NCBI RefSeq assembly: GCF_007989085.1
Contig: NZ_BJVJ01000013.1
Span: forward strand, 36,902 to 100,901
DNA: 64,000 bases
Reading direction: 5' to 3'
Source of the DNA: Pseudonocardia sulfidoxydans NBRC 16205
GTDB lineage: Bacteria; Actinomycetota; Actinomycetes; Mycobacteriales; Pseudonocardiaceae
Below are positions 1-64,000 of this stretch, in pieces. The notes beneath the pieces were generated by a model. That model did not search any database. It worked only from the letters and a program-made list of their open reading frames with translations, and was not told where the DNA came from. A program made the translations under genes and the position numbers. Every line of letters starts with the position of its first letter. Position 1 is the first letter of the stretch.

Positions 1-505
1 CGGACCCGGGGGCGTCGACAAGTGGCCGGTAGGTGAGGTCCCGGCGGTGGTGCAGGCGGGCCAGCGACTGCGGGACGACCAGCAGCCCGACCCCGGCGGC
101 GACCAGCTCGACGGCCTCGGCGGTGGTGGCGGGCTCGTAGGCGCCGGCCCGGCCGGGCCGGCCGTCGGGCCAGCCGAGGGTGTCGTCGTGCGGCCGGAGG
201 ACGATCTCGTCGGCGAGCTCCACGATCGTGGTCTCGTCGGCGGCGGTGAGCAGGTGGTCCTTGGGGACGACGACCACGGTGGTCTCGGTGTAGAGCGGGA
301 TGGCGTGGAGCCCGGTCCGGTCGATCGGCAGCCGGACGAGGCCGGCGTCGAGCGAACCGGCCCGGATCTGCTCGACGGCCTCGTCGGTGGTTGCCGGGAC
401 GAGCTCGAGGGAGACCCGGGGTCGGCGGTCGGCCCACATCCGGGCCCACTTTCCCGGCGTGACGCCGGGGACGTAGCCGAGCCGGAAGGAGTCGGGGGCG
501 CTCAC
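1..505 (-). CDS. LysR-type substrate-binding domain protein, partial (runs off left edge)
   Basis: The gene reads leftwards from a GTG at 505 and leaves the window after 168 codons. The visible part is a LysR-type effector-binding domain: it opens directly with SFRLGYVPG and contains the alternating strand pattern, the segment AGSLDAGLVRLP and, near the edge, AAGVGLLVVPQSLARL. No helix-turn-helix precedes the domain. A 43-bp gap separates it from the divergent DUF5997 gene. In actinobacteria, stand-alone LysR effector domains are commonly found beside DUF5997 genes, so I read it as a small-molecule-sensing protein without its own DNA-binding domain, not as a damaged regulator. The ligand is unknown. 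Confidence 0.8.
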   Translation of the reverse strand, partial: MSAPDSFRLGYVPGVTPGKWARMWADRRPRVSLELVPATTDEAVEQIRAGSLDAGLVRLPIDRTGLHAIPLYTETTVVVVPKDHLLTAADETTIVELADEIVLRPHDDTLGWPDGRPGRAGAYEPATTAEAVELVAAGVGLLVVPQSLARLHHRRDLTYRPLVDAPGS

Positions 506-548
506 CGGCCCAGGTTATCCGCCGTCACGGCCCCGATATCCTGGGCGT

Positions 549-941
549 ATGGCGCGTCAGAGGTCGGTCCAGACGATGAAGCCCGCGACGGCGGCGAAGA
601 AGCTCGGCGTGCACCTCGACTCGACGCCCGCGGAGTTCCGTGAGGGCGTGGTCTCCCGCGACGAGCTCGACGCCCTGCAGGCCGATCCGCCCGAGTGGCT
701 GCGTGAGCTGCGGGCCAACGGCCCGCACCCGCGCCCGGTGGTCGCGGACAGGTTGGGGGTGTCGATCTCCGGGCTGGCCCGCGCCGAGATCACCGAGCCG
801 CTGACCACGGCCCAGATCGCGGCGATCAAGGAGGAGCAGCCGGAGTGGCTGCGCCGGGAGCGCACCATACGGGCCGAGGCCCAGCGCGAGGAGGCCCGCG
901 TGAAGGCGCTGCGGGTGGAGAAGCCGCGGGCCGGACGCTGA
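549..941 (+). CDS. DUF5997 family protein
   Basis: This 130-residue basic protein starts MARQRSVQTMKPATAAKKLG and matches the actinobacterial DUF5997 family by its conserved N-terminal segment KLGVHLDSTPAEFREG and by the repeated Pro-Glu-Trp-Leu-Arg motif. No signal peptide or membrane segment is visible. The C-terminus is a charged Glu/Arg/Lys helix, and the protein may bind nucleic acid. It is divergent from the LysR effector-domain gene, the usual genomic pairing, which suggests the two work together. Biochemical function is unknown. Confidence 0.8.
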   Translation: MARQRSVQTMKPATAAKKLGVHLDSTPAEFREGVVSRDELDALQADPPEWLRELRANGPHPRPVVADRLGVSISGLARAEITEPLTTAQIAAIKEEQPEWLRRERTIRAEAQREEARVKALRVEKPRAGR

Positions 942-1251
942 GCTCGACGGTCCCGGCCCGCGGCGCGGGTGGGCGAGTCGGGCTGTCTGCCCGGACCGCG
1001 ACGGCGGTGGGGCCCGTCAGCGGCGGTGGACCCGCCGCGATGACCAGCGGCGGAGCGGACTCGGTCGGCTTCGTGCACGTGTACTGCGCTGCCGACGACG
1101 ACGACATTTCTGTTTGACCCTCATACTCGCGGCGGCGTAAACGCTATTCTGAGGATGTGGGTCAATTCGGGTCGAGTATCGCTGGTCGCACGTCATACAT
1201 TCCGGGACGTTCCCCGATCCGCCCCCACCGCTCGGTGCCGACGGCCCGCCG
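942..1251. other. Intergenic region before the MFS exporter
   Basis: I find no convincing gene in these 310 bases. A weak promoter-like pair on the plus strand, TTGACC at 1114-1119 and TAAACG at 1138-1143 with an 18-bp spacer, lies about 110 bp before the MFS start. I looked for an IdeR/DmdR iron box (TTAGG-type inverted repeat), because the following genes are siderophore related, and did not find a clear one. Confidence 0.3.
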
Positions 1252-2526
1252 ATGAGCCGGTCGGCCCGTCGTTCGGTGCTCGTCGACGTGGGGCCGCTGC
1301 GCGACAGCGTCGCCTTCCGGTACCTCTTCGTCGCCCGCGCGATCCTGCTGCTCGGCGTCGGGCTGGTCGCGGTGACGGTCCCGCTCGAGGTGTACGCCCT
1401 CACCGGCTCCACGCCGACGGTCGGCGTGGTTGCGGCCGCCGAGGGGTTCGCGTTCTTCGCCGGCTACCTCGCCGGCGGGGTGCTCGCCGACCGCGGGGAC
1501 CGCCGGCGGCTGATCGTCCAGACGTGGTTCGTGTGCGGGACGAGCTTCGCCGGGCTGGCCCTCAACGCGTTGTTCCTCCACTCGGTGTGGGCCGTCGCCG
1601 TGTTCGTGGTGCTGAACGGTGTGTCCGGGTCGATCTGCATCACCGCGCTGCTCGCGGTCCTGCCCGAACTCGTCGACAGGTCCCAGCTCCACGCGGTCGG
1701 CGCCCTCAACACGCTCGCGATGCGCCTCGGAACGGTCCTCGCACCGGCGGCCGGTGGTGCCGTGATGGCGGTGGCGGGGCCGGAATGGAACTACGGTGCG
1801 GGTGCCGTGGCCGCGCTGTCGACGTGGGTCGGGTTGTTGGCCGCGCGGGACCGGATGCGGCCGGAACCCGCTGCCGCGCAAGCGGTCTCGCCTGTTGAGG
1901 GGCCGATCCGCTCGCTGGTGAACGGCTACCGTTTCATCGTCGGCGAGCCGGTGGTGCGGGGGGTGATGGTCGCCGGGGTCGTCGGCATGTGCGGTGGGGG
2001 GTCGCTGGTTCTCGTCCCCGCGTTCGTCGACGCCGAGCTGGGGGGCGACCCGAGGGTCGTCGGCCTGATGTACTCCGCACTGTCGGCGGGACTGATCATC
2101 GGTGCGGTCGGCAGCGGCAGGCTCGTGGGAGTGGCCCGGCCCGGTCGGCTGCTGCTCGTCATGATGGTGGTGAGCTTCCTCTGCTACGCCGCGGTCGGGT
2201 TCGCCTCGGTGGTTCCGGTGGTCCTGTTGATCGTGGTCGCCGCGGGGATCAGCGTGTCGGTCGAGGAGGTCCTGCGCTACGCGCTGCTCCAGATCCGGAC
2301 GCCGGCCGCGATGCTGGGCCGGGTCAACAGCGTCTTCGGGGCGCAGAACATGTCGGGCGCGGCGGTGGGGGCCCTCGTGGCCGGTGTCTTCGGTGCCGCC
2401 CTCGGGCCCGCCCGTGCATTCTGGATGTACAACGTCGCGATGGCCGTCGTCAGCGCGGGTGTTCTCGTCGCACTTCCCGGCCTGCGCCGCGCCCGGATCG
2501 GCGACCCGCCCACGACCGGCAATTAG
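1252..2526 (+). CDS. MFS transporter, EntS-like siderophore exporter family
   Basis: This 424-residue major facilitator protein has about twelve hydrophobic segments. The loop motif GGVLADRGDRRRLI between helices 2 and 3 is the classical MFS motif A, and the repeat-like second half begins near residue 225. Its length and motifs resemble the EntS group (enterobactin-type exporters, MFS_3). About 0.6 kb downstream on the opposite strand is an iron-siderophore binding lipoprotein, and between them is a TetR gene. This context supports export of a siderophore or related chelator, but the substrate is inferred only. The ATG at 1252 has no good ribosome binding site; an internal GTG is possible. 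Confidence 0.75.
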   Translation: MSRSARRSVLVDVGPLRDSVAFRYLFVARAILLLGVGLVAVTVPLEVYALTGSTPTVGVVAAAEGFAFFAGYLAGGVLADRGDRRRLIVQTWFVCGTSFAGLALNALFLHSVWAVAVFVVLNGVSGSICITALLAVLPELVDRSQLHAVGALNTLAMRLGTVLAPAAGGAVMAVAGPEWNYGAGAVAALSTWVGLLAARDRMRPEPAAAQAVSPVEGPIRSLVNGYRFIVGEPVVRGVMVAGVVGMCGGGSLVLVPAFVDAELGGDPRVVGLMYSALSAGLIIGAVGSGRLVGVARPGRLLLVMMVVSFLCYAAVGFASVVPVVLLIVVAAGISVSVEEVLRYALLQIRTPAAMLGRVNSVFGAQNMSGAAVGALVAGVFGAALGPARAFWMYNVAMAVVSAGVLVALPGLRRARIGDPPTTGN

Positions 2527-2587
2527 CGCGAATTCCGCCGGCAAATGGGCGGGAATTCCGCACCGGGCGCTGCGGCACCGTCGACCC

Positions 2588-3166
2588 GTGCTGAATCTCG
2601 ACCAGATCCTGGAGACGGCGATCGCCCAGGGGCTCGACCGCTTCAGCATGGTCGCCGTCGCCCGGGAGCTCGGCGTGACCGACATGGCGCTCTACCGCTA
2701 CGTCGGGTCCCGGGAGGAGCTGTACTCGCGGGCCGCGGCGCGCGCCCACGCCACGTACCCGCTGCCGGCGGAGCAGACGGGATGGCGCCCGCACCTGCTG
2801 GAGGTCGCCGAGCAGATGTGGCAGCTCGCCCGCCGCCATCCCGGGATCGAGCGCTACCTGCTGGACGGTCCCTACCATCCCGAGACCCTGCAGCTGTTCT
2901 CCGAGAGCATCGCCCGTTTCCGGGCGATGGCCCCGGAGTTCACCGACGACCAGGCCTACGTCCTGCTCAGCCGCGTCGTCTCGGTCACCCTCGCCGCGGC
3001 GGACAACGCCCTGAGCAGGCGCTGGCAGGCCGATCCCGACGAGCCGAGCGAGCTCTTCCGGTGGACGGTGCGTGCCCTCGTCGACGGTATGGTCGCCGGC
3101 CTCGCCGATCTCCCGGGCGACGGATCGGCCCGCGCGCTCGGCCCGGAGAGCGCCGTCAGCCCGTAG
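2588..3166 (+). CDS. TetR/AcrR family transcriptional regulator
   Basis: From GTG 2588 the protein is 192 residues. The N-terminal helix-turn-helix is clear: FSMVAVARELGVTDMALYRYVGSREEL at about residues 19-45 is the TetR recognition helix region, and the alpha-helical C-terminal part is the ligand-binding domain. I chose GTG 2588 because the reading frame upstream of it encodes Pro/Ala-rich sequence with no family resemblance. It lies 61 bp after the MFS stop in the same direction and overlaps the convergent binding-protein gene by 11 bp. It may control the MFS exporter and the lipoprotein; the palindrome at 4129-4149 is a candidate target. Confidence 0.8.
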   Translation: MLNLDQILETAIAQGLDRFSMVAVARELGVTDMALYRYVGSREELYSRAAARAHATYPLPAEQTGWRPHLLEVAEQMWQLARRHPGIERYLLDGPYHPETLQLFSESIARFRAMAPEFTDDQAYVLLSRVVSVTLAAADNALSRRWQADPDEPSELFRWTVRALVDGMVAGLADLPGDGSARALGPESAVSP

Positions 3167-4112
3167 CGGTACGCAGGAACGGCAGCATCGCGTCGATGCC
3201 GTACGGGATCGACAGCACCGACGGTGACGACAGCGCCAGGTCGGGCAGGAAGTACGCGTGCCCGTTCTTCACCGCGTTCAGGTTCGCGAGGCCGACGTTG
3301 CCCGCCAGGACCTCGTCGCGGCTCGAACCGAACCCGTAGACGAGCAGCACGTCGGAGTCGATACGGGGGAGCAGCTCGGCGGAGAGGGCGTGCTGGGTGT
3401 CGGAGGCGGGCAGCGCCTCGACGTACGGGGTGTCGACGAAGCCCAGTTCGTGCATCGTCGTGACCACGGTGGCCTCTTTGCCGCCGACGTAGGTCTCGCC
3501 CGAGACGACGTCGAGATAGGTCACGGTCTTCCCGGCGAACGACGGGTTGTCCGTGGCGGTACGCCGCAGGTAGGCCTCGGTGGCGGTCACGAGTGTGTCG
3601 CCCTCGGCCGGCTTGCCCAGGGCCTGCGCGATCAGCCGGGTCGAGTCCTGCCACCGGGGTGAGTAGGGCTGGGCGCCGGTCGGCAGCGCGACGGTCGGGG
3701 CGATCTTGGAGAGCGTGTCGAACTCCTCGCGGTCACCGCCGGAGGCGACGTTGATGATCAGGTCGGGACGCGCGGCGGCGATCGCCTCGTACGACAGTTC
3801 GCGTCCGCCCGTCACCGCGGGGGTCGCCGTCCCGAGCTTCTGCTCGGCCCAGGCGCCGACGCCGCGTTCGAACCCGTAGCGGCTGTGGATCGCAACCGGG
3901 ACAACGCCCAGCGCGAGCACCGCGTCGGCGTCCGACGGGCCGAGCGTGACGACGCGGACCGGCTCCTTCGGGATCGTGGTCGAGCCGAGCGAGTGCGTGA
4001 CGGTCACCGGGAAGGACGTCGTCTCGGCGGGCTGCTGCTCCGCCGCCGGGGGTGTGGCGCTGCACCCGGCCAGCACCAGGACGAGGGCGGCGGCGCCCAG
4101 GAGTCGCTTCAT
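3156..4112 (-). CDS. Iron-siderophore ABC transporter substrate-binding lipoprotein
   Basis: This 318-residue protein has a lipoprotein signal: a basic start, a hydrophobic stretch and the lipobox LAGC with Cys17 as lipidation site. The rest is the FepB/FhuD-type periplasmic binding fold (PeripBP 2), with VRVVTLGPSDADAVLALGV near the start of the mature protein and ARPDLIINV in the first lobe. It should sit on the outer face of the membrane and deliver ferric siderophore to an ABC permease. No permease or ATPase gene is adjacent, so the partner must be elsewhere. The palindrome 17 bp before its ATG suggests repressor control. Confidence 0.85.
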   Translation of the reverse strand: MKRLLGAAALVLVLAGCSATPPAAEQQPAETTSFPVTVTHSLGSTTIPKEPVRVVTLGPSDADAVLALGVVPVAIHSRYGFERGVGAWAEQKLGTATPAVTGGRELSYEAIAAARPDLIINVASGGDREEFDTLSKIAPTVALPTGAQPYSPRWQDSTRLIAQALGKPAEGDTLVTATEAYLRRTATDNPSFAGKTVTYLDVVSGETYVGGKEATVVTTMHELGFVDTPYVEALPASDTQHALSAELLPRIDSDVLLVYGFGSSRDEVLAGNVGLANLNAVKNGHAYFLPDLALSSPSVLSIPYGIDAMLPFLRTATG

Positions 4113-4128
4113 GAGGGCATCCTAAGTC

Positions 4129-4149
4129 GTTGTTTGGACATCAAACAAC
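4129..4149. promoter_or_regulatory. Palindromic operator candidate upstream of the siderophore-binding lipoprotein
   Basis: GTTGTTTG and CAAACAAC form perfect 8-bp arms around a 5-bp centre. The site is AT-rich in GC-rich surroundings and ends 17 bp before the ATG of the minus-strand lipoprotein gene. It does not resemble the iron-box consensus, so a TetR-type repressor such as the one encoded at 2588-3166 is a more natural reader. That link is inference. Confidence 0.45.
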
Positions 4150-4546
4150 AGGGGTTGCACAGGGCGACGACGCCGGGGCGGCACGGGCGTCGAGCAGGGC
4201 GTGGCCGCGCCGCGCACACGATCGGGCACACCCTCGGCGACGCGAGGACGTCGTCCCCGATCAGGTCCGTGGCGGACCCGGTCGCCGGCGCGCCGGCGAC
4301 GACCGTCGCGCCCTCGGGTGCCTGCACCGCAATGCGGAACTCGCAGCGTCAGCCTCTGGTGGAGGGAAAGATCGGCCCCGCGGGACGACGTGCAGGAGCA
4401 GCCGGAGGGCCTGTGCCCGTCCGAAGGTGGTGGAAAGGGGGGTTTACCCCCTCCTGTCCGGGGGTGCACTCGATCCACATCGCGGCAGGAAACCGGCAAA
4501 GTTCTCGTCAGCGAAGGAACACCGGAAACGACGAAGGAGCCCCAGA
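4150..4546. other. Non-coding leader before the low-complexity gene
   Basis: No convincing gene is present on either strand. A small perfect hairpin, AGGGGG at 4436-4441 and CCCCCT at 4447-4452 with loop GTTTA, lies about 95 bp before the ATG of the next gene and could be part of its leader transcript. A consensus Shine-Dalgarno GAAGGAG at 4533-4539 ends seven bases before that ATG. I could not recognise a riboswitch. Confidence 0.3.
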
Positions 4547-4831
4547 ATGTTCAAGAGCACCTGCCCCTCCAAGTCCTACGACAACGACAAGTGGGACGGC
4601 GGCTACGGCGGCTACGGCGGCAAGAACGACAAGTGGGACAACGACAAGTGGGACGGCTACGGCGGCAAGGACAAGTGGAACGACTGCGACGACAAGTACG
4701 GGAAGTACGACAAGTACGAGGACTGTGACAGCAAGTACGACAAGTACGACGACTGCGACGACAAGTACGGCAGCAAGTACGACTGCGACGACAAGTACGG
4801 CAAGTGCGACGACTGGTCCTACAGCAGCTGA
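4547..4831 (+). CDS. Small low-complexity Asp/Lys/Tyr/Gly/Cys protein, function unknown
   Basis: The protein is 94 residues and extraordinarily biased: I count 24 Asp, 17 Lys, 13 Tyr, 12 Gly, 6 Cys and 5 Trp. There is almost no Ala, Val, Leu or Arg, whereas neighbouring proteins are rich in them. After MFKSTCPSKSYDND the first half repeats DKWDG and GGYGG, and the second half repeats units like DCDDKYG and KYDKY with Cys at 47, 60, 70, 80 and 87. No signal peptide or membrane segment is visible. A consensus ribosome site GAAGGAG seven bases before ATG 4547 supports translation. Such a composition suggests a disordered, perhaps metal- or surface-binding protein. I do not recognise a family. 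Confidence 0.7.
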   Translation: MFKSTCPSKSYDNDKWDGGYGGYGGKNDKWDNDKWDGYGGKDKWNDCDDKYGKYDKYEDCDSKYDKYDDCDDKYGSKYDCDDKYGKCDDWSYSS

Positions 4832-4925
4832 TCCGACGACCACACGACATGCGCGTCCGGGCCCACCGCCCGGGCGCGCATCGCCGTGTCCGGCCCCGGC
4901 GCCCCGCACCGACCGCGGGGAGCGG

Positions 4926-5740
4926 TCAGCCCTCGACGGGGGACACCGACAGCACTTCGCCGCGCACCGTCGCCGTGAGCATTCCGCTCTGCCTGTGCTC
5001 GTTGGCGACGTAGACGCCGATCTGGTCCACGGGCCGCGTCGGGAAGCCGAACAGCACGTACGTCGAGGTCGGGTCGCTGACGCGCAGCCGCTCCGGGGCA
5101 GTGGCGAGCAGGGCCCGCACCGCGGCGTCATCGACACCTGCGAGGTCGACGAGGGGGCCGTCGAGCTTCCGGTTCCCCGTGAGGTCACTCGCGCCGGACC
5201 GCGGCGGGTAGGCCACCCGGCGGGTGTGCCGGGCATCGTCGGGCTCGACGATCTCGATCCGCGCGTACGTCGGATAGACGGTCGCCCCGACGACGACGGT
5301 CCCACCGTGCTCCGACCGCAGCCACCCGAGCATCGCCTGCCAGCCCGTCGCGCCGAAGAGGTCCGTGTCCGCGGACGGCGGCGCACCGGCGGCGCCGGGC
5401 GACGTCGACACCGCCGGTCGCGAGCTCGCGATCCCGCACATCGTCGCGACGAGACCCACGCACAACACCACCGCCACGCCGACCAGGTAGGCCCGCGGAC
5501 CGGACCGGACCCGGTGCGCGGCGGGCGCGCGGCGGCGACCGGTGCCGGGTCCGGAGTCTGCAGGTCGGTGGTGAGCGCCGCGAGCTCGGCGAGCGTGGTC
5601 GCGGTCATCGCCGTGGAGATGCGTTCGCGGTGCTCGACGGTGTCGAGCTGCCCGTCGACGAGCGCGCTGTCGAGGATCGCGCAGGTCGCGGACCGGTCGG
5701 CGTCGCGCGCCCGGGTGGCCCGCCGCGACACCCCGCTCAC
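4926..5740 (-). pseudogene. DUF1707 membrane protein, apparently frameshifted
   Basis: Two adjacent reading frames together make one plausible protein. From GTG 5740, which overlaps the DUF998 stop in GTGA, one frame encodes a clear DUF1707 (SHOCT-like) domain: RARDADRSATCAILDSALVDG followed by LDTVEHRERI. The companion frame, from about 5550 down to 4926, encodes a basic stretch, one membrane helix (YLVGVAVVLCVGLVATMCG) and about 150 extracytoplasmic residues ending in LSVSPVEG. DUF1707 proteins normally have exactly this order in one frame. The switch falls in a monotonous GCC/GCG run at about 5520-5555, so it may be a one-base sequencing error or a real inactivating indel. Confidence 0.6.
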
Positions 5741-6336
5741 GACACGTCCCGGGTGCGGTCGGGCAGGTCGGCGATGCCCACCGCCGCGACCGCGAGCATC
5801 CACAGCGAGCACCCGACGAGATAGACGCGTTGCGCGACGCCGAACGCCCCGTGCAGGTCGGCCGCGAGCACCGCGACGACCGCGACGACGAGCCCCGCCG
5901 CTGCGGGCGGCGCCCACCGCCATCGCGGCGACAGCGCCCGCACCGCGAGGACCGCCGCCAGCGGCAGCGTGAAGAATGCGATGTTGCCGAGGACGTTGTG
6001 CACCTGCCCGGTGGTCGTCACCACCCCGGCCGGGTCGATCGGGAAGAACGCCTGCGCCACCTTCGCCGCCCCGAAGATCGCGAGCACGACCGCGGCGGGC
6101 CGCGTCTGCGTCCGCACCGCCCAGGCGAGCGCGAGTGCACCGAGGCCGACGATCCCCGTCGCCACCGCTGCCGCCCACCCGTACGCGCCCAACGCGTACT
6201 CGCTGGTCGGGCGCGTCAGCGGATCCACCTCCGGGCGCGCGATGTGGAACACCGCGAGGACAACGAGATCGACGATCGCGGCGACGATCGTGACCACCAG
6301 GAAGGGCATCGTCGCAGCCCGGCGCGAAGGAGACAT
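5737..6336 (-). CDS. DUF998 family membrane protein
   Basis: The start chosen is the ATG at 6336 (MSPSRRAATMPF), which has AAAGGCGG just upstream; a further ATG at 6387 in the same frame is less likely. The product is 199 residues with about six hydrophobic helices and the family-typical segments between helices 1 and 2 (VDPLTRPTSEYALGAYGW) and FFPIDPAGVVTTTGQVHN. DUF998 proteins are polytopic membrane proteins of unknown role. Its TGA overlaps the GTG of the DUF1707 gene, so the two are probably translationally coupled. Confidence 0.8.
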   Translation of the reverse strand: MSPSRRAATMPFLVVTIVAAIVDLVVLAVFHIARPEVDPLTRPTSEYALGAYGWAAAVATGIVGLGALALAWAVRTQTRPAAVVLAIFGAAKVAQAFFPIDPAGVVTTTGQVHNVLGNIAFFTLPLAAVLAVRALSPRWRWAPPAAAGLVVAVVAVLAADLHGAFGVAQRVYLVGCSLWMLAVAAVGIADLPDRTRDVS

Positions 6337-6554
6337 ATCCGCCTTTCGAGGCTGAGGATTATGCGCTGCCCCCTCGCACGACGGCACTGCGGTGCCGGGC
6401 TCAGCCCTCGCCGCGCTCCAGGTCGGTACCTGGGGCGACCGGGCGCCCGAGCAGTGATGTGCTGTGGGCCTCGCGGTTCCGAACGTCTCCTTCGAATCTT
6501 CGCGATACGTCGTAACACGGGCGCAGTTCGGGGCGACGGTCCTGTTGATCGAGT

Positions 6555-9500
6555 GTGGACGTGTGTGCGGTGTGGGCTGCGGTGGAGGGCGAGTACGTGG
6601 AGCACGGTGTCGCGAATGGGGAGCGGGAGCGGCTTGTCCGCGACACGGTGCGGTCGTGGCGGGACGGCCTCGTCAACTTGTCCGCGTCGAACAGACTGCT
6701 GAACTTTCGCCCGAGAAAGACGAGTGCGGTAACGATCGTCGGACCCGACGCGTCAGGCATCCTGCGCCGCCTCGCTGCCGGGCGGCACTTCACGTTCACG
6801 GAATTAGTCGTCGACATGACCAAGGACGCCGTGGTCGGGGCCGCCGAGCGATCAGGGCGAGGGCTCGAGGAACTCCGGACAACAGCCTCGGACGGAGAGC
6901 TCAGCGGTGCACTCCGGAACCTGCTCCGGCGGTCGCACCAGGAGTATCTCGATCGAGGCCTCCGGATCCTGTACCTGGCGATCGGGACTCTTGAGTGGGT
7001 CGATGTCTCCGGTGCGAAGTTCTCGAGTCCGCTGCTGCTGGTGCCCGTGGAGCTGATGTACACCGGGCCGCGGATGCTTCCGCACCTCGCGCCCGCCGAG
7101 GACGACGCAGTCCTCAATCCGGCCTTGACGCTCAAGCTCGCCGACTCGGAGGTGGAGCTGCCGGACGTGTCCGGCGCCGACGAGATCGACCCGTCGGCTG
7201 TGCTGGATCAGGTTCGGCGTGCCGTTGCGAGACAGCGTGGATGGCGGGTCGAGGACCGCACGGTCCTGTCCTACTTCACCTTCGCCAAAGAAGCGATGTA
7301 CCGCGACCTGCTCGACAACGAAGATCTGATCGCGGCGCATCCGGGCGTCGTCGCTCTGACGGCTGGTGGCCGCGGTGAGGATGTCACCGACTTCGACTTC
7401 GCCGAGTTGCGAGACCAGGACGTCGACGAGCGAGCGCCGGTCGATCGCACTCCGCTCGTGCTCGACGCGGACTCTTCGCAGCGGGCCTGTATCGCCGCGG
7501 CGGTCGGCGGGCGGTCCTTCGTCATGGACGGCCCTCCCGGCACCGGCAAGTCGCAGACGATCGCCAACATGATCGGGGCCCTGCTCGAGGCCGGTCGGAC
7601 CGTCCTGTTCGTCTCGGAGAAGGCCGCCGCCCTCGATGTCGTCCGCAACCGTCTCGCCGGGGCGGGTCTGGGCCCGTTCCTCTTGGAGCTGCATTCGAGC
7701 AAGGCGACCCGCAAGGAGGTCGCGACTGAGCTGGGACACGCGCTCACACATCGGCCGATTGCCCCGCCGAGCATGGACGCGGTCGAGCTCGACCGGCTGC
7801 GGACGAGATTGACCCAGCTCAACCGCTACGCCGCGGCGATGAACGAGCCGAGGGCTCCCTTCGGTAGGTCGTTGCACAGCGTCGTCGGCCGGATTTCCGA
7901 GCTCTCCGACGTCGCGTCGGCCCCTGCGACCGGCCACCCCGTTGACAACCTGACCCAGAAGCGGTTCGGAGACATCACGCAGCATGCGCAGGATCTGGCG
8001 CGCGCGTGGCGACCGGCGTTGGAGGGATCGACATTCCTGTGGCGTCGCGTCACGCGTCGGCCGGCGCTCACGTCGCACCTCGAAGCGGGTCTACGGGCTC
8101 TGGACCGTCTCGATGCGATGCTGCAGGTCAACAACGCCGTCGTCCGGGAATTCGGGATCGGTCGCCTTTCGCAGGCAGCGAGGGTCGCCGATCTGCTGGA
8201 GCACTACCTCGCGCGTCCAGCAGGCGTGCCCGAAAGCTGGCTCACCGTTCCGTCACCTGCGGGGATCGAGGCTGCTCTCGATCAGCTCTCAGCGCAGTTG
8301 ACGACGCTCCGTCGGCTGCGTGACGAGGTGTCGGGCCGCGCCGGGGTGTCGTGGTCGTCGCTACCTCTGGGGTTCGCTCAGGGGACTCTGAGCCCCGGCT
8401 ACCCCGAGAACCTTGCGCCGAGGCCGTTGGACGTCGAGCAGCTGACGACACCTGCCATCGACCGGCTCGTCGAGAGACTGCTCGCCGATCGGACACGGCT
8501 CGACACCGCCCGGTCTGCACTCGACGACCTGGCCGGCCTGCTTCGTCTGCCGACCCCGCGAACGCTCGCCGAGTGCGACGACCTGCTCTTCGTCGCGTCG
8601 GTCGCGGAGGACGTCGACCGCCCGGAGGCCGCATGGTTCCGGAACGCTGCTCGGGACACTGCACGGCGGGCACTGGACGACCTCCAGGCCAGGGGCGCCG
8701 CACTCGACCACGCCGAGGCCGCTGCCGTCCGGCTGTTCGACGAATCCGCCCTCGATGCGGATGCAGCGGGCCTGATGGAGCGATTCCGCACCGTGCACAC
8801 CGGTATCCGCAAGTTCGGCGGCGCGTGCCGGCGGGACAAGGCGACGGTCGTCTCGTTCACACGCGAGGGCGTCGGGGCCGCCGACGCACGAGCGCAACTC
8901 GGGCTCATCGTCGATTGGCAGAAGGCGGTCGGCGAGTTCGCCGACGCAGCAGGGGGCTATTCGCGCGAACTCGGCAGCTACTTCCGGGGCCGTAAGACAG
9001 ATGCGGCGCGGGTGTCCCGTGCACTTGCCCGTGCGGCCGCTGTCTCCGATCGATACCCGGGAATGCTCCTCGACGGCGCCGCTGCTCAGATCGCGCACAA
9101 TGCGTACACCTCGCCTTCGTTGAAGCGCGCGTTCGAAACGGCCGGAGCGGCCCTCACGGAATGGCGTGCCGCGTTCGACGTCGCGGTCGAGGTCGGTCCC
9201 AGACCACAGCTGATGACAGGAACCGTCGACGGCGCGATCGAGTGGATCGACGAACATCTGAGGGCGCTGCAGTCGGTCCGGAAGGAGCTGGCGCCGGTCG
9301 ATGACGCAACGGATCGCACATGGAACGTGGCCGACGCCCGGGGGCTTCTCCTGCTCCAGCGGGAGATGCAGCACGCACTCGCCTCGTTCGAGTCGGCGGC
9401 GGAGGACGATCGAACCGCTTTCGGCGACCTGTACGCGGGCGACCGGACGGATCTCGACGGACTGCACGCTGCTCTTGTCTGGCTGCACCGACTGCGCGAC

Positions 9501-12044
9501 ATGACCGGCGGCGCACTCACCGCCGCGCAGGTTGCTGCGCTGGGCGAGGGTGGCGATCCTGCCGCTGTGCGAACAGCTTCGGACGGCTGGCGTGAGCGTC
9601 GCGGTTCCGTCGTCGCAGCGTTCGACGACTCACGGCGAGCCGAGCTGACTGCCGAACTCGATGACGTCGAGGGAGCACGCGAACTACTGACGGCGCTGCT
9701 CGACGATGCTGCAGGGCAGGACGACTGGTTCGCGTACCGCACGAGCAGGGACGCGCTGGAGGTCCTGGGCCTCGGCGAGGCGGTCGAGTTCTGTGTGCGG
9801 ACGCAGGTGTCTGCAGAACAGGTTCCAGCGGTCATCGAGAAGGCTGTCCTGCGTGAATGGGTCGACCACCACATCGCAGAGGACGAGGCTCTGAGCCCGG
9901 TCCGTGGGACGGATCGTGACGCCCTGGTGGCCGACTTCCGGGAGCTCGACCGCCGACTCGTCGAGACGAGCGTCGGACGGATCATCAACAAGTGCAACGA
10001 GCGCCGTCCGCGCCGTCAGGTCGGACAGGCTGCTGTGATCAGCAATGAGGCAAAGAAGAAGAAGAAACACATGCCAGTGCGGACGCTGATCGAGCGGACG
10101 CAGGATGTCGTGCAGGCGATCAAGCCGGTTTTCATGATGTCGCCGCTTGCCGTCACCCAATACTTGCCGGCCAGTCTCAAATTCGACGTGGTGATCTTCG
10201 ACGAGGCGAGTCAGGTGGCTCCGATGGACGCGATCAACTGCGTCTATCGCGGCTCGGCTCTCATTACGGCGGGCGATGCAAAGCAGTTGCCTCCGACGAA
10301 CTTCTTCGCACTCGCCTCGGACGACGGCGACGAGTGGGTCGACGAGGCCGACGACGCGATGGACTTCGAATCAATCCTGGACCTTGTGAAAGGCTCGGGA
10401 TCGTTCCGCAGTCTGACGCTCAAATGGCACTACCGATCCCGACACGAATCGCTGATCGCCTTCTCGAACACTTCGTTCTACAGCGGCGAGCTCGTGACAT
10501 TCCCCGGCGCCGATCATGAGGGTCCCGATGTCGGGGTCGAGCTGATTCCTGTCCAGGGCGTGTACAGGCGTGGGTCGTCACGGGACAACCCGATCGAGGC
10601 GGCGAAGGTGGCTGAGCGCGTCATCCACCACTACGACTCCCGCCCTGGAAGGTCGGTGGGAGTCGTGACGTTCTCGGAGGCTCAGGCGTCGGCGATCGAG
10701 GCTGCCGTCGAGGAGGCTCGGCGCGATCGAGCGGACCTGGACGAGGCATTCGCCGAGAGCCGCCTGGACGGGTTCTTCGTCAAGAGTCTGGAGTCCGTCC
10801 AGGGCGACGAGCGCGATGTCATGATCTTCTCGATCGGCTACGGACCGGATGAGAACGGGAAGACAACCAATACGTTCGGCCCTCTCAACCGGGCCGGCGG
10901 TTGGCGTCGGCTCAACGTCGCCGTCACCCGGGCTCGGTACCGCAATGAGATCGTCAGCTCGCTCAGGGCCGGCGACATCGGGAACTCGACGTTGAACGAG
11001 GGAGTCCGGCACCTCCGCCGCTACCTTGATTTCGCCGAGCGCGGTCTTCCCGCGCTGTCGCTCAGCACAGCAACAGGAGGCGACGCGGAGTCGCCTTTCG
11101 AAGAATCGGTCATCCGGACGATCCGTTCCTGGGGGTACGACGTCACACCCCAGGTCGGCGCGGCCGGATATCGCATCGACATGGCTGTGCACCACCCCGA
11201 TCTGCCGGGGGTCTACGTGCTCGGTGTCGAGTGCGACGGCGCTCAGTACCACTCGTCACGGGTCGCCCGTGACAGGGACAGGCTTCGCGACCAGGTGCTC
11301 GTCGGTCTCGGCTGGTCCATGCACAGGATCTGGGGCACAGCGTGGTACCGCGACCGGCAGGGCGCCGAACAGCACCTGAAGAAGGCGATCGAGAGCGCCG
11401 TCCGCATGCCGGTCCGGGGCCTGCTCGGAGGGAAGACGCCGGAACCGGCGCCGGAACGTCCGGTGCCACGACTCGTGGAAGTGGAGTTCTCGGAAGTTCC
11501 CGAGTGGGCGGAGGAGTACCGCGTCGCGCGGATCGGCCGCAGGCCTCGATGGGTCGAACCGCACGAAGCGGGCGCAGTGGACGAAATGATCTTTGCGCTG
11601 CAAAAGATCGCCGCAATGGAAGGCCCTGTCCACATGGACATCGTCCACCAGCGCTTTCGCCAGGCCTGGTCCATCGGGCAGATGGGTGTGCGGATCCGCC
11701 GCCGCCTCGACGAAGCTCTGCAGCGCTCAGCGGTCGTCCGGGACGGCGACTTCCTCGACCCTCCCGGAGGCGCCGCGGTACGCGTGAGGACTCCCGCCGA
11801 CGAGTGCCGGCGGACGGTTGAACAGGTGCACCCAGCCGAGTTGGAGGCGGCTGTCTTCAACCTTGTCCGCGACTCTGCCGGCATAGAGGCAGACGACGTG
11901 TCGGTGCAGGTTGCCCGGCTGTACGGCTGGAATCGGGTCGGACCCGAGATTTCGCGGCGGCTGACGGCCACGACGAACGAACTCGTGGAGCAGGGTCGGT
12001 TGGAGAGGTCGGAAAGCGGACTGCGGGTCGGGTCGATCGGCTGA
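6555..12044 (+). CDS. Large DUF4011 / SF1 helicase / MTES_1575-type nuclease / DUF3320 fusion protein
   Basis: The 1829-residue protein has a DUF4011-type N-terminus (WRDGLVNLSASNRLLNF). It then has a superfamily 1 helicase core with Walker A GPPGTGKS at 326-333, motif II DEASQ at 1216-1220 and motif VI RRLNVAVTRAR at 1451-1461. A long coiled, DNA-binding-like insert separates motifs I and II. Next is an endonuclease-like domain of the MTES_1575 type (GYRIDMAV with Asp1542, then GVECDGAQYH with Glu1559 and Asp1561), and last a DUF3320 segment at about 1674-1735. It is a single gene with no modification partner. Its codon use is visibly less GC-biased than its neighbours, suggesting acquisition. 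GTG 6597, preceded by GGAGGGC, is an alternative start. Related architectures occur in defence islands; a defence role here is inference. Confidence 0.8.
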   Translation: MDVCAVWAAVEGEYVEHGVANGERERLVRDTVRSWRDGLVNLSASNRLLNFRPRKTSAVTIVGPDASGILRRLAAGRHFTFTELVVDMTKDAVVGAAERSGRGLEELRTTASDGELSGALRNLLRRSHQEYLDRGLRILYLAIGTLEWVDVSGAKFSSPLLLVPVELMYTGPRMLPHLAPAEDDAVLNPALTLKLADSEVELPDVSGADEIDPSAVLDQVRRAVARQRGWRVEDRTVLSYFTFAKEAMYRDLLDNEDLIAAHPGVVALTAGGRGEDVTDFDFAELRDQDVDERAPVDRTPLVLDADSSQRACIAAAVGGRSFVMDGPPGTGKSQTIANMIGALLEAGRTVLFVSEKAAALDVVRNRLAGAGLGPFLLELHSSKATRKEVATELGHALTHRPIAPPSMDAVELDRLRTRLTQLNRYAAAMNEPRAPFGRSLHSVVGRISELSDVASAPATGHPVDNLTQKRFGDITQHAQDLARAWRPALEGSTFLWRRVTRRPALTSHLEAGLRALDRLDAMLQVNNAVVREFGIGRLSQAARVADLLEHYLARPAGVPESWLTVPSPAGIEAALDQLSAQLTTLRRLRDEVSGRAGVSWSSLPLGFAQGTLSPGYPENLAPRPLDVEQLTTPAIDRLVERLLADRTRLDTARSALDDLAGLLRLPTPRTLAECDDLLFVASVAEDVDRPEAAWFRNAARDTARRALDDLQARGAALDHAEAAAVRLFDESALDADAAGLMERFRTVHTGIRKFGGACRRDKATVVSFTREGVGAADARAQLGLIVDWQKAVGEFADAAGGYSRELGSYFRGRKTDAARVSRALARAAAVSDRYPGMLLDGAAAQIAHNAYTSPSLKRAFETAGAALTEWRAAFDVAVEVGPRPQLMTGTVDGAIEWIDEHLRALQSVRKELAPVDDATDRTWNVADARGLLLLQREMQHALASFESAAEDDRTAFGDLYAGDRTDLDGLHAALVWLHRLRDMTGGALTAAQVAALGEGGDPAAVRTASDGWRERRGSVVAAFDDSRRAELTAELDDVEGARELLTALLDDAAGQDDWFAYRTSRDALEVLGLGEAVEFCVRTQVSAEQVPAVIEKAVLREWVDHHIAEDEALSPVRGTDRDALVADFRELDRRLVETSVGRIINKCNERRPRRQVGQAAVISNEAKKKKKHMPVRTLIERTQDVVQAIKPVFMMSPLAVTQYLPASLKFDVVIFDEASQVAPMDAINCVYRGSALITAGDAKQLPPTNFFALASDDGDEWVDEADDAMDFESILDLVKGSGSFRSLTLKWHYRSRHESLIAFSNTSFYSGELVTFPGADHEGPDVGVELIPVQGVYRRGSSRDNPIEAAKVAERVIHHYDSRPGRSVGVVTFSEAQASAIEAAVEEARRDRADLDEAFAESRLDGFFVKSLESVQGDERDVMIFSIGYGPDENGKTTNTFGPLNRAGGWRRLNVAVTRARYRNEIVSSLRAGDIGNSTLNEGVRHLRRYLDFAERGLPALSLSTATGGDAESPFEESVIRTIRSWGYDVTPQVGAAGYRIDMAVHHPDLPGVYVLGVECDGAQYHSSRVARDRDRLRDQVLVGLGWSMHRIWGTAWYRDRQGAEQHLKKAIESAVRMPVRGLLGGKTPEPAPERPVPRLVEVEFSEVPEWAEEYRVARIGRRPRWVEPHEAGAVDEMIFALQKIAAMEGPVHMDIVHQRFRQAWSIGQMGVRIRRRLDEALQRSAVVRDGDFLDPPGGAAVRVRTPADECRRTVEQVHPAELEAAVFNLVRDSAGIEADDVSVQVARLYGWNRVGPEISRRLTATTNELVEQGRLERSESGLRVGSIG

Positions 12045-12113
12045 CGCGCTGCGGGTGTCCTCGTCATCCCACGGGTTCGACGAGTTTCACCGTCGCGAAC
12101 GGTCGTATCGGAC

Positions 12114-12782
12114 ATGAGCCCCACATCCCCGGCCGCACTGCCCCGCGAGGTCGTCGACGCCGCGGTGTCCGCCGAGCGTCGGCGCCTCGCCGTTCACGTC
12201 GCCGCCCTCTCCGAGACTCAGCTCGCGACCCGCTCGCTGTGTACGGGGTGGACGGTCCGTGACGTCCTCGCCCACCTCACGACGACCACCCGGCTGACGG
12301 TGCCGATGCTGGTGGCGGCCGCGATCCGGGCGCGCGGGTCCTTCGACCGGATGGAGGTCGACCTCGCCGCGCGCCGGGCGGCGGCGTTCACCACCGGCCA
12401 GCTGGTGGCGCAGCTGCGGGAGAGCGCGGAGTCGTCACGGCGGTTCCCCGGCAGCGGCCCCATGGACCCCCTCATGGACCTCGTGATCCACGGACAGGAC
12501 ATCTTCCGTCCGCTCGGCGTGCCCTACGGGTCGCCGCCGGAGGTGGTGACCGCGAGTCTCGATCACGTCGCCTGCAACGCGTTCATGGGCGGGCCGAAGC
12601 GGTTGGCCGGGGTGCGGTTGGTCTCGACCGGCTCCGGCTGGGTCCATGGCGACGGACCGGAGGTGCGGGGCGCGGACGTCGATCTCCTGCTCGTCGCCTC
12701 CGGACGCGGGTCGGGGCTGGCGGGGCTCGAAGGACCGGGTGTCGACGTCCTCGGCGCGCGGCTGGGGGTCACGCCGAGCTGA
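12114..12782 (+). CDS. Maleylpyruvate isomerase / mycothiol-dependent family protein (DinB-like)
   Basis: This 222-residue protein has the N-terminal helical bundle of the mycothiol-dependent maleylpyruvate isomerase superfamily. It contains LCTGWTVRDVLAHLTT, in which His54 is the expected first metal ligand, and LVIHGQDIFR, with His126 and Asp129 three residues apart. A C-terminal domain follows (SGWVHGDGPEVRGADVDLLL), typical of this actinobacterial family. Members use mycothiol as thiol cofactor or have unknown substrates. It stands alone, so the substrate cannot be inferred. A terminator-like stem lies 7 bp after its stop. Confidence 0.8.
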   Translation: MSPTSPAALPREVVDAAVSAERRRLAVHVAALSETQLATRSLCTGWTVRDVLAHLTTTTRLTVPMLVAAAIRARGSFDRMEVDLAARRAAAFTTGQLVAQLRESAESSRRFPGSGPMDPLMDLVIHGQDIFRPLGVPYGSPPEVVTASLDHVACNAFMGGPKRLAGVRLVSTGSGWVHGDGPEVRGADVDLLLVASGRGSGLAGLEGPGVDVLGARLGVTPS

Positions 12783-12789
12783 GGTGTGT

Positions 12790-12820
12790 ACGGGAGGCGC
12801 GGTAGGTGAGTGCTTCCCGT
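12790..12820 (+). terminator. Terminator-like stem-loop after the mycothiol-family gene
   Basis: ACGGGAGGC at 12790-12798 pairs with GCTTCCCGT at 12812-12820 (eight of nine positions). It starts 7 bp after the TGA at 12782. No T-run follows, which is usual for stems of this kind in very GC-rich actinomycetes, so terminator activity is a guess. Confidence 0.35.
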
Positions 12821-12847
12821 GAGGGGTCGGCGCGATCCTCACCCCTT

Positions 12848-12887
12848 GTGAGCGGCAATAGTCGCTATAGCGACTATTGCCGCTCAC
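12848..12887. repeat. 40-bp palindromic element, copy P1 (perfect)
   Basis: Each half begins GTGAGCGGCAATAGTCGC, and the second 20 bases are the exact reverse complement of the first, so the palindrome is perfect with no loop. On the minus strand it is preceded by CCT, as are the other three copies in their own orientation (45551, 45877, 59729). The minus-strand reading frame of the truncated hydrolase enters the element and stops inside it at a TAG. Confidence 0.9.
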
Positions 12888-13050
12888 AGGGTCTGAACCA
12901 GGCGTCGCGGTCGGGGTGGTGGACGCGGCGGGCGGCGGCCATGGCCTCGCCCAGGTCGGCGGCGTGCACGACCGCCATCGACAGCGTGCGGCCCAGCTGA
13001 CCGTCGTAGTCGGCGTCCGTGAAATGGATCCGTGCCGGGTCGCCACTCAT
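12874..13050 (-). pseudogene. N-terminal fragment of an alpha/beta-hydrolase-like protein, truncated in palindrome P1
   Basis: From ATG 13050 the frame encodes only 58 residues: ARIHFTDADYDGQLGRTLSM, then HAADLGEAMAAARRV and DAWF, ending RPCERQ. The first fifty residues resemble, from memory, the N-terminal region of actinobacterial alpha/beta hydrolases (FDxQLLRxL, GGADxGE, DxWY). Those proteins run on for 300 or more residues. Here the sequence ends at a TAG within the palindromic element P1, and no hydrolase continuation is seen beyond it. The simplest reading is a gene whose 3' part was lost or displaced at the element. A real small protein cannot be excluded. Confidence 0.5.
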
Positions 13051-13100
13051 CGTCCTCGTCCCCCTCCGGGTCGGCGGCGGAGCTTCCCTGGGGCCGATCC

Positions 13101-13778
13101 CTAGTTCTTCGCGCCGTGCAGGCGCGCGGACTGCTCGTCGAGCTGCCCGTCGAGGCGCCGGCGCAGGATCGTCACCCACGAGTCCGGCAGCAGGTCGGGG
13201 GTGGTGAGCAGGCGTCGCGCGGCGGGCAGGTCGTCGCGGTCGATGTTCAGCACGCGGTGCACCTCGGCGGCGGTGATCCCGTGCTCGGGCACCCGGATCG
13301 CCTCGACGACGTCGCCGCCGCCGATCCGGCCGGGTTGCAGCACGCGGGCGTAGAAGCCGGTGCGGCCCGTGTTCTGGACGCGGACCGCCATGTCGTGGAT
13401 GCCGTGGTGGGCGGCGAGCTTGAAACACGGGCGGCGCGGCTGGGACACCTGCAGCACCGCCGTGCCCACGGCGTACACGGCCCCGATCACGGCGTCGGAC
13501 TCGAGGATGCCCTCGACGGTGATGTTCTCGCCGAACGCGGGGCGCTCGACGTCGTCGGGAAGGTGCTCCCAGGCCCGGTAGTGCTCGCCCGGGTAGAGCA
13601 GGACCGCCTTGTCGGGCCCGCCGTGGTTCTTCCGGTCGGCCTGTTCGTCGCCGAGGAACCCGAGGGTGCCCACCTCCACCGGGCCGCGCGCGGGGACCTT
13701 CGCCATCGCGGACGGCACGGTGCGCCCGTTCCAGCGCAACGAGTCCGTGTCACCGACGGACACGATCAGCACGCGCAT
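13101..13778 (-). CDS. MOSC domain-containing protein (YiiM-like)
   Basis: The ATG at 13778 is preceded by GGGAGGAG and gives 225 residues. The family pattern is clear: FLGDEQADRKNHGGPDKAVL, then YPGEHYRAWE, AFGENITVEG and the conserved cysteine in QPRRPCFKL (Cys118). MOSC domains act in molybdenum-cofactor sulfuration or, in the YiiM branch, in reduction of N-hydroxylated purines and similar compounds with a bound Moco. The protein is soluble and lies alone between a broken hydrolase and a divergent MFS gene. Substrate unknown. Confidence 0.85.
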   Translation of the reverse strand: MRVLIVSVGDTDSLRWNGRTVPSAMAKVPARGPVEVGTLGFLGDEQADRKNHGGPDKAVLLYPGEHYRAWEHLPDDVERPAFGENITVEGILESDAVIGAVYAVGTAVLQVSQPRRPCFKLAAHHGIHDMAVRVQNTGRTGFYARVLQPGRIGGGDVVEAIRVPEHGITAAEVHRVLNIDRDDLPAARRLLTTPDLLPDSWVTILRRRLDGQLDEQSARLHGAKN

Positions 13779-13959
13779 CGCACGTCTCCTCCCACCTGTC
13801 GGGGCTCCCCGAGGGCCGCAGCTCGGGGCGCGACCCGATGCCGAGTTTTCCACGTTGCCGAGGTGGCAGGCGCCGGCGTCGTCACCGACGCAGCGCTCCG
13901 GACGGGCAGCGTTCACCCCGCCCTGCCGATCCGGCGGTCGTGGGCGACGCTGACCGACG

Positions 13960-15168
13960 ATGCCGCTCACCGCCGCCCTCGACGAACGCGGGCTCCGCCG
14001 GGTCCTGGTCGTGCTGTGCCTGACCCAGATCGTCGGCTGGGGCGTCCTCTACTACGCGTTCCCGGTGCTGGCGCCGTCGGTCGCGGGGGACACGGGCTGG
14101 TCGGTCGCCACCGTGACCGCGGCGTTCTCGGCCGGACTCGTGGTGTCGGCGATCGTCGGCATCTGGACCGGACGCGTGCTCGACCGCATCGGCCCGCGGC
14201 CCGTCATGACCGTGGGATCGGTCCTCGCCGTGCCCGCGGTGGTCGGGGTCGCGTTCGCGCCGACGCTGCCGCTGTTCGTGGCGGCGTGGCTGGTGGCGGG
14301 CGTCGCGATGTCGGCGACGCTGTACCCACCCGCGTTCGCCGCGCTGACCCGCTGGTGGGGGCCGCGGCGGGTCACCGCGCTCACCGCCGTCACGATGCTG
14401 GGCGGGCTCGCCGGCACGGTGTTCGCGCCGCTGTCGGCGACGCTGCTCGACCACCTCGGCTGGCGGCACACCTACCTCGTCCTCGCGGTCGTGCTCGCCG
14501 TCGTGACGATCCCGGCGCACGCCATCGGGCTGCGCGGCCCATGGCCCGCGGCCGCCCGCACGGGCACGTCGGACGACGACACCGGCGCCCCACGCACGAT
14601 CGCCCGCAGCCGGCCGTTCGTGCTGATCGTCGTCGCCGTCGCGCTCGGGACCTTCACGTCCTTCGCGGTGCTGGTCAACCAGGTCCCGCTGCTGATCGAA
14701 CGCGGCCTCTCCACCCACGCCGCAGCCTGGGCCCTCGGCCTCGCCGGGGTCGCGCAGCTCGTCGGCCGCCTCGGCTACCGACGCATGACCGGGCGCCTCA
14801 CCCCACGCACCCGTGCCGTCGTCATCCTCCTCGCCGCCGCCGCGACCACCGCCCTGCTCGGGCTCGTCCCCGGGCCCACCGCGCTGCTGTTCGGGGCGTC
14901 GCTGCTGATGGGCGTGAGCCGCGGGGTCGTGACGCTGCTGCAGGCCACCGCCGTCAGCGACCGTTGGGGCGCAACGCACTACGGCCGGCTCAACGGGATC
15001 GTCTCGGCCCCGGTGACCGTCGCGACCGCCCTCGCCCCCTGGGCCGGCGCCGCCCTCGCGGGGGTGTTCGGCGGCTACCCGCCGGTGTTCGTGCTGCTCG
15101 CCGGCTGCGCGGTGCTGGGTGCGGTGCTCGCGCTCGGGACGGCGGCACCGGTTCCGGACCACGCCTGA
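13960..15168 (+). CDS. MFS transporter
   Basis: The 402-residue protein has about twelve hydrophobic segments. The opening LRRVLVVLCLTQIVGWGVLYYAFPVL and the following GDTGWSVATVTAAFSAGLVVSA are characteristic of the oxalate/formate-antiporter-like and monocarboxylate-like MFS branch. Motif A is present as GIWTGRVLDRIGPRPVMT. No operon partner is evident; it ends 79 bp before a separately initiated hydrolase gene. The substrate is probably a small organic anion, by family only. Confidence 0.75.
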   Translation: MPLTAALDERGLRRVLVVLCLTQIVGWGVLYYAFPVLAPSVAGDTGWSVATVTAAFSAGLVVSAIVGIWTGRVLDRIGPRPVMTVGSVLAVPAVVGVAFAPTLPLFVAAWLVAGVAMSATLYPPAFAALTRWWGPRRVTALTAVTMLGGLAGTVFAPLSATLLDHLGWRHTYLVLAVVLAVVTIPAHAIGLRGPWPAAARTGTSDDDTGAPRTIARSRPFVLIVVAVALGTFTSFAVLVNQVPLLIERGLSTHAAAWALGLAGVAQLVGRLGYRRMTGRLTPRTRAVVILLAAAATTALLGLVPGPTALLFGASLLMGVSRGVVTLLQATAVSDRWGATHYGRLNGIVSAPVTVATALAPWAGAALAGVFGGYPPVFVLLAGCAVLGAVLALGTAAPVPDHA

Positions 15169-15247
15169 CGCGCGTCGCCGCGAGCCGCGCTCTGATCCAC
15201 TGGTTCCGCTAGCGTCGGGGCCGGGACCCGACGAAGGGGAGACGCGG

Positions 15248-16918
15248 ATGACCACGACGGTCGCAACGGCACCGGCAGCCCGGCAGGCCGGGCGAGGAAT
15301 GCGGCTCGCCGACCGGATCATCGACCGCGTCTGGAAGCTCCCACCCGGCGGCCGCTACACCGTCACCCTCGGCTTGCGCGCACCGATGCGCGACGGCATC
15401 GACCTGATCGGCGACCTCTACACCCCCGCCGACGAGACCCCGCTCGGCACGATCCTCGTCCGCGGCCCCTACGGCCGCACCACCCTCAACAGCCTCGCCT
15501 TCGCCCGCGTCTACGCCGCCCGCGGCTGGCAGGTGCTGCTGCAGAGCGTGCGCGGGACCTTCGGGTCGGGCGGGGCGTTCGAACCCATGCGACGCGAGAT
15601 CGAAGACGGCCAGGACACCGTCGCATGGATGCGCGACCAGCCGTGGTTCATCGGCAGCTTCGCGACGCTCGGCATGTCCTACCTGGGCTTCACCCAGTGG
15701 GCGCTGCTCATGGACCCGCCGCCCGAGCTCGCCGCGTCGGTCATCGTCGTCGGCCCGCACGACTTCAACCGCTCCACCCACGGCATCGGCTCGTTCTCGC
15801 TGGCCGACTTCCTCGGCTGGAGCGACATGGTCGCCCACCAGGAGGACGGCTCGCTCACGCAACGGCTGCTGCGGGAACGCTCCACCCAACGCCGCCAACG
15901 GACCGCCATGGACGGAATCCCGCTCGTCGCGGCCGGTGAGACCCTGCTCGCCGGTCAGGCCCCGTGGTACCGCGACTGGGCCGCCCGGCCCGACGCCGCC
16001 GACCCCTTCTGGAAGCCCATGCAGCTCTCCGCCGCGCTCGACCGCGTCCAGACGCCGGTCCTGCTCGTCGGCGGCTGGCAGGACATCTTCATCCGCCAGA
16101 CCCTCGACCAGTGGGCCCACCTGCGCGGACGCGGCCTCGACGTCGCCCTGACCGTCGGGCCCTGGACCCACACCGACGCCGCCGCCCGCGGTGGCGGGCG
16201 CGTGGTGAAAGAAACCCTCGACTTCCTCGGCGCCCGGCTGGCGGGCCGCCCCGAAGGGCGCCCGACCCCGGTGCGCGTCCACGTCACCGGTGCCGACGCC
16301 GGCTGGCGCGGCTCCGCCGACTGGCCCCCGCCGACCTCACCGCGGGAGCTCTACCTCGAACCCGGCCGCGGCCTCGCGGCGACGGCGTCCACGCAGCCCG
16401 CCGCGCCCGTCACCTTCACCTACGACCCCACCGACCCGACCCCCGCGCTCGGCGGGCCGCTGCTCGACGGCAAGACCGCGGGCGTGGTCGACAACGGGCC
16501 GCTGGAGTCACGCGACGACGTCGTCACCTTCACCGGGGAGCCGCTCACGCGGACGCTGGAGGTGGCGGGCACGGTCGTCGTCGAGCTCGCGCACCGCAGC
16601 GACAACCCGCACGCCGACCTCTTCGTCAGAATCTGCGACGTCGACGAGCGCGGCCGGTCGTTCAACGTGACCGACGGCTTCGTCCGGCTCACCGACGCCG
16701 ACCGCGACCAGGTCGTGCGCGTCGAGCTCGCTGGCACCGCGCACCGCTTCGGCCCCGGCCACCGCGTCCGGCTGCAGATCTCCGGCGGCGCGCACCCCCG
16801 CCTCGCCCGCAACCTCGGCTCGGGCGAACCCGCCGCCACCGGCTCGACCCTGCGCCCGTCGACGAGAACCCTCCCCGTCGACGGCCGCTCCCGCGTGGTG
16901 TTGCCGGTCGTCGGCTGA
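15248..16918 (+). CDS. CocE/NonD family hydrolase (X-Pro dipeptidyl-peptidase S15-like)
   Basis: From ATG 15248 (AAGGGGAGA upstream) the product is 556 residues. It contains the S15 peptidase/esterase core: MRDGIDLIGDLYTPAD near the start, RGPYGRTT, then the nucleophile elbow LGMSYLG with Ser144. The acid-loop region is LLVGGWQDIF, and the catalytic-His region is TVGPWTHTD. The C-terminal third is the beta-rich jelly-roll domain of the CocE/NonD family. The enzyme hydrolyses ester or amide bonds; the real substrate is unknown. No signal peptide is seen. Confidence 0.85.
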   Translation: MTTTVATAPAARQAGRGMRLADRIIDRVWKLPPGGRYTVTLGLRAPMRDGIDLIGDLYTPADETPLGTILVRGPYGRTTLNSLAFARVYAARGWQVLLQSVRGTFGSGGAFEPMRREIEDGQDTVAWMRDQPWFIGSFATLGMSYLGFTQWALLMDPPPELAASVIVVGPHDFNRSTHGIGSFSLADFLGWSDMVAHQEDGSLTQRLLRERSTQRRQRTAMDGIPLVAAGETLLAGQAPWYRDWAARPDAADPFWKPMQLSAALDRVQTPVLLVGGWQDIFIRQTLDQWAHLRGRGLDVALTVGPWTHTDAAARGGGRVVKETLDFLGARLAGRPEGRPTPVRVHVTGADAGWRGSADWPPPTSPRELYLEPGRGLAATASTQPAAPVTFTYDPTDPTPALGGPLLDGKTAGVVDNGPLESRDDVVTFTGEPLTRTLEVAGTVVVELAHRSDNPHADLFVRICDVDERGRSFNVTDGFVRLTDADRDQVVRVELAGTAHRFGPGHRVRLQISGGAHPRLARNLGSGEPAATGSTLRPSTRTLPVDGRSRVVLPVVG

Positions 16919-16960
16919 GACGCCCCGGCGGGGAGCGATCGACGCGAGGTCCGGCGCGTG

Positions 16961-18184
16961 TCACGACCCCGCAGGTCGGACCGACTCTCGGCCGTCGGGT
17001 CCGGACAGCCCCAGGGCGGCCAGCGCCGCGAGCGACAGTTCACCCGCCACCGTCGGGTAGCGCCGGAAGTGGGGGATCCTTGCGCAGTCGTCGACGATCG
17101 TCTTCGCGGTCTTGACCAGCGTCGCGGCGTCGGCGTCGGAAAGGCCGGGGCGGGCCACCGTGAGCCAGCGCTGCCATTCGGCCAGATTGTCGGCCTGAAT
17201 CCGGTCGATGCGCTCGCGGGCGGCGTCGGGTAGGTAGAGCCGTTCGGTGAGCCAGACGGCGAGGAGATCGGTCGCGTCGAGTGCGACGCGGACGTACCCG
17301 TCGACGAGCCGGCCGAGAACCGCGGCATCCGGGCCGGGGGTGCGCAGGGCGCGGATCGTCTCCAGGGCCAGCCACTCGTGCAGCCGGGTGACGGCGGCGA
17401 CCAGGACGTCGGCCTTGGTGTCGAAGTAGCGGTACAGGGCCGGCCCGACGACGCCGACCCGGCTGCCGATGTCGTCGATGCCGACGCCCGCGAAGCCTTT
17501 CGCGCGGAACTCGGTCGCCGCGGCAGACACCAGCTGCTCCCGACGGGCCAGCGGGACGCGTTCGGCGGACCGCGCAGGCTCCTCCGCGGCGGGCGCCGCC
17601 GGGGCGTCGATCACCCGCCTGCTCGCCGCGGCGAGCTCCCGGGAGAGATGAGCCCGGGGGAGCGGACTGTCGTAGAACCCGGCGCCGGAGATGACGCTGA
17701 CGATCACCCAGCTGCGGATGTCGGTGACCTGAGCGCCCAGCTCGGGCTGCCGGTCGGCGAGGAGCAGCTGGTCCAGCTGGTCGGCGATCCACCGCGTCCG
17801 GCTCCGGACCAGCCGGAAGTCGTCGGGGTCGAGGTGGCGTGCCTCGCGCTGCCACAGCAGGGAGAGTCGCCGACTGTCCAGCGCGGCCTCGGTGAGCGCG
17901 GCCAACGTGGTGTCCAGGTCGCGTCGCCCGGGTGGCTGCGCGCTCAGCTCCGTGATCGTGTCGACGACGTGTTGCTGATCCTCCAGCACCACGTGGGAGA
18001 GCAAGGCCTGCTTGTTGGCGTAGTGGCGGTACAGGGCGCGGGCCGTGATGCCGCTCGCCTCCGCGATGTCGTCCATGCGCACGGCGTGGAAGCCACGGAC
18101 GCTGAACAGCTCGCCGGCGTTGCGGGCGATCTCGGCCCGCCGGTTGCGTGGCCGCGAACGCGGCGGCGCGCTCGCTGCGTCCAT
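16961..18184 (-). CDS. Tandem double-TetR transcriptional regulator
   Basis: The 407-residue protein consists of two complete TetR modules in a row. The first helix-turn-helix is at about residues 20-60 (MDDIAEASGITARALYRHYANKQAL). The second is at about 220-265 (IDDIGSRVGVVGPALYRYFDTKADVL). Each is followed by an all-helical ligand-binding half. TetR proteins normally act as dimers, so this fusion could act as a covalent dimer. It lies 28 bp downstream of the SMP-30 gene, at the end of the seven-gene catabolic operon that starts at 24623, which it probably controls. Confidence 0.85.
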   Translation of the reverse strand: MDAASAPPRSRPRNRRAEIARNAGELFSVRGFHAVRMDDIAEASGITARALYRHYANKQALLSHVVLEDQQHVVDTITELSAQPPGRRDLDTTLAALTEAALDSRRLSLLWQREARHLDPDDFRLVRSRTRWIADQLDQLLLADRQPELGAQVTDIRSWVIVSVISGAGFYDSPLPRAHLSRELAAASRRVIDAPAAPAAEEPARSAERVPLARREQLVSAAATEFRAKGFAGVGIDDIGSRVGVVGPALYRYFDTKADVLVAAVTRLHEWLALETIRALRTPGPDAAVLGRLVDGYVRVALDATDLLAVWLTERLYLPDAARERIDRIQADNLAEWQRWLTVARPGLSDADAATLVKTAKTIVDDCARIPHFRRYPTVAGELSLAALAALGLSGPDGRESVRPAGS

Positions 18185-18212
18185 GCCGTGGCCTCCTCCC
18201 GCCGCACGGATC

Positions 18213-19069
18213 CTAGCGAGGGAGTCCGGTCCGTCCGACCGACGCGGTGGCGATCGCGCCCTTGGACTGCCCCTGGACGAACTCCTCGAGCGTGGTGGCG
18301 TTGCAGCTCATGTACAGCGTGGCGAGGTCGTCGCCGCCGAAGGCGCATGCGACGGCCTGCGCCCCCGTCACCGGCACCTTGTCGGTGAGCTCGCCACCCT
18401 CGACCACGCGGAAGAAGCCGGCGTCGTCGCCCGTGGTGAGCGCGTTGCCGAACCAGACGCCGCCGTCGGTGTCGAGGGCGATGCCGTCCGGCATGAACGT
18501 CTCCGGCAGCTGCGCCCAGACCTGCTGGTTCGACAGGGTGCCGTCGGTCGCGCGGTCGTAGGCGGTGATGCGGTGCAGGAAGGTCTCCGCGAGCAGCAGG
18601 CGTCCGTCGGCGGCGAGGGCCATTCCGTTGGGGAACAGCACCTCGCCGTCGACGCGGTGTACGGCGCCCAGCGGGTCGATGTGGGCCAGCGCAGTCGGCT
18701 TCGGCTCCTCCGTCCCGACAGCGAACCCGAAGTTGCCGACGTAGGCGTGACCGTCAGGAGCCACCAGCAGATCGTTCCCGGGGCCGCCCGCGAGGGGGCT
18801 GAAGTCGGCGTAGATGCTCAGTGAGCCGTCCGGGCCGATCCGCTGGACCGTCGCGTCGGCCTGGGAGACCACGAGCGGGGTGCCGTCGGGCAGGAACCCC
18901 AGCCCCGACGGCGCCCCCGGTACCTCGGCGACCGTGGTGGCCACGCCGTCAGGGGCGAAGGTCAGAACCGTGCCGGCGAAGAAGTCGCTGGCCCACAGCG
19001 CGCTCTCGTGCCAGCGCAGGCCCTCGAGGAAGCGGTGCCCGGAGGCGAGCTCGGTCAGGCGGTGCAGCA

Positions 19070-19073
<4 letters not shown>
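18213..19073 (-). CDS. SMP-30/gluconolactonase family protein
   Basis: This 286-residue six-bladed beta-propeller protein shows the family pattern: RWHESALWASDFFAGTV early, then FLPDGTPLVVS, PGNDLLVAPDGHAYVGNFGF, LFPNGMALAADGRLLLAE and FMPDGIALDTDGGVWFGNAL. Acidic residues that bind the catalytic divalent metal are present in these repeats. SMP-30 proteins hydrolyse lactones. The ATG overlaps the CoA-ligase stop in ATGA. In an operon of acyl-CoA genes, a lactonase fits opening of a ring lactone made upstream, possibly by oxidation with the LLM enzyme. That pathway idea is inference. Confidence 0.85.
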
Positions 19074-20670
<1,597 letters not shown>

Positions 20671-20674
<4 letters not shown>

Positions 20675-21714
20675 CTCGGACTCCCGGTGGTCAGCAGCGC
20701 GGTGCCGATCCGGTGCTGCAGCTCGGTCGCGTCGCCGTACCAGCCGCGCAGCGCCAGGGCGCGGCGGTAGTACCAGCTCACGTCGGCCTCGGTGGTGAAG
20801 CCCATGCCGCCGTGCAGCTGGATCGCGTCCTCGCAGACCTGTACCGCTGCGTCGGCGGCGTGGGCCTTGGCCGTCGCCGAGATCAGGTCCAGGTCCGCGT
20901 CCGACACGCCATCGGCGTCGGCGAGGGCGGCCAGACACAGATTGTTCAGGCTGGTCGACCGGGCGGACATGTCGGCGGCGAGATGCTTGACGGCCTGGAA
21001 GGTGCCGATCGGCCTGCCGAACTGCTCGCGTTGCGCGACGTACTCGACGGTGCGGTCGAGGGCTCCTCGTGCGACGCCGCTGAGCTCGCACGCGAGCAGC
21101 AGCCGCGCCCACGCGCGGATCCGGTCGACGAGTCCGCCGTCGGCGAGGACCCTGCGCACGACCGTGCCGTCGAAGCAGACGCGGCCGAACGCGGTCCCCG
21201 GATCGGCGCTGTCGAGAGCCTCGATGCGCACCCCGGGGGCGTCCGGGTCGACCAGACAGACCGTCCCGCCGACGAGGACCACCAGGACGCCCGCCTGCAC
21301 GGCGAAACGCACGGCGTCGACGGTGCCGTCGAGCTCGCGTCCGGTCAACGCGAGCGTGCCCAGGTCGTCCACCCAGTCGTGCGTGACGCCCGGGTCCACG
21401 AGTGCGGCGGGGATGCCGGCGGGGTCCGGGGTGAGGCCCTCGACCAGCGCCGGGAGCAGGCTGTTCTCCAGCTGCGGCCCGACGACGAGGTGCCGCCCGT
21501 ACTCCATGAAGACGCGGCCGAGGTCGGCGGGCGACGCCCCGATCCCGCCACGCTCCTCGGGCACGGCGAGCGAGTACCACCCGAGGTCGGCGAGCTCGGC
21601 GGAGAGGCGCGTGTCCCAGCCTCCGGCGTCGAGGAGCTTGCGACGGCGGTCGCCGTCGTAGGTCCGGGTCAGGTAGTCGTCCACTGCGGACGCGAGGTCG
21701 TCGTGCTCAGCCAC
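20671..21714 (-). CDS. Acyl-CoA dehydrogenase, short form
   Basis: GTG 21714 (MAEHDDLASAVDDYL) overlaps the end of the preceding dehydrogenase gene by 8 bp and gives 347 residues. The fold is recognisable by DAGGWDTRLSAELADLGWYSLAVPEERGG-type N-terminal helices and by the C-terminal region AREQFGRPIGTFQAVKHLAADM-like sequence and QLHGGMGFTTEADVSWYYRRA. The middle beta domain is compact. Paired short and long dehydrogenase genes in tandem are typical of the alpha2beta2 acyl-CoA dehydrogenases of steroid and cyclic-acid catabolism in actinomycetes, so this and the next gene probably form one heteromeric flavoenzyme. Confidence 0.85.
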
Positions 21715-22852
21715 GGGGCAGTCCCAGGAGTCGTTCGGCCACGATGGTGCGTTGGATCTGGCTGGAACCGCCGTAGATGGACGCGGCCCGCGAGTACAGG
21801 TGCTCGTGGGCCCATCGTCCGGAGCCCAGCCCTGCCGGCCGGGAGCCCGGCACCGCGCGCAGCGGTCCCAGCAGCGCGGCGATCTCGGCGAACACGGTCT
21901 GCTCGACCTCGTTGAGCACGAGTTTGTCAACCGAGTCCACGGGGGTCGGGCCCGCGTCGGCGAGCAACCGTTCGGTGGTCCGGCGGGTCTGGGCGTCGAG
22001 GACCCGCATGGCGACGTGCGCGCGCCCGACCGCGGCCCGGGCCCGGTGACCGAGGGTGCCCCGGCTCCGGAGCGCGTCGACGGCGTCCTCCAGCGCGACC
22101 TCCAGCTCCACCCTGCGACGCAGGGTCGCGGCTCCGCGCTCACTGCCCAGGGTGTGAGTGGCGATCGCCCAGCCCTCGTTCTCCGCGCCGAGCAGGTTGC
22201 GCCGCGGCACCCGGACCTCGTCGAGGAAGACCTCGCAGAACTCCTGGTCGCCGGTCATCTGCCGGATCGGGCGGGCTGTGATGCCGGGACTCGCCATGTC
22301 GACGAGCAGGTAGCTGATGCCCGCCTGCTTGCGGACCGAGGGGTCGGTGCGGACGAGAAGGGCACACCACTGCGCCTTGTGCGCCCAGCTGGTCCAGATC
22401 TTCTGGCCGGTGACCAGCAGATCGGCTCCGTCGGCGACCGCGCGGGTGCGCAGTGAGGCGAGGTCGGACCCGGCGTCGGGCTCGGAGAAGCCCTGGCACC
22501 AGATGTCGTCCCCGGAGAGCAGGCGGGGCAGCAGCTCGCGGCGTTGCTCGTCCGTGCCGTAGCGGTCGATCGACGGCCCGACGACCTCCAGCCCGATCAG
22601 CCCGACGGGCTGAGGTGCCCGCGCCCGGACGAGCTCCTCGACGAACACGAGCTGGTGAGCGTGGGTCAGGCCGCTCCCGCCCGCCTCCCGCGACCACGCG
22701 AGCCCGACCCAGCCCGCGTCGAACAGGGTTCGCTGCCAGCGCCGCAACACGTCGAACCGGGCGTCCGGGTCCGCCGGGACCTCGAGCGGACCGACGTCGG
22801 CGAGCCAGGACCTGGCGCGGGCCCGGAATTCCTCCAGCGACTCCACGGTCAC
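21707..22852 (-). CDS. Acyl-CoA dehydrogenase, long form
   Basis: GTG 22852 overlaps the enoyl-CoA hydratase stop (GTGA), giving 381 residues. It has the complete family signature: GEPDAGSD-like FSEPDAGSDLASLRTRA in the FAD-binding loop, WTSWAHKAQWCALLVRT, FCEVFLDEVRVP and the C-terminal IYGGSSQIQRTIVAERLLGL, where the usual catalytic-base region lies. It oxidises an acyl-CoA to the enoyl-CoA using FAD. It likely works with the short form encoded immediately downstream. Confidence 0.88.
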   Translation of the reverse strand: MTVESLEEFRARARSWLADVGPLEVPADPDARFDVLRRWQRTLFDAGWVGLAWSREAGGSGLTHAHQLVFVEELVRARAPQPVGLIGLEVVGPSIDRYGTDEQRRELLPRLLSGDDIWCQGFSEPDAGSDLASLRTRAVADGADLLVTGQKIWTSWAHKAQWCALLVRTDPSVRKQAGISYLLVDMASPGITARPIRQMTGDQEFCEVFLDEVRVPRRNLLGAENEGWAIATHTLGSERGAATLRRRVELEVALEDAVDALRSRGTLGHRARAAVGRAHVAMRVLDAQTRRTTERLLADAGPTPVDSVDKLVLNEVEQTVFAEIAALLGPLRAVPGSRPAGLGSGRWAHEHLYSRAASIYGGSSQIQRTIVAERLLGLPRG

Positions 22853-23622
22853 CGCCCCGTGTAGACCGGGTTGCGGCGCTCGAGGAACGCGTTGACGGCC
22901 TCCTTGGAGTCCGCGTAGCCCGACAGCTCGCGTGTCTTGCCCTGTTCGAACTCGTAACCGGTCTTGAGATCGCGGTACTCGATGCCGTTGAGGCTGCGCT
23001 TCGCGAGCCGCAGCGTGACGGGGCTGTGCCGCCCGATCGACCGGGCCAGCTCCCGGGCCGTGTCGAGGAGCTGCGCCTGCGGAACGATGTCGACGATCCC
23101 GCCGTAGGGCAGCAGCTGCTCCGCCGGGTAGAGGTCGCCGGTGTAGTGCATCAGCCGCACCATGCCCTGCGGCACCAGCCGGGAGAGGTGCTTCGCGCCA
23201 CCGAGAACTCCCACGTTGACCTCGGGCGTGGCGAACCGGGCTCCCTCCGCGGCGACGAGGAGGTCGCACGAGGCCGCGATGGCCAGACCGGTACCGACGG
23301 CGACGCCGTGCACCGCGGCGATCACCGGGTACGACGAGTCGTAGATCGCCCAGAACGCCTCCCGGGCCCGCTCCAGCTGCGTCGGCGCGTTGCCCGGGTC
23401 GAGTGTCTGGAAGTCGGCAAGGTCGTTGCCCGCACAGAAGTGCTTGCCCCGCCCCGCCAGCACCACCACCCTCGCCTCCGGGAGGTACTCCTCCACGTTG
23501 CTGAAGAAGGTGTGGATCTCGCGGTAGAACTGCTGGTCGACCGCGTTCACGGGCGGCCGGTTCAACCACACGGTGGCGACCGGGCCGTCGGTCTGCCAGT
23601 CGAGGAACGTCAGGTCCTGCAT
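22849..23622 (-). CDS. Enoyl-CoA hydratase/isomerase
   Basis: The 257-residue crotonase-fold protein carries VVLAGRGKHFCAGNDLADF (first oxyanion-hole strand) and IAAVHGVAVGTGLAIAASCDLLVA (second), followed by ARFATPEVNVGVLGGAKHLSRLV. The first glutamate of the classical hydratase pair is replaced by a non-acidic residue in this loop, so an isomerase or other crotonase reaction is possible. It is second in the operon, 26 bp after the LLM gene. It should act on the enoyl-CoA made by the neighbouring dehydrogenase pair. Confidence 0.85.
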   Translation of the reverse strand: MQDLTFLDWQTDGPVATVWLNRPPVNAVDQQFYREIHTFFSNVEEYLPEARVVVLAGRGKHFCAGNDLADFQTLDPGNAPTQLERAREAFWAIYDSSYPVIAAVHGVAVGTGLAIAASCDLLVAAEGARFATPEVNVGVLGGAKHLSRLVPQGMVRLMHYTGDLYPAEQLLPYGGIVDIVPQAQLLDTARELARSIGRHSPVTLRLAKRSLNGIEYRDLKTGYEFEQGKTRELSGYADSKEAVNAFLERRNPVYTGR

Positions 23623-23648
23623 GGGGTCGGAGTCCTCCGGTCGAGGTG

Positions 23649-24623
23649 TCAGCGGTGGTAGGCGGCGGCGAACGCCTCGAGCTCACGGGGGATGTCGCCG
23701 CCCGCCGGCTGGAAGTGGACCCAGTCGCAGCCGGCCTTCTCGAGCTCTGCGAACCGGTCCCGCCACTGGTCACGGGACAGCGCGAGCCCGGCCGCGGTCA
23801 GCACCTCGCCGTTCACGAAGGGACGGTCGATGTCGTTGACGCCGACCACGTGCCGGTCGTGCAGGGCGATGTGACGGACATTCTCCGGGATGTGGTCGTA
23901 GGCCGCGGCCCAGGCATGACCCGCCTCGCCCAGCAGCTCGTCGATCACCCCGTGCTCGACGGCCCAGTGCAGGAACAGCCCGGCGCCGTGGCCCGCGGCG
24001 TCGATCGCCCGGGCGGAGCCCGGATCCTCGCCGTCGTCGAGCACCGTGCCGATCAGCATCATCATCTGCGTGGGGAAGTCGGGCTCGGGCACGGTGATCC
24101 GGAACAGCTCCGCTCCGAGGTCCTGGGCGACCCGGGTTCCCTTCGGTCCCTCACCGGCGACACCCCAGGCGACAGCGATCGGCAGTGCCGGGCCGAACCG
24201 CACGTCGGGGTGGATGAGCTGCATGATCGCGCCCTCCCACTCGACCTGTTCCCCACGCAGCAGCGCCTGTACGACCTCGGTGTAGTGCTGGACCTGCGCC
24301 CAGGGAACCGGAGGCCTGCCCATGGCGAGCCGGCCGGTGAAGCCGCTCCCGACCCCGATCAGGACCCGGTCGGACCCGGCCGCGTGGACCAGCGTGGTGA
24401 TCGCCGAGGCAGTGACCATCGGATGGCGCAGGCTCGGGATCAGCACCCCCGGCCCGAGAACGATCCGGTCGGTCCGTTCGGCCGCCTGGTTGAGGATCAT
24501 CCAGACGTCCGGGTACAACGCGGGCGAGTCGTAGCACAGCGCCCGCTCATAACCGAGCCCCTCCGCGATGCGGATGTGCTCCGGAGTCTCCAGCGACGTG
24601 GCGAACGAGCATCCCAGCTTCAT
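23649..24623 (-). CDS. LLM-class flavin/F420-dependent oxidoreductase
   Basis: ATG 24623 gives 324 residues of a luciferase-like TIM barrel. The segments GYERALCYDSPALYPDVW, RIVLGPGVLIPSLRHPMVTASAI and RVLIGVGSGFTGRLAMG are typical of LLM oxidoreductases, including the F420-binding branch common in actinomycetes. It is the first gene of the minus-strand catabolic operon and has its own promoter-like sequence upstream. It may be a monooxygenase or F420-dependent reductase that starts degradation of the operon substrate. The cofactor cannot be decided from sequence alone. Confidence 0.85.
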   Translation of the reverse strand: MKLGCSFATSLETPEHIRIAEGLGYERALCYDSPALYPDVWMILNQAAERTDRIVLGPGVLIPSLRHPMVTASAITTLVHAAGSDRVLIGVGSGFTGRLAMGRPPVPWAQVQHYTEVVQALLRGEQVEWEGAIMQLIHPDVRFGPALPIAVAWGVAGEGPKGTRVAQDLGAELFRITVPEPDFPTQMMMLIGTVLDDGEDPGSARAIDAAGHGAGLFLHWAVEHGVIDELLGEAGHAWAAAYDHIPENVRHIALHDRHVVGVNDIDRPFVNGEVLTAAGLALSRDQWRDRFAELEKAGCDWVHFQPAGGDIPRELEAFAAAYHR

Positions 24624-24658
24624 TGTCGGGTCTCCCGGTCGAAGGTGTCGAGACTGCA

Positions 24659-24687
24659 AGTTAGGTGTACCGGCTCAGACTTGTCAA
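24659..24687 (-). promoter_or_regulatory. Promoter-like sequence for the LLM operon
   Basis: On the minus strand, TTGACA (24687-24682) is followed after 17 bp by CTAACT (24664-24659), 36 bp before the ATG at 24623. The -35 box is perfect and the -10 box is weak. The region is also AT-richer than its surroundings. It lies in the 158-bp gap shared with the divergent Dabb gene. Confidence 0.45.
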
Positions 24688-24781
24688 TCATCGATAACTG
24701 GCGAAGGCGACTATCGTGCTGGTCACGAGGTTGGCTGCAGGCTAATGTCCATGACTACTCACTGATGCAACGGAGGTCGCC

Positions 24782-25075
24782 ATGCTCGTGCACTGCCTCA
24801 CGGTCAGGTTCACGCCGTCGGCGAGCGCCGCCGACGTCGGAGCCTTCCGCGATGCGATCGGTCGGCTGCCGGGCCAGGTGGACTTCCCCCTCCGCACCCG
24901 GCAGGGCCCCGACCTCGGGGAGCGCGCGACGAACGCCGACTACGCGGTGGTCAGCGAGTTCGCGAACGTCGAGGACTTCCGCCGGTACCTCACCCATCCA
25001 GCACACCTCGCGGTGCCCCGCGACCACGTCGAGTCCGCGCACAGCGTCCAGTTCATCGTCGACGACCTCGACTGA
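24782..25075 (+). CDS. Dabb (stress-responsive A/B barrel) family protein
   Basis: The protein is 97 residues and starts at an ATG with GGAGG seven bases upstream. It has the Dabb pattern: VHCLTVRFTPSASAADVGAF at the start, DYAVVSEFANVEDFRRYLTHPAH in the middle and VQFIVDDLD at the end. Dabb proteins are small dimeric ferredoxin-like barrels; some are cyclases or monooxygenase-like enzymes. It diverges from the LLM operon and may share its control. Confidence 0.85.
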   Translation: MLVHCLTVRFTPSASAADVGAFRDAIGRLPGQVDFPLRTRQGPDLGERATNADYAVVSEFANVEDFRRYLTHPAHLAVPRDHVESAHSVQFIVDDLD

Positions 25076-25203
25076 TGCACGGGCCGCGTTCGACCGAGCA
25101 GGTCGCGTAACGTCCTGTGGACGGAGCGCGAAGCCCCCGACGCGCCAAGGCCTGACGCGGAGATCCCGTGGTCGAGGTGTGCGACCCCGGTGTGACGCAG
25201 GAG

Positions 25204-26220
25204 TCAGCCGGTACCGCGGAGGTCGCCGATCCCCAGGTCACCGTGTGCGTGCGCGGGGTCGGGCTCGTCGGCGACAGCGGCGGTGCGGGCGGGGGGCGGG
25301 TCGTCGAGCATCGCCGTCGACGGCACGAAGAACAGGTTGCCAGTCACGGCCGTCGAGAACTCCAGGAGCCGGTCGGTGTTGCCCTCCGGCTCGCCGACGA
25401 ACATCCGCTGCAGCATGCGCTCCGGGACGTCGGGGTCGGCGGCGTAGCCGATGAAGTACGTGCCGTACTCGCCGTCGGCGATGGAGCCGAAGGGCATGTT
25501 GTCGCGCAGGATCTCCCGCTCGGTGCCGTCCTCCTCGACGATCGTCGTCAGCGCGACGTGCGAGTCCGTGGGCTTGGTGGCGTCGTCGAGCTCGACGTCG
25601 TCGAGCATCCGACGGCCGACGGCGTGCTCACGGGCCTCGACGCTGGTCGCCTGCCACCCGTCGAGGTCGTGCAGGTACTTCTGCGTCATGACGTAGGTGC
25701 CGCCCGCGAAGTCGGGGTCCTCGTCGCCGACCAGGACGGCGGCCGCGGCGTCGTCGCCGACGGGGTTCTCGGTGCCGTCGACGAACCCGAGCAGGTCGCG
25801 GCGGTCGAAGTAGCGGAACCCGTGCACCTCGTCGATGACCTCGACGGCGTCGCCGAGCCGGGTCCGCACGAGCCGGGCCAGCTCGAAGCACGGGAACAGC
25901 CGCAGCGCGCGCAGGTGCAGGAACAGGTCGCCGGGTGTCGACGGCGCGTGGTGGCGCGCCCCGCGGACCTCGCGGAACGGGTGCAGGGCTGCGGGGCGGG
26001 GGCCGTCGAACGTGCGGTCCCACAGCTCGGCTCCGACGCCGACGATGCAGGTCAGACCTTCGTCGGGGAGGCGGAAGCCGACGGAGCGGACGAGGCCTCC
26101 CAGCTCCGGGAGCAGGTCGCGGACGGCCTGCTCGGCGCCCTCGGCCACGGTCAGGGTGAGGAACACCGCGCTCTCGGTGAGCGGTGAGAGCACCGCCTGC
26201 GGCTGGGGGTCCACCGGCAC
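25204..26220 (-). CDS. Dyp-type (dye-decolorizing) heme peroxidase
   Basis: GTG 26220 has GGAG seven bases upstream and gives 338 residues. The DyP signature GFVDGTENP is at 145-153, with distal Asp148. The proximal heme ligand is His221 (TDSHVAL), and distal Arg239 and Asn241 are in LRDNMPFG. The insert GGTYVMTQKYLHDLDGW points to the B-type branch (YfeX/DypB). There is no Tat signal, so it is probably cytoplasmic, unless it is packaged. DypB-type enzymes are often encapsulin cargo, but no encapsulin gene is nearby. Confidence 0.88.
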   Translation of the reverse strand: MPVDPQPQAVLSPLTESAVFLTLTVAEGAEQAVRDLLPELGGLVRSVGFRLPDEGLTCIVGVGAELWDRTFDGPRPAALHPFREVRGARHHAPSTPGDLFLHLRALRLFPCFELARLVRTRLGDAVEVIDEVHGFRYFDRRDLLGFVDGTENPVGDDAAAAVLVGDEDPDFAGGTYVMTQKYLHDLDGWQATSVEAREHAVGRRMLDDVELDDATKPTDSHVALTTIVEEDGTEREILRDNMPFGSIADGEYGTYFIGYAADPDVPERMLQRMFVGEPEGNTDRLLEFSTAVTGNLFFVPSTAMLDDPPPARTAAVADEPDPAHAHGDLGIGDLRGTG

Positions 26221-26361
26221 CGTGCGTCTCCGATCGTCGGACCGCCGAGCCTGCCCCGGCGTCCGCGGACGATCATGCCGTTTGCACGGCCCGTGCGTCG
26301 AGACCAACGCCAGTGCTGTCCGCCCGCTCGCCGGCAGCACTCCTGTCGGTCTCGACGGCGG

Positions 26362-27384
26362 TCAGGACGCCTTGCGGACTGCTGCGGCCAGCTCGTCTCG
26401 GGTCATGGAGGAGCGGCCGCGGATGTCGAGCTTCTTGGCCAGCGCGGTGAGCTCGGTCTTCGTGGCGCCGTCGATGTCCGGGGCCTTCCCCGTCTTCTTC
26501 CCGGCGGCCTTCTTCCGCGCTGTCTGCTTCTGCGGCGGCTTCTTTCCTGGTGACTTCGTCCCTGGCGTCTTCTTCCCGGGTGCCTTCTTCCTGCCGGTGC
26601 CCGGTGTGCGTCCCCGCGCCTGCTCGACGCTGCGCTCCAGCGCCGCGAGCAGGTCGGACATCTCCGTCGCGTCCGGCGGCTCGGCCTCGACGACGGTCTC
26701 GTTGCCGGCCACCTTGTCCTCGATCAGCTTCTCGACGCGGTCGCGGTAGGTGTCGCGGTACCGCGTGGGGTCCCAGTCGGTGCTCATGGAGTCGATCAGG
26801 CTCGTCGCCATCTGCAGCTCCTTGCCCTTGACCTCGACGCGCCCCGGGACGTCGAGGTCGTCGGTGTCGCGCACCTCGTCGGCGAAGAACAGCGTCTGCA
26901 GGACGAGCAGGTCCCCGTCGGGTCGCACCGCGGCCAGGTACTCCTTGCCACGCATCACGAACGTGCCGATACCGGCGCGGCCGGTCTCCTCCATCGCGCG
27001 ACGCAGCAGCGCGTAGGGCCGCGCGTACTGCTCCTCGGTGGGTGCGAGCCGGTAGGTGCGCTGGTACCAGATCGGGTCGATGTCGGAGAGCTCGACGAAG
27101 TCGCTGATCTCCAGATTGCGTGACCGGCCGGGGGCGATGGCGTCGAGCTCCTCGGGGTCGATGACGACGTGTTCGCCGTCGCCGACGTCGGCGCCCTTGA
27201 CGATGTCGTCGAACTCGACCTCGTCGCCGGTGCGCTCGTTGACGCGCTTGTTGCGGACACGGTCGGAGGTGCCGCGTTCGAACTGGTGGAAGTGGACGGT
27301 GTGGTCGCCGGTCGCCGTGTGCAGGCCGACGGGGATCGACACCAGGCCGAACGTGATCGAGCCCGTCCAGATCGCGCGTGCCAT
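26362..27384 (-). CDS. ku: Ku protein, non-homologous end joining
   Basis: The 340-residue protein opens with MARAIWTGSITFGLVSIPVG, the hallmark of bacterial Ku, and carries the beta-barrel core up to about residue 250. The C-terminal extension is a Lys/Pro-rich tail (repeats of GKK, PGKK, ARKKA) followed by a small SAP/Rho-N-like helical segment ending TRDELAAAVRKAS. Such tails add DNA-binding or LigD-recruiting capacity. Ku binds double-strand ends and recruits LigD, but no ligD gene is in this window. Confidence 0.92.
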   Translation of the reverse strand: MARAIWTGSITFGLVSIPVGLHTATGDHTVHFHQFERGTSDRVRNKRVNERTGDEVEFDDIVKGADVGDGEHVVIDPEELDAIAPGRSRNLEISDFVELSDIDPIWYQRTYRLAPTEEQYARPYALLRRAMEETGRAGIGTFVMRGKEYLAAVRPDGDLLVLQTLFFADEVRDTDDLDVPGRVEVKGKELQMATSLIDSMSTDWDPTRYRDTYRDRVEKLIEDKVAGNETVVEAEPPDATEMSDLLAALERSVEQARGRTPGTGRKKAPGKKTPGTKSPGKKPPQKQTARKKAAGKKTGKAPDIDGATKTELTALAKKLDIRGRSSMTRDELAAAVRKAS

Positions 27385-27502
27385 GCCCGGTCCTCCTCGT
27401 CGGCCGTTGCGTCCGCATCGGACGTACCCGCAACGGGCCCTGTTCCACACGCGGGCCGTAGCCTGCCGCAGGCGGGTCCGGACGGCGCGAGGAGCAGACG
27501 CG

Positions 27503-27889
27503 ATGACGTTGGAGAACTGGGCCGCCCCGATGCCCGAGGTGCCGCTGGTGACGATCGGCGACATCGCCGTCACACCGTCGTGGGTGGTGACCCCGGCCGG
27601 GCAGGCGCCCGTCGGGCAGGCGCAGTGGTTCGTGACGGACATGTCCGTCACGACGCAGGAGATCCCGACGTGGGCGGTCGTCTGCGCGGTGCTCTTCTTC
27701 CTGGTGTGCTTCCTCGGGCTGCTGTTCCTGCTGGCGAAGGAGACGCGCACGCGAGGTTCGGTGCAGGTCGTCGTGCAGGCGCCGGGGCTGATGCACTCGA
27801 CGCAGCTGCCTGTCTGGTCGCTGCACCAGGTCCACGACGTGCATGCCCGCGTCAACTACGCCCGCACGGTCTCGGCTTCGGCGCGGTGA
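27503..27889 (+). CDS. Small membrane protein of a conserved actinobacterial family, function unknown
   Basis: ATG 27503 is preceded by GAGGAG and gives 128 residues. There is one strong membrane helix at about 56-78 (VVCAVLFFLVCFLGLLFLLA) after an extracytoplasmic-looking N-terminus, and a conserved C-terminal part ending HARVNYART. From memory, similar proteins occur widely in actinobacteria as uncharacterised genes, often before a DUF2752 gene as here. Its TGA overlaps the GTG of that gene. It diverges from ku with a 118-bp gap. Confidence 0.65.
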   Translation: MTLENWAAPMPEVPLVTIGDIAVTPSWVVTPAGQAPVGQAQWFVTDMSVTTQEIPTWAVVCAVLFFLVCFLGLLFLLAKETRTRGSVQVVVQAPGLMHSTQLPVWSLHQVHDVHARVNYARTVSASAR

Positions 27890-28248
27890 GAGCGGCACCG
27901 CCGGCGCTGACCCCGGACCGGGTCGTCGCCGGGTACGTGGTCGTCGCCGCGTGGGCCGGGGAGGGGGAGCTGCCCGTCGGGTGCCCGTGGCGACGGCTGA
28001 CCGGCCGACGCTGCCCCGCCTGCGGACTGACCCGTTCGGTGGCACTGGCCTGGCGCGGACGGGTGCGGGACTCTGTCGACGCCCATCCGCTGGGCGTGGT
28101 GCTGCTCGCCGTGATCTTCGTCCGCGTGCTGAGTGGGAAGGTATGGCGCGCAACGCCTCGGGCCGCGGTACGGCCGCTCCGCGCGGAAAGTTCTCGCGCC
28201 GACCGACCGGACGGTCGTGCGGTGGTCTACTCTCGCGGCTCCGAGTGA
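27886..28248 (+). CDS. DUF2752 family membrane protein
   Basis: GTG 27886 overlaps the preceding stop (GTGA), giving 120 residues. The DUF2752 pattern is present: CPWRRLTGRRCPACGLTRSV, with the CPxCGxTR motif between two membrane segments, then DAHPLGVVLLAVIFV. The tail after residue 95 is basic and unlike the family. The function of DUF2752 is unknown; the two cysteines suggest metal or redox chemistry at the membrane. Confidence 0.75.
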   Translation: MRAAPPALTPDRVVAGYVVVAAWAGEGELPVGCPWRRLTGRRCPACGLTRSVALAWRGRVRDSVDAHPLGVVLLAVIFVRVLSGKVWRATPRAAVRPLRAESSRADRPDGRAVVYSRGSE

Positions 28249-28277
28249 CCATCGAGGGTGAAGTTGAGGAGGGGACC

Positions 28278-28904
28278 ATGAAAGCGGCGCCCCAGGGAAC
28301 GGCCCGTCGCGACGAGATCGTCGCCGCCGCGGCCCGGCTGTTCGACGAACGCGGCTATCACACCACCTCGATGGACGACATCGCCGCCGCGGTCGGCATC
28401 AAGAAGCCGACGCTCTACCACCACGTGCAGAGCAAGACCCAGATCGTCATCTGGATCCACGACGAGCTCGTCCACGACCTGACCGACCGGCTCGAGCAGC
28501 GCGTCGCCGACAAGCTTCCGCGCGCCGAGATCCTGCTGCGGGTCATGGACGACATCCTCGGCCTGCTTGAGACCCGGCCCGGGCATCTGCGCGTGTACTT
28601 CGAGCACCACCGCGAGATCCCCGGCGAGGAGGGGCGCGTCGCGCGTGAGATGCGCGACCGCTACACCGAGACGGTGCGGCAGATCATCGAGGAGGGTGCG
28701 GCGGCGGGGGAGTTCCGTGTGGAGAACCCTGGTCTGACGACGTTCGCCTTCTTCGGCATGTGCAACTGGGCCTACCAGTGGTACCGCCCGGGTGGGCGGC
28801 TCACGCACCAGTCGATCGCCCGCTACTTCTGGCAGATCTTCATGACGGGGATCGCCACCGGCCCCGAGGTGCTGGAGGGCCACGCCGCGAGCCTCGACGC
28901 CTGA
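28278..28904 (+). CDS. TetR family regulator, paralogue of the one at 42578
   Basis: ATG 28278 follows GAGGAGGGG and gives 208 residues. The helix-turn-helix reads TTSMDDIAAAVGIKKPTLYHHVQSK, and the ligand domain includes LRVYFEHHREIP and the aromatic block FGMCNWAYQWYRPGG. The regulator at 42578-43174 shares nearly all these features (MDDIATAVGIKKPTLYHHVPSK; GICNWSYQWYRPGG), so the two are clear paralogues. Between them lies the ABC-importer regulon. Both probably bind the CGACCGACT-type palindromes at 30508, 30655 and 43232; that is inference. Confidence 0.88.
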   Translation: MKAAPQGTARRDEIVAAAARLFDERGYHTTSMDDIAAAVGIKKPTLYHHVQSKTQIVIWIHDELVHDLTDRLEQRVADKLPRAEILLRVMDDILGLLETRPGHLRVYFEHHREIPGEEGRVAREMRDRYTETVRQIIEEGAAAGEFRVENPGLTTFAFFGMCNWAYQWYRPGGRLTHQSIARYFWQIFMTGIATGPEVLEGHAASLDA

Positions 28905-28944
28905 TCCGCTACCGGGAAACGGCCGCCCGAACTACGGCCCGACG

Positions 28945-29150
28945 CCGAGCGCAACCTCAGCGCTGTCTCGGGCACGTCGGACAGCGGTCAGGTTGCGCTC
29001 GGTCTGTCGGGCGCAACCTCAGCGTTGTTCCGGGCCCGAACCGCAGCAGTGAGGTTGCGCGCGGGTGAAGGGCGATCCGCGGTCGGACTCGAATCGCGCG
29101 CAACCTCACTGTTCGTTCCGGCTCGAAAAACAGCAGTCAGGTTGCGCGCG
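28945..29150. repeat. Cluster of three GCGCAACCT hairpins in a convergent intergenic gap
   Basis: Three inverted repeats follow each other in the gap between a plus-strand TetR gene and a minus-strand hydratase gene. The first has 23-bp arms at 28945-28967 and 28980-29002 (two mismatches). The second has exact 10-bp arms GCGCAACCTC at 29011-29020 and 29051-29060. The third has 17-bp arms at 29095-29111 and 29134-29150 (one mismatch). All share the core GCGCAACCTCA. The same family recurs at 60734-60864. Placement between converging genes suggests a role as bidirectional transcription ends. Confidence 0.8.
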
Positions 29151-29167
29151 GGTGGTCGGGGTCTGAC

Positions 29168-29818
29168 TCACGGGCGGCCGACGGGGAGGACGGCGCGGGC
29201 TGTCGTCGTCACGGTTGTCACCGCGTCCCGGTCGAGGGCGGCGATGTCCGCGGCGACCGCCAGGGCTGCGGCCGTCACCGTGCCCGGGTCCGCGAGACGG
29301 CTGGCGAGGCCGACGGCGTGGGCGTCGGCGCCGGTGATGCGGCGGCCGGTGAGGAGCATATCGCGGGCCGGTCCCTGGCCGAGCGCCCGGACGATCCGGT
29401 GGATCGCGCCGCCTCCGGCGAGGATGCCCAGCGTCGCCTCGGGCAGGCCGAGGCGGACATCCGGCGAGACGACGCGAATGTCGCAGGACAGGGCGAGCTC
29501 CAGGCCGCCGCCGAGGCAGGCGCCGTCGACCGCGGCGATGGTCGGTACGGCGATGTGGTCGAACGCGCCGTAGACGTCTTGGCACAGTTGCACGTAGGAC
29601 ATCTGGTCGTCGAGGTCGGCGCGGGCCATGTAGGGGATGTCGCCGCCGGCGGCGAAGATGCGCGGCACGGCGCTGCTGACGACGACGGCGCTGGTGTGGG
29701 CGGGGACGCCCGCGAGCGCCTCGCCGAGCCGTTCGAGGAAGGGCCGGTCGAAGGCGTTCACGGGCGGGGTGTCCATGACGATCTGGGCGACGTCGCCGTG
29801 TTGTTCGACGTGGATCAT
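29168..29818 (-). CDS. Enoyl-CoA hydratase/isomerase family protein
   Basis: ATG 29818 overlaps the upstream gene's stop (ATGA), giving 216 residues, which is short for a crotonase. It contains AVVVSSAVPRIFAAGGDIPYM and IAAVDGACLGGGLELALSCDIRV, the two oxyanion-hole segments, and LGLPEATLGILAGGGAIHRI, in which the usual catalytic glutamate sits. The C-terminal trimerisation helices are shortened. It forms a two-gene unit with the next gene, divergent from the ABC importer operon and sharing its control region. Confidence 0.82.
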   Translation of the reverse strand: MIHVEQHGDVAQIVMDTPPVNAFDRPFLERLGEALAGVPAHTSAVVVSSAVPRIFAAGGDIPYMARADLDDQMSYVQLCQDVYGAFDHIAVPTIAAVDGACLGGGLELALSCDIRVVSPDVRLGLPEATLGILAGGGAIHRIVRALGQGPARDMLLTGRRITGADAHAVGLASRLADPGTVTAAALAVAADIAALDRDAVTTVTTTARAVLPVGRP

Positions 29819-30489
29819 GTGAACCGGGGGTCGCGCTTCTCGGCGAAGGCGGACAGGCCTTCCTGGGCGTTGGCGCCGTCGCGGACGGTGCGCCACAAGG
29901 AGAGTTCGGCGGCGAGGCCCGCTTCGTAGCTGTCCTCGGAGGCGCCGAGCGCGAGCTGTTTGGTGGCGCCGAGCGCTTCGGGGGACAGAGCGGCGAGGGT
30001 TGTCGCCAGTTCGAGGGCGTCCGTCGGGGCCGACGACGACAGCCGCGTGACGAGTCCCCAGGCGAGGGCGTCGGGTGCGGCGACGGGGCGGCCGGTGATC
30101 AGCATGTCGCGGGCGACGCCTTGGCCGGTGGTCCGCACGAGCCGGGCGACGGTGCCGGCGACGGGCGGTGTTCCGGCGGCCGGCCCGGTTGCGGAGACGA
30201 CGGCGTCGGTGGGGGCGATGCGGATGTCGCAGCACAGCGCGAGGTCGAGGGCGAGGCCGCTGCAGCGGGTCCCGAGGAGCGCGACGGTCGGCAGCGGGAG
30301 CGCCTCGACGGCGGCGATGTCCCGCCCCGAGCCGGTCGCGTCCGGGAGCGACGAGGGCAGCCGGAGCAGGACCGCGCGGACGTCGGCGGTCAGTGTGGAC
30401 AGGGCTGTGACCAGCGCATCCAGGGACGAGTCCCCGATCTCGACGACGGCGACGGCCCCCTCGCGAGCAATCAACGGAACGGAGGCCAT
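29815..30489 (-). CDS. Divergent enoyl-CoA hydratase-like protein
   Basis: This 224-residue crotonase-fold protein has weak conservation at the first active-site loop: where a GxGFxAGxD-type strand is expected it reads LPDATGSGRDIAAVEA. The second region VALLGTRCSGLALDLALCCDIRIA and the tail EGLSAFAEKRDPRFT are family-typical. The hydratase glutamates appear absent, so it may be a non-catalytic or altered partner of the hydratase encoded just downstream. The ATG lies 18 bp from the palindrome at 30508. Confidence 0.75.
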   Translation of the reverse strand: MASVPLIAREGAVAVVEIGDSSLDALVTALSTLTADVRAVLLRLPSSLPDATGSGRDIAAVEALPLPTVALLGTRCSGLALDLALCCDIRIAPTDAVVSATGPAAGTPPVAGTVARLVRTTGQGVARDMLITGRPVAAPDALAWGLVTRLSSSAPTDALELATTLAALSPEALGATKQLALGASEDSYEAGLAAELSLWRTVRDGANAQEGLSAFAEKRDPRFT

Positions 30490-30507
30490 AGGACCTTCCT
30501 GACGACA

Positions 30508-30523
30508 GACCGACCGGTCGGTC
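30508..30523. promoter_or_regulatory. TetR operator candidate O1
   Basis: GACCGACCGGTCGGTC is a perfect 16-bp palindrome 18 bp before the start of the minus-strand hydratase pair. It shares its GACCGAC/GTCGGTC arms with the sites at 30655 and 43232. Confidence 0.65.
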
Positions 30524-30608
30524 GAGAGGGTGTCCCGGCGCCGTGGGCGCTGTCAAGCGCGGTCAGGGAGGGGTGTCGGGAGCCGGGTAACAGGGTCGAA
30601 ACACGTCC

Positions 30609-30638
30609 TTGACGGTCTTCTGTGACTGCCCCTACAGT
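30609..30638 (+). promoter_or_regulatory. Promoter of the ABC importer operon
   Basis: TTGACG at 30609-30614 and TACAGT at 30633-30638 with an 18-bp spacer match the vegetative sigma consensus well. The palindrome O2 begins 16 bp after the -10 box, so a bound repressor would block initiation or early elongation. Confidence 0.6.
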
Positions 30639-30654
30639 TTCGGGCCACGGCACC

Positions 30655-30672
30655 CGACCGACTAGTCGGTCG
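30655..30672. promoter_or_regulatory. TetR operator candidate O2
   Basis: CGACCGACTAGTCGGTCG is a perfect 18-bp palindrome just downstream of the importer promoter. The identical 18 bases recur at 43232-43249 upstream of the monooxygenase gene, 12.5 kb away. Confidence 0.75.
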
Positions 30673-30700
30673 TGCTCTTTCCTACCCCCGGAGGACCGTA

Positions 30701-31864
30701 ATGACGCGGTGGAGAAACCGACTGGGCGTCGCGCTGGTGGCCTCGACGGCACTCGTGCTGACGGCGTGTGGCGGCGGCGGTTCGTCGTCGGGAACCGGTG
30801 GGTCCGGGGCCGACACGCAGACGCTCGAGTTCGCCGTCGTCGCCGAGCTCACCGGCAAGTACGCCCCCTACGGCCTGCAGCTGCAGGCCGGCGTGAACGA
30901 GGCGGTCAAGGACCTCAACGCCTCGGGCGACTACCCGTTCACCATCGCGCCGAAGTTCTACGACTGCCAGTCCGAGCAGGCGATCTGCGTCTCCAAGACC
31001 CGTGACGCGGTCACCAGCGACAAGATGCCGCTGGTGATGGGCCCGGTCGTCAGCCTCGACATCCTGCCGGCCGCCGAGGTCACGCAGCGCGCGGACGTCC
31101 CGCACGCGGTGTTCGCGGTGCTGCCCGACATCACCGACAACTACACGAACACGTTCCGCTGGAGCGCGCAGAACGACGTCAACAACAAGACGGTCGTCGA
31201 CTTCGTGAAGGCGAAGCTGCAGCCGGGCGAGGGCGTCGCGATCGTCCACGCGAACACCGACTTCGGCAACGGCGGTGCGAAGGAGCAGGTCGAGGGCCTC
31301 GCCGCGGCGGGCATCACCCCGGTCGCGAACATCGGCCACGACCCGTCGCAGGCGGACTACACACCGGTGATGGTCGAGCTGAACGCCAAGAAGCCCAAGT
31401 ACATCCTGCTGTCGGACTCCGACCCGGCCGACGTCGCGAAGCTGCTGCGTCAGTCGCGGGAGAACGGCGTGACCGGGCAGTGGGTCGGCGCGGACGCCTC
31501 GGGCGCCATCCAGCTCGCCGGCGACGACGCGAAGGGCTACATGATCGTCTCGCCGTGGTTCCCGAACAACGCGACGGACCCGAACTCGGTCGAGCTGTCG
31601 CAGCGGTTCGTCGCGGCCGGCATCAAGGACCCGGGCTGGATCGCGGCCATGGCCTACGACGCGACGAAGGGCACCGCCGAGTCGGCGAAGGCCAAGGGCT
31701 TCACGGCCGCCGACATCACCGCGGGCATGGAGTCGCTGACCGACATGCCGGGCAAGGCGGTCAAGTCGTGGACGTTCACCAAGGACAACCGCCGCGGCCT
31801 GACCACCTCGACCATCGGCCAGTGGGACGGCACCGGCTTCACGACCGCGTGGCCGCAGGGCTGA
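30701..31864 (+). CDS. ABC transporter substrate-binding lipoprotein, branched-chain amino acid (LivK) type
   Basis: The 387-residue protein starts with a lipoprotein signal ending LTAC (Cys23), followed by a Gly/Ser linker. The type I periplasmic binding fold is seen in FAVVAELTGKYAPYGLQLQAGVNEAV and later GDDAKGYMIVSPWFPNN. LivK-like proteins in catabolic loci often bind aromatic or other organic acids instead of amino acids. Given the downstream CoA-ligase and monooxygenase genes, I expect such a substrate here. First gene of the operon, under the promoter at 30609 and operator O2. Confidence 0.88.
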   Translation: MTRWRNRLGVALVASTALVLTACGGGGSSSGTGGSGADTQTLEFAVVAELTGKYAPYGLQLQAGVNEAVKDLNASGDYPFTIAPKFYDCQSEQAICVSKTRDAVTSDKMPLVMGPVVSLDILPAAEVTQRADVPHAVFAVLPDITDNYTNTFRWSAQNDVNNKTVVDFVKAKLQPGEGVAIVHANTDFGNGGAKEQVEGLAAAGITPVANIGHDPSQADYTPVMVELNAKKPKYILLSDSDPADVAKLLRQSRENGVTGQWVGADASGAIQLAGDDAKGYMIVSPWFPNNATDPNSVELSQRFVAAGIKDPGWIAAMAYDATKGTAESAKAKGFTAADITAGMESLTDMPGKAVKSWTFTKDNRRGLTTSTIGQWDGTGFTTAWPQG

Positions 31865-31886
31865 CCCGACCGGCACGGCAGTACGA

Positions 31887-33005
31887 ATGACCGACCAGGA
31901 CGGCCGCGGGCTGGCGCCCGCGGCCGTCCGACCGGGAGGCGGATCGGTGAGCACCCCCAAGACGACCCCGGCGACGCCGGACACCCGGCCCGACGGGCCC
32001 CCCGACGACGACCCGCAGCCGCCGTCGTTCACCGCGGAACGCCACGTCGCCCCGCGGTGGGTGCGCTGGGGCGTGCCGGTGGTGCTCGCGATCGTGGCGG
32101 TGATCCTGCCGTTCGTCGGCATCGACAGCGCCCAGCAGTTCCTGCTGGCCTACATGGCGATCATCGCGTTGCTCGCGGTGTCGCTGCATTTCCTGATGGG
32201 CATCGCCGGCCTGTTCAGCCTCGGGCAGGCGGGCTTCTTCGGCGTCGGCGCCTACGTCGGCGTCGTGCTCATGGACAAGCTCGGCTGGGACGGCGCGATC
32301 GCGCTGCCGCTGGTCGCGGTGGCGGGCGCCCTGGTCGGGCTGCTGATGGCGCTGGCGACGCTGCGCGCGTCGGACCTGTATCTCGCCCTGACGACGCTCG
32401 CGTTCGGCTTCGTCGGTGAGAACGTCGTGCGCAACATCGACTACCTCGGTGGGGCGCAAGGGATCGCGGGGTTCGACCTGCACTTCTTCGGGCTCACCCT
32501 CGACGACCCGCTGCTGATCTACTGGATCGGCCTGGGCTGCGTGATCCTGTTCGGCGTCATGATCACGAGCATGCGCCGCAGCAAGCTGGGGCGTGCGCTC
32601 ATGGCGGGCCGGGAGGGCCCGGTCGCGGCGCGCAGCATCGGCGTCGACACCGGGCGGTACCGGTTCCTGGCGTTCGGGCTGTCGGGTGCGTTCGCCGCGA
32701 TCGCGGGCTCGCTCTACACCGCTTACGCCTACGTCCTCGACCCGTCGGTCTTCGGCCTCACGCTGACGACGACGGTGCTGACCATCGCGATCGTCGGCGG
32801 GTTGCGCTCGCTGCCGGGGGTGCTCGTCGCGGCGATCGTGCTGACCTGGTTCCGCAGCGCCGTCGACGGCGAGGCCGTCTCCGAGTACGTGCTGCTGATC
32901 TACGCGGCGCTGGTCGTCGTGACCCTGCTGTTCCTGCCCCAGGGCATCGGCGGCGCGATGTCGACCCTGGTGCGGCGACTGGCGAACCGGAAGGGGCGCT
33001 CGTGA
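31887..33005 (+). CDS. ABC transporter permease, LivM type
   Basis: This 372-residue permease has a polar N-terminal tail of about 50 residues rich in Pro and Asp, then about ten membrane segments. The LivM loop GIAGLFSLGQAGFFGVGAYVG and the coupling region AGREGPVAARSIGVDTGRYRFLAFGLSGAFA are clear. It forms the membrane channel with the LivH-type permease at 34481. Its stop overlaps the ATPase GTG (33002). Confidence 0.88.
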   Translation: MTDQDGRGLAPAAVRPGGGSVSTPKTTPATPDTRPDGPPDDDPQPPSFTAERHVAPRWVRWGVPVVLAIVAVILPFVGIDSAQQFLLAYMAIIALLAVSLHFLMGIAGLFSLGQAGFFGVGAYVGVVLMDKLGWDGAIALPLVAVAGALVGLLMALATLRASDLYLALTTLAFGFVGENVVRNIDYLGGAQGIAGFDLHFFGLTLDDPLLIYWIGLGCVILFGVMITSMRRSKLGRALMAGREGPVAARSIGVDTGRYRFLAFGLSGAFAAIAGSLYTAYAYVLDPSVFGLTLTTTVLTIAIVGGLRSLPGVLVAAIVLTWFRSAVDGEAVSEYVLLIYAALVVVTLLFLPQGIGGAMSTLVRRLANRKGRS

Positions 33006-33772
33006 ACGAGCCACTGCTGCGCGCGCGGGGCCTGACCCGGCGTTTCGGCGGCCTCGTCGCCGTCGACTCGGTGACGATCGACGTCGCCGACGGAGAGGTC
33101 CACGGCCTCATCGGGCCCAACGGCGCCGGGAAGACGACCCTGGTCAACATGCTCACCGGTGTCGACCGGATCGACGACGGCAGCGTGCACTTCGCCGGTG
33201 AGGAGACGACGGGGCTGTCGTCGCACAAGCTGGCCTCGCGCGGCATCGCGCGGTCGTTCCAGACCTCGCAGCTGTTCGAGGACGAGGACGTGCTGGCCAA
33301 CGTCATGGCGGGCCGGCACCGCCACCTGCGGTACCGCTTCCCGAACAACGTGCTGTTCACCCCGCGCACGTCGCGGGAGGAGAAGGCCAGCCTGGCGCGG
33401 TGCGCGGAGCTGCTGGAGACGCTGCAGCTTGCCGACGTCGCGCACCGTCACGTCGGCGAGCTCTCCTACGGACGACGCCGGCTGGTCGAGATCGCCCGCG
33501 CGCTGGCCACCGAGCCGCGGCTGCTGGTGCTCGACGAGCCGGCCGCCGGCCTGTCGGGTGCCGACGTCGACCTCCTGGAGGCGGTGCTGCGCGACCTCTC
33601 CGCGGCGGCGTACACGATCCTGATCATCGAGCACAACATCGGGCTGGTGATGGGCATCTGCGACCGGGTGACGGTGCTGGCCGAGGGTGCGGTGCTCGCG
33701 CAGGGCCCGCCCGCGGAGGTCCGCGTGATGCCCGAGGTGATCACGGCCTACCTGGGCAGGAGCGCGGCATGA
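33002..33772 (+). CDS. ABC transporter ATP-binding protein, LivG type
   Basis: The 256-residue ATPase has Walker A GPNGAGKT at 38-45, a signature variant ELSYGRRRLVEIARAL (SYG in place of SGG, as is usual in LivG), and Walker B LLVLDEPAAGL. The protein begins at GTG 33002 inside the permease stop and ends overlapping the LivF-type ATG at 33769. It powers import together with that second ATPase. Confidence 0.9.
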   Translation: MNEPLLRARGLTRRFGGLVAVDSVTIDVADGEVHGLIGPNGAGKTTLVNMLTGVDRIDDGSVHFAGEETTGLSSHKLASRGIARSFQTSQLFEDEDVLANVMAGRHRHLRYRFPNNVLFTPRTSREEKASLARCAELLETLQLADVAHRHVGELSYGRRRLVEIARALATEPRLLVLDEPAAGLSGADVDLLEAVLRDLSAAAYTILIIEHNIGLVMGICDRVTVLAEGAVLAQGPPAEVRVMPEVITAYLGRSAA

Positions 33773-34476
33773 GGCTCGAGGTCGAGAACCTGTCGGTGGG
33801 CTACGGCGACGTGTCGGTGGTGCGCGGCGTCGACCTGCACCTCGAGGTCGGCGAGGCGGTGTGCCTGGTCGGGCCGAACGGCGCCGGGAAGACGACGACG
33901 CTGCGCGGCATCATGGGGCTGACGAAGCCGACGTCGGGTGCGGTCCGCTGGGACGGCACCGACCACGCGTCGAAGGCCGCCTGGTCGCGGGCGCACTCCG
34001 GGATCGCGCTGGTACCCGAGGGCCGGCACGTGTTCGGGCCGCTGACCGTCGGGGAGAACCTCGAGGTCGCGGTGCGGGCCGTCGGCGGCAAGCGGATCGG
34101 CGCGCGCATCGACGCCGCGATGGACCGCTTTCCCCGGCTGCGTGAGCGCCGCGGCCAGCTCGCCGGGCTGCTCTCGGGCGGTGAGCAGCAGATGCTCGCG
34201 ATCGCCCGGGCGCTCGTGCAGGAGCCGCGGCTGCTCGTGATCGACGAGATGTCGCTGGGCCTGGCGCCGGTGATCTACGAACAGGTCGGGGAGGCCGTGC
34301 GCGGCCTGGTGTCCGACGGGCTCGGGGTGCTGATGGTCGAGCAGAACGCCGCGCTCGCGATGTCGCTGTGCAGCAGGGGATACCTGATGTCGGGCGGGGA
34401 GATCCTGCTCGGCGGCACGGTCGAGGAGATGTCGCACGAGGACGCGGTCGCCCACCTCTACTTCGGGGCGGTGTGA
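33769..34476 (+). CDS. ABC transporter ATP-binding protein, LivF type
   Basis: The 235-residue ATPase has Walker A GPNGAGKT at 35-42, the LivF-typical segment VPEGRHVFGPLTVGENLEV, signature LLSGGEQQMLAIARAL and Walker B LLVIDEMSLGL. The ATG overlaps the LivG-type stop (ATGA). It is the second nucleotide-binding subunit of the importer. Confidence 0.9.
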   Translation: MRLEVENLSVGYGDVSVVRGVDLHLEVGEAVCLVGPNGAGKTTTLRGIMGLTKPTSGAVRWDGTDHASKAAWSRAHSGIALVPEGRHVFGPLTVGENLEVAVRAVGGKRIGARIDAAMDRFPRLRERRGQLAGLLSGGEQQMLAIARALVQEPRLLVIDEMSLGLAPVIYEQVGEAVRGLVSDGLGVLMVEQNAALAMSLCSRGYLMSGGEILLGGTVEEMSHEDAVAHLYFGAV

Positions 34477-34480
34477 GGGT

Positions 34481-35347
34481 ATGGACAAGCTTCTGCAGCT
34501 GATCGTCGCCGGTCTGGTCACCGGCTCGATCTACGGTCTGATCGCGACCGGCTACGCCGTCATCTACACGGCGACGGGCTTCGTCAACTTCGCGCTGGGC
34601 GCCCAGGCGATGCTCGGCGGGTACCTGGCCTACGTGTACTTCCCGGGCCTGCCGCAGTGGGTACGCATCGTGGTCTCGCTCGTCGTCGGCGCCCTGGTGT
34701 CGGTGGGCTCGTGGCACCTGCTCTACAAGTGGGCCGCGAAACGGGCGATGCTCGCCGCGGTGATCATGTCGTTCGCGCTGGCGATCGTCTTCGAGGAGAT
34801 CATCAGACTCTCGGCGGGCGGGGTCAACGTCGCCGCCCCCTCGCCGTTCGGGCGCACCGTCTTCCAGCTCGGCGCGGTCTCGATCTCCGCGCACCAGCTC
34901 GCCGTCGTCGTCGTGTCGGCGGTGCTGTTCACCGGGCTGGTGCTGATGCTGGGCAGCAAGCGGGGCGCCGCGGTGCGCGCGATGTTCTCCGACGCCGAGA
35001 CGGCCGAGGTGCTGGGCATCCGCACCGCCCGGCTGACGACGATCCTGTTCGCGGTGTCGGGCGTGTTCGCCGCGGTCGCGGGCATCTTCGCCGCGCCGCT
35101 GCTGACGCTCTCGCCCTACATGGGGCTCAACCTCGCGCTGATCGGCTTCGTCGGCGCGATCCTCGGTGGCCTCGGCCGGATCGGGACGGCGATCGCCGGC
35201 TCGATCGTGCTCGGGCTGCTGGAGGCGTTCTTCGCCGGCTACGTGTCGGCGGACTTCCGCACCGCCCTGGTCTACGCGGTGTTCGTCCTGGTCCTCGTGA
35301 TCCGCCCGGCGGGCCTGCTCGGCCGGGTGGCGAAGGTGAAGGTATGA
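34481..35347 (+). CDS. ABC transporter permease, LivH type
   Basis: The 288-residue permease has about eight membrane helices and the LivH motifs GLVTGSIYGLIATGYAVIYTATGFVNFALG near the start and MFSDAETAEVLGIRTARLTTILFAVSG in the coupling loop. It follows the LivF-type gene after 4 bp. Its stop overlaps the next gene's ATG. The order (binding protein, LivM, LivG, LivF, LivH) is complete in one operon. Confidence 0.9.
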   Translation: MDKLLQLIVAGLVTGSIYGLIATGYAVIYTATGFVNFALGAQAMLGGYLAYVYFPGLPQWVRIVVSLVVGALVSVGSWHLLYKWAAKRAMLAAVIMSFALAIVFEEIIRLSAGGVNVAAPSPFGRTVFQLGAVSISAHQLAVVVVSAVLFTGLVLMLGSKRGAAVRAMFSDAETAEVLGIRTARLTTILFAVSGVFAAVAGIFAAPLLTLSPYMGLNLALIGFVGAILGGLGRIGTAIAGSIVLGLLEAFFAGYVSADFRTALVYAVFVLVLVIRPAGLLGRVAKVKV

Positions 35348-36159
35348 CGCAGAAGTACGAGACGATCTCCGTCGAGCGCGACGGGGCGGTCGCCCGCATC
35401 ACCCTCGACCGTCCCGACAAGCTCAACGCGCTCGACCCGGCGATGCTCGAGGAGCTCCTCGACGCCGTGGCCGGGATCGGGGCCGACGAGGACGTCGCCG
35501 CGCTGGTGCTCACCGGCCGGGGCCGGCTGTTCTCCGCGGGCGTGGACCTGTCGACGCCGTTCTTCATGGAGGCCCTCGACGAGAAGCAGTCCTCGACGGT
35601 GTTCTCCGGCAAGCGGCTGCTGGACTGGCAGCACCGCATCATCGCGGGCCTCTACGAGCTGCCGTTCCCGACGATCGCGGCGGTCAACGGCGACGCCGTC
35701 GGCGGGGGCGGGTTCGGGCTGGCGATGGCCTGCGACATGCGGCTCGCGGTGCGCGGCGCCCGGTTCTGGATGGTGCCCGGCACACTCGCGGTGGTGCAGG
35801 ACTTCGGGTTGTCGTGGCTGACGCAGAAGGCGATCGGCCCGTCGCGGACGCTGCAGATGGCGTTGCTGGGCAAGCCCGTCCTCGCCGAGGTGGGGGAGGG
35901 CTGGGGCCTGGTCAACGAGGTCCACGACGGTGTCGAGGCCCTCCGCACGAGGGTCGACGAGGTCGTCGCGCAGCTCAACACCATGGGCCCCGACGCGATC
36001 CGGATGCTCAAGCTCGTCATCCGCAACGGCGCGACGAGCCCGCTGCGCGAGCAGCTCGCGATGGAGGCCGTCTCCAACGGTCTGACGTTCCAGTCCACGG
36101 AGTTCGCCGACCGCAAGGCCGCGTACATGGACGGGCTCCGCAAGAAGGGGTCCCGGTGA
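35344..36159 (+). CDS. Enoyl-CoA hydratase/isomerase
   Basis: ATG 35344 overlaps the LivH-type stop. The 271-residue protein is a full-length crotonase: ARITLDRPDKLNALDPAMLEEL, ALVLTGRGRLFSAGVDLS and IAAVNGDAVGGGGFGLAMACDMRLA. The loop FWMVPGTLAVVQDFGLSW, instead of the usual GxPE, lacks the expected hydratase glutamate, so an isomerase, hydrolase or C-C bond cleaving reaction is as likely as hydration. It links transport to CoA-thioester metabolism. Confidence 0.85.
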   Translation: MTQKYETISVERDGAVARITLDRPDKLNALDPAMLEELLDAVAGIGADEDVAALVLTGRGRLFSAGVDLSTPFFMEALDEKQSSTVFSGKRLLDWQHRIIAGLYELPFPTIAAVNGDAVGGGGFGLAMACDMRLAVRGARFWMVPGTLAVVQDFGLSWLTQKAIGPSRTLQMALLGKPVLAEVGEGWGLVNEVHDGVEALRTRVDEVVAQLNTMGPDAIRMLKLVIRNGATSPLREQLAMEAVSNGLTFQSTEFADRKAAYMDGLRKKGSR

Positions 36160-37208
36160 CTCTCCCACGGACCATGCGCGCGGCCCGGCTCCGCGAGATC
36201 GAGGGCACCGTCCGGCTCGTCGTCGACGAGGTCGACGTGCCCACTCCCGGCCCGGGCGAGGTGCTGATCCGGGTCCGCGCGTGCGGGCTCAACCAGGTCG
36301 ACCTGCTCACCCGCGACGGCAAGACCCCCGCCGACGTCCCGCTCCCGCACGTCTCGGGCACCGAGGTCGCGGGCGACGTCGCCGCCGTCGGCGAGGGCGT
36401 CCGCAGGTGGCGCGGCGGTGAGCGTGTCGTCGTCGACCCCGTGCTCTCCTGCGGGGAGTGCGCGTTCTGCCGCGTCGGGCGCGACAACATGTGCCTGCGC
36501 GGACGCATCTACGGCGTGCAGACCCACGGTGGGTACGCCGAGTACGCGATCGCCCCGGCGTCGCAGCTGCTCCCGCTCCCCGACCACATGGACCACTCCA
36601 CGGCCGCAGCGGTCGCCGTCACCGGGCCGACGGCCTGGCACATGCTGCGCCGCCGCGCCGACGTCCGCGTCGGCGAGGACGTGCTGGTCATCGCCGCGGG
36701 CGCCGGGATCGGCGTGCTCGCCGTGCAGATCGCCCGGCTCGCGGGCGCACGCGTCATCGCGACGGCGGGCAGCCCCGACAAGATGTCGCGCGCCCTCGAC
36801 CTCGGCGCCGACCACGTCGTCAACCACCGCGACCCCGAGTGGGCCGACCAGGTGCGGACGTGGACCGGCGGGCGCGGCGTCGACCTGGTGTTCGAGCACG
36901 TCGGTGCCGCCACCTGGGAGGGCAGCCTGCACGCCATGGCCCGCGGCGGGCGCCTGGTCACCTCGGGCGGGCACTCGGGCTTCACCGTCTCGCTCGACCT
37001 GTGGCACCTGTTCGTCAAGGAGCACACCGTCATCGGGTCGTTCGCGGGGTCGCGCCAGGACCTCGTCGACGTGCTGGACCTGGTGGGGCGCGGCGAGATC
37101 CGGCCCGTCGTGCAGGACACCGTCGGCCTCGACGGGATCGAAGGGGCGCAACGACTTCTGGAGGACCGCGGCGTGTTCGGCAAGCTGTTGCTGGACCCGG
37201 CGCGCTAG
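36156..37208 (+). CDS. Zinc-type alcohol dehydrogenase / quinone oxidoreductase family protein
   Basis: GTG 36156 overlaps the hydratase stop (an ATG at 36174 is also possible), giving 350 residues. It has the medium-chain dehydrogenase fold: GEVLIRVRACGLNQVDLL, the structural-zinc loop DPVLSCGECAFCRVGRDNMC with four cysteines, and the Rossmann motif VIAAGAGIGVLAVQIARLAGARVI. The usual catalytic-zinc Cys is replaced by Asn (CGLNQVD), as in quinone-oxidoreductase-like members. It probably oxidises or reduces an operon intermediate with NAD(P). Confidence 0.85.
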   Translation: MTLPRTMRAARLREIEGTVRLVVDEVDVPTPGPGEVLIRVRACGLNQVDLLTRDGKTPADVPLPHVSGTEVAGDVAAVGEGVRRWRGGERVVVDPVLSCGECAFCRVGRDNMCLRGRIYGVQTHGGYAEYAIAPASQLLPLPDHMDHSTAAAVAVTGPTAWHMLRRRADVRVGEDVLVIAAGAGIGVLAVQIARLAGARVIATAGSPDKMSRALDLGADHVVNHRDPEWADQVRTWTGGRGVDLVFEHVGAATWEGSLHAMARGGRLVTSGGHSGFTVSLDLWHLFVKEHTVIGSFAGSRQDLVDVLDLVGRGEIRPVVQDTVGLDGIEGAQRLLEDRGVFGKLLLDPAR

Positions 37209-37222
37209 ATCGGGGGACCTGT

Positions 37223-38560
37223 ATGAGCACGATTTCCGAGCGGGTCGCGGACTTCACCAGCGGCCTGACCATCGACGCGCTGCCGGCCGACGTCGTCGAG
37301 AAGATCCGGGTGACGCTGCTGCACAACCTCGCGGTGGCCCTGGCCGACGACGTCGTCACCGGGGTGTCGTTCCGCTACGCCGACGCCGTGGGCGACGGGA
37401 GCGGGGCGCGGCTGTTCCGCACCGGCAAGGCCGTCGCGCCCGACACCGCGGCGTTCGTCAACGCGACGATGATCCACGCCCGCGCGCAGGACGACGTCTA
37501 CTTCCCGGGGCTCACCCACGTCGGCGCGACGCTGGTCCCCGCGGTGCTGGCCGTGGGGGAGTCGTTGGATGCGCCGGGGTCCGAGCTGGTCGCCGCGCTC
37601 GCCGCCGGATACGAGACGGCCGGTGCCCTGTCGCAGGGCTTCGCGCCGCGCACCACCCCGCGCGGGTTCCGGGCGACCGGCGTCTACGGCGTCCTCGGGG
37701 CGGCCGCGGGCGCCGCACGGCTGTTGGGGCTCGACGCCGCGACCACCGCCGACGCCATCGGCATCGCGACGAGCCTGGCCGGCGGCACCAACCAGACCTG
37801 GGTCGCGGGGAGCCAGGAATGGCTCTTCCAGGTCGGCTTCTGCGCCCGCAACGGGCTGCTCGCCGCCCGCCTCGCCGCCGCCGGTGGCACCGGCGCGCCC
37901 GACGCGTTCGAAGGGGCGCAAGGGTTCTACCGGGCTATGCTGGGCGAGCAGACCGACCTGTCGGCCGTGGCCACCGACCTCGGTTCCACCTGGCGCGTGC
38001 GAGAGGTCACCTACAAGCCGTTGCCGGTGTGCGCGATCCTGCAGTCGCCGGTGACCGACGCGCTGGCGTTGCGCGCCTCGAAGAGCCTGACCCCCGAGCT
38101 CGTCGGCGCCGCTCGCCTCACCCTGTCCCCGGGCGAGGCCGCCTACCCCGGCACCGACTCCGTCGGCCCCTTCCGCGGCGCCGGCGACGCGCTGATGAGC
38201 GCCCAGTTCTGCCTCGCCGTGGCGCTGGAGCGGGGCACCGTCACCGCATCGGACCTGCTGCGCACCGACGACGACGGGCTGCTCGACCTGGCGCGGCGCA
38301 TCGAGGTGATCCCCGACCCGGGACTCGAGCCGCGGTCGTTCAAGCTGGAGATCGACCTGCGCGACGGCGGCCGCGTCGAGCACGTCAGCGAGGACGGCGC
38401 CGCCGACTTCAACTGGGACCGCACCGGGCTGCTCGCCCAGATCTCGGCGATGGCGGGCGAGCTGCCGTCGGCGTCGACGGTGCAGACGCTCGTCGACACC
38501 GTGCTCGACGTCGAGAACCGGTCGGTGCGTGACGTCGTGGCCGCCACGGTGACGTCGTGA
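37223..38560 (+). CDS. MmgE/PrpD family protein
   Basis: ATG 37223 gives 445 residues, the normal length for the MmgE/PrpD family. Typical segments are AAFVNATMIHARAQDDVYF and THVGATLVPAVLAVGE, then GYETAGALSQGF, GVLGAAAGAARLLGLDA and YKPLPVCAILQSPV. The family includes 2-methylcitrate dehydratase and other dehydratases or isomerases. No other methylcitrate-cycle genes are adjacent, so a different hydroxy acid is likely. Its stop overlaps the GTG of the MaoC gene. Confidence 0.88.
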   Translation: MSTISERVADFTSGLTIDALPADVVEKIRVTLLHNLAVALADDVVTGVSFRYADAVGDGSGARLFRTGKAVAPDTAAFVNATMIHARAQDDVYFPGLTHVGATLVPAVLAVGESLDAPGSELVAALAAGYETAGALSQGFAPRTTPRGFRATGVYGVLGAAAGAARLLGLDAATTADAIGIATSLAGGTNQTWVAGSQEWLFQVGFCARNGLLAARLAAAGGTGAPDAFEGAQGFYRAMLGEQTDLSAVATDLGSTWRVREVTYKPLPVCAILQSPVTDALALRASKSLTPELVGAARLTLSPGEAAYPGTDSVGPFRGAGDALMSAQFCLAVALERGTVTASDLLRTDDDGLLDLARRIEVIPDPGLEPRSFKLEIDLRDGGRVEHVSEDGAADFNWDRTGLLAQISAMAGELPSASTVQTLVDTVLDVENRSVRDVVAATVTS

Positions 38561-39060
38561 CGGTCACCATCGACGAGGCGTACGAGAAGGCGCTGGCGGG
38601 CGTCGGCAAGGTCCAGGAGATCCGGATCGGGATCCTCGACGAGCGTGCGCTGCAACGGTTCTCCCTGGTCGTGGGGCACACCTCCCCGGAGTACGCCTCA
38701 TCGGAGGCGGCTGCTGACCTCGGGTACGACGGCCTGCTCGCCGCGCCGCTCTACCTGACCGCGGTCCTCGGCTGGGACACCGGGCCCGCCGAGTCCGACC
38801 TGCTCGCCGACGGCAACTCCACCACCCCGCTGGGCGACGTCGACGTCGCCGGGCTGCGGCTCATGGGTGGCGGCCAGGACCTGACGTTCCACGAACCCGT
38901 CGTCGCCGGGCTCGACGTCACGATGCACGCGGAGGTGACGGCGGTGACGCGCAAGGAGGGGAGGTCGGGCCCGCTGCTGGTGCTGGAGGTCCACCGCCGC
39001 TATGTGGAGGCCGACGGGCGGCTGCTCGTCGAGTGTCACGAGAGCTTCCTGGCCCGATGA
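38557..39060 (+). CDS. MaoC-like dehydratase, N-terminal (FAS1-type) hot-dog subunit
   Basis: GTG 38557 gives 167 residues of a single hot-dog domain with AAPLYLTAVLGWD and GGGQDLTFHEPVVAGLDVTMHAEV and the tail LLVECHESFLAR. In actinomycetes such a domain pairs with a second MaoC-type subunit carrying the catalytic His, encoded directly downstream. That second gene is present here (40543-40992), but an IS110-family element now separates the two. The terminal ATGA at 39057-39060 is where I think the downstream gene originally began. Confidence 0.82.
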   Translation: MTVTIDEAYEKALAGVGKVQEIRIGILDERALQRFSLVVGHTSPEYASSEAAADLGYDGLLAAPLYLTAVLGWDTGPAESDLLADGNSTTPLGDVDVAGLRLMGGGQDLTFHEPVVAGLDVTMHAEVTAVTRKEGRSGPLLVLEVHRRYVEADGRLLVECHESFLAR

Positions 39061-39083
39061 GACACCCTCTGTCAACCTCCGGG

Positions 39084-40352
39084 TCAGGCTGCTCGTCCGA
39101 GGGCTCGGTTGCGGTTGGCGACGTGGAGGTCTTCGTCGTAAAGGACGCGTCGGGTCAGGCAGTGCCAGAGGATCTCCAGCCAGCGGTTGCCGAGAGCGCG
39201 CAGGGCGTTGTGGTGGGATTTCTTGGCAGCGATCTTGGCGTCGTAGAACTCTCTCGCCCAGCCGCTCTGGGTGAGGCTGCAGAACGCCCATTGGTGCACG
39301 GCGTCGCCGAGGTAGCGGTTGTGCGCCATCCGCCTGGCGACGACGAAGTCGCTCTTTCCGGAGCGTCGGGTGACCGGGGCGCGACCGGCATAGCACTGCA
39401 GACCGTTCGAGGAGTCGAACTGGTCGATGTGCTCGCCGATCTCACCGGCGACCCGAGCTGCGAGGCGGTCTCCCAGGCCGGGGAAGCTCAGGTAGATGTC
39501 CCCGCCTGGGAAGGCCTTCCCCGGGTCGGGGTCGGTGACGGTGTGATCACGTCCAGTGCGGCGCCCGCCCAGCAGGAGCTCGCCCATCCGCTGTTCCCAG
39601 CCGCGACGAGCCTCGTGCAGGGCCAACAGTTGGACCGCGGCCAGCCGGATCCCGGCGGCCTTGGCCCGGACCAGGTAGTCCCGCGTCGGCAGCGATGGCG
39701 CGGCGAGGGCTTCGGTGACGCGGTCGGCGAACCGGTCGGGCCAGCCGTGGCGGCCGGCGCGGGCGAACGCGACCAGTTCCTCGCGGGAGGCCGCGGCGAG
39801 CTCGTCCTGGGTGGGCCAGCGCTCCAGCAGCCGCAGCACCGTCGGAGCGCCGAGATCCGTGCCCGCGAGAGCGAGCGCAGCAGGGTAGGTGGTCTGCAGG
39901 TCGGCTCGGAGCCGGTTGAGCAGCCGGCGCTGGTCGCGGGCGGCGCGTTCGTCGTCACGGCCGATCGCGCGCAGCTCCCCGCCGAGCTCGCCGTGCGGGA
40001 TGAGCGTCTTCAACGTCTGGTGGCGGTCGAGGGCGAGCAGACAGCAGATCCGGGCGTCCTCGGTGTCGTCCTTCTTCCGCGCCGGGCCACGGCGTCGCGC
40101 GACCAGGTCCGGGTTGACCGGCAGCACGGTGAACCCGGCATCCAGCAGGGCCTCGACCAGCAGCCCGTGGCGGGTCTCGAGCACGACCCGGATCTCGGCC
40201 GGGTCCGGCTCCAGGCGCAGCGCCCGCTCGACCAGCGCGGCGACACCGTTGGGGCTGTGGGCAATGCGGAACTGTTCGATCACCCCTTTCTCGTCTGTTC
40301 CGAGGGCGACATCATGAAACTCTTCAGCCCAGTCGATGCCGATTCCCAGCAC
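39084..40352 (-). CDS. IS110-family transposase
   Basis: I start at GTG 40352 because GGAAGGAG lies eight bases upstream; ATGs at 40379 and 40442 would add about 30 non-conserved residues. The 422-residue product begins VLGIGIDWAEEFHDVALG, the DEDD (RuvC-like) N-terminal domain with Asp7. Next is KKDDTEDARICCLLA, and then the C-terminal Transposase_20 region: FPGLGDRLAARVAGEIG and LQCYAGRAPVTRRSGKS, with the conserved serine region near AGRAPVT. The frame is intact, so the element may be active. Confidence 0.9.
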   Translation of the reverse strand: MLGIGIDWAEEFHDVALGTDEKGVIEQFRIAHSPNGVAALVERALRLEPDPAEIRVVLETRHGLLVEALLDAGFTVLPVNPDLVARRRGPARKKDDTEDARICCLLALDRHQTLKTLIPHGELGGELRAIGRDDERAARDQRRLLNRLRADLQTTYPAALALAGTDLGAPTVLRLLERWPTQDELAAASREELVAFARAGRHGWPDRFADRVTEALAAPSLPTRDYLVRAKAAGIRLAAVQLLALHEARRGWEQRMGELLLGGRRTGRDHTVTDPDPGKAFPGGDIYLSFPGLGDRLAARVAGEIGEHIDQFDSSNGLQCYAGRAPVTRRSGKSDFVVARRMAHNRYLGDAVHQWAFCSLTQSGWAREFYDAKIAAKKSHHNALRALGNRWLEILWHCLTRRVLYDEDLHVANRNRALGRAA

Positions 40353-40566
40353 GCGAGTGTCTCCTTCCGCCGGCGACATTCTGCGCGGCGGACCGGGAAG
40401 GCGCTGCGTCGTGCTGATGAACCAGTCCTCGCGGGACCACACCCTCCTGGGCGTCAGGCCTTCGCCGGGGCCCGGCAGGGGCGCCGTCTCATCTCAGTCC
40501 TCGCGGGACAAGCGCCCGAAGCGCTCCCTGCCGGGATCCACCGTGCGAAGGGAAGGTAGAGCCATC
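40353..40566 (-). ncRNA. Putative bridge RNA region of the IS110 element
   Basis: IS110-type elements encode a structured bridge RNA in the non-coding end next to the transposase start. The 214 bp upstream of the transposase is the right size and place. It contains a 15-bp direct repeat, CAGTCCTCGCGGGAC, at 40423-40437 and 40495-40509, and a small stem AGCGC/GCGCT just after the second copy. I cannot fold the RNA or define its target and donor loops here. Confidence 0.45.
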
Positions 40567-40992
40567 AGCGGCACTGCGTACCCCGCCGTCGGAGACGTCG
40601 CCGTCGGCGACCCGATCGGCGAGCTCGTCGTCACCCCCACCGAGATCACCCTGTTCCGGTTCAGCGCGCTGACCTGGAACCCGCACCGCATCCACTTCGA
40701 CGCCCCCTACGCCGCGACCGAGGGCTACCCGGGGCCGCTCGTGCACGCGCACCTGCACGGCTCCTACCTGGCGCGGCTCGTCGTCGAATGGGCGGGTCCG
40801 CGGGCGCGGCTCACGCGTTTCCGCTGGCAGAACCGCCAGTACGCGATCCCCGGCGACGAGCTGCGGATCACCGGGACCGTCACCGCGGTCGACGGGCGGC
40901 TCGTCGACTGTGAGCTGGTCGAGACCAACCAGCGCGGCGAGACGTGCGCTCCGGGCTGGGCGACGGTAGAGCTACCGGAGTGCGACGCATGA
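40543..40992 (+). CDS. MaoC-like dehydratase, catalytic subunit, 5' end replaced by IS110
   Basis: The conserved part begins SGTAYPAVGDVAVG at AGC 40567 and contains the hot-dog core FRFSALTWNPHRIHFDAPYAATEGYPGPLVHAHLHG, with the catalytic Asn/His region of hydratase 2 type. The codon before AGC is ATC, not a start. An in-frame GTG at 40543, inside the IS, would give 149 residues with seven foreign ones, but its ribosome site is poor, whereas GGGAAGG lies eight bases before the ATC. The original start was probably the ATG of ATGA at 39057. Expression now is uncertain. Confidence 0.7.
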   Translation: MRREGRAISGTAYPAVGDVAVGDPIGELVVTPTEITLFRFSALTWNPHRIHFDAPYAATEGYPGPLVHAHLHGSYLARLVVEWAGPRARLTRFRWQNRQYAIPGDELRITGTVTAVDGRLVDCELVETNQRGETCAPGWATVELPECDA

Positions 40993-41017
40993 CAGCGGCC
41001 ACTCCCGAGGAGGACAC

Positions 41018-42568
41018 GTGCACGACCTGATCGGCGACCGGACCCTGCGCGACCTGCTCGACGAGCGCACCGCCCGCAACCCGGAGAAGCCCTGGATCGT
41101 CTACGAGGACGCCGAGGGCGCCGTCACCGAGTACAGCTACCTGGAGATGTCGCGGCGCGTCGACGAGCTCGCCGCCGGGCTCGCGGCGCTCGGCGTCGGC
41201 AAGGGCGACCGGGTGACGATCCACCTGCGCAACAGCCCCGAGGTCATCGAGGCGTGGTTCGCCCTCGCGACGCTGGGCGCGGTGTTCGTGCCGTCGAACG
41301 TCGCGAACACGGCGGGGGAGATCCAGCACGTCGTCTCGTACTCGGAGTCGGTCGCGGTGATCACCCAGCCGCTGTTCGCCGACGTCGTCGCGGCCGCGGT
41401 CGCGCAGTGCCCGTCGGTGCGCCACACCCTGATGGCCCGCACCTCCACGGCGCCTTCGGGAACGCTGCTCCTCGACGCGCAGCGCCTCGCCGGCGCCACC
41501 CCGCCCGACAACGGCGTCACCGCCGACGACGTCGTCGAGATGATCTTCACCTCCGGCACGACGGCCCGCCCCAAGGGCGTGCTGCTCACCCACGCCAACG
41601 CGCTGCACTCCGGCGAGCGCTCGTCGCGGGCGCTGCTGCTCGACTCCTCCGAACGCTGCCTGACGTCGCTGCCGGTGTTCCACGTCAACGCCCAGTCGTT
41701 GACGGTGCTCTCGTCGCTGACCGTCGGCGGCACGGCGATCGTGCTGGAGGAGTACCGGGCCACCCGGTTCTGGGACCAGGTCCGCGCCCACAGGGCCACG
41801 CAGATCAGCCTCGTCGCGATGCAGGCCCGCACCCTGCTCGCCCAGCCCCCGCGCGACACCGACGCCGAGCACGACGTGCGTCGTGTCTTCTACGCCCTCA
41901 ACATCACCGTCGACGAGCGCGACACCTTCGAGAAGCGCTACGGCGTCGAGCTCGTCAACGGCTACGGCCTGTCCGAGGCCATGACGCTCGTGACCGTCGC
42001 GCCGGTGTTCGGCCCCAAGCGCTGGCCGTCGATCGGGGTGCCGCTGCACGACCGCGTCGTCAAGCTCGTCGACGCCGAGGGCAACGAGGTCCGGCGCGGC
42101 GAGGTCGGCGAGATCGTCGTGCAGGGCCGGCCCGGCCGCACGCTGATGCTCGGCTACCACAACGACCCGGAGGCGACGGCCCGCACGCTCGTCGACGGGT
42201 GGCTGCACACCGGCGACAACGCCTACGTCGACGAGAAGGGCTACTTCTACTTCTTCGACCGCGGCAAGGACATGATCAAGCGCGCGGGGGAGAACGTGTC
42301 GACGGTCGAGGTCGAGTCGGTGCTGCTCGACCACCCGGAGATCGTCGAGGCCGCGGTGATCGGCGTCGTCGACCCGATCCGCGACGAGGCCGTCAAGGCG
42401 TTCGTCGCGCTGGCCGCGGGCAGCGCGCTCACCGTCGAGGCGATCCAGGAGCACTGCGCCACGAGGCTCGCCAAGTTCAAGGTGCCGACGATCGTCGACA
42501 TCCGTGAGGAGCTGCCCAAGACCTCGATCGGCAAGATCGAGAAGAAGCTCCTGCGCGGCGAGGGGTAG
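41018..42568 (+). CDS. Acyl-CoA synthetase (AMP-forming)
   Basis: GTG 41018 follows GAGGAGG and gives 516 residues. Adenylate-forming motifs are intact: IFTSGTTARPKGVLLTHAN, NGYGLSEAMT, VDGWLHTGDNAYVDEKGYFYF and the C-terminal catalytic lysine in LPKTSIGKIEKKLLRG. It resembles crotonobetaine/fatty-acid CoA ligases (CaiC-like). It should activate the imported acid, or the product of the monooxygenase, to a CoA ester for the hydratases in the same cluster. Confidence 0.88.
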   Translation: MHDLIGDRTLRDLLDERTARNPEKPWIVYEDAEGAVTEYSYLEMSRRVDELAAGLAALGVGKGDRVTIHLRNSPEVIEAWFALATLGAVFVPSNVANTAGEIQHVVSYSESVAVITQPLFADVVAAAVAQCPSVRHTLMARTSTAPSGTLLLDAQRLAGATPPDNGVTADDVVEMIFTSGTTARPKGVLLTHANALHSGERSSRALLLDSSERCLTSLPVFHVNAQSLTVLSSLTVGGTAIVLEEYRATRFWDQVRAHRATQISLVAMQARTLLAQPPRDTDAEHDVRRVFYALNITVDERDTFEKRYGVELVNGYGLSEAMTLVTVAPVFGPKRWPSIGVPLHDRVVKLVDAEGNEVRRGEVGEIVVQGRPGRTLMLGYHNDPEATARTLVDGWLHTGDNAYVDEKGYFYFFDRGKDMIKRAGENVSTVEVESVLLDHPEIVEAAVIGVVDPIRDEAVKAFVALAAGSALTVEAIQEHCATRLAKFKVPTIVDIREELPKTSIGKIEKKLLRGEG

Positions 42569-42577
42569 GGCCGGCGG

Positions 42578-43174
42578 ATGGACGGGGGGTCGTCGCGGCA
42601 CCTGGAGATCGTCCAGGCGGCCGCGCGGCTGTTCGACGAGCGCGGCTACCACCACACGTCGATGGACGACATCGCCACGGCGGTGGGCATCAAGAAGCCG
42701 ACCCTCTACCACCACGTCCCGAGCAAGGGCCGCATCCTCGTCTGGATCCACGACGACCTCGCCGACCGGCTGCTGACCAGGCTGCGGGAACGGATCGGCT
42801 CCGGGGCGCCGCCCGCGGCGATCCTGCTCGGCGTGCTCGAGGACCACCTGGAGCTGCTCGACCGCGAGCCGTCCAACCTGCGCTGCTACTACGAGCACCG
42901 CCGGGAGCTGCCGCCCGAGGACCAGGCCAACTCGCGGGCCCGTCGCGACGAGTACTTCGCGGCGACGCTGAAGGTGGTCGAGGACGGCGGTGCCCGCGGC
43001 GACTTCGCGGTCACCGACCCCCGGCTGACGACGCTCGCGTTCTTCGGCATCTGCAACTGGTCCTACCAGTGGTACCGGCCGGGTGGCGCGATGTCGGCGA
43101 AGGCGATCGCCGTCAGTTTCTGGCAGTGCTTCCTGTCGGGGGTCGCGGCGACGTGCACGGGGCCGGCTCCCTGA
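42578..43174 (+). CDS. TetR family regulator, paralogue of the one at 28278
   Basis: The 198-residue protein follows the CoA-ligase after 9 bp. Its helix-turn-helix TSMDDIATAVGIKKPTLYHHVPSK and C-terminal aromatic block NWSYQWYRPGG are nearly those of the regulator at 28278. Having one copy at each end of the regulon suggests duplication with possibly different ligands on similar operators. The next gene has the operator copy O3 upstream. Confidence 0.88.
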   Translation: MDGGSSRHLEIVQAAARLFDERGYHHTSMDDIATAVGIKKPTLYHHVPSKGRILVWIHDDLADRLLTRLRERIGSGAPPAAILLGVLEDHLELLDREPSNLRCYYEHRRELPPEDQANSRARRDEYFAATLKVVEDGGARGDFAVTDPRLTTLAFFGICNWSYQWYRPGGAMSAKAIAVSFWQCFLSGVAATCTGPAP

Positions 43175-43231
43175 GAGGTAGGTCTCCCTCGGTGTGGTCC
43201 CACCTGGGGGTATGTTGTCGTCGTCACCACC

Positions 43232-43249
43232 CGACCGACTAGTCGGTCG
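43232..43249. promoter_or_regulatory. TetR operator candidate O3
   Basis: The same perfect 18-bp palindrome as O2 (30655) lies 20 bp before the ATG of the monooxygenase gene, between the paralogous TetR gene and that ATG. Confidence 0.75.
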
Positions 43250-43269
43250 AGTATCTGGAGGGGAACCCG

Positions 43270-45243
43270 ATGCCCGACGCCCACCGCGCCACCGGCCCCG
43301 TGGGGCTGCCCACCGTCACCGCCGACGACGCCGCCCTGCGCGATGCGCTCGTCGCCGGGAACATCCCCACGCTGCTGCTCGTGCTGCGCACCCTCACCGG
43401 CGACCCGCGCTGGTTCTCCCCGCCGTACCGGCCCTCGCGCACGATCGCGATGAACGACAACGACACCGGCGGCCTGCCAGAGGAGATCCAGCAGGAGATC
43501 CGCGACGCCGTCCTCGACGTGCTGCGCGACCTGCGCGACGGCACCGGGGTGCTCGCCCCGCCGCCGCTCGACGGAGAGCTGATCGCGATGCTCAGCGAGT
43601 CGCTGGGCGAGCAGGTCCCCGCCGAGTACGCCGAGTCGATGGCCGAGGACGCCGGCTTCGTCCCCTCCGACGTCTTCGACGGCCCGCCCCTGGGCGCCGA
43701 CCTCTCCGTTGTGATCATCGGTGCCGGCATCTCCGGCATCTGCGCCGGCACCGCACTGCGCCGCCTCGGCGTCGACGTCACGATCCTCGAACGCAACGAC
43801 GACGTCGGCGGCACCTGGCTCGACAACGACTACCCCGGCGCCGGCGTCGACACCCCGAGCCACCTCTACGCGTTCTCCTTCGCGCCCTGGCCGAGCTGGA
43901 CCCGCTACTACGCCAAGCAGCCCGAGATCCTCGACTACCTGCGCCGCGTCGCCGACCAGGAGGGCCTGCGCCCGCTCATCCGGTTCGGGACGGAGGTGCT
44001 CGGGGCGACCTGGGACTCGCCTTCTTCCACCTGGCGGGTCCGGGTCCGTTCTCGCGAGGGCGTCGTCTCGGAGATCGTGTCCGACGTGCTCGTCAGCTCC
44101 GTCGGCCAGCTCAACCGGCCCGTGATCCCCGCGCTGCCCGGGCTCGACACGTTCCCGGGCCCCGCGTTCCACACCGCCGAGTGGGACCACAGCGTCGACC
44201 TCGCCGGCAAGCGCGTCGGGGTTGTCGGCACGGGTGCGTCGGCGATGCAGGTCGTACCGACCATCGCCTCGGACGCAGGCTCGGTCGTGATCTTCCAGCG
44301 GTCGCCGCAGTGGGTGGCGCCCAACGGGAACTACCTGCGCGAGGTCGACCCCCGCACCCAGCTGCTGTTCGAGCAGGTCCCGTACTACCGGCCCTGGTAC
44401 CGGCTGCGGCTGATGTGGATGTTCCAGGACAAGCTGCACCCGACGCTGCAGCGCGACCCCTCGTGGGAGGGCGCCGCAGACGGCCGCTCCATCAACGCCA
44501 CCAACGACAAGCACCGCGAGTTCTTCACCCGCTACCTGCGCGAACAGCTCGGCGACCGCGACGACCTGATCGCGAAGTCGCTGCCCGACTACCCGCCCTA
44601 CGGCAAGCGGATGCTGCTCGACTGCGACTGGTTCACCACCCTGCGCCGCGACGACGTCTCGCTCGTCACCTCGGGCGTCGCCGCGATCGACGGCTCCACG
44701 GTCGTCACCGACGACGGCGGCCGCCACGACGTCGACGTCCTCGTCTTCGCGACGGGCTTCTCCGCGCGGAAGATGCTGCACCCCTTGGACATCCGCGGCC
44801 GCTCGGGCGAGTCGCTGCGCGAGCGCTGGGGCGACGACGACGCCTGGGCGCACCTGGGCATCGAGGTGCCCGACTTCCCCAACCTGTTCCTGATGTACGG
44901 GCCCAACACCAACCTCGGCCACGGCGGCTCGACGATGTTCCACGCCGAGTGCCAGGTGCACTACATGGTCGAGCTGCTGCGCGCGATGGTCGCCGCCGAC
45001 GTCGCCGCGGTCGAGGTGCGCCCGCAGGTGTGCGAGGACTACGTCGCCCGCGTCGACGCCGCCCACGAGAACATGATCTGGACCCACCCCGGCATGAGCA
45101 CCTGGTACCGCAACGCCGCGGGCCGCGTCGTCACCAACAGTCCGTGGAAGCTGCAGGACTACTGGACGATGACGCGCCGTCCGTCGCTCGACGAGCACCT
45201 CGTGACGCCGGCGCGTCAGAGGTCGTCGAAGGGCGTGGCGTAG
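43270..45243 (+). CDS. Baeyer-Villiger monooxygenase, 4-hydroxyacetophenone monooxygenase type
   Basis: The 657-residue flavoprotein has an N-terminal helical extension of about 140 residues, as in HAPMO. The FAD site is GAGISG at 151-156, the BVMO fingerprint FPGPAFHTAEWD is at 295-306 (FxGxxxHxxxW), and the NADPH-site glycines GTGAS are near 320. These are diagnostic of type I BVMOs, which insert oxygen next to a ketone to make an ester. It has its own operator (O3) and a GGAGGGG ribosome site. Its 3' end overlaps the convergent GNAT gene by 28 bp. Substrate probably an aryl or alkyl ketone. Confidence 0.88.
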   Translation: MPDAHRATGPVGLPTVTADDAALRDALVAGNIPTLLLVLRTLTGDPRWFSPPYRPSRTIAMNDNDTGGLPEEIQQEIRDAVLDVLRDLRDGTGVLAPPPLDGELIAMLSESLGEQVPAEYAESMAEDAGFVPSDVFDGPPLGADLSVVIIGAGISGICAGTALRRLGVDVTILERNDDVGGTWLDNDYPGAGVDTPSHLYAFSFAPWPSWTRYYAKQPEILDYLRRVADQEGLRPLIRFGTEVLGATWDSPSSTWRVRVRSREGVVSEIVSDVLVSSVGQLNRPVIPALPGLDTFPGPAFHTAEWDHSVDLAGKRVGVVGTGASAMQVVPTIASDAGSVVIFQRSPQWVAPNGNYLREVDPRTQLLFEQVPYYRPWYRLRLMWMFQDKLHPTLQRDPSWEGAADGRSINATNDKHREFFTRYLREQLGDRDDLIAKSLPDYPPYGKRMLLDCDWFTTLRRDDVSLVTSGVAAIDGSTVVTDDGGRHDVDVLVFATGFSARKMLHPLDIRGRSGESLRERWGDDDAWAHLGIEVPDFPNLFLMYGPNTNLGHGGSTMFHAECQVHYMVELLRAMVAADVAAVEVRPQVCEDYVARVDAAHENMIWTHPGMSTWYRNAAGRVVTNSPWKLQDYWTMTRRPSLDEHLVTPARQRSSKGVA

Positions 45244-45761
45244 CGGAACGCGCCCCACGGGGCGTCGTCGTCGAGGGCCAGGACCTGGAAGTGCACCCCC
45301 CATGCCGGGTCCGGCGCCTCGATCCCGACGGTCCGGGCGTCGACGAACCCGAAGCGCCCGTAGAAGTTCGGGTCCCCGAGCAGCCCGACGAGCCGCTCCC
45401 CGCGGGTGCGGGCGGCGTCGACGGCGGCGGTGACGAGCGCGCTCCCGATCCCGTTGCCCTGTGCGCCGGGCAGCACACCGATCGGTCCGAGCCCCAGCGC
45501 CTCGGTCTCGCCGACGTGGGCCCGGGTGCAGATGACGTGCCCCACAACCTGTGAGTGGCGATGGTCGCTATCGCGACCATCACCACTCACGACCGCGACC
45601 AGGGAGAACTTCGGCAGGTACCAGGCGCCGCCGCGGAGCCGGTCGGTCAGGGCAGCCTCGATCGCCGGGCTCCCGTCGGGCGGGGCGAACGCGGCGAGAT
45701 GGACGGCGCGGACGGCGTCGTGGTCGGCGGGGGTCTCGGGGCGGATCAGCACGTCGCACAT
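45216..45761 (-). CDS. GNAT N-acetyltransferase with an in-frame palindromic element insertion
   Basis: From ATG 45761 the protein is 181 residues. It has the GNAT pattern IRPETPADHDAVRAVHLAAF, then strand KFSLVAV, then VVGHVICTRA, and the acetyl-CoA loop VLPGAQGNGIGSALV, close to the YhbS-type branch. Between the two central strands, where relatives have a turn of about four residues, this protein has about fourteen: SGDGRDSDHRHSQ is encoded by palindrome P2. The reading frame stays open through the element. The insertion sits in a beta-turn, so the enzyme may still fold. Confidence 0.85.
   Translation of the reverse strand: MCDVLIRPETPADHDAVRAVHLAAFAPPDGSPAIEAALTDRLRGGAWYLPKFSLVAVVSGDGRDSDHRHSQVVGHVICTRAHVGETEALGLGPIGVLPGAQGNGIGSALVTAAVDAARTRGERLVGLLGDPNFYGRFGFVDARTVGIEAPDPAWGVHFQVLALDDDAPWGAFRYATPFDDL
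45551..45590. repeat. 40-bp palindromic element, copy P2 (two mismatches)
   Basis: The halves start GTGAGTGGCGATGGTCGC and end GACCATCACCACTCAC, palindromic apart from two positions. It lies inside the GNAT coding sequence, is read in frame, and is flanked on the plus-strand left by CCT. Its right flank GACCGC is shared with copy P3 in the opposite orientation. Confidence 0.9.
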
Positions 45762-45813
45762 CGTCGAGGGGCCGGACCGTGGTGTCGACCGGATTACCCG
45801 ATGCCCGACTGCA

Positions 45814-45858
45814 CGAACGGCCCTTTCCCGCAACTCGGCTGCGGGAAAGGGCCGTTCG
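45814..45858. repeat. Long hairpin with perfect 19-bp arms
   Basis: CGAACGGCCCTTTCCCGCA at 45814-45832 is repeated in exact inverted form at 45840-45858 around a 7-base loop. It lies in the 161-bp gap between the GNAT start and the end of the alcohol dehydrogenase gene, 18 bp from palindrome P3. It could be a terminator for the dehydrogenase gene (minus strand) or another mobile-palindrome type. No second copy was noticed in the window. Confidence 0.7.
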
Positions 45859-45876
45859 GGCACGACGCGTGCGGTC

Positions 45877-45916
45877 GTGAGTGGCGATAGTCGCTCCAGC
45901 GACTATCGCCACTCAC
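45877..45916. repeat. 40-bp palindromic element, copy P3 (one central mismatch pair)
   Basis: The arms start GTGAGTGGCGATAGTCGC and pair exactly except at the very centre. It is intergenic, 6 bp past the stop codon of the alcohol dehydrogenase gene on the minus strand. In minus orientation it carries the CCT prefix and the GACCGC suffix also found at P2. Confidence 0.9.
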
Positions 45917-45922
45917 AGGGGC

Positions 45923-46966
45923 TCACGGGGTGATGACGACCTTCAGCGCCTGGTTCGCGGCGGCGTTCTTGAAGACGTCGTAGGCCTCGTCGATCTGGTC
46001 GAACGTGAAGCGGTGCGTGCCCATCTTCTCCGCCGGGATGCGGCCGCTCGCCACCATCTTCAGCAGCGTCGGGATCGACACCGTGTCGACCAGCCCCATG
46101 GTCAGCGTGACGTTGCTGATCCACATGTCCTGCATCGGCAGCTCCACCGGCGTCCCGTGCACGCCGACGTTGGCGATCGTGCCGCCGGGCCGGACGAGCG
46201 AGGCCGCGGTCAGCAGCGTCTCCGGGTAGCCGACGGCCTCGATCGCGACGTCGACCCCCAGACCGTCGGTGAGCGCGGTGACGTCGCCGACCGTGCCGGG
46301 CCCGACCTCGACGGCGTCGGTCGCGCCGAACTCCAGGGCCTTCTCCAGCCGGAACTTGTTGGAGTCGATCGCGATGACGCGCGAGGCGCCCCACAGCCCG
46401 GTCGTGAGGACCGCGGAGAGACCGACCGCGCCGGCGCCGACCACCGCGACCGTGTCGCCCGGGCGCACCCGGCCGGCGAGGACGCCGACCTCGTAGCCGG
46501 TGGGCAGCGAGTCGGCGAGGAAGATCGCCTGCTCGTCGGACACGCTCTCGGGCACCTTGTAGAGCGAGGTGTCGGCGTAGGGGACGCGGACGAACTCGGC
46601 CTGGGTGCCGTCGATGAGGTGGCCGAAGATCCAGCCGATCCCGCCGACGGTCTGGCAGTGCGACGGCATCCCGCGCTGGCAGTACTCGCAGCGGCCGCAC
46701 TTGGTGATGGCCGGGACGAGGACGCGGTCACCGACGGCGAACCCGCTGACCGCGTCACCGACCGCCGTGATCGTGCCGACGGCCTCGTGGCCGAGGATGC
46801 GCCCGTCGGTCACGGCGGGCACGTCGCCCTGCAGGATGTGCAGGTCGGTGCCGCAGATCGTGGTCGTGTCGACCCGGACGACGACGTCGGTCGGGTCCTG
46901 CACCGCCGCGTCGGGGACGTCCTCCCAGGCCTTGTCGTCCGGGCCGTGGTAGACCAGTGCCTTCAT
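45923..46966 (-). CDS. Zinc-dependent alcohol dehydrogenase (secondary-alcohol type)
   Basis: ATG 46966 (GGAG seven bases upstream) gives 347 residues: MKALVYHGPDDKAWEDVPD, the catalytic-zinc segment TTICGTDLHI and GHEAVGTITAVG, the structural-zinc cysteines in ITKCGRCEYCQRGMPSHC, and the cofactor motif VVGAGAVGLSAVL. This branch includes NAD(P)-linked isopropanol and related secondary-alcohol dehydrogenases. The AcoR-type regulator gene lies just upstream in the same direction, which suggests it controls this enzyme. Confidence 0.88.
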   Translation of the reverse strand: MKALVYHGPDDKAWEDVPDAAVQDPTDVVVRVDTTTICGTDLHILQGDVPAVTDGRILGHEAVGTITAVGDAVSGFAVGDRVLVPAITKCGRCEYCQRGMPSHCQTVGGIGWIFGHLIDGTQAEFVRVPYADTSLYKVPESVSDEQAIFLADSLPTGYEVGVLAGRVRPGDTVAVVGAGAVGLSAVLTTGLWGASRVIAIDSNKFRLEKALEFGATDAVEVGPGTVGDVTALTDGLGVDVAIEAVGYPETLLTAASLVRPGGTIANVGVHGTPVELPMQDMWISNVTLTMGLVDTVSIPTLLKMVASGRIPAEKMGTHRFTFDQIDEAYDVFKNAAANQALKVVITP

Positions 46967-47057
46967 CTGCTCACTCCGTCGGTCGAAGTAGTGGGGTCGA
47001 TCGCAGGGCTGCCGGGGCGTCGGCGTCACCGACGCTAGTGACGCAGCACACCGGTCG

Positions 47058-47130
47058 GTGTCCCGTTCTGGGACCATCTCCGCGCCGCGCGCGCGACCGG
47101 CAGGACCCGAGTGACCCGGGGACGGGACAC
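47058..47130. promoter_or_regulatory. Inverted repeats upstream of the alcohol dehydrogenase gene
   Basis: GTGTCCCGT at 47058-47066 and ACGGGACAC at 47122-47130 are exact inverted copies 55 bp apart. The first overlaps a tighter palindrome, GTCCC-GTTCT-GGGAC at 47060-47074. Paired distant sites of this sort suit an activator of the AcoR class encoded at 47131. The second copy abuts the regulator's stop codon. Confidence 0.45.
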
Positions 47131-48999
47131 TCAGCCGATGTAGGAGATCCCGAAGGCGTCGATCTTGCGGTACAGCGACGAGCGCGCGATCCCGAGCATC
47201 TCCGCCGCCTTGTAGCGGTTGCCGCGGGCCTCGTAGAGCGCCTGGATGATCACGTCGCACTGGGCGGCCTCGAGCATCGACATCCGCGGCGCCCGGTGCG
47301 CGAAGCACGACGGCGGCAGGTCCGGCGCCTGGATGACCCCGACCGGTTTGCGGGCGACGACGTAGCGCAGCACGTCCTCCAGCTCGCGGACGTTGCCCGG
47401 CCACGCGTAGCCCTCCAGCACCCGCACGACCTGCATGCTCAACGTCAGCGACCGCCCGCCCGCGAGGCCGTGCAGGATCGACATCGCGATGTCGCCCAGC
47501 TCGTCCGCGCGGTAACGCAGCGCCGGCACCCGGACCGTCTCGTGGAAGTGCCGCAGCAGCAGCCCGTACGGGCGGGTCGCGTCGGCCGACGCGGTGTCGA
47601 TGCACCCCGCCACGACCAGCGGGTCCGGCATCGCGACCAGGGTGCGCAGCGACTCGTCGAGACGGCGGGCGGCGACGGGGGAGAGCAGGTTCATCTGGCG
47701 CAGCACGAGCAGCCGGGGGCGGTCACCGGGCTCGCGGGCGACGCGGTCGAGCGGGTCGGGACCGCCCGTCGAGTCGCCGATCCGGGAACAGTCGACGACG
47801 TGCACCATCGCCGACGGGTGCGCCCGCCGGAACTGCCCCACCACCAGGGTCTGCTTGCCGACGCCCGCCTCCCCGATCAGCAGCTGGTGCCGCCGGCGAC
47901 CGACGGCGGCCGCGACCTCGTGCCGCGCCCGCAGATAGGGGGAGAGCAGCTCGCGGTTGGCGCGCATCCGGGCCTCGGCGTGCAGCCGCGCGGAGTGGTC
48001 GCCGCCGCGCAGGTCGGCGGCGTAGTCGCGGCGCGTCGTCGGGGCGACGTGCGAACCCTGCCTGCGGACGGCCTCGGGGACGCTCGCCCGGGTGGCGTGG
48101 TCGATCGGGCCGCCGGCGACGACGCAGCCGACGACCACCCCCGAGTCGGTCACGGGTTCGACGGCGAGCCCCGCGCAGTGCCCGGACGGCAGGTCGACGT
48201 GCTGGTCGCCGGCGTCGGCCTCACCCAGGACGGCGGCGGCGAGGGTCAGGTCGGCGAGCGCGCGCTGGTCGTCGTGTCCGAGCCGGCGCACGCCCGGGCA
48301 GGTGAGCAGCACGTCGCCGTCGGTGGCGAGCACCCACTCCGCACCGGCGTCGCGGGCCGCGGCGAACCCGCGGTGGACCAGCAGGCCCCGCCGGTGCGCG
48401 CGGTCGGCGACGGCCTGGGCGACGCGGTCGGCGAGCAGCCCCGCGAGCGCTGTCGTGGTGTCGTCGGCGTGCGCGGCGTGGCGGAGTACGACGACCGCGT
48501 CCGGGGGCGCTCCGTCGTCCCGGTGGACCCTCGCGGCCGCCTCGGACAGCCAGGTCAGCTCCGGGTGCAGGTGCTCGGGCCCGTCGACCCGCACGACGGC
48601 CGCGGCACCGGGGAGCAGCGCCGCGGCCGTCGTGGCGACGTCGGTCTCCGCGTAGCGGAAACCCGGGGTGAACAGCACCCCGTCGAGCAGCGCCGCCAGC
48701 GCGGGATCGCCGTCGTGGCGGACCCGGACGACCCCGTCGTGGTCGACCAGCGCCACCGAGCACCGGGGGCGCGGGGTGAGCGCGAAGAACGCGCCGAACA
48801 CCTCGTCGGCCTCCGCGACCGCCGACCGGCCGGGCTCGTGCCCGACGTAGCAGGCCTCGACCGAGTCGAGGCGCACGCGGGCGTCGACCGCGCGCAGCCA
48901 CGACGCGAGTACCTCGGGGCGCACGGCCTCGGACGCCGGGTCGATGCGACCTGTGCGTCGGAACCGCTGGGCGGCGGCCTCGACGCCGGTGGGGTCCAC
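47131..48999 (-). CDS. AcoR-type transcriptional regulator (GAF-like, AAA+, Fis HTH)
   Basis: This 622-residue regulator has an N-terminal sensor region of about 300 residues and an AAA+ domain with Walker A GEAGVGKQ. Near its end are WPGNVRELEDVLRYVV and a Fis-type helix-turn-helix, EARGNRYKAAEMLGIARSSLYRKI. The sigma54-contacting GAFTGA loop is not visible, and the AAA+ domain is degenerate. Actinomycetes generally lack sigma54, and AcoR/MimR-like members there work with other sigma factors. It is flanked by the alcohol dehydrogenase on one side and the microcompartment shell gene on the other and may control both. Confidence 0.85.
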   Translation of the reverse strand: MDPTGVEAAAQRFRRTGRIDPASEAVRPEVLASWLRAVDARVRLDSVEACYVGHEPGRSAVAEADEVFGAFFALTPRPRCSVALVDHDGVVRVRHDGDPALAALLDGVLFTPGFRYAETDVATTAAALLPGAAAVVRVDGPEHLHPELTWLSEAAARVHRDDGAPPDAVVVLRHAAHADDTTTALAGLLADRVAQAVADRAHRRGLLVHRGFAAARDAGAEWVLATDGDVLLTCPGVRRLGHDDQRALADLTLAAAVLGEADAGDQHVDLPSGHCAGLAVEPVTDSGVVVGCVVAGGPIDHATRASVPEAVRRQGSHVAPTTRRDYAADLRGGDHSARLHAEARMRANRELLSPYLRARHEVAAAVGRRRHQLLIGEAGVGKQTLVVGQFRRAHPSAMVHVVDCSRIGDSTGGPDPLDRVAREPGDRPRLLVLRQMNLLSPVAARRLDESLRTLVAMPDPLVVAGCIDTASADATRPYGLLLRHFHETVRVPALRYRADELGDIAMSILHGLAGGRSLTLSMQVVRVLEGYAWPGNVRELEDVLRYVVARKPVGVIQAPDLPPSCFAHRAPRMSMLEAAQCDVIIQALYEARGNRYKAAEMLGIARSSLYRKIDAFGISYIG

Positions 49000-49088
49000 C
49001 GATCCAGGCTAGGGCGGGTCGGCGCCGGACCGGCCGATCGTCGCAGGTTGCGACACATTCCGTTCGGCCGCGGCCCGCTCTCTCCATC

Positions 49089-49192
49089 GAGCGTGTCACC
49101 AGCGCCGGTGCGCAGCGCTCACGACACGTTCGCCAGCGGTTGCCGGGCCGAGCGTGTCACCAGCGCCGGCGCGCAGCGCTCACGACACGTTC
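49089..49192. repeat. Tandem pair of 43-bp imperfect hairpins
   Basis: Two copies, 49089-49131 and 49150-49192, differ at one base and are 61 bp apart start to start. Each begins GAGCGTGTCACCAGCGCC and ends GCTCACGACACGTTC, and the two ends pair imperfectly (about 13 of 17). They lie between the AcoR-type gene and the first shell gene, upstream of both, so they could bind a regulator as well as fold. Confidence 0.8.
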
Positions 49193-49229
49193 GGTGGGAG
49201 GCGGGCGCGCGGGGGCCGATCTCCGTCAC

Positions 49230-49256
49230 GGACAACCACACCCCGCGCCGTTGTCC
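49230..49256. promoter_or_regulatory. Shared inverted repeat upstream of the BMC-H shell gene (site S1)
   Basis: GGACAAC at 49230-49236 and GTTGTCC at 49250-49256 are separated by 13 bp, 65 bp before the ATG of the shell gene. The same arms with the same 13-bp spacer occur at 57877-57903, upstream of the other shell operon. Half-sites 20 bp apart, two helical turns, suit a dimeric regulator. Confidence 0.65.
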
Positions 49257-49321
49257 CCGCGGGACAGCGTCGCGGCTCACAGCCGGAGCTACCGTCGGAC
49301 GCAGCGGCGGAGGGAGCCACG

Positions 49322-49615
49322 ATGGCGGGCAGCGGTGCGCTCGGGATGATCGAGACCAAGGGTCTGGTGGGTGCGATCGAGGCCGCGGACGCGATGGTCA
49401 AGGCCGCGAACGTCGAGGTCGAGGGCTACCGGACGTTGCGCAACGGGCAGGTGTCGGTGCTGGTGCGCGGCGACGTCGGGGCCGTCAAGGCCGCCGTCGA
49501 CGCCGGTGCCGCCGCGGCCGCCCGGGTCGGCGAGCTCTACACCTCGCACGTCATCCCGCGCCCGCACGGCGAGACCGAGGGCGTCATCGGCCAGGCGGTC
49601 GTCCCGCTCGACTAG
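49322..49615 (+). CDS. Bacterial microcompartment shell protein, BMC-H (hexamer)
   Basis: The 97-residue protein is a single BMC domain: [27 protein letters not shown] is the family signature, followed by [20 protein letters not shown] and the tail [13 protein letters not shown]. It is of PduA/EutM/CcmK size and should form the hexagonal facet tiles of the shell. The ribosome site GGAGGGA precedes ATG 49322. It is alone on the plus strand, convergent with the PucR gene 4 bp away, and has site S1 upstream. It is a close relative of the shell protein at 57122. Confidence 0.95.
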
Positions 49616-49619
49616 AGCT

Positions 49620-51800
49620 TCAGCCCGGCTCGGCGCCGTCGTCGGTCGCGGTCTGGTTGACCTGCAGCAGCCGCAGCGCGAAGTCGGCGCGCATCCGGTC
49701 CTCGTGGCGGCTCAGGTCCAGCCCGGTGAGCTGGCGGATGCGCTCCAGCCGGTAGCGCAGCGTCTTGTGGTGCACGAACAGCCGCTCCGCCGCGACCCGC
49801 TGTGAGCAGTCGGCGTCAAAGAACGCGCGCAGCGTGCGGATGAGCGCGCCGTCGTTGTCGCGGTCGTAGGCCACGAGCGGGCCGGTGACGTCGTCGATGA
49901 AGGTCTGCAGGTCGGGGTCGTCGCCGGAACCGAGCAGCAGCCGCACGATGCCGAGCTCCTCGTAGAGGAACGCGTTCTCCCCGCCGAGGCGGCGCGCCGC
50001 CGACAGGGCGGTGCGGGCCTCGTTCCAGGCGCCGGGCAGGTCGACGACGTCACCGTGCTCCCGGCTGATGCCCCAGGTCATGCGCAGGTCGGGCCACTCG
50101 GTGTGCACGGCCGCGGAGAACGCGTTGACCAGGTCCTTCGCCTCGCTGCGGTCGAGGTCGGAGGCGATCGCGACGAGCAGGTCACCGCGCAGGCTCGCCA
50201 GGCCCAGCCCGCGACCGTCGTCGAGGGTGCGGACGGTGCGCAGCACCTGGCGGCGCAGCCGTTCGGTGCCGGAGGTGTCCCATCCGTGCTCGGCGGCGAG
50301 GTCCTCGACGTTCTCGATGCGCCCGTGTACGACGCGCAGCGCGCCGGTGAGCGCGAGGCCCAGCTGCTGGGCGCGGGTGCGGGCGGCGAGCCGGTGCTCG
50401 ACGGGTCCCTGCAACAGGTCCCACAGCACCTGCTCGATGGCCTCGGCGCGGGCCCGGCTGGCGGCGCGTTCGCGCAGCAGCGCCAGGGAACAGGCCATCG
50501 CGACCTGCCCGGCGGTGGCCTCCATCGTCTCGTCGGAGCCGCCGCCGGGAAGCAGGACGACCTGCCCGACCTGGTCGCCGTCGGCGTAGACGGGACGGGT
50601 CCAGCTGCGGTCGGCCGCCGTGGTGCGGCGCCGCCGGTTCGGCCGCCCGACGGTCGCGGGCAGCGACGACACCAGCCGTCGGCCGCTGTGCGAGGCGAGC
50701 AGCGTGCCGTCGGGGCCGTAGACCCCGATCTCGCAGTCGAGCTCCGCGGCGACGGTGCGCACGATCGACGGCAGCCCGCCGCCCTCGACGACCGTCGTGA
50801 GCAGGTCGTGCTGCAGCCGTGAGCTGCGGTCGAGCACCGACACCTGGTGTTGCAGCGCGTCGCGGGCGCGTTCGGCGTCGGCTCGGGCGGCGGCCTGCTC
50901 GTCGTGCAGGCGGGCGTTGTCGATCGCGACCGTCGCGAAGTCGGCGAGGGTGACCATGCGGCGCACGTCGCGGTCGGTGAAGGTCGACCGGCGGCGCCGC
51001 CACACCTCGAGCACGCCGACGAACTCACCCTGCAGCCGCATCGGCACGGCCAGCGCCGACCGGGTCTCCTCCTTCTCGGCCAGCGACATGAAGTCGTTGC
51101 TGATCGTCTCGTCGTCGAGATAGGAGTCGATCTTCGCCGGCTCCCCGGTGAGGAACACGAGCCCGGCGACCCCCTGGCCGCGGTGCATGCGCAGCCGGGC
51201 GGTCTCGGCGACCCGGTTGCCGACGCACGCGCGCATCCGCACGATGTCGTCCTCGCGGAGCATGACGCCGCAGATGTCGGAGTCCAGCAGCCGCAGGGTG
51301 CGTTCGGCGATGGTGTGCAGCGCCTGGTCGACGTCGCGGGCCGTCAGCAGCTGGGCGACGACCTCGCGCACGGCCTCGCCCTCGGCGTCGGAGTCCTCGA
51401 CGCGGCCGGTGGCCGAGCGTCCGGCCAGCGCGAGGGACAGCCACACACACGTCTGACGCAGCAGCCCGCGGGTGCCGGGATCGATGTCGAGGCCGGGATC
51501 CCAGCACAGCGCGACCGTGGTGCCGGGGGGCACGACGAGCCCGCGCCGGTCGGCCCGCCGGGCGGGCGGTCCGGCGGGGGGCAGCCCGGCCAGCCCGGTG
51601 CCGGCACCCGCGAGCGCCCGCCAGCCGTCGTCCGCCCAGGCGGCGACGGTCACGGGAGTGCCGATGAGCAGTGACGCGTGCGCGGCGACGTCCCCGGCCG
51701 CGGCGGCGACGTCGGCGGGCACCGACTCCAGCAGACCGGCGAGGCCGGGGCGGCCCGCGGCCCGGGGGACCGGCAGCTGCCGGGATCCGGCTGATGTCAT
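49620..51800 (-). CDS. GAF and PucR/CdaR-type HTH transcriptional regulator
   Basis: The 726-residue protein has a GAF domain at about residues 140-300 (LRLLDSDICGVMLRE, MHRGQGVAGLVFLTG, SALAVPMRLQGEFVGVLEVW). A helical linker and a GGDEF-like middle region of the CdaR type follow. At the C-terminus is the PucR helix-turn-helix: CSQRVAAERLFVHHKTLRYRLERIRQLTG. Such regulators sense small metabolites. It is the last gene of the minus-strand microcompartment operon, 16 bp after the alcohol dehydrogenase, so it probably controls the operon and may bind the GGACAAC-N13-GTTGTCC sites. Confidence 0.88.
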   Translation of the reverse strand: MTSAGSRQLPVPRAAGRPGLAGLLESVPADVAAAAGDVAAHASLLIGTPVTVAAWADDGWRALAGAGTGLAGLPPAGPPARRADRRGLVVPPGTTVALCWDPGLDIDPGTRGLLRQTCVWLSLALAGRSATGRVEDSDAEGEAVREVVAQLLTARDVDQALHTIAERTLRLLDSDICGVMLREDDIVRMRACVGNRVAETARLRMHRGQGVAGLVFLTGEPAKIDSYLDDETISNDFMSLAEKEETRSALAVPMRLQGEFVGVLEVWRRRRSTFTDRDVRRMVTLADFATVAIDNARLHDEQAAARADAERARDALQHQVSVLDRSSRLQHDLLTTVVEGGGLPSIVRTVAAELDCEIGVYGPDGTLLASHSGRRLVSSLPATVGRPNRRRRTTAADRSWTRPVYADGDQVGQVVLLPGGGSDETMEATAGQVAMACSLALLRERAASRARAEAIEQVLWDLLQGPVEHRLAARTRAQQLGLALTGALRVVHGRIENVEDLAAEHGWDTSGTERLRRQVLRTVRTLDDGRGLGLASLRGDLLVAIASDLDRSEAKDLVNAFSAAVHTEWPDLRMTWGISREHGDVVDLPGAWNEARTALSAARRLGGENAFLYEELGIVRLLLGSGDDPDLQTFIDDVTGPLVAYDRDNDGALIRTLRAFFDADCSQRVAAERLFVHHKTLRYRLERIRQLTGLDLSRHEDRMRADFALRLLQVNQTATDDGAEPG

Positions 51801-51816
51801 GTCACCCCCGGCCCGG

Positions 51817-52851
51817 TCAGGTCGCGATCAGCGTCTTGAGGGTACGTCGCTGCGCCATCGCCCGGTACGCGTCGGGGACGTCGTCGAGGGAGACGGTCCC
51901 GTCGGCGACGACCGTCGGGTCCAGGACGCCGGAGGCCACGAGCGCGACGAGCGCCTCCCCGTCGCGCATCAGGTTGCCGATCGCGAAGCGCAGCGTCAGC
52001 TCGTCGGCGAAGGCCCGGGCGACGGGCAGCGCGAACGCGTCGTCGGTGTGCACGCCGACGGAGACGATCGTGCCACGACGTCTGACCAGGGAGAACGCGG
52101 TGTCGAGCCCGCGGGGGCCGCCGACGGCGTCGACCACCGCGTCGGCGCCGCGGCCGTCGGTCAGGCCGGTGACGACATCGGCCGCGCCGGCGGGGTCGGC
52201 GACGACCGCGCCCTCCCGGGAGGCCAGCGCCCGGCGCTCGGCGACGGGTTCGACGACCACGACGGTCCCCGCACCGCAGGCCTGCGCGGTCAGGCTGGTC
52301 AGCTGTCCGACCGGTCCGCCCCCGATGACGACGACGGTGTCGCCGGGGGTGAGCTCGGCGCGCCGCACGGCGGCGTAGCCGGTGGCGAGGGTGTCGCCGA
52401 GGAAGACGGCGGCGTCGAGCCCGATCCCGGCGGGCACGGGCCGCAGCACGGTGTCGGCGAAGGGCACGCGCACGAGCTCGGCCTGGCTGCCCGCGAGGGG
52501 AGGTCCGTAGGCGGCGCCGGTGCCGAAGAACCGCCGCTGCGGGCACTCCCAGTGGTCGCCGCGGCGGCACCACCAGCACGTCCCGCACGCGGTGAAGTCG
52601 GCGCCGACGACGAGGTCCCCGACGGCGTGCCCCCGCACCGCGGGACCGGTCTCGACGATCTCGCCGACGAACTCGTGTCCCAGCACGCTGCCGCGGGGGA
52701 GGTGCTCGCCGTGGGCGACGGCGTGCAGGTCGGTGCCGCACACCGCCGCGCGGCGCACCCGCACGACCGCGTCGGCGGGGTCGTCGAGCAGCGGTTCGGC
52801 GACCGACTCGACGCTCACCTCGCCGTCACCGGCGTAGAGGACGGCTTTCAT
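51817..52851 (-). CDS. Zinc-dependent alcohol dehydrogenase of the microcompartment locus
   Basis: The 344-residue medium-chain dehydrogenase has the catalytic-zinc region AAVCGTDLHAVAHGE and GHEFVGEIVETG, the structural-zinc loop with four cysteines (CGTCWWCRRGDHWEC), and the cofactor motif VVIGGGPVGQLTSL. Its ATG overlaps the dehydrogenase stop upstream (TGA at 52848). In metabolosomes an alcohol dehydrogenase regenerates NAD+ used by the aldehyde dehydrogenase; that role fits here. It has no obvious encapsulation tag of its own. Confidence 0.88.
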   Translation of the reverse strand: MKAVLYAGDGEVSVESVAEPLLDDPADAVVRVRRAAVCGTDLHAVAHGEHLPRGSVLGHEFVGEIVETGPAVRGHAVGDLVVGADFTACGTCWWCRRGDHWECPQRRFFGTGAAYGPPLAGSQAELVRVPFADTVLRPVPAGIGLDAAVFLGDTLATGYAAVRRAELTPGDTVVVIGGGPVGQLTSLTAQACGAGTVVVVEPVAERRALASREGAVVADPAGAADVVTGLTDGRGADAVVDAVGGPRGLDTAFSLVRRRGTIVSVGVHTDDAFALPVARAFADELTLRFAIGNLMRDGEALVALVASGVLDPTVVADGTVSLDDVPDAYRAMAQRRTLKTLIAT

Positions 52852-54200
52852 GCCAGCGCGCCCAGCCGCTCTCCGATGCGGGCCGCCGCGTCGCGCAGCG
52901 CGGCCAGCTCGGCGGGCCGCAGGTCGATCTCGACGATGCCCTCCACGCCGCGGCGCCCGAGCCGGGCGGGCAGCCCGACGTAGACGTCGCGGATGTCGTA
53001 GCTGCCGTCGGCCAGCACCGCGGCGGGCATGACCTCGCCGCGGTCGGCGACCATCGCGAGCACCATCCGCGCCGCGGACATCCCGGGAGCCATGAACGCG
53101 CTGCCCGAGCGCAGCAGCCCGACCACCTCCGCGCCGGAGCCACGGGCGCGGTCGACGGCGGCGTCGAGGTCGGCGGGCCCGACGCGCTCCAGTATCGGCC
53201 GTCCGCCCGCAGTGGCCTGCGACAACGGGATGACCATCTCCTCGCCGTGGCTGCCGAGTGCGAGTGCGGCGACACCGTCGGCGGGCCCGGCTCCGGCCAG
53301 CGAGGCGAGCGCCTGGAACCGCGCGGTGTCGAGCACCCCGGCCATCCCGACGACCCGCTGCGACGGGAACCCCGAGGACGTCCAGGCGTGCTGGGTCATC
53401 TCGTCGAGCGGGTTGGTGACGACGACGATCACCGCGTCCGGTGACGTCCGCGCGACCCGGGACGCGACGTCGCCGACGATCGCGGCGTTCGTCGCGATGA
53501 GGTCGGAGCGGCTCATCCCCGGTGTGCGGGGCTTTCCGGCCGTGAGCACGACGTAGTCGGCACGACCCGCCTCCTCGACGGTCCCGACGCCACGGACGCG
53601 GGTGGTGAACCCGCTGAGCGCGGCGGTGTGGGTGAGGTCGAGCGCGATGCCGGCGGCGCGGCCCTCGTCGATGTCGACGAGGACGACCTCGTCGAACGTG
53701 TCGGCGTCGGCCAGGCGCATCGCGGCGATCATGCCGACGTTCCCGGCGCCCACGACGACGACGCGGCCGACCCGCCCGCCCGCGGCGGCGCGGCCGGGAC
53801 CGGTCGGGGCGGCGCCGGGAGCGGACGCAGCGTGGCCGGGAGTGTGCGAGCGCGCAGGCGAGCGGCCGATCGGGGCGCCGCGGCGGTAGAGCGCCCCGGA
53901 CGGCGGGCGCACCGGTCGCGGCGCGGACCCGAGCGCCGCCGACAACGCGGCCGGTGCCGGGCTCAGCGGCGCAGCGGTCGGCGCGGCGGTCGGCGCGGGG
54001 GCGGGGACGACGACCGTCGGCCGGGCCGCGGTGGTCGCAGAGGTGGCCGCCGGGGGTCCGGCAGGGGAGCCGACGACGATCTCCACCCCCAGCTCCCGGG
54101 CCCGTTCCCGGGCCAGCGGGGTGACGACGTCACGAGTCCCGACGTGGACGACGCCGGCCCCGGCTGCCTCGTCGACCGCAGCCGCACCCCACACGGTCAT
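52848..54200 (-). CDS. Lactate/malate-type dehydrogenase with N-terminal encapsulation-like tag
   Basis: The 450-residue protein has three parts. Residues 1-45 contain an amphipathic helix, VVTPLARERARELGVEI. Residues about 46-140 are a Pro/Ala/Thr-rich linker. The rest is a complete LDH/MDH domain: VVGAGNVGMIAA, RSDLIATNAAIV, VTNPLDEMT, GVLDTARFQAL, the catalytic His in LGSHGEEMVIP, and GSAFMAPGMSAAR. The core alone is of normal length (about 305), so the front is an addition. Helix plus flexible linker is how enzymes are targeted into microcompartments. The gene overlaps the BMC-T and alcohol dehydrogenase genes, so it belongs to the operon. Such a dehydrogenase is unusual cargo. Confidence 0.85.
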   Translation of the reverse strand: MTVWGAAAVDEAAGAGVVHVGTRDVVTPLARERARELGVEIVVGSPAGPPAATSATTAARPTVVVPAPAPTAAPTAAPLSPAPAALSAALGSAPRPVRPPSGALYRRGAPIGRSPARSHTPGHAASAPGAAPTGPGRAAAGGRVGRVVVVGAGNVGMIAAMRLADADTFDEVVLVDIDEGRAAGIALDLTHTAALSGFTTRVRGVGTVEEAGRADYVVLTAGKPRTPGMSRSDLIATNAAIVGDVASRVARTSPDAVIVVVTNPLDEMTQHAWTSSGFPSQRVVGMAGVLDTARFQALASLAGAGPADGVAALALGSHGEEMVIPLSQATAGGRPILERVGPADLDAAVDRARGSGAEVVGLLRSGSAFMAPGMSAARMVLAMVADRGEVMPAAVLADGSYDIRDVYVGLPARLGRRGVEGIVEIDLRPAELAALRDAAARIGERLGALA

Positions 54201-54838
54201 CGCCGGTCCTCCCGGCCGTGCATGCCCTCCAGCGCGGCGACGGCCGCGTCGCGGGCCGTCTGCACCTCGCTCTCGGTGCCCGACAGGAACATCCGCCCGA
54301 ACCGGCCCACGGCGCGCAGCTCGATCACGGTGATCGACGCCGCCTTCTCCGCCTCGTTGGCCGCGACGGAGATGTACGCGGCCGGGGCGACCTCCATGAC
54401 GAACAGGCTCTGCCCCGGCATGAGCATGGATCCCTTGCGCCACTTGTTGAGCAGCTGCGCCTGGTAGGGATGGACGTTGGTGATGAACTGCGTCGACGCG
54501 ATCGTCGGGCGGATGCGGTCGGCCTCGGTCATGCCCAGCTCGTCGAGCACCGCCTGCCCGGAGGCGAGCACCTCGGCCTGCTGCTCGGAGTGGATCTCCA
54601 GCAGCCCGAACTCGCGCTCGATGATCTGCAGCGCCGGGCGCACCCCGGCGGCCTTGAGGGCGATGTCGGCGGCGCGGAACACCTCGTTGCCGGGGGCCAT
54701 CTCGATGTAGAGCTCGGCCATCCCGGCGAGCGGCACGTCGCCGGGGCTGGTGGCGGCGATGTGCGCCGCGCACTGGGGCTGCATGCGGTCGACGAAGGCG
54801 TAGGTGCGCAGCGTCGGCGCCGGGTTCGAGGTGCTCAC
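54197..54838 (-). CDS. Bacterial microcompartment shell protein, BMC-T (tandem-domain trimer)
   Basis: GTG 54838 overlaps the EutJ-like stop, giving 213 residues, double the size of a BMC-H. Two BMC-fold halves are recognisable: LAGMAELYIEMAPGNEVFRAADIALKAAGVRP in the first and GQSLFVMEVAPAAYISVAANEAEKAASITVIELR in the second, each with the strand-helix-strand order. Such trimers form pseudohexagonal tiles, often with a larger central pore for cofactor-sized molecules. It is co-translated with both neighbours (4-bp overlaps). Confidence 0.9.
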   Translation of the reverse strand: MSTSNPAPTLRTYAFVDRMQPQCAAHIAATSPGDVPLAGMAELYIEMAPGNEVFRAADIALKAAGVRPALQIIEREFGLLEIHSEQQAEVLASGQAVLDELGMTEADRIRPTIASTQFITNVHPYQAQLLNKWRKGSMLMPGQSLFVMEVAPAAYISVAANEAEKAASITVIELRAVGRFGRMFLSGTESEVQTARDAAVAALEGMHGREDRR

Positions 54839-55647
54839 AGGGCCGACCTCGCGATCCCGACCGGGGTGATCAGCAGGGCGTGCGGGTAGGTCACGACGGT
54901 TCGCTCCAGGTAGCCGGCCAGCACGTCACCCGCGCCGGGGATCATCAGTGCGCCGCCCGCGAGGTGCAGCGGCAGGTCCTCGTGCCCGACGGTCAGCGCG
55001 CGCACGTTCTCCGCGATCCGCTGCAGCCCGGGCACGAGGACGGGCAGGGCCTCGCGCGGGTTCGCGCGCTTGTACGGTTCGGCCTCCTCCAGCGCGACGC
55101 CGAGCGCTCCCGCCAGCACGAGATCGAGGTGGTGGCCGCCGCCGGCCCGGTCGTCGAGACGCACGAGCGCGCCGTCGCGGTAGACGCCGACGCCGGTCGA
55201 CCCACCACCCACGTCGACGACGACCCCGTCCCGCACGTCGAGGGTGCGCTGGGCCGCGGCGACCTCGTCGACGAGCGCGACCTCGTCGAAACCCGCTGCC
55301 TCGCAGACGAAGGTGCAGGCGCGGGCGTCGGCGACCGGGATGCACGGCGGATAGGCGGTCGCCGCGGAGGCCAGCTCGGTGCCGAGGGCCTCCTGCGCGG
55401 CGTCACGCAGGTCGCGGACGGTCGCGGCGGCCCGCGCGAAGTCGACGACGACACCGTCGGCCAGCGCGCCCGAGGGGCGGCTGTCGACCCACACCGGCCG
55501 GTCGCCCGCCAGCACGACGAGCACGCAGCTGGCGGTGCCGAGGTCGACGCCGACCTGCAGTGGCTCGCCGTCGATGCTGCCGGCGACCCCGGTCGCGGCG
55601 ACCGCGGCGGCGTCGTCGAGGAGGCGGTGCACGCCGGTGAGGAGCAT
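54835..55647 (-). CDS. EutJ-like actin/Hsp70-fold chaperone of the microcompartment
   Basis: The 270-residue protein has the ASKHA ATPase pattern of EutJ: VGVDLGTASCVLVVLAGD (phosphate-1), AYPPCIPVADARACTFVCEAAGF, VVVDVGGGSTGVGVYRDG (phosphate-2) and LAGGALMIPGAGDVLAGYL (adenosine motif). EutJ proteins are thought to assist folding or assembly of microcompartment enzymes. It starts immediately (0 bp) after the aldehyde dehydrogenase stop and overlaps the BMC-T gene. Confidence 0.88.
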   Translation of the reverse strand: MLLTGVHRLLDDAAAVAATGVAGSIDGEPLQVGVDLGTASCVLVVLAGDRPVWVDSRPSGALADGVVVDFARAAATVRDLRDAAQEALGTELASAATAYPPCIPVADARACTFVCEAAGFDEVALVDEVAAAQRTLDVRDGVVVDVGGGSTGVGVYRDGALVRLDDRAGGGHHLDLVLAGALGVALEEAEPYKRANPREALPVLVPGLQRIAENVRALTVGHEDLPLHLAGGALMIPGAGDVLAGYLERTVVTYPHALLITPVGIARSAL

Positions 55648-57036
55648 CTACAGCTCCACCGGGTCGTAGACGGTCCGCCACGGCCGCACCTCGTGCGCGA
55701 TCCGCTTGATGTTGATCAGGTGCAGCGGCGTCACGTTGTCCGAGCAGATCGAGCCGCTCCACGTGCCCGTGCCGAGCTGGAACGAGGGATCGACCTCCGT
55801 CGAGAACCCCATGCCGCCGAACAACGCCGGGGTGTTGACGACGATCCGCCCCGCCGGGAGCGCCCCGAACGGCGCGATCTCCTCCGGGTCCGACGCGTGC
55901 ACCGCGGTGGTGTGGCCCTCGCCGTCGAGGGCGAGGATCTCGCGGCAGCGCCGCAGACCCGCCGCGGGATCGGGCACCTGGTAGACCGACAGGACCGGTC
56001 CGAGGATCTCCCGCGACAGCGGCGTGTCCGCGCCGACGGCGTCGAGCTTGCAGGCCAGCACCCGTGTCGTCGACGGGACGCCGAACCCGGCCAGCTCGGC
56101 GAGCTTGATCGCGGTCTGCCCCACCGAGTCCGGGCGCAGCGCGCCGCGCTCGTCGAACAGCACCCGCACGAGCGCTGCCTGCTGCGGAGCGTTCATCCAG
56201 TAGGCGCCGCGGGCCTCGAACGCGGTCAGGAACGCGGGCGCGACCTCGTCCACGACGACGACCGACTGCTCGGCGACGCAGGCCGTCCCGTTGTCGAACG
56301 ACTTCGAGGTGATGATCATCTCGGCGGCCTCGGCCGGGTCGGGCACGCTGACGCCGACGTAGGCCGGCACGTTCCCGGCGCCGACGGCGATCGTTGGCTT
56401 CCCGCTGGAGTAGGCCGCCCGGACCATGCCGGGCCCGCCCGTCGCCAGGACGAGCGCGATCTCCTTGCGGCTCATGAGCTCCCGGGTGGCGGGCAGGGTC
56501 GGGTTCTCCAGGCAGGAGATCAGGCCCTCCGGGGCACCCGCCGCCACCGCGGCCCGCGCCATGACCTCCGCGGCACGCAGCGTGCAGCGGGCGGCACGCG
56601 GGTGCGGCGCGAGCACGATCGCGTTGCCCGACTTCACCGCGGCCAGGCACTTGAACAGCGCCGTCGACGTCGGGTTCGTGACCGGGATGATCCCCGCGAT
56701 CACGCCCATCGGGCAGCCGACGGCCGTCACCCGGGCCTCGTCGTCGACCCACAGGACGCCGACGGCGCGGCGCTCCAGCATCCAGCGCGCGACGAAGCCC
56801 GTGTTGTAGCGGTTCTTGTGGATCTTGTGCTCGTAGACGCCGTACCCGGTCTCGTCGACGGCGAGCCGGGCCAGCTCCTCGGCCGCGGCGGTCCCGGCCC
56901 GGGCCATGGCCCGCACCCAGCCGTCGAGCGTGTCCTGGTCGGTGCCCTCGAGCTGCTCGAAGGCGCGCCGAGCGGCCCGGGCCTTCACGCGGACGTCTGC
57001 GAGGCCGGCCAGATCGGCGTCCAGTGCTGCGGTCAT
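55648..57036 (-). CDS. CoA-acylating aldehyde dehydrogenase (EutE/PduP family)
   Basis: The 462-residue protein has the acylating aldehyde dehydrogenase fold: GVIAGIIPVTNPTSTALFKCL, APHPRAARCTLRAAEVM, LATGGPGMVRAAYSSGKP and the catalytic Cys253 in FDNGTACVAEQ. It converts an aldehyde, NAD+ and CoA to acyl-CoA and NADH. The N-terminal 20 residues are helical but do not clearly match the PduP tag. It is the core catabolic enzyme of this locus. The source of its aldehyde is not encoded in the window. A gap of 85 bp separates it from the shell gene upstream. Confidence 0.92.
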   Translation of the reverse strand: MTAALDADLAGLADVRVKARAARRAFEQLEGTDQDTLDGWVRAMARAGTAAAEELARLAVDETGYGVYEHKIHKNRYNTGFVARWMLERRAVGVLWVDDEARVTAVGCPMGVIAGIIPVTNPTSTALFKCLAAVKSGNAIVLAPHPRAARCTLRAAEVMARAAVAAGAPEGLISCLENPTLPATRELMSRKEIALVLATGGPGMVRAAYSSGKPTIAVGAGNVPAYVGVSVPDPAEAAEMIITSKSFDNGTACVAEQSVVVVDEVAPAFLTAFEARGAYWMNAPQQAALVRVLFDERGALRPDSVGQTAIKLAELAGFGVPSTTRVLACKLDAVGADTPLSREILGPVLSVYQVPDPAAGLRRCREILALDGEGHTTAVHASDPEEIAPFGALPAGRIVVNTPALFGGMGFSTEVDPSFQLGTGTWSGSICSDNVTPLHLINIKRIAHEVRPWRTVYDPVEL

Positions 57037-57121
57037 CTCCCACCTCGGAGGTCGGACGGACGTGCGGGCACGGCGGGGCCGCGGGACACCTGGGATCGGC
57101 GCCCGCTACCCGTGCGCCGGG

Positions 57122-57451
57122 TCAGCTCTTCGGGCGGGTGAGGACCGCGAGGATGCCCTCGGTCTCGTCGTGCGGGCGGGGGATGACGTGCACGGACACG
57201 ACCTCGCCCGCCTTGCCCGCGGCGACCGCGCCCGCGTCGGTGGCGGCCTTCACCGCGCCGACGTCGCCACGCACCATGACCGTGACCAGGCCGCCGCCGA
57301 TCTCGCGGTGCCCGACGATCTGCACGTTCGCGGCCTTGACCATCGCGTCGGCGGCCTCGATGGCGCCGACCAGGCCCTTCGTCTCGATCAGGCCCAGCGC
57401 GCCGCGCGGCGTCGCTGGTGCGGCAGGGGTTCCCGCGGCGGTGGTCGCCAT
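57122..57451 (-). CDS. Bacterial microcompartment shell protein, BMC-H (second copy)
   Basis: ATG 57451 has GGAGG five bases upstream and gives 109 residues. After a 15-residue Ala/Thr/Pro tail comes the BMC domain, [57 protein letters not shown], then the tail [16 protein letters not shown]. It is strongly similar to the protein at 49322 over the whole domain, so the two are probably recent paralogues that can mix in facets. It is second in the minus-strand operon. Confidence 0.95.
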
Positions 57452-57489
57452 GTCGTCCTCCATGTCGGTGTGCTGAGTGCTCGGGTGGC

Positions 57490-57783
57490 TCAGGACTTGC
57501 GGTAGCTCACGGTTCCCGAGCGGATCACGGTGTCGGCGATGGCGACGACCGCGCGGTCGGTCGGGGCGTCGGCGCCGGCGGCAACCCGTGCGGCGCCTCC
57601 CGTCGCGACGAGGACCACCTCGCCCACCCCGGCACCGACGACGTCGACGGCCACGTAGGCCGTCCCGCTCGTCTCCTCCGGGTCGGCGTCCTCGGCGTCC
57701 TGCACCAGCAGCAGGGTGAACCGCTCGAGTCCGGGGTCCTTCACCGTCGAGACGACCTGGCCCAGCACCTTGGCCAGCTGCAT
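57490..57783 (-). CDS. Bacterial microcompartment vertex protein, BMC-P (EutN/CcmL pentamer)
   Basis: The 97-residue protein begins [19 protein letters not shown] and continues with [32 protein letters not shown] and a final [12 protein letters not shown] strand. This is the EutN/CcmL fold that caps the vertices of the shell. It is the first gene of the minus-strand microcompartment operon, with site S2 94 bp upstream. Confidence 0.95.
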
Positions 57784-57876
57784 GCCCGGTCACCCCCGTC
57801 GGTCGGCGGGCCGCACCCGGCGGCTCCGCTGGCCGAACGGTAAGGCGGCCCGCGTCGCGGCTGCGTTATCCCGGAC

Positions 57877-57903
57877 GGACAACGTCTCCGGGTGTCGTTG
57901 TCC
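57877..57903. promoter_or_regulatory. Shared inverted repeat between the BMC operon and the CrtC-like gene (site S2)
   Basis: GGACAAC at 57877-57883 and GTTGTCC at 57897-57903 with a 13-bp spacer repeat the geometry of S1 at 49230. The site lies in the 195-bp gap between the divergent vertex-protein operon and the CrtC-like gene and could control both. The arms extend by one more base pair here (G and C). Confidence 0.65.
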
Positions 57904-57978
57904 CCGGACGTACTGGCCGCAGCTCCCGGACCGACGAGACTGGTCGGACACGACGCCGCCGTGCCAGGAGGTTCACCG

Positions 57979-58986
57979 GTGATCCGCCCCGAGGACGCGC
58001 AGTTCCACGCCCCGACCAGCGACGACCCCCTGTGGGCCGAGACCAACTACTTCGGCCTCTACGCGGGCCAGGACACCGACCGGCCGATGAACATCGGCGT
58101 GTACGGGCTGTTCCGCGAGCCCCTCGGCGTCGTCGGGTCGACGGTGTCGGTCAACAGCCGCCGCGTCACGATGCCCTGGGCCGCCGACTACTGGGACGCC
58201 TGGGAGCACCTCGTCGTCCCGCAGCCGTCGAACCTGCTCGACTACACCCTCGCCAACGGGCTGCACGTCGTCTGCTCCGAGCCCAACAAGGTCTGGGACG
58301 TCGACTACTCCGACGCCGCCGCCGACCTCGAGCTGCACTTCCGCTACACCGCGCTCATGGAGCCCTACGACATCAACGACCCCGACCAGGACCCCAAGGC
58401 CGCCGGCCGGGACATGAACAAGACCTGGGGCCACGCCTACGCCGGGCACTTCGACCAGACCGGGCACTTCGAGGGCGAGATCCGCCTGCGCGGCACCACC
58501 ACACCCATCGACTGCGTGTCCACGATGGACCACAGCTGGGGGGTGCGCGCCGAACGGCAGACGTCGCGGCTGAGCTGGATGCACGCCCACGTCGGCCCCG
58601 ACCTCGCGCTGCACGCCCTGTTCGACTTCACCACCGACAACGGCCCCGACGGCCCCTCCCCGCTGACGATGACCCACGGCTACGTCCTCGACAACGGCGT
58701 CGTCCGCGGGCTCGCGTCCGGGTCGGGGGAGACGACGCGCTCCGGCCTCTACCCCGAGCACATCGAGATCACCGTGGCCGACGCCGAGGGCCGCACCTGG
58801 GACGCCACCGGCGACGCGTTGACGACGTTCCCCTGGCAGTCCCAGCCCGGCGTCGTCGGCCACAACAGCCTGCTGCGCTGGACCCTCGACGGCCGGACCG
58901 CCTACGGCGAGTGCATGGACTTCGTCGGCATGGGGGAGCTCGGCCGCGTCTACGACCGCGTGCACGCCGCCGCCGCGGGCGTGTGA
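57979..58986 (+). CDS. CrtC/DUF7064-like lipocalin-type protein
   Basis: GTG 57979 has AGGAGG eight bases upstream and gives 335 residues. The sequence resembles the hydroxyneurosporene synthase/AttH-like superfamily (also annotated DUF7064/DUF7065): DPLWAETNYFGLYA near the start, LELHFRYTALMEPYD in the middle, and STMDHSWGVRAER with the conserved His/Trp motif. These are two-domain beta barrels; CrtC is a carotenoid hydratase, and many members have no known role. It diverges from the shell operon and shares site S2, so it may act in the same pathway. Confidence 0.65.
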   Translation: MIRPEDAQFHAPTSDDPLWAETNYFGLYAGQDTDRPMNIGVYGLFREPLGVVGSTVSVNSRRVTMPWAADYWDAWEHLVVPQPSNLLDYTLANGLHVVCSEPNKVWDVDYSDAAADLELHFRYTALMEPYDINDPDQDPKAAGRDMNKTWGHAYAGHFDQTGHFEGEIRLRGTTTPIDCVSTMDHSWGVRAERQTSRLSWMHAHVGPDLALHALFDFTTDNGPDGPSPLTMTHGYVLDNGVVRGLASGSGETTRSGLYPEHIEITVADAEGRTWDATGDALTTFPWQSQPGVVGHNSLLRWTLDGRTAYGECMDFVGMGELGRVYDRVHAAAAGV

Positions 58987-58993
58987 GCCGACG

Positions 58994-59977
58994 GTGAGCG
59001 CCCCGCCGGTCCAGGCGGTGATCTTCGACCTCGACGGCACCCTCGTCCAGACGCGCATCGCGTCCTGGGAGGTCTTCGAGAAGCTCAACCGGCGACACGA
59101 CCTGGGCGTCGACGAACCCGAGCAGTACTTCGACCTGTTCCGCGGCAACATCTACGACTCGATCGCGAAGCTGTGCCGCGACGAGGCGCACGCCACGCTC
59201 GTCCGCGACGAGTTCCTGCACCTGCTGCGCAGCGAGTACACCCCGCCGCTCGTGCCCGGGGTCGCCGACGTGGTGCGCCGGCTCGCTTCCTCGTCCACCC
59301 TGGCGGTCATGTCGTCGAATGCCATGCAGGTGCTGCGGCGCGTGCTCACCGCCAACGACCTGGCGTTCTGCTTCGCCCACGTCTTCGGCGGCGACGTCAC
59401 CCCCGACAAGCGGACCGCCATGCGCACCTTCCTCGCCGACCCCGGCAGCGGCTTCGGCCGCCGCTGCGCCGCCGACTACGACGAGGCCGGCCTCCGGCCC
59501 CTGCCCGATCCCGCCGCCACCGTGCTGGTCACCGACACCGCGGGCGACGTCCGCGACGGGGTCGAGGTCGGCATCCGCGTCGTCGGGGTGGCGTGGGGAA
59601 TGCACAGCGTCGAGGAGCTGACCGCGGCCGGCGCCGAGTTCGTCGCCCTGTGGCCGCAGGAGATCACCGCGCACCTGTTGGGCGACACCGCCTCCGAGCC
59701 CGCAACGGGCGCCTGCGCGGTAGAGCCTGTGAGCGGGAATAGTCGCCATGGCGACTATTCCCGCTCACGAGGGCCGGACGAGCGTGTTCGTGCCGCGTCG
59801 GTGCGCCGGGAACGCCGCCGGGCTGCGGTGCCCGTGTCGCCTGCCGCCCCGCCCTCTCCTGCCGCCCCGCCCCCCTCTGCCGCCCCGCCCTCGTCCGCCC
59901 CGCCCTCGTCCGCCCCGTCGCACCCCTCTGCCGATGCCGAGCTCCTCGACGCCGTCCGACGGGTGGTGCGACGGTGA
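58994..59977 (+). CDS. HAD family hydrolase with palindromic-element insertion and repetitive linker
   Basis: GTG 58994 gives 327 residues. The phosphatase core has AVIFDLDGTLV with Asp12 and Asp14, then AVMSSNAMQVL and DTAGDVRDGVEVGIRVVGVAWG near residue 190. This is the phosphoglycolate-phosphatase-like branch, which normally ends near residue 235. After it comes VSGNSRHGDYSRSRG from residue 246, encoded in frame by palindrome P4. Next is a repetitive Pro/Ala/Ser linker (about 275-310) and a short helical end. The core looks intact. The extension is probably recent. Its stop overlaps the next gene's GTG. Confidence 0.82.
   Translation: MSAPPVQAVIFDLDGTLVQTRIASWEVFEKLNRRHDLGVDEPEQYFDLFRGNIYDSIAKLCRDEAHATLVRDEFLHLLRSEYTPPLVPGVADVVRRLASSSTLAVMSSNAMQVLRRVLTANDLAFCFAHVFGGDVTPDKRTAMRTFLADPGSGFGRRCAADYDEAGLRPLPDPAATVLVTDTAGDVRDGVEVGIRVVGVAWGMHSVEELTAAGAEFVALWPQEITAHLLGDTASEPATGACAVEPVSGNSRHGDYSRSRGPDERVRAASVRRERRRAAVPVSPAAPPSPAAPPPSAAPPSSAPPSSAPSHPSADAELLDAVRRVVRR
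59729..59768. repeat. 40-bp palindromic element, copy P4 (perfect)
   Basis: The halves begin GTGAGCGGGAATAGTCGC and are exact inverse complements with no loop. It lies in the coding region of the HAD gene, in frame (GTG as codon 246), preceded by CCT like the other copies. Confidence 0.9.
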
Positions 59978-60711
59978 CCGACCCCTCGCCCGTCACCGAG
60001 AGAGGCCTCGACGGCGCGTTCAACTTCCGCGACCTCGGCGGCCTGCGCGCCGGCGCCGGCGCGCACGTCCGGACCGGCGTCCTGTTCCGCAGCGACACCC
60101 TCCAGGCCCTCACCCCCGCCGACGTCGCGCACCTCACCGAACGCCTGCGCCTCGAGCTGATCGTCGACCTGCGGATCGGGCCGGAGGCCGTCTCCGAGGG
60201 CCGCGGCCCCATGGCCGAGGTGCCCGTCAGCTACCTCAACGCCCCGCTGCGCGACCTGCCCGTCTCCGACCTCCCGCCGCACGAGCAGAGCCTGCAGTTC
60301 TACCTCGAACACGTGGAGTCGCCGACCTCGGTGCTCTCCACGGTCGTGCGGATCGTCGCCGCCATGGCCGGGCGCCCGGTGCTGCTGCACTGCGCCGCGG
60401 GCAAGGACCGCACCGGTCTCGTCGTCGCCCTGCTGCTAGGGCTGCTCGGCGTCGACGACGAGGACATCGTCGCCGACTACCTGCGCTCCGGGCTCAACAT
60501 GCCGCGCATCAAGGAGCGGTTCCTGGGCTGGCCGCGCTACCGCGACCACATGGCGACGGTTCCCGGTGAGGTCTACGACGCGCTGGAGTACACGATCCGC
60601 GGCTTCCTCGCCGAGCTCGACACCCGCTTCGGCGGCGCCCGGCAGTGGGCCCACGAACGCGGTATCGCGGACGCCGACCTGGACCGTCTCCGCGCGGGCC
60701 TGCTCACCTGA
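59974..60711 (+). CDS. Tyrosine-protein phosphatase (Y_phosphatase3 family)
   Basis: GTG 59974 overlaps the HAD stop and gives 245 residues. The protein opens with GAFNFRDLGGLRAG and FRSDTLQALTPAD, typical of the PtpB/SiwB-like family. It has the catalytic loop HCAAGKDRTG with nucleophile Cys140 and Arg146. It hydrolyses phosphate monoesters of protein tyrosine or, in some members, phosphoinositides. It is coupled with the HAD phosphatase gene, which suggests a phosphorylated shared substrate, but none is evident. Confidence 0.9.
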   Translation: MTDPSPVTERGLDGAFNFRDLGGLRAGAGAHVRTGVLFRSDTLQALTPADVAHLTERLRLELIVDLRIGPEAVSEGRGPMAEVPVSYLNAPLRDLPVSDLPPHEQSLQFYLEHVESPTSVLSTVVRIVAAMAGRPVLLHCAAGKDRTGLVVALLLGLLGVDDEDIVADYLRSGLNMPRIKERFLGWPRYRDHMATVPGEVYDALEYTIRGFLAELDTRFGGARQWAHERGIADADLDRLRAGLLT

Positions 60712-60733
60712 GGTCCTGCCCCGCGACCCACCT

Positions 60734-60864
60734 CGCGCGCAACCTCACTGTCGTGATCCGGGCGCCGGACGACCGTGAGGTTGCGCGCGGTGTGAGGGTG
60801 AACCCCACTCCGCGCGCAACCCGATGGTGGTTCGGCGTCCAGGACGACCGTGAGGGTGCGCGCG
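60734..60864. repeat. Two more GCGCAACCT hairpins in a convergent gap
   Basis: The first has 21-bp arms at 60734-60754 and 60769-60789 with one mismatch, containing CGCGCGCAACCTCAC. The second, at 60811-60822 and 60854-60864, is a decayed version with a one-base indel. They share their core with the cluster at 28945-29150 and again lie between a plus-strand and a minus-strand gene end. Confidence 0.78.
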
Positions 60865-60880
60865 GGGTGAGGTCGCGGGG

Positions 60881-63325
60881 CTACTGCAGCGCCGCCTTGC
60901 CCAGGGCCAGGCGCACGGGACGGACCTCGCCGACGTCGACGGCGAAACGTCGGAACCCCAGGGCGTAGAGCTGCGCGACCATCTGCTCCGAGACTCGCCC
61001 CGACAGTCGCATCCCGACCCGGCACCCCGCGTCCTGCGCGGCGGCGACCCGCACCAGCAGGTCCTCCACGGCCGGGTCCAGCGCCACCCGCGGATCGCAG
61101 GAGAGCAGCCCGCGGCGGACGTAGCCGTCGAGCGGCTCGGCGGTGAGCAGGTGCCGGGCGGGGATGCCGAACACGGCGGCCTGCAGCGTCCGGACCTCGA
61201 CCCACAGCACGTCGCCGGCGGCCGCGATCTCCTTGGCCGCGAACGCCGCCCGCGGCCCGGTGACGTAGGCGCCCACCCCCACCGGCGAACCCGTGCCCAG
61301 CTCGCGCAGGGCAGCGGCCTCGGCGGCGTCGGTGAGGTGCCGGACGGCGAGGTGCACCCGGGCGGCGCCCGCGGCCCGCTCCAGCCCCCGCAGCTGCGCC
61401 TCGACGAGCGCGGGCCGCCCGAGCGGCACGGTCAGCTCCGGGTGCCGCGTCGTGAGAGCGGTCTGCTGCAGCAGCTCGCGGGCCTCGTCGGCGACGAGGT
61501 CGATCGCGCGGACCCCGATCTCGACGTCGCCCGCTGCCGCGAGGAGCGGCGCGAACTCGGTGGCGACGAGGTCGGCGACCCCGTCGAGAGCGGTGGCCCC
61601 GTCGTCGGCCAGCAGGTGCGAGACCAGCCCGTCGAGGTGCCCGGTAGCGACGAGGACGTCGTCGATCGCGGTGACCAGCCCGGACGCGCCGGCGTCGCGG
61701 GCGTCCGAGACGTCCGACGGCAGCGTGACCCGCGCCAGCACCTCGGCACCGGCGCCGTCGGAGGCCATCGCCAGCAGGTCGCCGAGCGCGCCGGTGGCGG
61801 CGGCGGGCGTCGACACCGCGAAGCGGCCCGCGAACAGTTCGCCGGTGGACCCGTCGAGGGAGACCTCGTCGCCCTCGTGCAGGGTCCGGCCGTCGACGTG
61901 CAGGGTCCGGGCGGTCTCGTCGACACGCAACGCACCCGCGCCGACGACGCACGTCGTCCCCAGCGCCCGGGCGACGACGGCGGCGTGGCTGGTCGAGCCG
62001 CCGGTGGCGGTGACGATGCCCTGGGCCGCGATCATGCCGTGCAGGTCGGCGGGGCTGGTCACGGTCCGCGCCAGCACGACGTCCTCGCCCGCGGCGGCCC
62101 GTTCGCCGGCCCGGTCGGGGTCGAGCACCAGCACACCGCTGACCTGGCCGGGGCAGGCGCCGATGCCCGTCGTCAGTACGCGGCCCTCGGCGCGGGCCCG
62201 GGCGACGTCGGCGTCGGCGAACCCGGGCCGCTGCACCTGCCGGACCTGCTCGGCGCTGACCCCGCGCAGCGCGGCGGCGGGCGCGGCCAGGCCCTCGGCG
62301 ACGAGGTCGGCCGCGATCCGGACGGCCGCTTCGGGGGTGCGCTTGGCGCTGCGCACCTGCAGCAGGTAGAGCGTCCCGCGTTCGACGGTGAACTCGATGT
62401 CGAGGACGTCGCCCTGCGCACGTTCCAGCCCGTCGCAGGTCGCGCGCAGCTCGGCCAGCACGTCGGGGGCGAGTGCCTCGGCCACGGGGTCGGGGGTGCG
62501 GGTCCCGGCAACGACGTCCTCACCCTGGCTGTGCGCGAGGTACTCGCCGAACAGCCCGGGCTCGCCGGTCACCGGGTTGCGGGTGAACACGACGCCGGAG
62601 CCGGAGTCGTCGGACAGGTTGCCGAACACCATGGACTGCACGACGACGGCGGTGCCCAGGTCGTGGGGGATGCCGTGGAAGTCGCGGTAGGTGCGGGCGC
62701 GGCGGGTGTTCCAGGAGCGGAAGACGGCCTCGATCGCCCCGACGAGCTGCTCGCGGGGATCCGCGGGGACGGACTCGCCGAGCAGCGTCTCCTCGCAGGC
62801 CGCCCAGATGCGGTCGTACACCGCGCCGGGGTCCTCGCCCGGGTCGACGGCGGCGACGAGGGCGTCGACGCCCTCGCCGGGGTCGAGCGCGTCGAGCACG
62901 GTCTCGGCGTACATGGCGTGGAAGCGGGCGACGACGTCGGCGACGAAGCGGCTGTCGCCGGTGGCCTCGGCGAGCGCGACGGCGGCCGCCCGGTCGAGAC
63001 CGAGGTTGAGGATCGTGTCCATCATCCCCGGCATCGAGATCGGCGCGCCGGAGCGGACGGACAGCAGCAGCGGGACGGGCCCACCACCGAACGTCTTGCC
63101 GGCCGTCGACTCCAGCGCCGCGAGCCGGCCCCGGACCTCGTCGACGAGACCGTCGGGCAACGAGGAGGCGCCGAGGTATGCGCGGCACGCGTCGGTGCCG
63201 ATGACGTACCCGGGCGGCACCCGCAGGCCCTGACGGGTCATCCGGGCGAGCCCGGAACCCTTGCCGCCCAAGCGGTCGACGTCCGCGGGATCGGCCTCGT
63301 CGAAGGCGATGGTGAACGCGGTCAT
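60881..63325 (-). CDS. ppdK: Pyruvate, phosphate dikinase-like enzyme
   Basis: The 814-residue protein has the ATP-grasp N-terminal domain (LGGKGSGLARMTRQGLRVPPGYVIGTDAC; SVRSGAPISMPGMMDTILNLG), the swivelling phosphohistidine domain (GGSTSHAAVVARALG with the catalytic His at about 447) and a PEP/pyruvate TIM barrel. It interconverts pyruvate, ATP and phosphate with PEP, AMP and PPi. The C-terminal barrel is short and divergent: the usual catalytic Cys motif near the end is not visible (it reads MRLSGRVSEQMVAQLYALGF). Total length is about 60-80 residues below typical PPDK. It overlaps the small partner gene upstream. Confidence 0.85.
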   Translation of the reverse strand: MTAFTIAFDEADPADVDRLGGKGSGLARMTRQGLRVPPGYVIGTDACRAYLGASSLPDGLVDEVRGRLAALESTAGKTFGGGPVPLLLSVRSGAPISMPGMMDTILNLGLDRAAAVALAEATGDSRFVADVVARFHAMYAETVLDALDPGEGVDALVAAVDPGEDPGAVYDRIWAACEETLLGESVPADPREQLVGAIEAVFRSWNTRRARTYRDFHGIPHDLGTAVVVQSMVFGNLSDDSGSGVVFTRNPVTGEPGLFGEYLAHSQGEDVVAGTRTPDPVAEALAPDVLAELRATCDGLERAQGDVLDIEFTVERGTLYLLQVRSAKRTPEAAVRIAADLVAEGLAAPAAALRGVSAEQVRQVQRPGFADADVARARAEGRVLTTGIGACPGQVSGVLVLDPDRAGERAAAGEDVVLARTVTSPADLHGMIAAQGIVTATGGSTSHAAVVARALGTTCVVGAGALRVDETARTLHVDGRTLHEGDEVSLDGSTGELFAGRFAVSTPAAATGALGDLLAMASDGAGAEVLARVTLPSDVSDARDAGASGLVTAIDDVLVATGHLDGLVSHLLADDGATALDGVADLVATEFAPLLAAAGDVEIGVRAIDLVADEARELLQQTALTTRHPELTVPLGRPALVEAQLRGLERAAGAARVHLAVRHLTDAAEAAALRELGTGSPVGVGAYVTGPRAAFAAKEIAAAGDVLWVEVRTLQAAVFGIPARHLLTAEPLDGYVRRGLLSCDPRVALDPAVEDLLVRVAAAQDAGCRVGMRLSGRVSEQMVAQLYALGFRRFAVDVGEVRPVRLALGKAALQ

Positions 63326-63942
63326 TCGGTCCGTTCCCGGCCGAGCGTGCGCAGCAGGTCCTCGTGGAACTCGAACCAGACGTTGTGCACGGAGTCGAGC
63401 GTCGGCGACGAGACGTACTCGTGCTCGCCCCGGTCGATGCGGTCGACGGCGGCGGCGAAGCGTGCCGGGTAGGTGCCGAACCGCGGATCGTGGCCGGCGA
63501 GTGCCTCGAGCAGCGGGCCGAGCCGGGCGATCAGCTTGTCCAGCCGCGCGATGACCTTGTCGTCGTACTCGGAGTCGGAGTGGTCGTTGGCGACCTTCCG
63601 GCCGCCGACGTCGATCTGCTGCCACGACGACATCGTCGTCAGGAACTGGGAGTTGACGGTCTCGAAACGGTCGACGAGCGCCGCGACATCGGCATCCTCG
63701 CGGACCGCGGCGTATCGGAGCGCGGCGGCCGAGGCGAGCGCGGGCTCGGCACCGTCGGTCGGCAGGGCGGCGCCGCCGGCGACGACGACGAGGCCCTGCG
63801 CGGCGAGCCGGTCGAACGCGGCCTCGACGTCGGCCTGCGCGACCCCGGAGGCCGCGGCGACGGCGGGTGCGGTGGCCATCTTCTTCAGTGCGACGACGTT
63901 GAGGACGTCGTAGTCGGTCTTGTCGGACACGGTCGCGCTCAT
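63322..63942 (-). CDS. Conserved small protein co-transcribed with the PPDK gene
   Basis: The 206-residue protein overlaps the PPDK start by 4 bp. Residues 1-60 look like a winged-helix module (DYDVLNVVALKKMATAPAVAAASGVAQADVEAAFDRLAAQGLVVVAGG). The rest is helical and charged, with VNSQFLTTMSSWQQIDVGG and DRIDRGEHEYVSSPTLDSVHNVWFEFHEDLLRTLG. No known catalytic motif is seen. Tight coupling suggests a regulator or subunit of the dikinase; it does not look like the DUF299 PPDK regulator. Confidence 0.7.
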   Translation of the reverse strand: MSATVSDKTDYDVLNVVALKKMATAPAVAAASGVAQADVEAAFDRLAAQGLVVVAGGAALPTDGAEPALASAAALRYAAVREDADVAALVDRFETVNSQFLTTMSSWQQIDVGGRKVANDHSDSEYDDKVIARLDKLIARLGPLLEALAGHDPRFGTYPARFAAAVDRIDRGEHEYVSSPTLDSVHNVWFEFHEDLLRTLGRERTE

Positions 63943-64000
63943 GGCTGCCCTCTCACAGCAGGACCGGGCGGCGCGGCGGGGGTCCGCCGCGCCGCCCGGG
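63943..64000. other. Right edge, no feature seen
   Basis: These 58 bases upstream of the small partner gene contain a G/C-rich stretch and no recognisable promoter. The window ends here. Confidence 0.3.

What the first reader, a model, noticed from the sequence alone, without database searches (positions are those of the whole stretch)
12848..59768. A dispersed 40-bp palindrome family that sits in frame inside proteins
Four copies (12848-12887, 45551-45590, 45877-45916, 59729-59768) share the arm GTGAGyGGsrATrGTCGC and its inverse. Two are perfect palindromes with no loop. All carry CCT on one side, so the element has an orientation. P2 is read in frame in a GNAT enzyme and P4 in frame in a HAD hydrolase, both giving a peptide like SGNSRYSDYRHSQ. 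P1 ends a truncated gene at a TAG. P3 is intergenic. This recalls the Rickettsia palindromic elements, known to insert in frame, but I know of no such family described for actinomycetes. Whether it is mobile is inference.
Basis: partly seen in the sequence, partly recalled or inferred. Interest (0 to 1): 0.85.

Follow-up and report, generated by a model that had tools for sequence, protein, structure and literature searches.

The report
Gene-end palindromes overwritten in place
Hundreds of 40-base palindromes are scattered through some Pseudonocardia genomes, most of those examined sitting right at the ends of genes and a few inside proteins, and because the same address in related species holds a differently spelled palindrome, the copies are likely overwriting one another by a still unknown process.

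Summary
The four palindromes are real members of a family with 318 copies in this Pseudonocardia genome (control 0); 8 of 62 genus genomes hold 45 or more. The element is oriented: CCCT, 18-bp stem, 4-nt loop, RASC. It is chiefly a gene-end element: 54 of 62 testable copies lie within -20..+30 bp of a gene 3' end, against 4% of random positions. The unexpected result is paired rewriting at fixed addresses. At 15 sites shared with G033, 46 stem pairs changed on both sides, 12 on one. Pairs 10 and 13 changed at 10 of 15 and 9 of 12 sites, against 19% at four-fold sites. Orthologues are no more alike than shuffled partners. Own copies resemble each other more than their orthologues, but G033 copies do not. 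No RAYT was found in copy-rich genomes. Verdict: a REP-like family outside the described REP classes; copying agent and any role in termination are inferred.

The parts
12844..12891 (-). P1: element with flanks; palindrome core 12848-12887, perfect arms, loop TATA; CCT side faces the minus-strand ORF ending at its TAG
12874..13050 (-). small, weakly scored ORF whose stop codon TAG lies inside P1 (element positions 12-14)
   Evidence: no Pfam hit for the longer ORF 12874-13428
45547..45594 (+). P2: element with flanks; core 45551-45590, one mismatched pair; read in frame on the minus strand inside a GNAT protein
45216..45761 (-). GNAT acetyltransferase carrying P2; VVSGDGRDSDHRHSQ stands where most aligned genus members have about 5 residues; predicted loop between strands 54-59 and 70-83
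45873..45920 (-). P3: element with flanks; core 45877-45916, perfect arms, loop TGGA; CCT side 6 nt from the stop codon of the minus-strand gene 45923-46966
45923..46966 (-). predicted gene whose 3' end faces the CCT side of P3
59725..59772 (+). P4: element with flanks; core 59729-59768, perfect palindrome, loop CATG; read in frame inside a HAD hydrolase
58994..59977 (+). HAD-family hydrolase carrying P4 in frame before a conserved C-terminal tail (ELLDAVRRV); in-frame element shared with G033, G010 and G038, absent in 14 other close orthologues

Best explanation
This is a REP-like family of 40-bp oriented palindromes that sits mostly at gene 3' ends and that likely spreads to new sites and is repeatedly overwritten in place by other copies of the same genome. 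Shown: copy number, orientation, core size almost always 40 bp, gene-end address, preference for convergent gaps, two proteins that carry it in frame while orthologues lack it, and paired, partly directional change of both arms at shared addresses. Inferred: the change works at the DNA level; a single-stranded or cruciform hairpin would be repaired or re-copied using another copy's hairpin as template (inter-copy conversion), while fold-back templating keeps the two arms complementary. Also inferred: gene ends are where copies survive, because they are tolerated there and likely act as two-way barriers to transcription or as mRNA 3' ends, and because the element brings stop codons in two of three frames in its common form. 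The copying agent is unknown and is not a Y1/RAYT transposase detectable in these genomes.
For: Copies: 318 in the own genome, control 0; at up to 1 mismatch 13 of 62 genus genomes and 17 of 390 family genomes, in 2 of 46 genera. Address: 54 of 62, 12 of 16 and 18 of 22 testable 40-bp copies (own, G010, G033) have a gene 3' end within -20..+30 bp of an edge, against 4.3-4.8% of random positions (binomial p 3e-65, 2e-13, 6e-21). Against random intergenic positions, 13% per side, the first 52 copies gave 37 on the CCT side and 18 on the other. Convergent gaps 26 of 137, tandem 26 of 587, divergent 3 of 137 in own. Stop codon inside the element in 16 of 45 copies with a gene end on the CCT side (12 TGA, 4 TAG). 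In-frame carriers: GNAT 1 of 13, HAD 4 of 18, all four in copy-rich genomes. Rewriting: at 15 sites shared with G033, 46 compensatory, 12 one-sided, 212 unchanged of 270 stem pairs; orthologous identity 0.790 against 0.788 for shuffled partners, p 0.45; within own at those sites 0.879; inner arms 0.890 within own against 0.720 orthologous, 0 of 2000 bootstraps at or below zero. Pairs 10 and 13 changed at 10 of 15 and 9 of 12 sites where both states pair, against four-fold divergence 19.3% (p 8e-5 and 5e-5); pair 13 against G010 6 of 6 (p 5e-4), 14 of these 15 pair-13 changes being own A-T to G-C (pairs chosen after seeing they vary). In 3 of 5 sites filled in all three genomes G033 and G010 agree on G-C and own has A-T, none the other way. 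Genome-wide forms differ: pair 13 A-T in 53 of 63 own, G-C in 12 of 16 G010 and 13 of 22 G033 copies, while own is not AT-biased at four-fold sites (0.934 against 0.928 and 0.926). Paired change also occurs in the translated HAD copies and alters the peptide. One-sided mismatches show no G.U preference (12 G.U, 17 A.C, 7 other in 101 copies), which speaks for pairing in DNA.
Against: Homogenisation is clear only in own: within G033 copies are 0.770 alike, below the 0.790 of orthologues, and within G010 0.851 against 0.850. A homogeneous ancestor kept by own, with fast independent paired change in G033, would explain part of the data. For G010 the stem differs at 16.0% of pairs and the inner arms at 15.6%, below the four-fold value of 28.5%; the whole stem against G033 is 21.5%, close to the neutral 19.3%. 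One-sided states exist (pair 13 in 3 of 9 G010 sites), which points to stepwise change at least at times. The comparison is small: 15 and 9 site pairs; 3 of 12 filled G010 sites were dropped because the partner was not 40 bp, and full-size decayed copies at 'empty' sites (3 of 12 in G033, 3 of 9 in G010, by eye) were left out. Parallel selection towards a species-preferred hairpin would give the same pattern. No copying enzyme was identified. P2 replaced 15 nt without target duplication. Gene ends come from my own codon-usage gene finder, not from annotation.
Confidence: 0.5

Rival explanations
1. The palindromes are U-tract-free two-way transcription terminators (or mRNA 3'-end protectors) kept by selection on the hairpin; each species prefers its own hairpin sequence because a trans-acting factor reads it, and mutation plus selection moves the copies to that form.
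For: Gene-end address and convergent-gap preference; very stable RNA hairpins, -33.8 to -43.2 kcal/mol, z -7.8 to -10.4; compensatory changes; one-sided intermediates at pair 13 in G010.
Against: No T run after the stem (flank consensus RASC; 0 terminator-like sites in 45000-46500). No G.U preference among one-sided mismatches. The same paired change occurs in the HAD copy, about 200 nt upstream of that gene's stop codon, where it cannot be its terminator. It needs two substitutions per pair in parallel at many addresses. The GNAT and HAD cases need a spreading step as well.
Confidence: 0.3
2. They are non-autonomous transposons (REP/REPIN-like or MITE-like) that excise and reinsert at the same gene-end hot spots, so that shared addresses hold independent insertions of each species' current master copy.
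For: Clade-limited high copy number; two coding sites with and without the element among orthologues; differing genome consensus.
Against: PF01797 is found in 5 of 62 genus genomes, none of which has the palindrome at up to 2 mismatches. No solitary arms in the arrangement of terminal repeats in 942 kb of own sequence. Flanks at some shared sites agree to the base (C3:166417 with G010, C3:112915 with G033). Some 'empty' sites look like internal deletions with remnants left (C4:70015 and C3:59633 in G033), not clean excisions.
Confidence: 0.13
3. They are binding or uptake sites read as double-stranded DNA (regulator, nucleoid protein, integrase, or an uptake-sequence dialect) and are palindromic because a dimer binds them.
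For: Conserved outer arm GTGAG and differing genome consensus; uptake-sequence dialects are known in Neisseriaceae (recalled, not from a call).
Against: A dimer site does not require the two arms to change together; 46 compensatory against 12 one-sided changes, and quite different inner arms at a fixed 40-bp length point to the hairpin. No match in viral contigs (exact pattern), plasmids or phages (blastn).
Confidence: 0.05

Closest known systems
REP elements, GTAG- and CGTC-tagged super-families (PMC3733652: abstract, sections 6 and 15, and passages seen)
   Same: Short (20-40 bp) high-copy palindromes; mostly close to gene 3' ends, in convergent and tandem gaps; ends can supply stop codons; some copies inside ORFs; CGTC type has no dedicated transposase.
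   Different: 18-bp stem and 40-bp core here against 8-9 bp stems (CGTC) or 5-13 bp (GTAG); flanks CCCT/RASC, not GTAG and not the CCA tail; no RAYT in copy-rich genomes. Dimers were not tested here. The words Actinobacteria and Pseudonocardia do not occur in that main text.
Rickettsia palindromic elements RPE-4 and RPE-6 (as placed in PMC3733652)
   Same: Palindromic, can sit inside translated genes.
   Different: RPE-4/-6 are CGTC elements with 8-9 bp stems; here 4 of 62 testable own copies lie inside predicted ORFs and the bulk are at gene ends.
REPINs of Pseudomonas fluorescens (PMC3116915: search listing and passages seen)
   Same: Populations of short palindromic repeats that vary within one genome.
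   Different: REPINs are REP doublets tied to RAYTs, with excision reported for doublets; here single palindromes and no RAYT detected.
Stem-loop sequence families in bacterial genomes, including Mycobacterium and Corynebacterium (PMC2267715: passages seen)
   Same: Repeated stem-loop families have been catalogued in actinobacteria before.
   Different: Pseudonocardia was not among the passages I saw; I did not compare sequences with that catalogue.
Coding palindromes of Nematomorpha mitochondria (PMC6649704: passages seen)
   Same: Near-perfect arms inside translated sequence changing together, for which that paper discusses repeat conversion and template switching.
   Different: Those are individual repeats each keeping its own arms equal; here hundreds of dispersed copies share one family sequence.
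Intrinsic transcription terminators without U-tract of actinobacteria (recalled)
   Same: Stable hairpin a few bases after stop codons.
   Different: Primary sequence is shared by hundreds of copies, and some copies lie inside ORFs.

Membership tests
REP (broad class of small extragenic palindromes) | 20-40 bp palindrome in high copy number | tested here: met
   318 copies of a 40-bp palindrome, control 0
REP (broad class of small extragenic palindromes) | Location next to gene 3' ends, convergent and tandem gaps | tested here: met
   54 of 62, 12 of 16, 18 of 22 copies; in own convergent 26 of 137 gaps against 3 of 137 divergent
GTAG REP with RAYT | Unpaired GTAG at one end | tested here: not met
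   Flanks are CCCT and RASC
GTAG REP with RAYT | RAYT (Y1, PF01797) in the genome | tested here: not met
   None in the own genome or in the other seven copy-rich genomes; the 5 of 62 genus genomes that have it lack the palindrome at up to 2 mismatches
CGTC REP (includes RPE-4, RPE-6) | CGTC-like tag at one end | tested here: inconclusive
   The reverse strand of the RASC end often reads GGTC, CCTC or GCTC; CCTC is a described variant of CGTC (PMC3733652 section 6)
CGTC REP (includes RPE-4, RPE-6) | Stem of 8-9 bp starting with A-T pairs, tail CCA | tested here: not met
   18-bp stem starting GTGAG, AGG on the other end; definition from PMC3733652 section 6
Rickettsia palindromic element | Many copies inserted in frame in ORFs | tested here: not met
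   4 of 62 testable own copies lie inside a predicted ORF, one of them probably a wrong-strand call
Intrinsic terminator (E. coli type) | G+C-rich hairpin followed by a U run | tested here: not met
   No T run in the 20-nt flank profile of 52 copies; 0 terminator-like sites around P2/P3
Transcription terminator (any type) | RNA 3' ends at the hairpin | not testable with these tools
   No transcriptome available
MITE | Terminal repeats shared with an autonomous element, target duplication | tested here: inconclusive
   No solitary arm pairs in 942 kb, about one seventh of the own genome; no direct repeat seen at the GNAT site
DNA uptake sequence | Specific uptake of DNA carrying it | not testable with these tools
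   No assay; uptake genes were not examined

The most novel reading that the evidence does not exclude
Pseudonocardia has a genome-wide copy-over system for 40-bp hairpins: any palindrome at a fixed address, even one being translated inside an enzyme, is replaced by the genome's current version through hairpin-templated conversion, so the family evolves as one population while its addresses stay put.
Probability: 0.35. Interest if true: 0.85.

Novelty: new variant of a known kind. Interest (0 to 1): 0.66.

Why it matters
Whether REP-like palindromes evolve by gene conversion has been asked for decades (it is in the title of a 1988 review cited in PMC3733652). Copies that can be followed at the same address across species, with paired change measured against neutral sites and seen inside a translated gene, are what is needed to test it. 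This family offers that: large copy number, fixed size, clear orientation, sequenced relatives at 7-11% coding divergence, and no RAYT detected. If right, it would show a way to spread and homogenise sequence without a classical transposase; if the selection rival is right instead, it would expose a sequence-read gene-end signal in actinomycetes.

Tried and rejected
Chance: rejected, control 0. RAYT-driven REP: no PF01797 in the copy-rich genomes. Phage, plasmid or viral origin: no match. Known RNA family: no Rfam hit at gathering score in the window. MITE with an autonomous parent: no solitary terminal arms in 942 kb, six sevenths of the genome not scanned for this. AT-biased mutation as the reason for the own A-T form at pair 13: rejected, own has the highest four-fold GC of the three. 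Neutral drift with each hairpin only correcting itself: disfavoured at pairs 10 and 13, which changed far more often than four-fold sites in G033, but the whole stem against G033 is near neutral and against G010 below it. RNA wobble test: no G.U bias, which weakens but does not exclude an RNA role. Synteny of C1 with G010/G033 broke at the element at 93969, so C1 was not compared. In 20-kb samples of nine other genus genomes no palindrome of this family appeared, only unrelated hairpins.

Rows dropped before counts: one search leaves out 1 own copy near a contig end and the copies that are not 40 bp long (own 1 of 64, G010 4 of 20, G033 1 of 23); one search leaves out 3 of 12 filled G010 partners not 40 bp long; 36 of 63 own copies had no alignable site in the G033 stretches and 42 of 63 none in the G010 stretches. 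One search leaves out three GNAT relatives of the 15 first given; one of them (L148, G052) has a longer loop without a palindrome, so this loop also varies in length naturally.
Full report
WHAT IS THERE. The window lies on contig C13 of a 6.58-Mb genome in 209 contigs. A genome search with the whole palindrome found 318 copies at up to 3 mismatches, reversed control 0. In the genus, 20 of 62 genomes match at up to 2 mismatches, very unevenly: 318 (own), 149, 118, 109, 83, 83, 75, 45, then 14 or fewer. In the family, 17 of 390 genomes match at up to 1 mismatch, in 2 of 46 genera.

ANATOMY. In 854 kb of own sequence I aligned 52 copies. The oriented consensus is CCCT, GTGAGYGGCRATRGTCGC, a 4-nt loop (mostly TATA), the complementary arm, then RASC. 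CCT and RAS are conserved, so the element is longer than 40 bp and asymmetric; beyond about 4-5 nt on either side conservation ends. Of the 52, 46 have perfectly complementary 18-bp arms although four positions vary, mostly in pairs. In the wider family, defined only by the outer 8 nt and by pairing, the core is exactly 40 bp in 63 of 64 own, 22 of 23 G033 and 16 of 20 G010 copies (reversed controls 0), even when the inner arms are quite different (for example GTTATTGGC, ATTACTGGC, AATCATGGC in G033).

ADDRESS. With a codon-usage gene finder of my own (extended), 54 of 62 testable own copies have a gene 3' end within -20 to +30 bp of an edge, 12 of 16 in G010 and 18 of 22 in G033; random positions give 4.3-4.8%. 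A stricter control on the first 52 copies, random intergenic positions, gives 13% per side against 37 of 52 on the CCT side and 18 of 52 on the other. The commonest CCT-side distances are 4-7 nt after the stop codon, or the stop codon lies inside the element (TGA of GTGAG, 12 copies; TAG of ATAGTC, 4 copies). Convergent gaps hold 26 of 137, tandem 26 of 587, divergent 3 of 137. In loci of seven named species, 67 of 72 testable copies are at gene ends (17 of 18, 19 of 21, 12 of 13, 2 of 2, 12 of 12, 3 of 3, 2 of 3; the SCN 73-27 and CB1190 loci may overlap the G033 and G010 stretches, and the codon table was trained on the own genome).

IN-FRAME CASES. P2 lies in a GNAT protein. In the 12 genus proteins aligned with it the loop is mostly about 5 residues long (10 in one); here 15 residues coded by the element stand in its place. 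One relative left out of that alignment, from G052, has a longer loop without a palindrome, so length varies there naturally. AlphaFold2 places the element-coded residues in a loop between strands 54-59 and 70-83; that block (61-70) has pLDDT 61 in a model with mean 91, so the fold is predicted to be kept. The change is 45 nt in place of 15 nt, without target duplication. P4 lies in a HAD hydrolase before a conserved C-terminal tail. Of 18 close orthologues, 4 (own, G033, G010, G038) carry it in the same frame and 14 lack it. In the four carriers the arms differ mostly in covarying pairs, and the peptide differs accordingly. A third copy, C2:152639, is read at the C-terminus of an ABC-transporter-like protein (named from its sequence, not searched). 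A fourth, C3:86407, lies in a predicted minus-strand ORF that is probably a wrong call.

REWRITING. I compared addresses with G033 and G010 by aligning 500-bp flanks. Own copies: in G033 15 filled, 12 empty, 36 without an alignable site; in G010 12 filled, 9 empty, 42 without. By eye, 3 of the 12 and 3 of the 9 'empty' sites hold full-size decayed or diverged palindromes, and some others look like internal deletions, such as a 22-nt version with a TTCG loop at C4:70015 in G033. At the 15 filled G033 sites the flanks are 91% identical on average; of 270 stem pairs 212 are unchanged, 46 changed on both sides and still pair, 12 changed on one side. For G010 (9 sites of 40 bp): 136 same, 15 compensatory, 10 one-sided, 1 double unpaired. 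Orthologous copies are as alike as copies with shuffled partners (0.790 against 0.788, p 0.45; G010 0.850 against 0.842, p 0.23). Own copies at those same addresses are more alike to each other (0.879 and 0.901), but G033 copies are not (0.770) and G010 copies are level (0.851). On the inner arms the values are 0.890 within own and 0.720 between orthologues (0 of 2000 bootstraps at or below zero), and for G010 0.917 and 0.844 (5 of 2000). Four-fold-site divergence is 19.3% (G033) and 28.5% (G010). So against G033 the inner arms (28%) exceed and the whole stem (21.5%) about equals the neutral value; against G010 the inner arms (15.6%) and the stem (16.0%) lie below it.

The clearest signal is at single pairs. 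Against G033, pair 10 changed at 10 of 15 sites and pair 13 at 9 of 12 where both states pair (p 8e-5 and 5e-5 against 19.3%); pairs 6 and 9 at 6 of 13 and 6 of 14 (p 0.03 and 0.04); pairs 4, 11, 14 and 16 do not exceed it. Against G010 only pair 13 does (6 of 6, p 5e-4). I looked at these pairs because they vary, so the p values are not corrected. The pair-13 changes run one way: 14 of 15 are own A-T against G-C. At 3 of 5 sites filled in all three genomes G033 and G010 share G-C and own has A-T; the other two are mixed. The genome consensus differs accordingly: own GATAGTCGC, G010 GATGGTCGC, G033 AATGGTCGC for the inner arm. Own is not AT-biased at four-fold sites.

MECHANISM. Shown: orthologues with and without the element at two coding sites, fixed addresses, arms changing in step, directional change at pair 13. 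Inferred: DNA-level copying between hairpins, with fold-back correction keeping the arms equal. The lack of G.U preference among one-sided mismatches (12 G.U, 17 A.C, 7 other) and the paired change inside the HAD reading frame favour DNA over RNA selection. Two readings are not excluded: parallel selection by a hairpin-reading factor, and fast independent paired change in G033 from a uniform ancestor. The RNA hairpins are very stable (-33.8 to -43.2 kcal/mol) and a role as two-way terminator without U-tract is likely but untested.

KNOWN KINDS. The location pattern, stop-codon supply and rare copies inside ORFs match what PMC3733652 reports for REPs (abstract, sections 6 and 15, passages). The tag, stem length and tail do not match its GTAG or CGTC families, and no RAYT was detected in copy-rich genomes. 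Stem-loop families have been catalogued in Mycobacterium and Corynebacterium (PMC2267715, passages); I did not compare sequences. Conversion between arms of coding palindromes is discussed for Nematomorpha mitochondria in PMC6649704 (passages). I found no paper on this family; the library holds open-access papers only, so this is weak evidence of absence.

Noticed in passing
window 45810-45862: A second long palindrome (TGCACGAACGGCCC...GGGCCGTTCGGGCA) next to P3; hairpins at own C3:72401 and C4:59832 share the GAACGGC arm. Probably another dispersed hairpin family.
   Followed up: no
window 60729-60840 and 28945-29002: A third hairpin type with arms like GCGCAACCTCA / TGAGGTTGCGC; similar ones at own C2:55443 and C3:177504; the 11-mer occurs 18 times on each strand in 942 kb.
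   Followed up: no
own C1:93969 (L032): The copy sits where synteny with both G010 and G033 breaks: the query before and after it maps to different places.
   Followed up: no
G033 R1/R3 stretches (L191-L200, L234-L240): A subfamily with the same outer GTGAGTGGC and 40-bp length but inner arms of the type GTTATTGGC / ATTACTGGC / AATCATGGC; one similar copy in own at C2:8836.
   Followed up: partly
genomes G347, G351, G357, G363 (another genus of the family): Low copy numbers (2-14) of the palindrome outside Pseudonocardia, which could be an old or transferred branch.
   Followed up: no
G004, G007, G018, G041, G043: The genus genomes with a Y1 transposase (PF01797; 5 of 62) are all free of the palindrome at up to 2 mismatches.
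   Followed up: no
G033 C5, site of own C4:70015: A shortened 22-nt form, 9-bp stem with a TTCG loop and one mismatch, where own and G010 have a full element.
   Followed up: no
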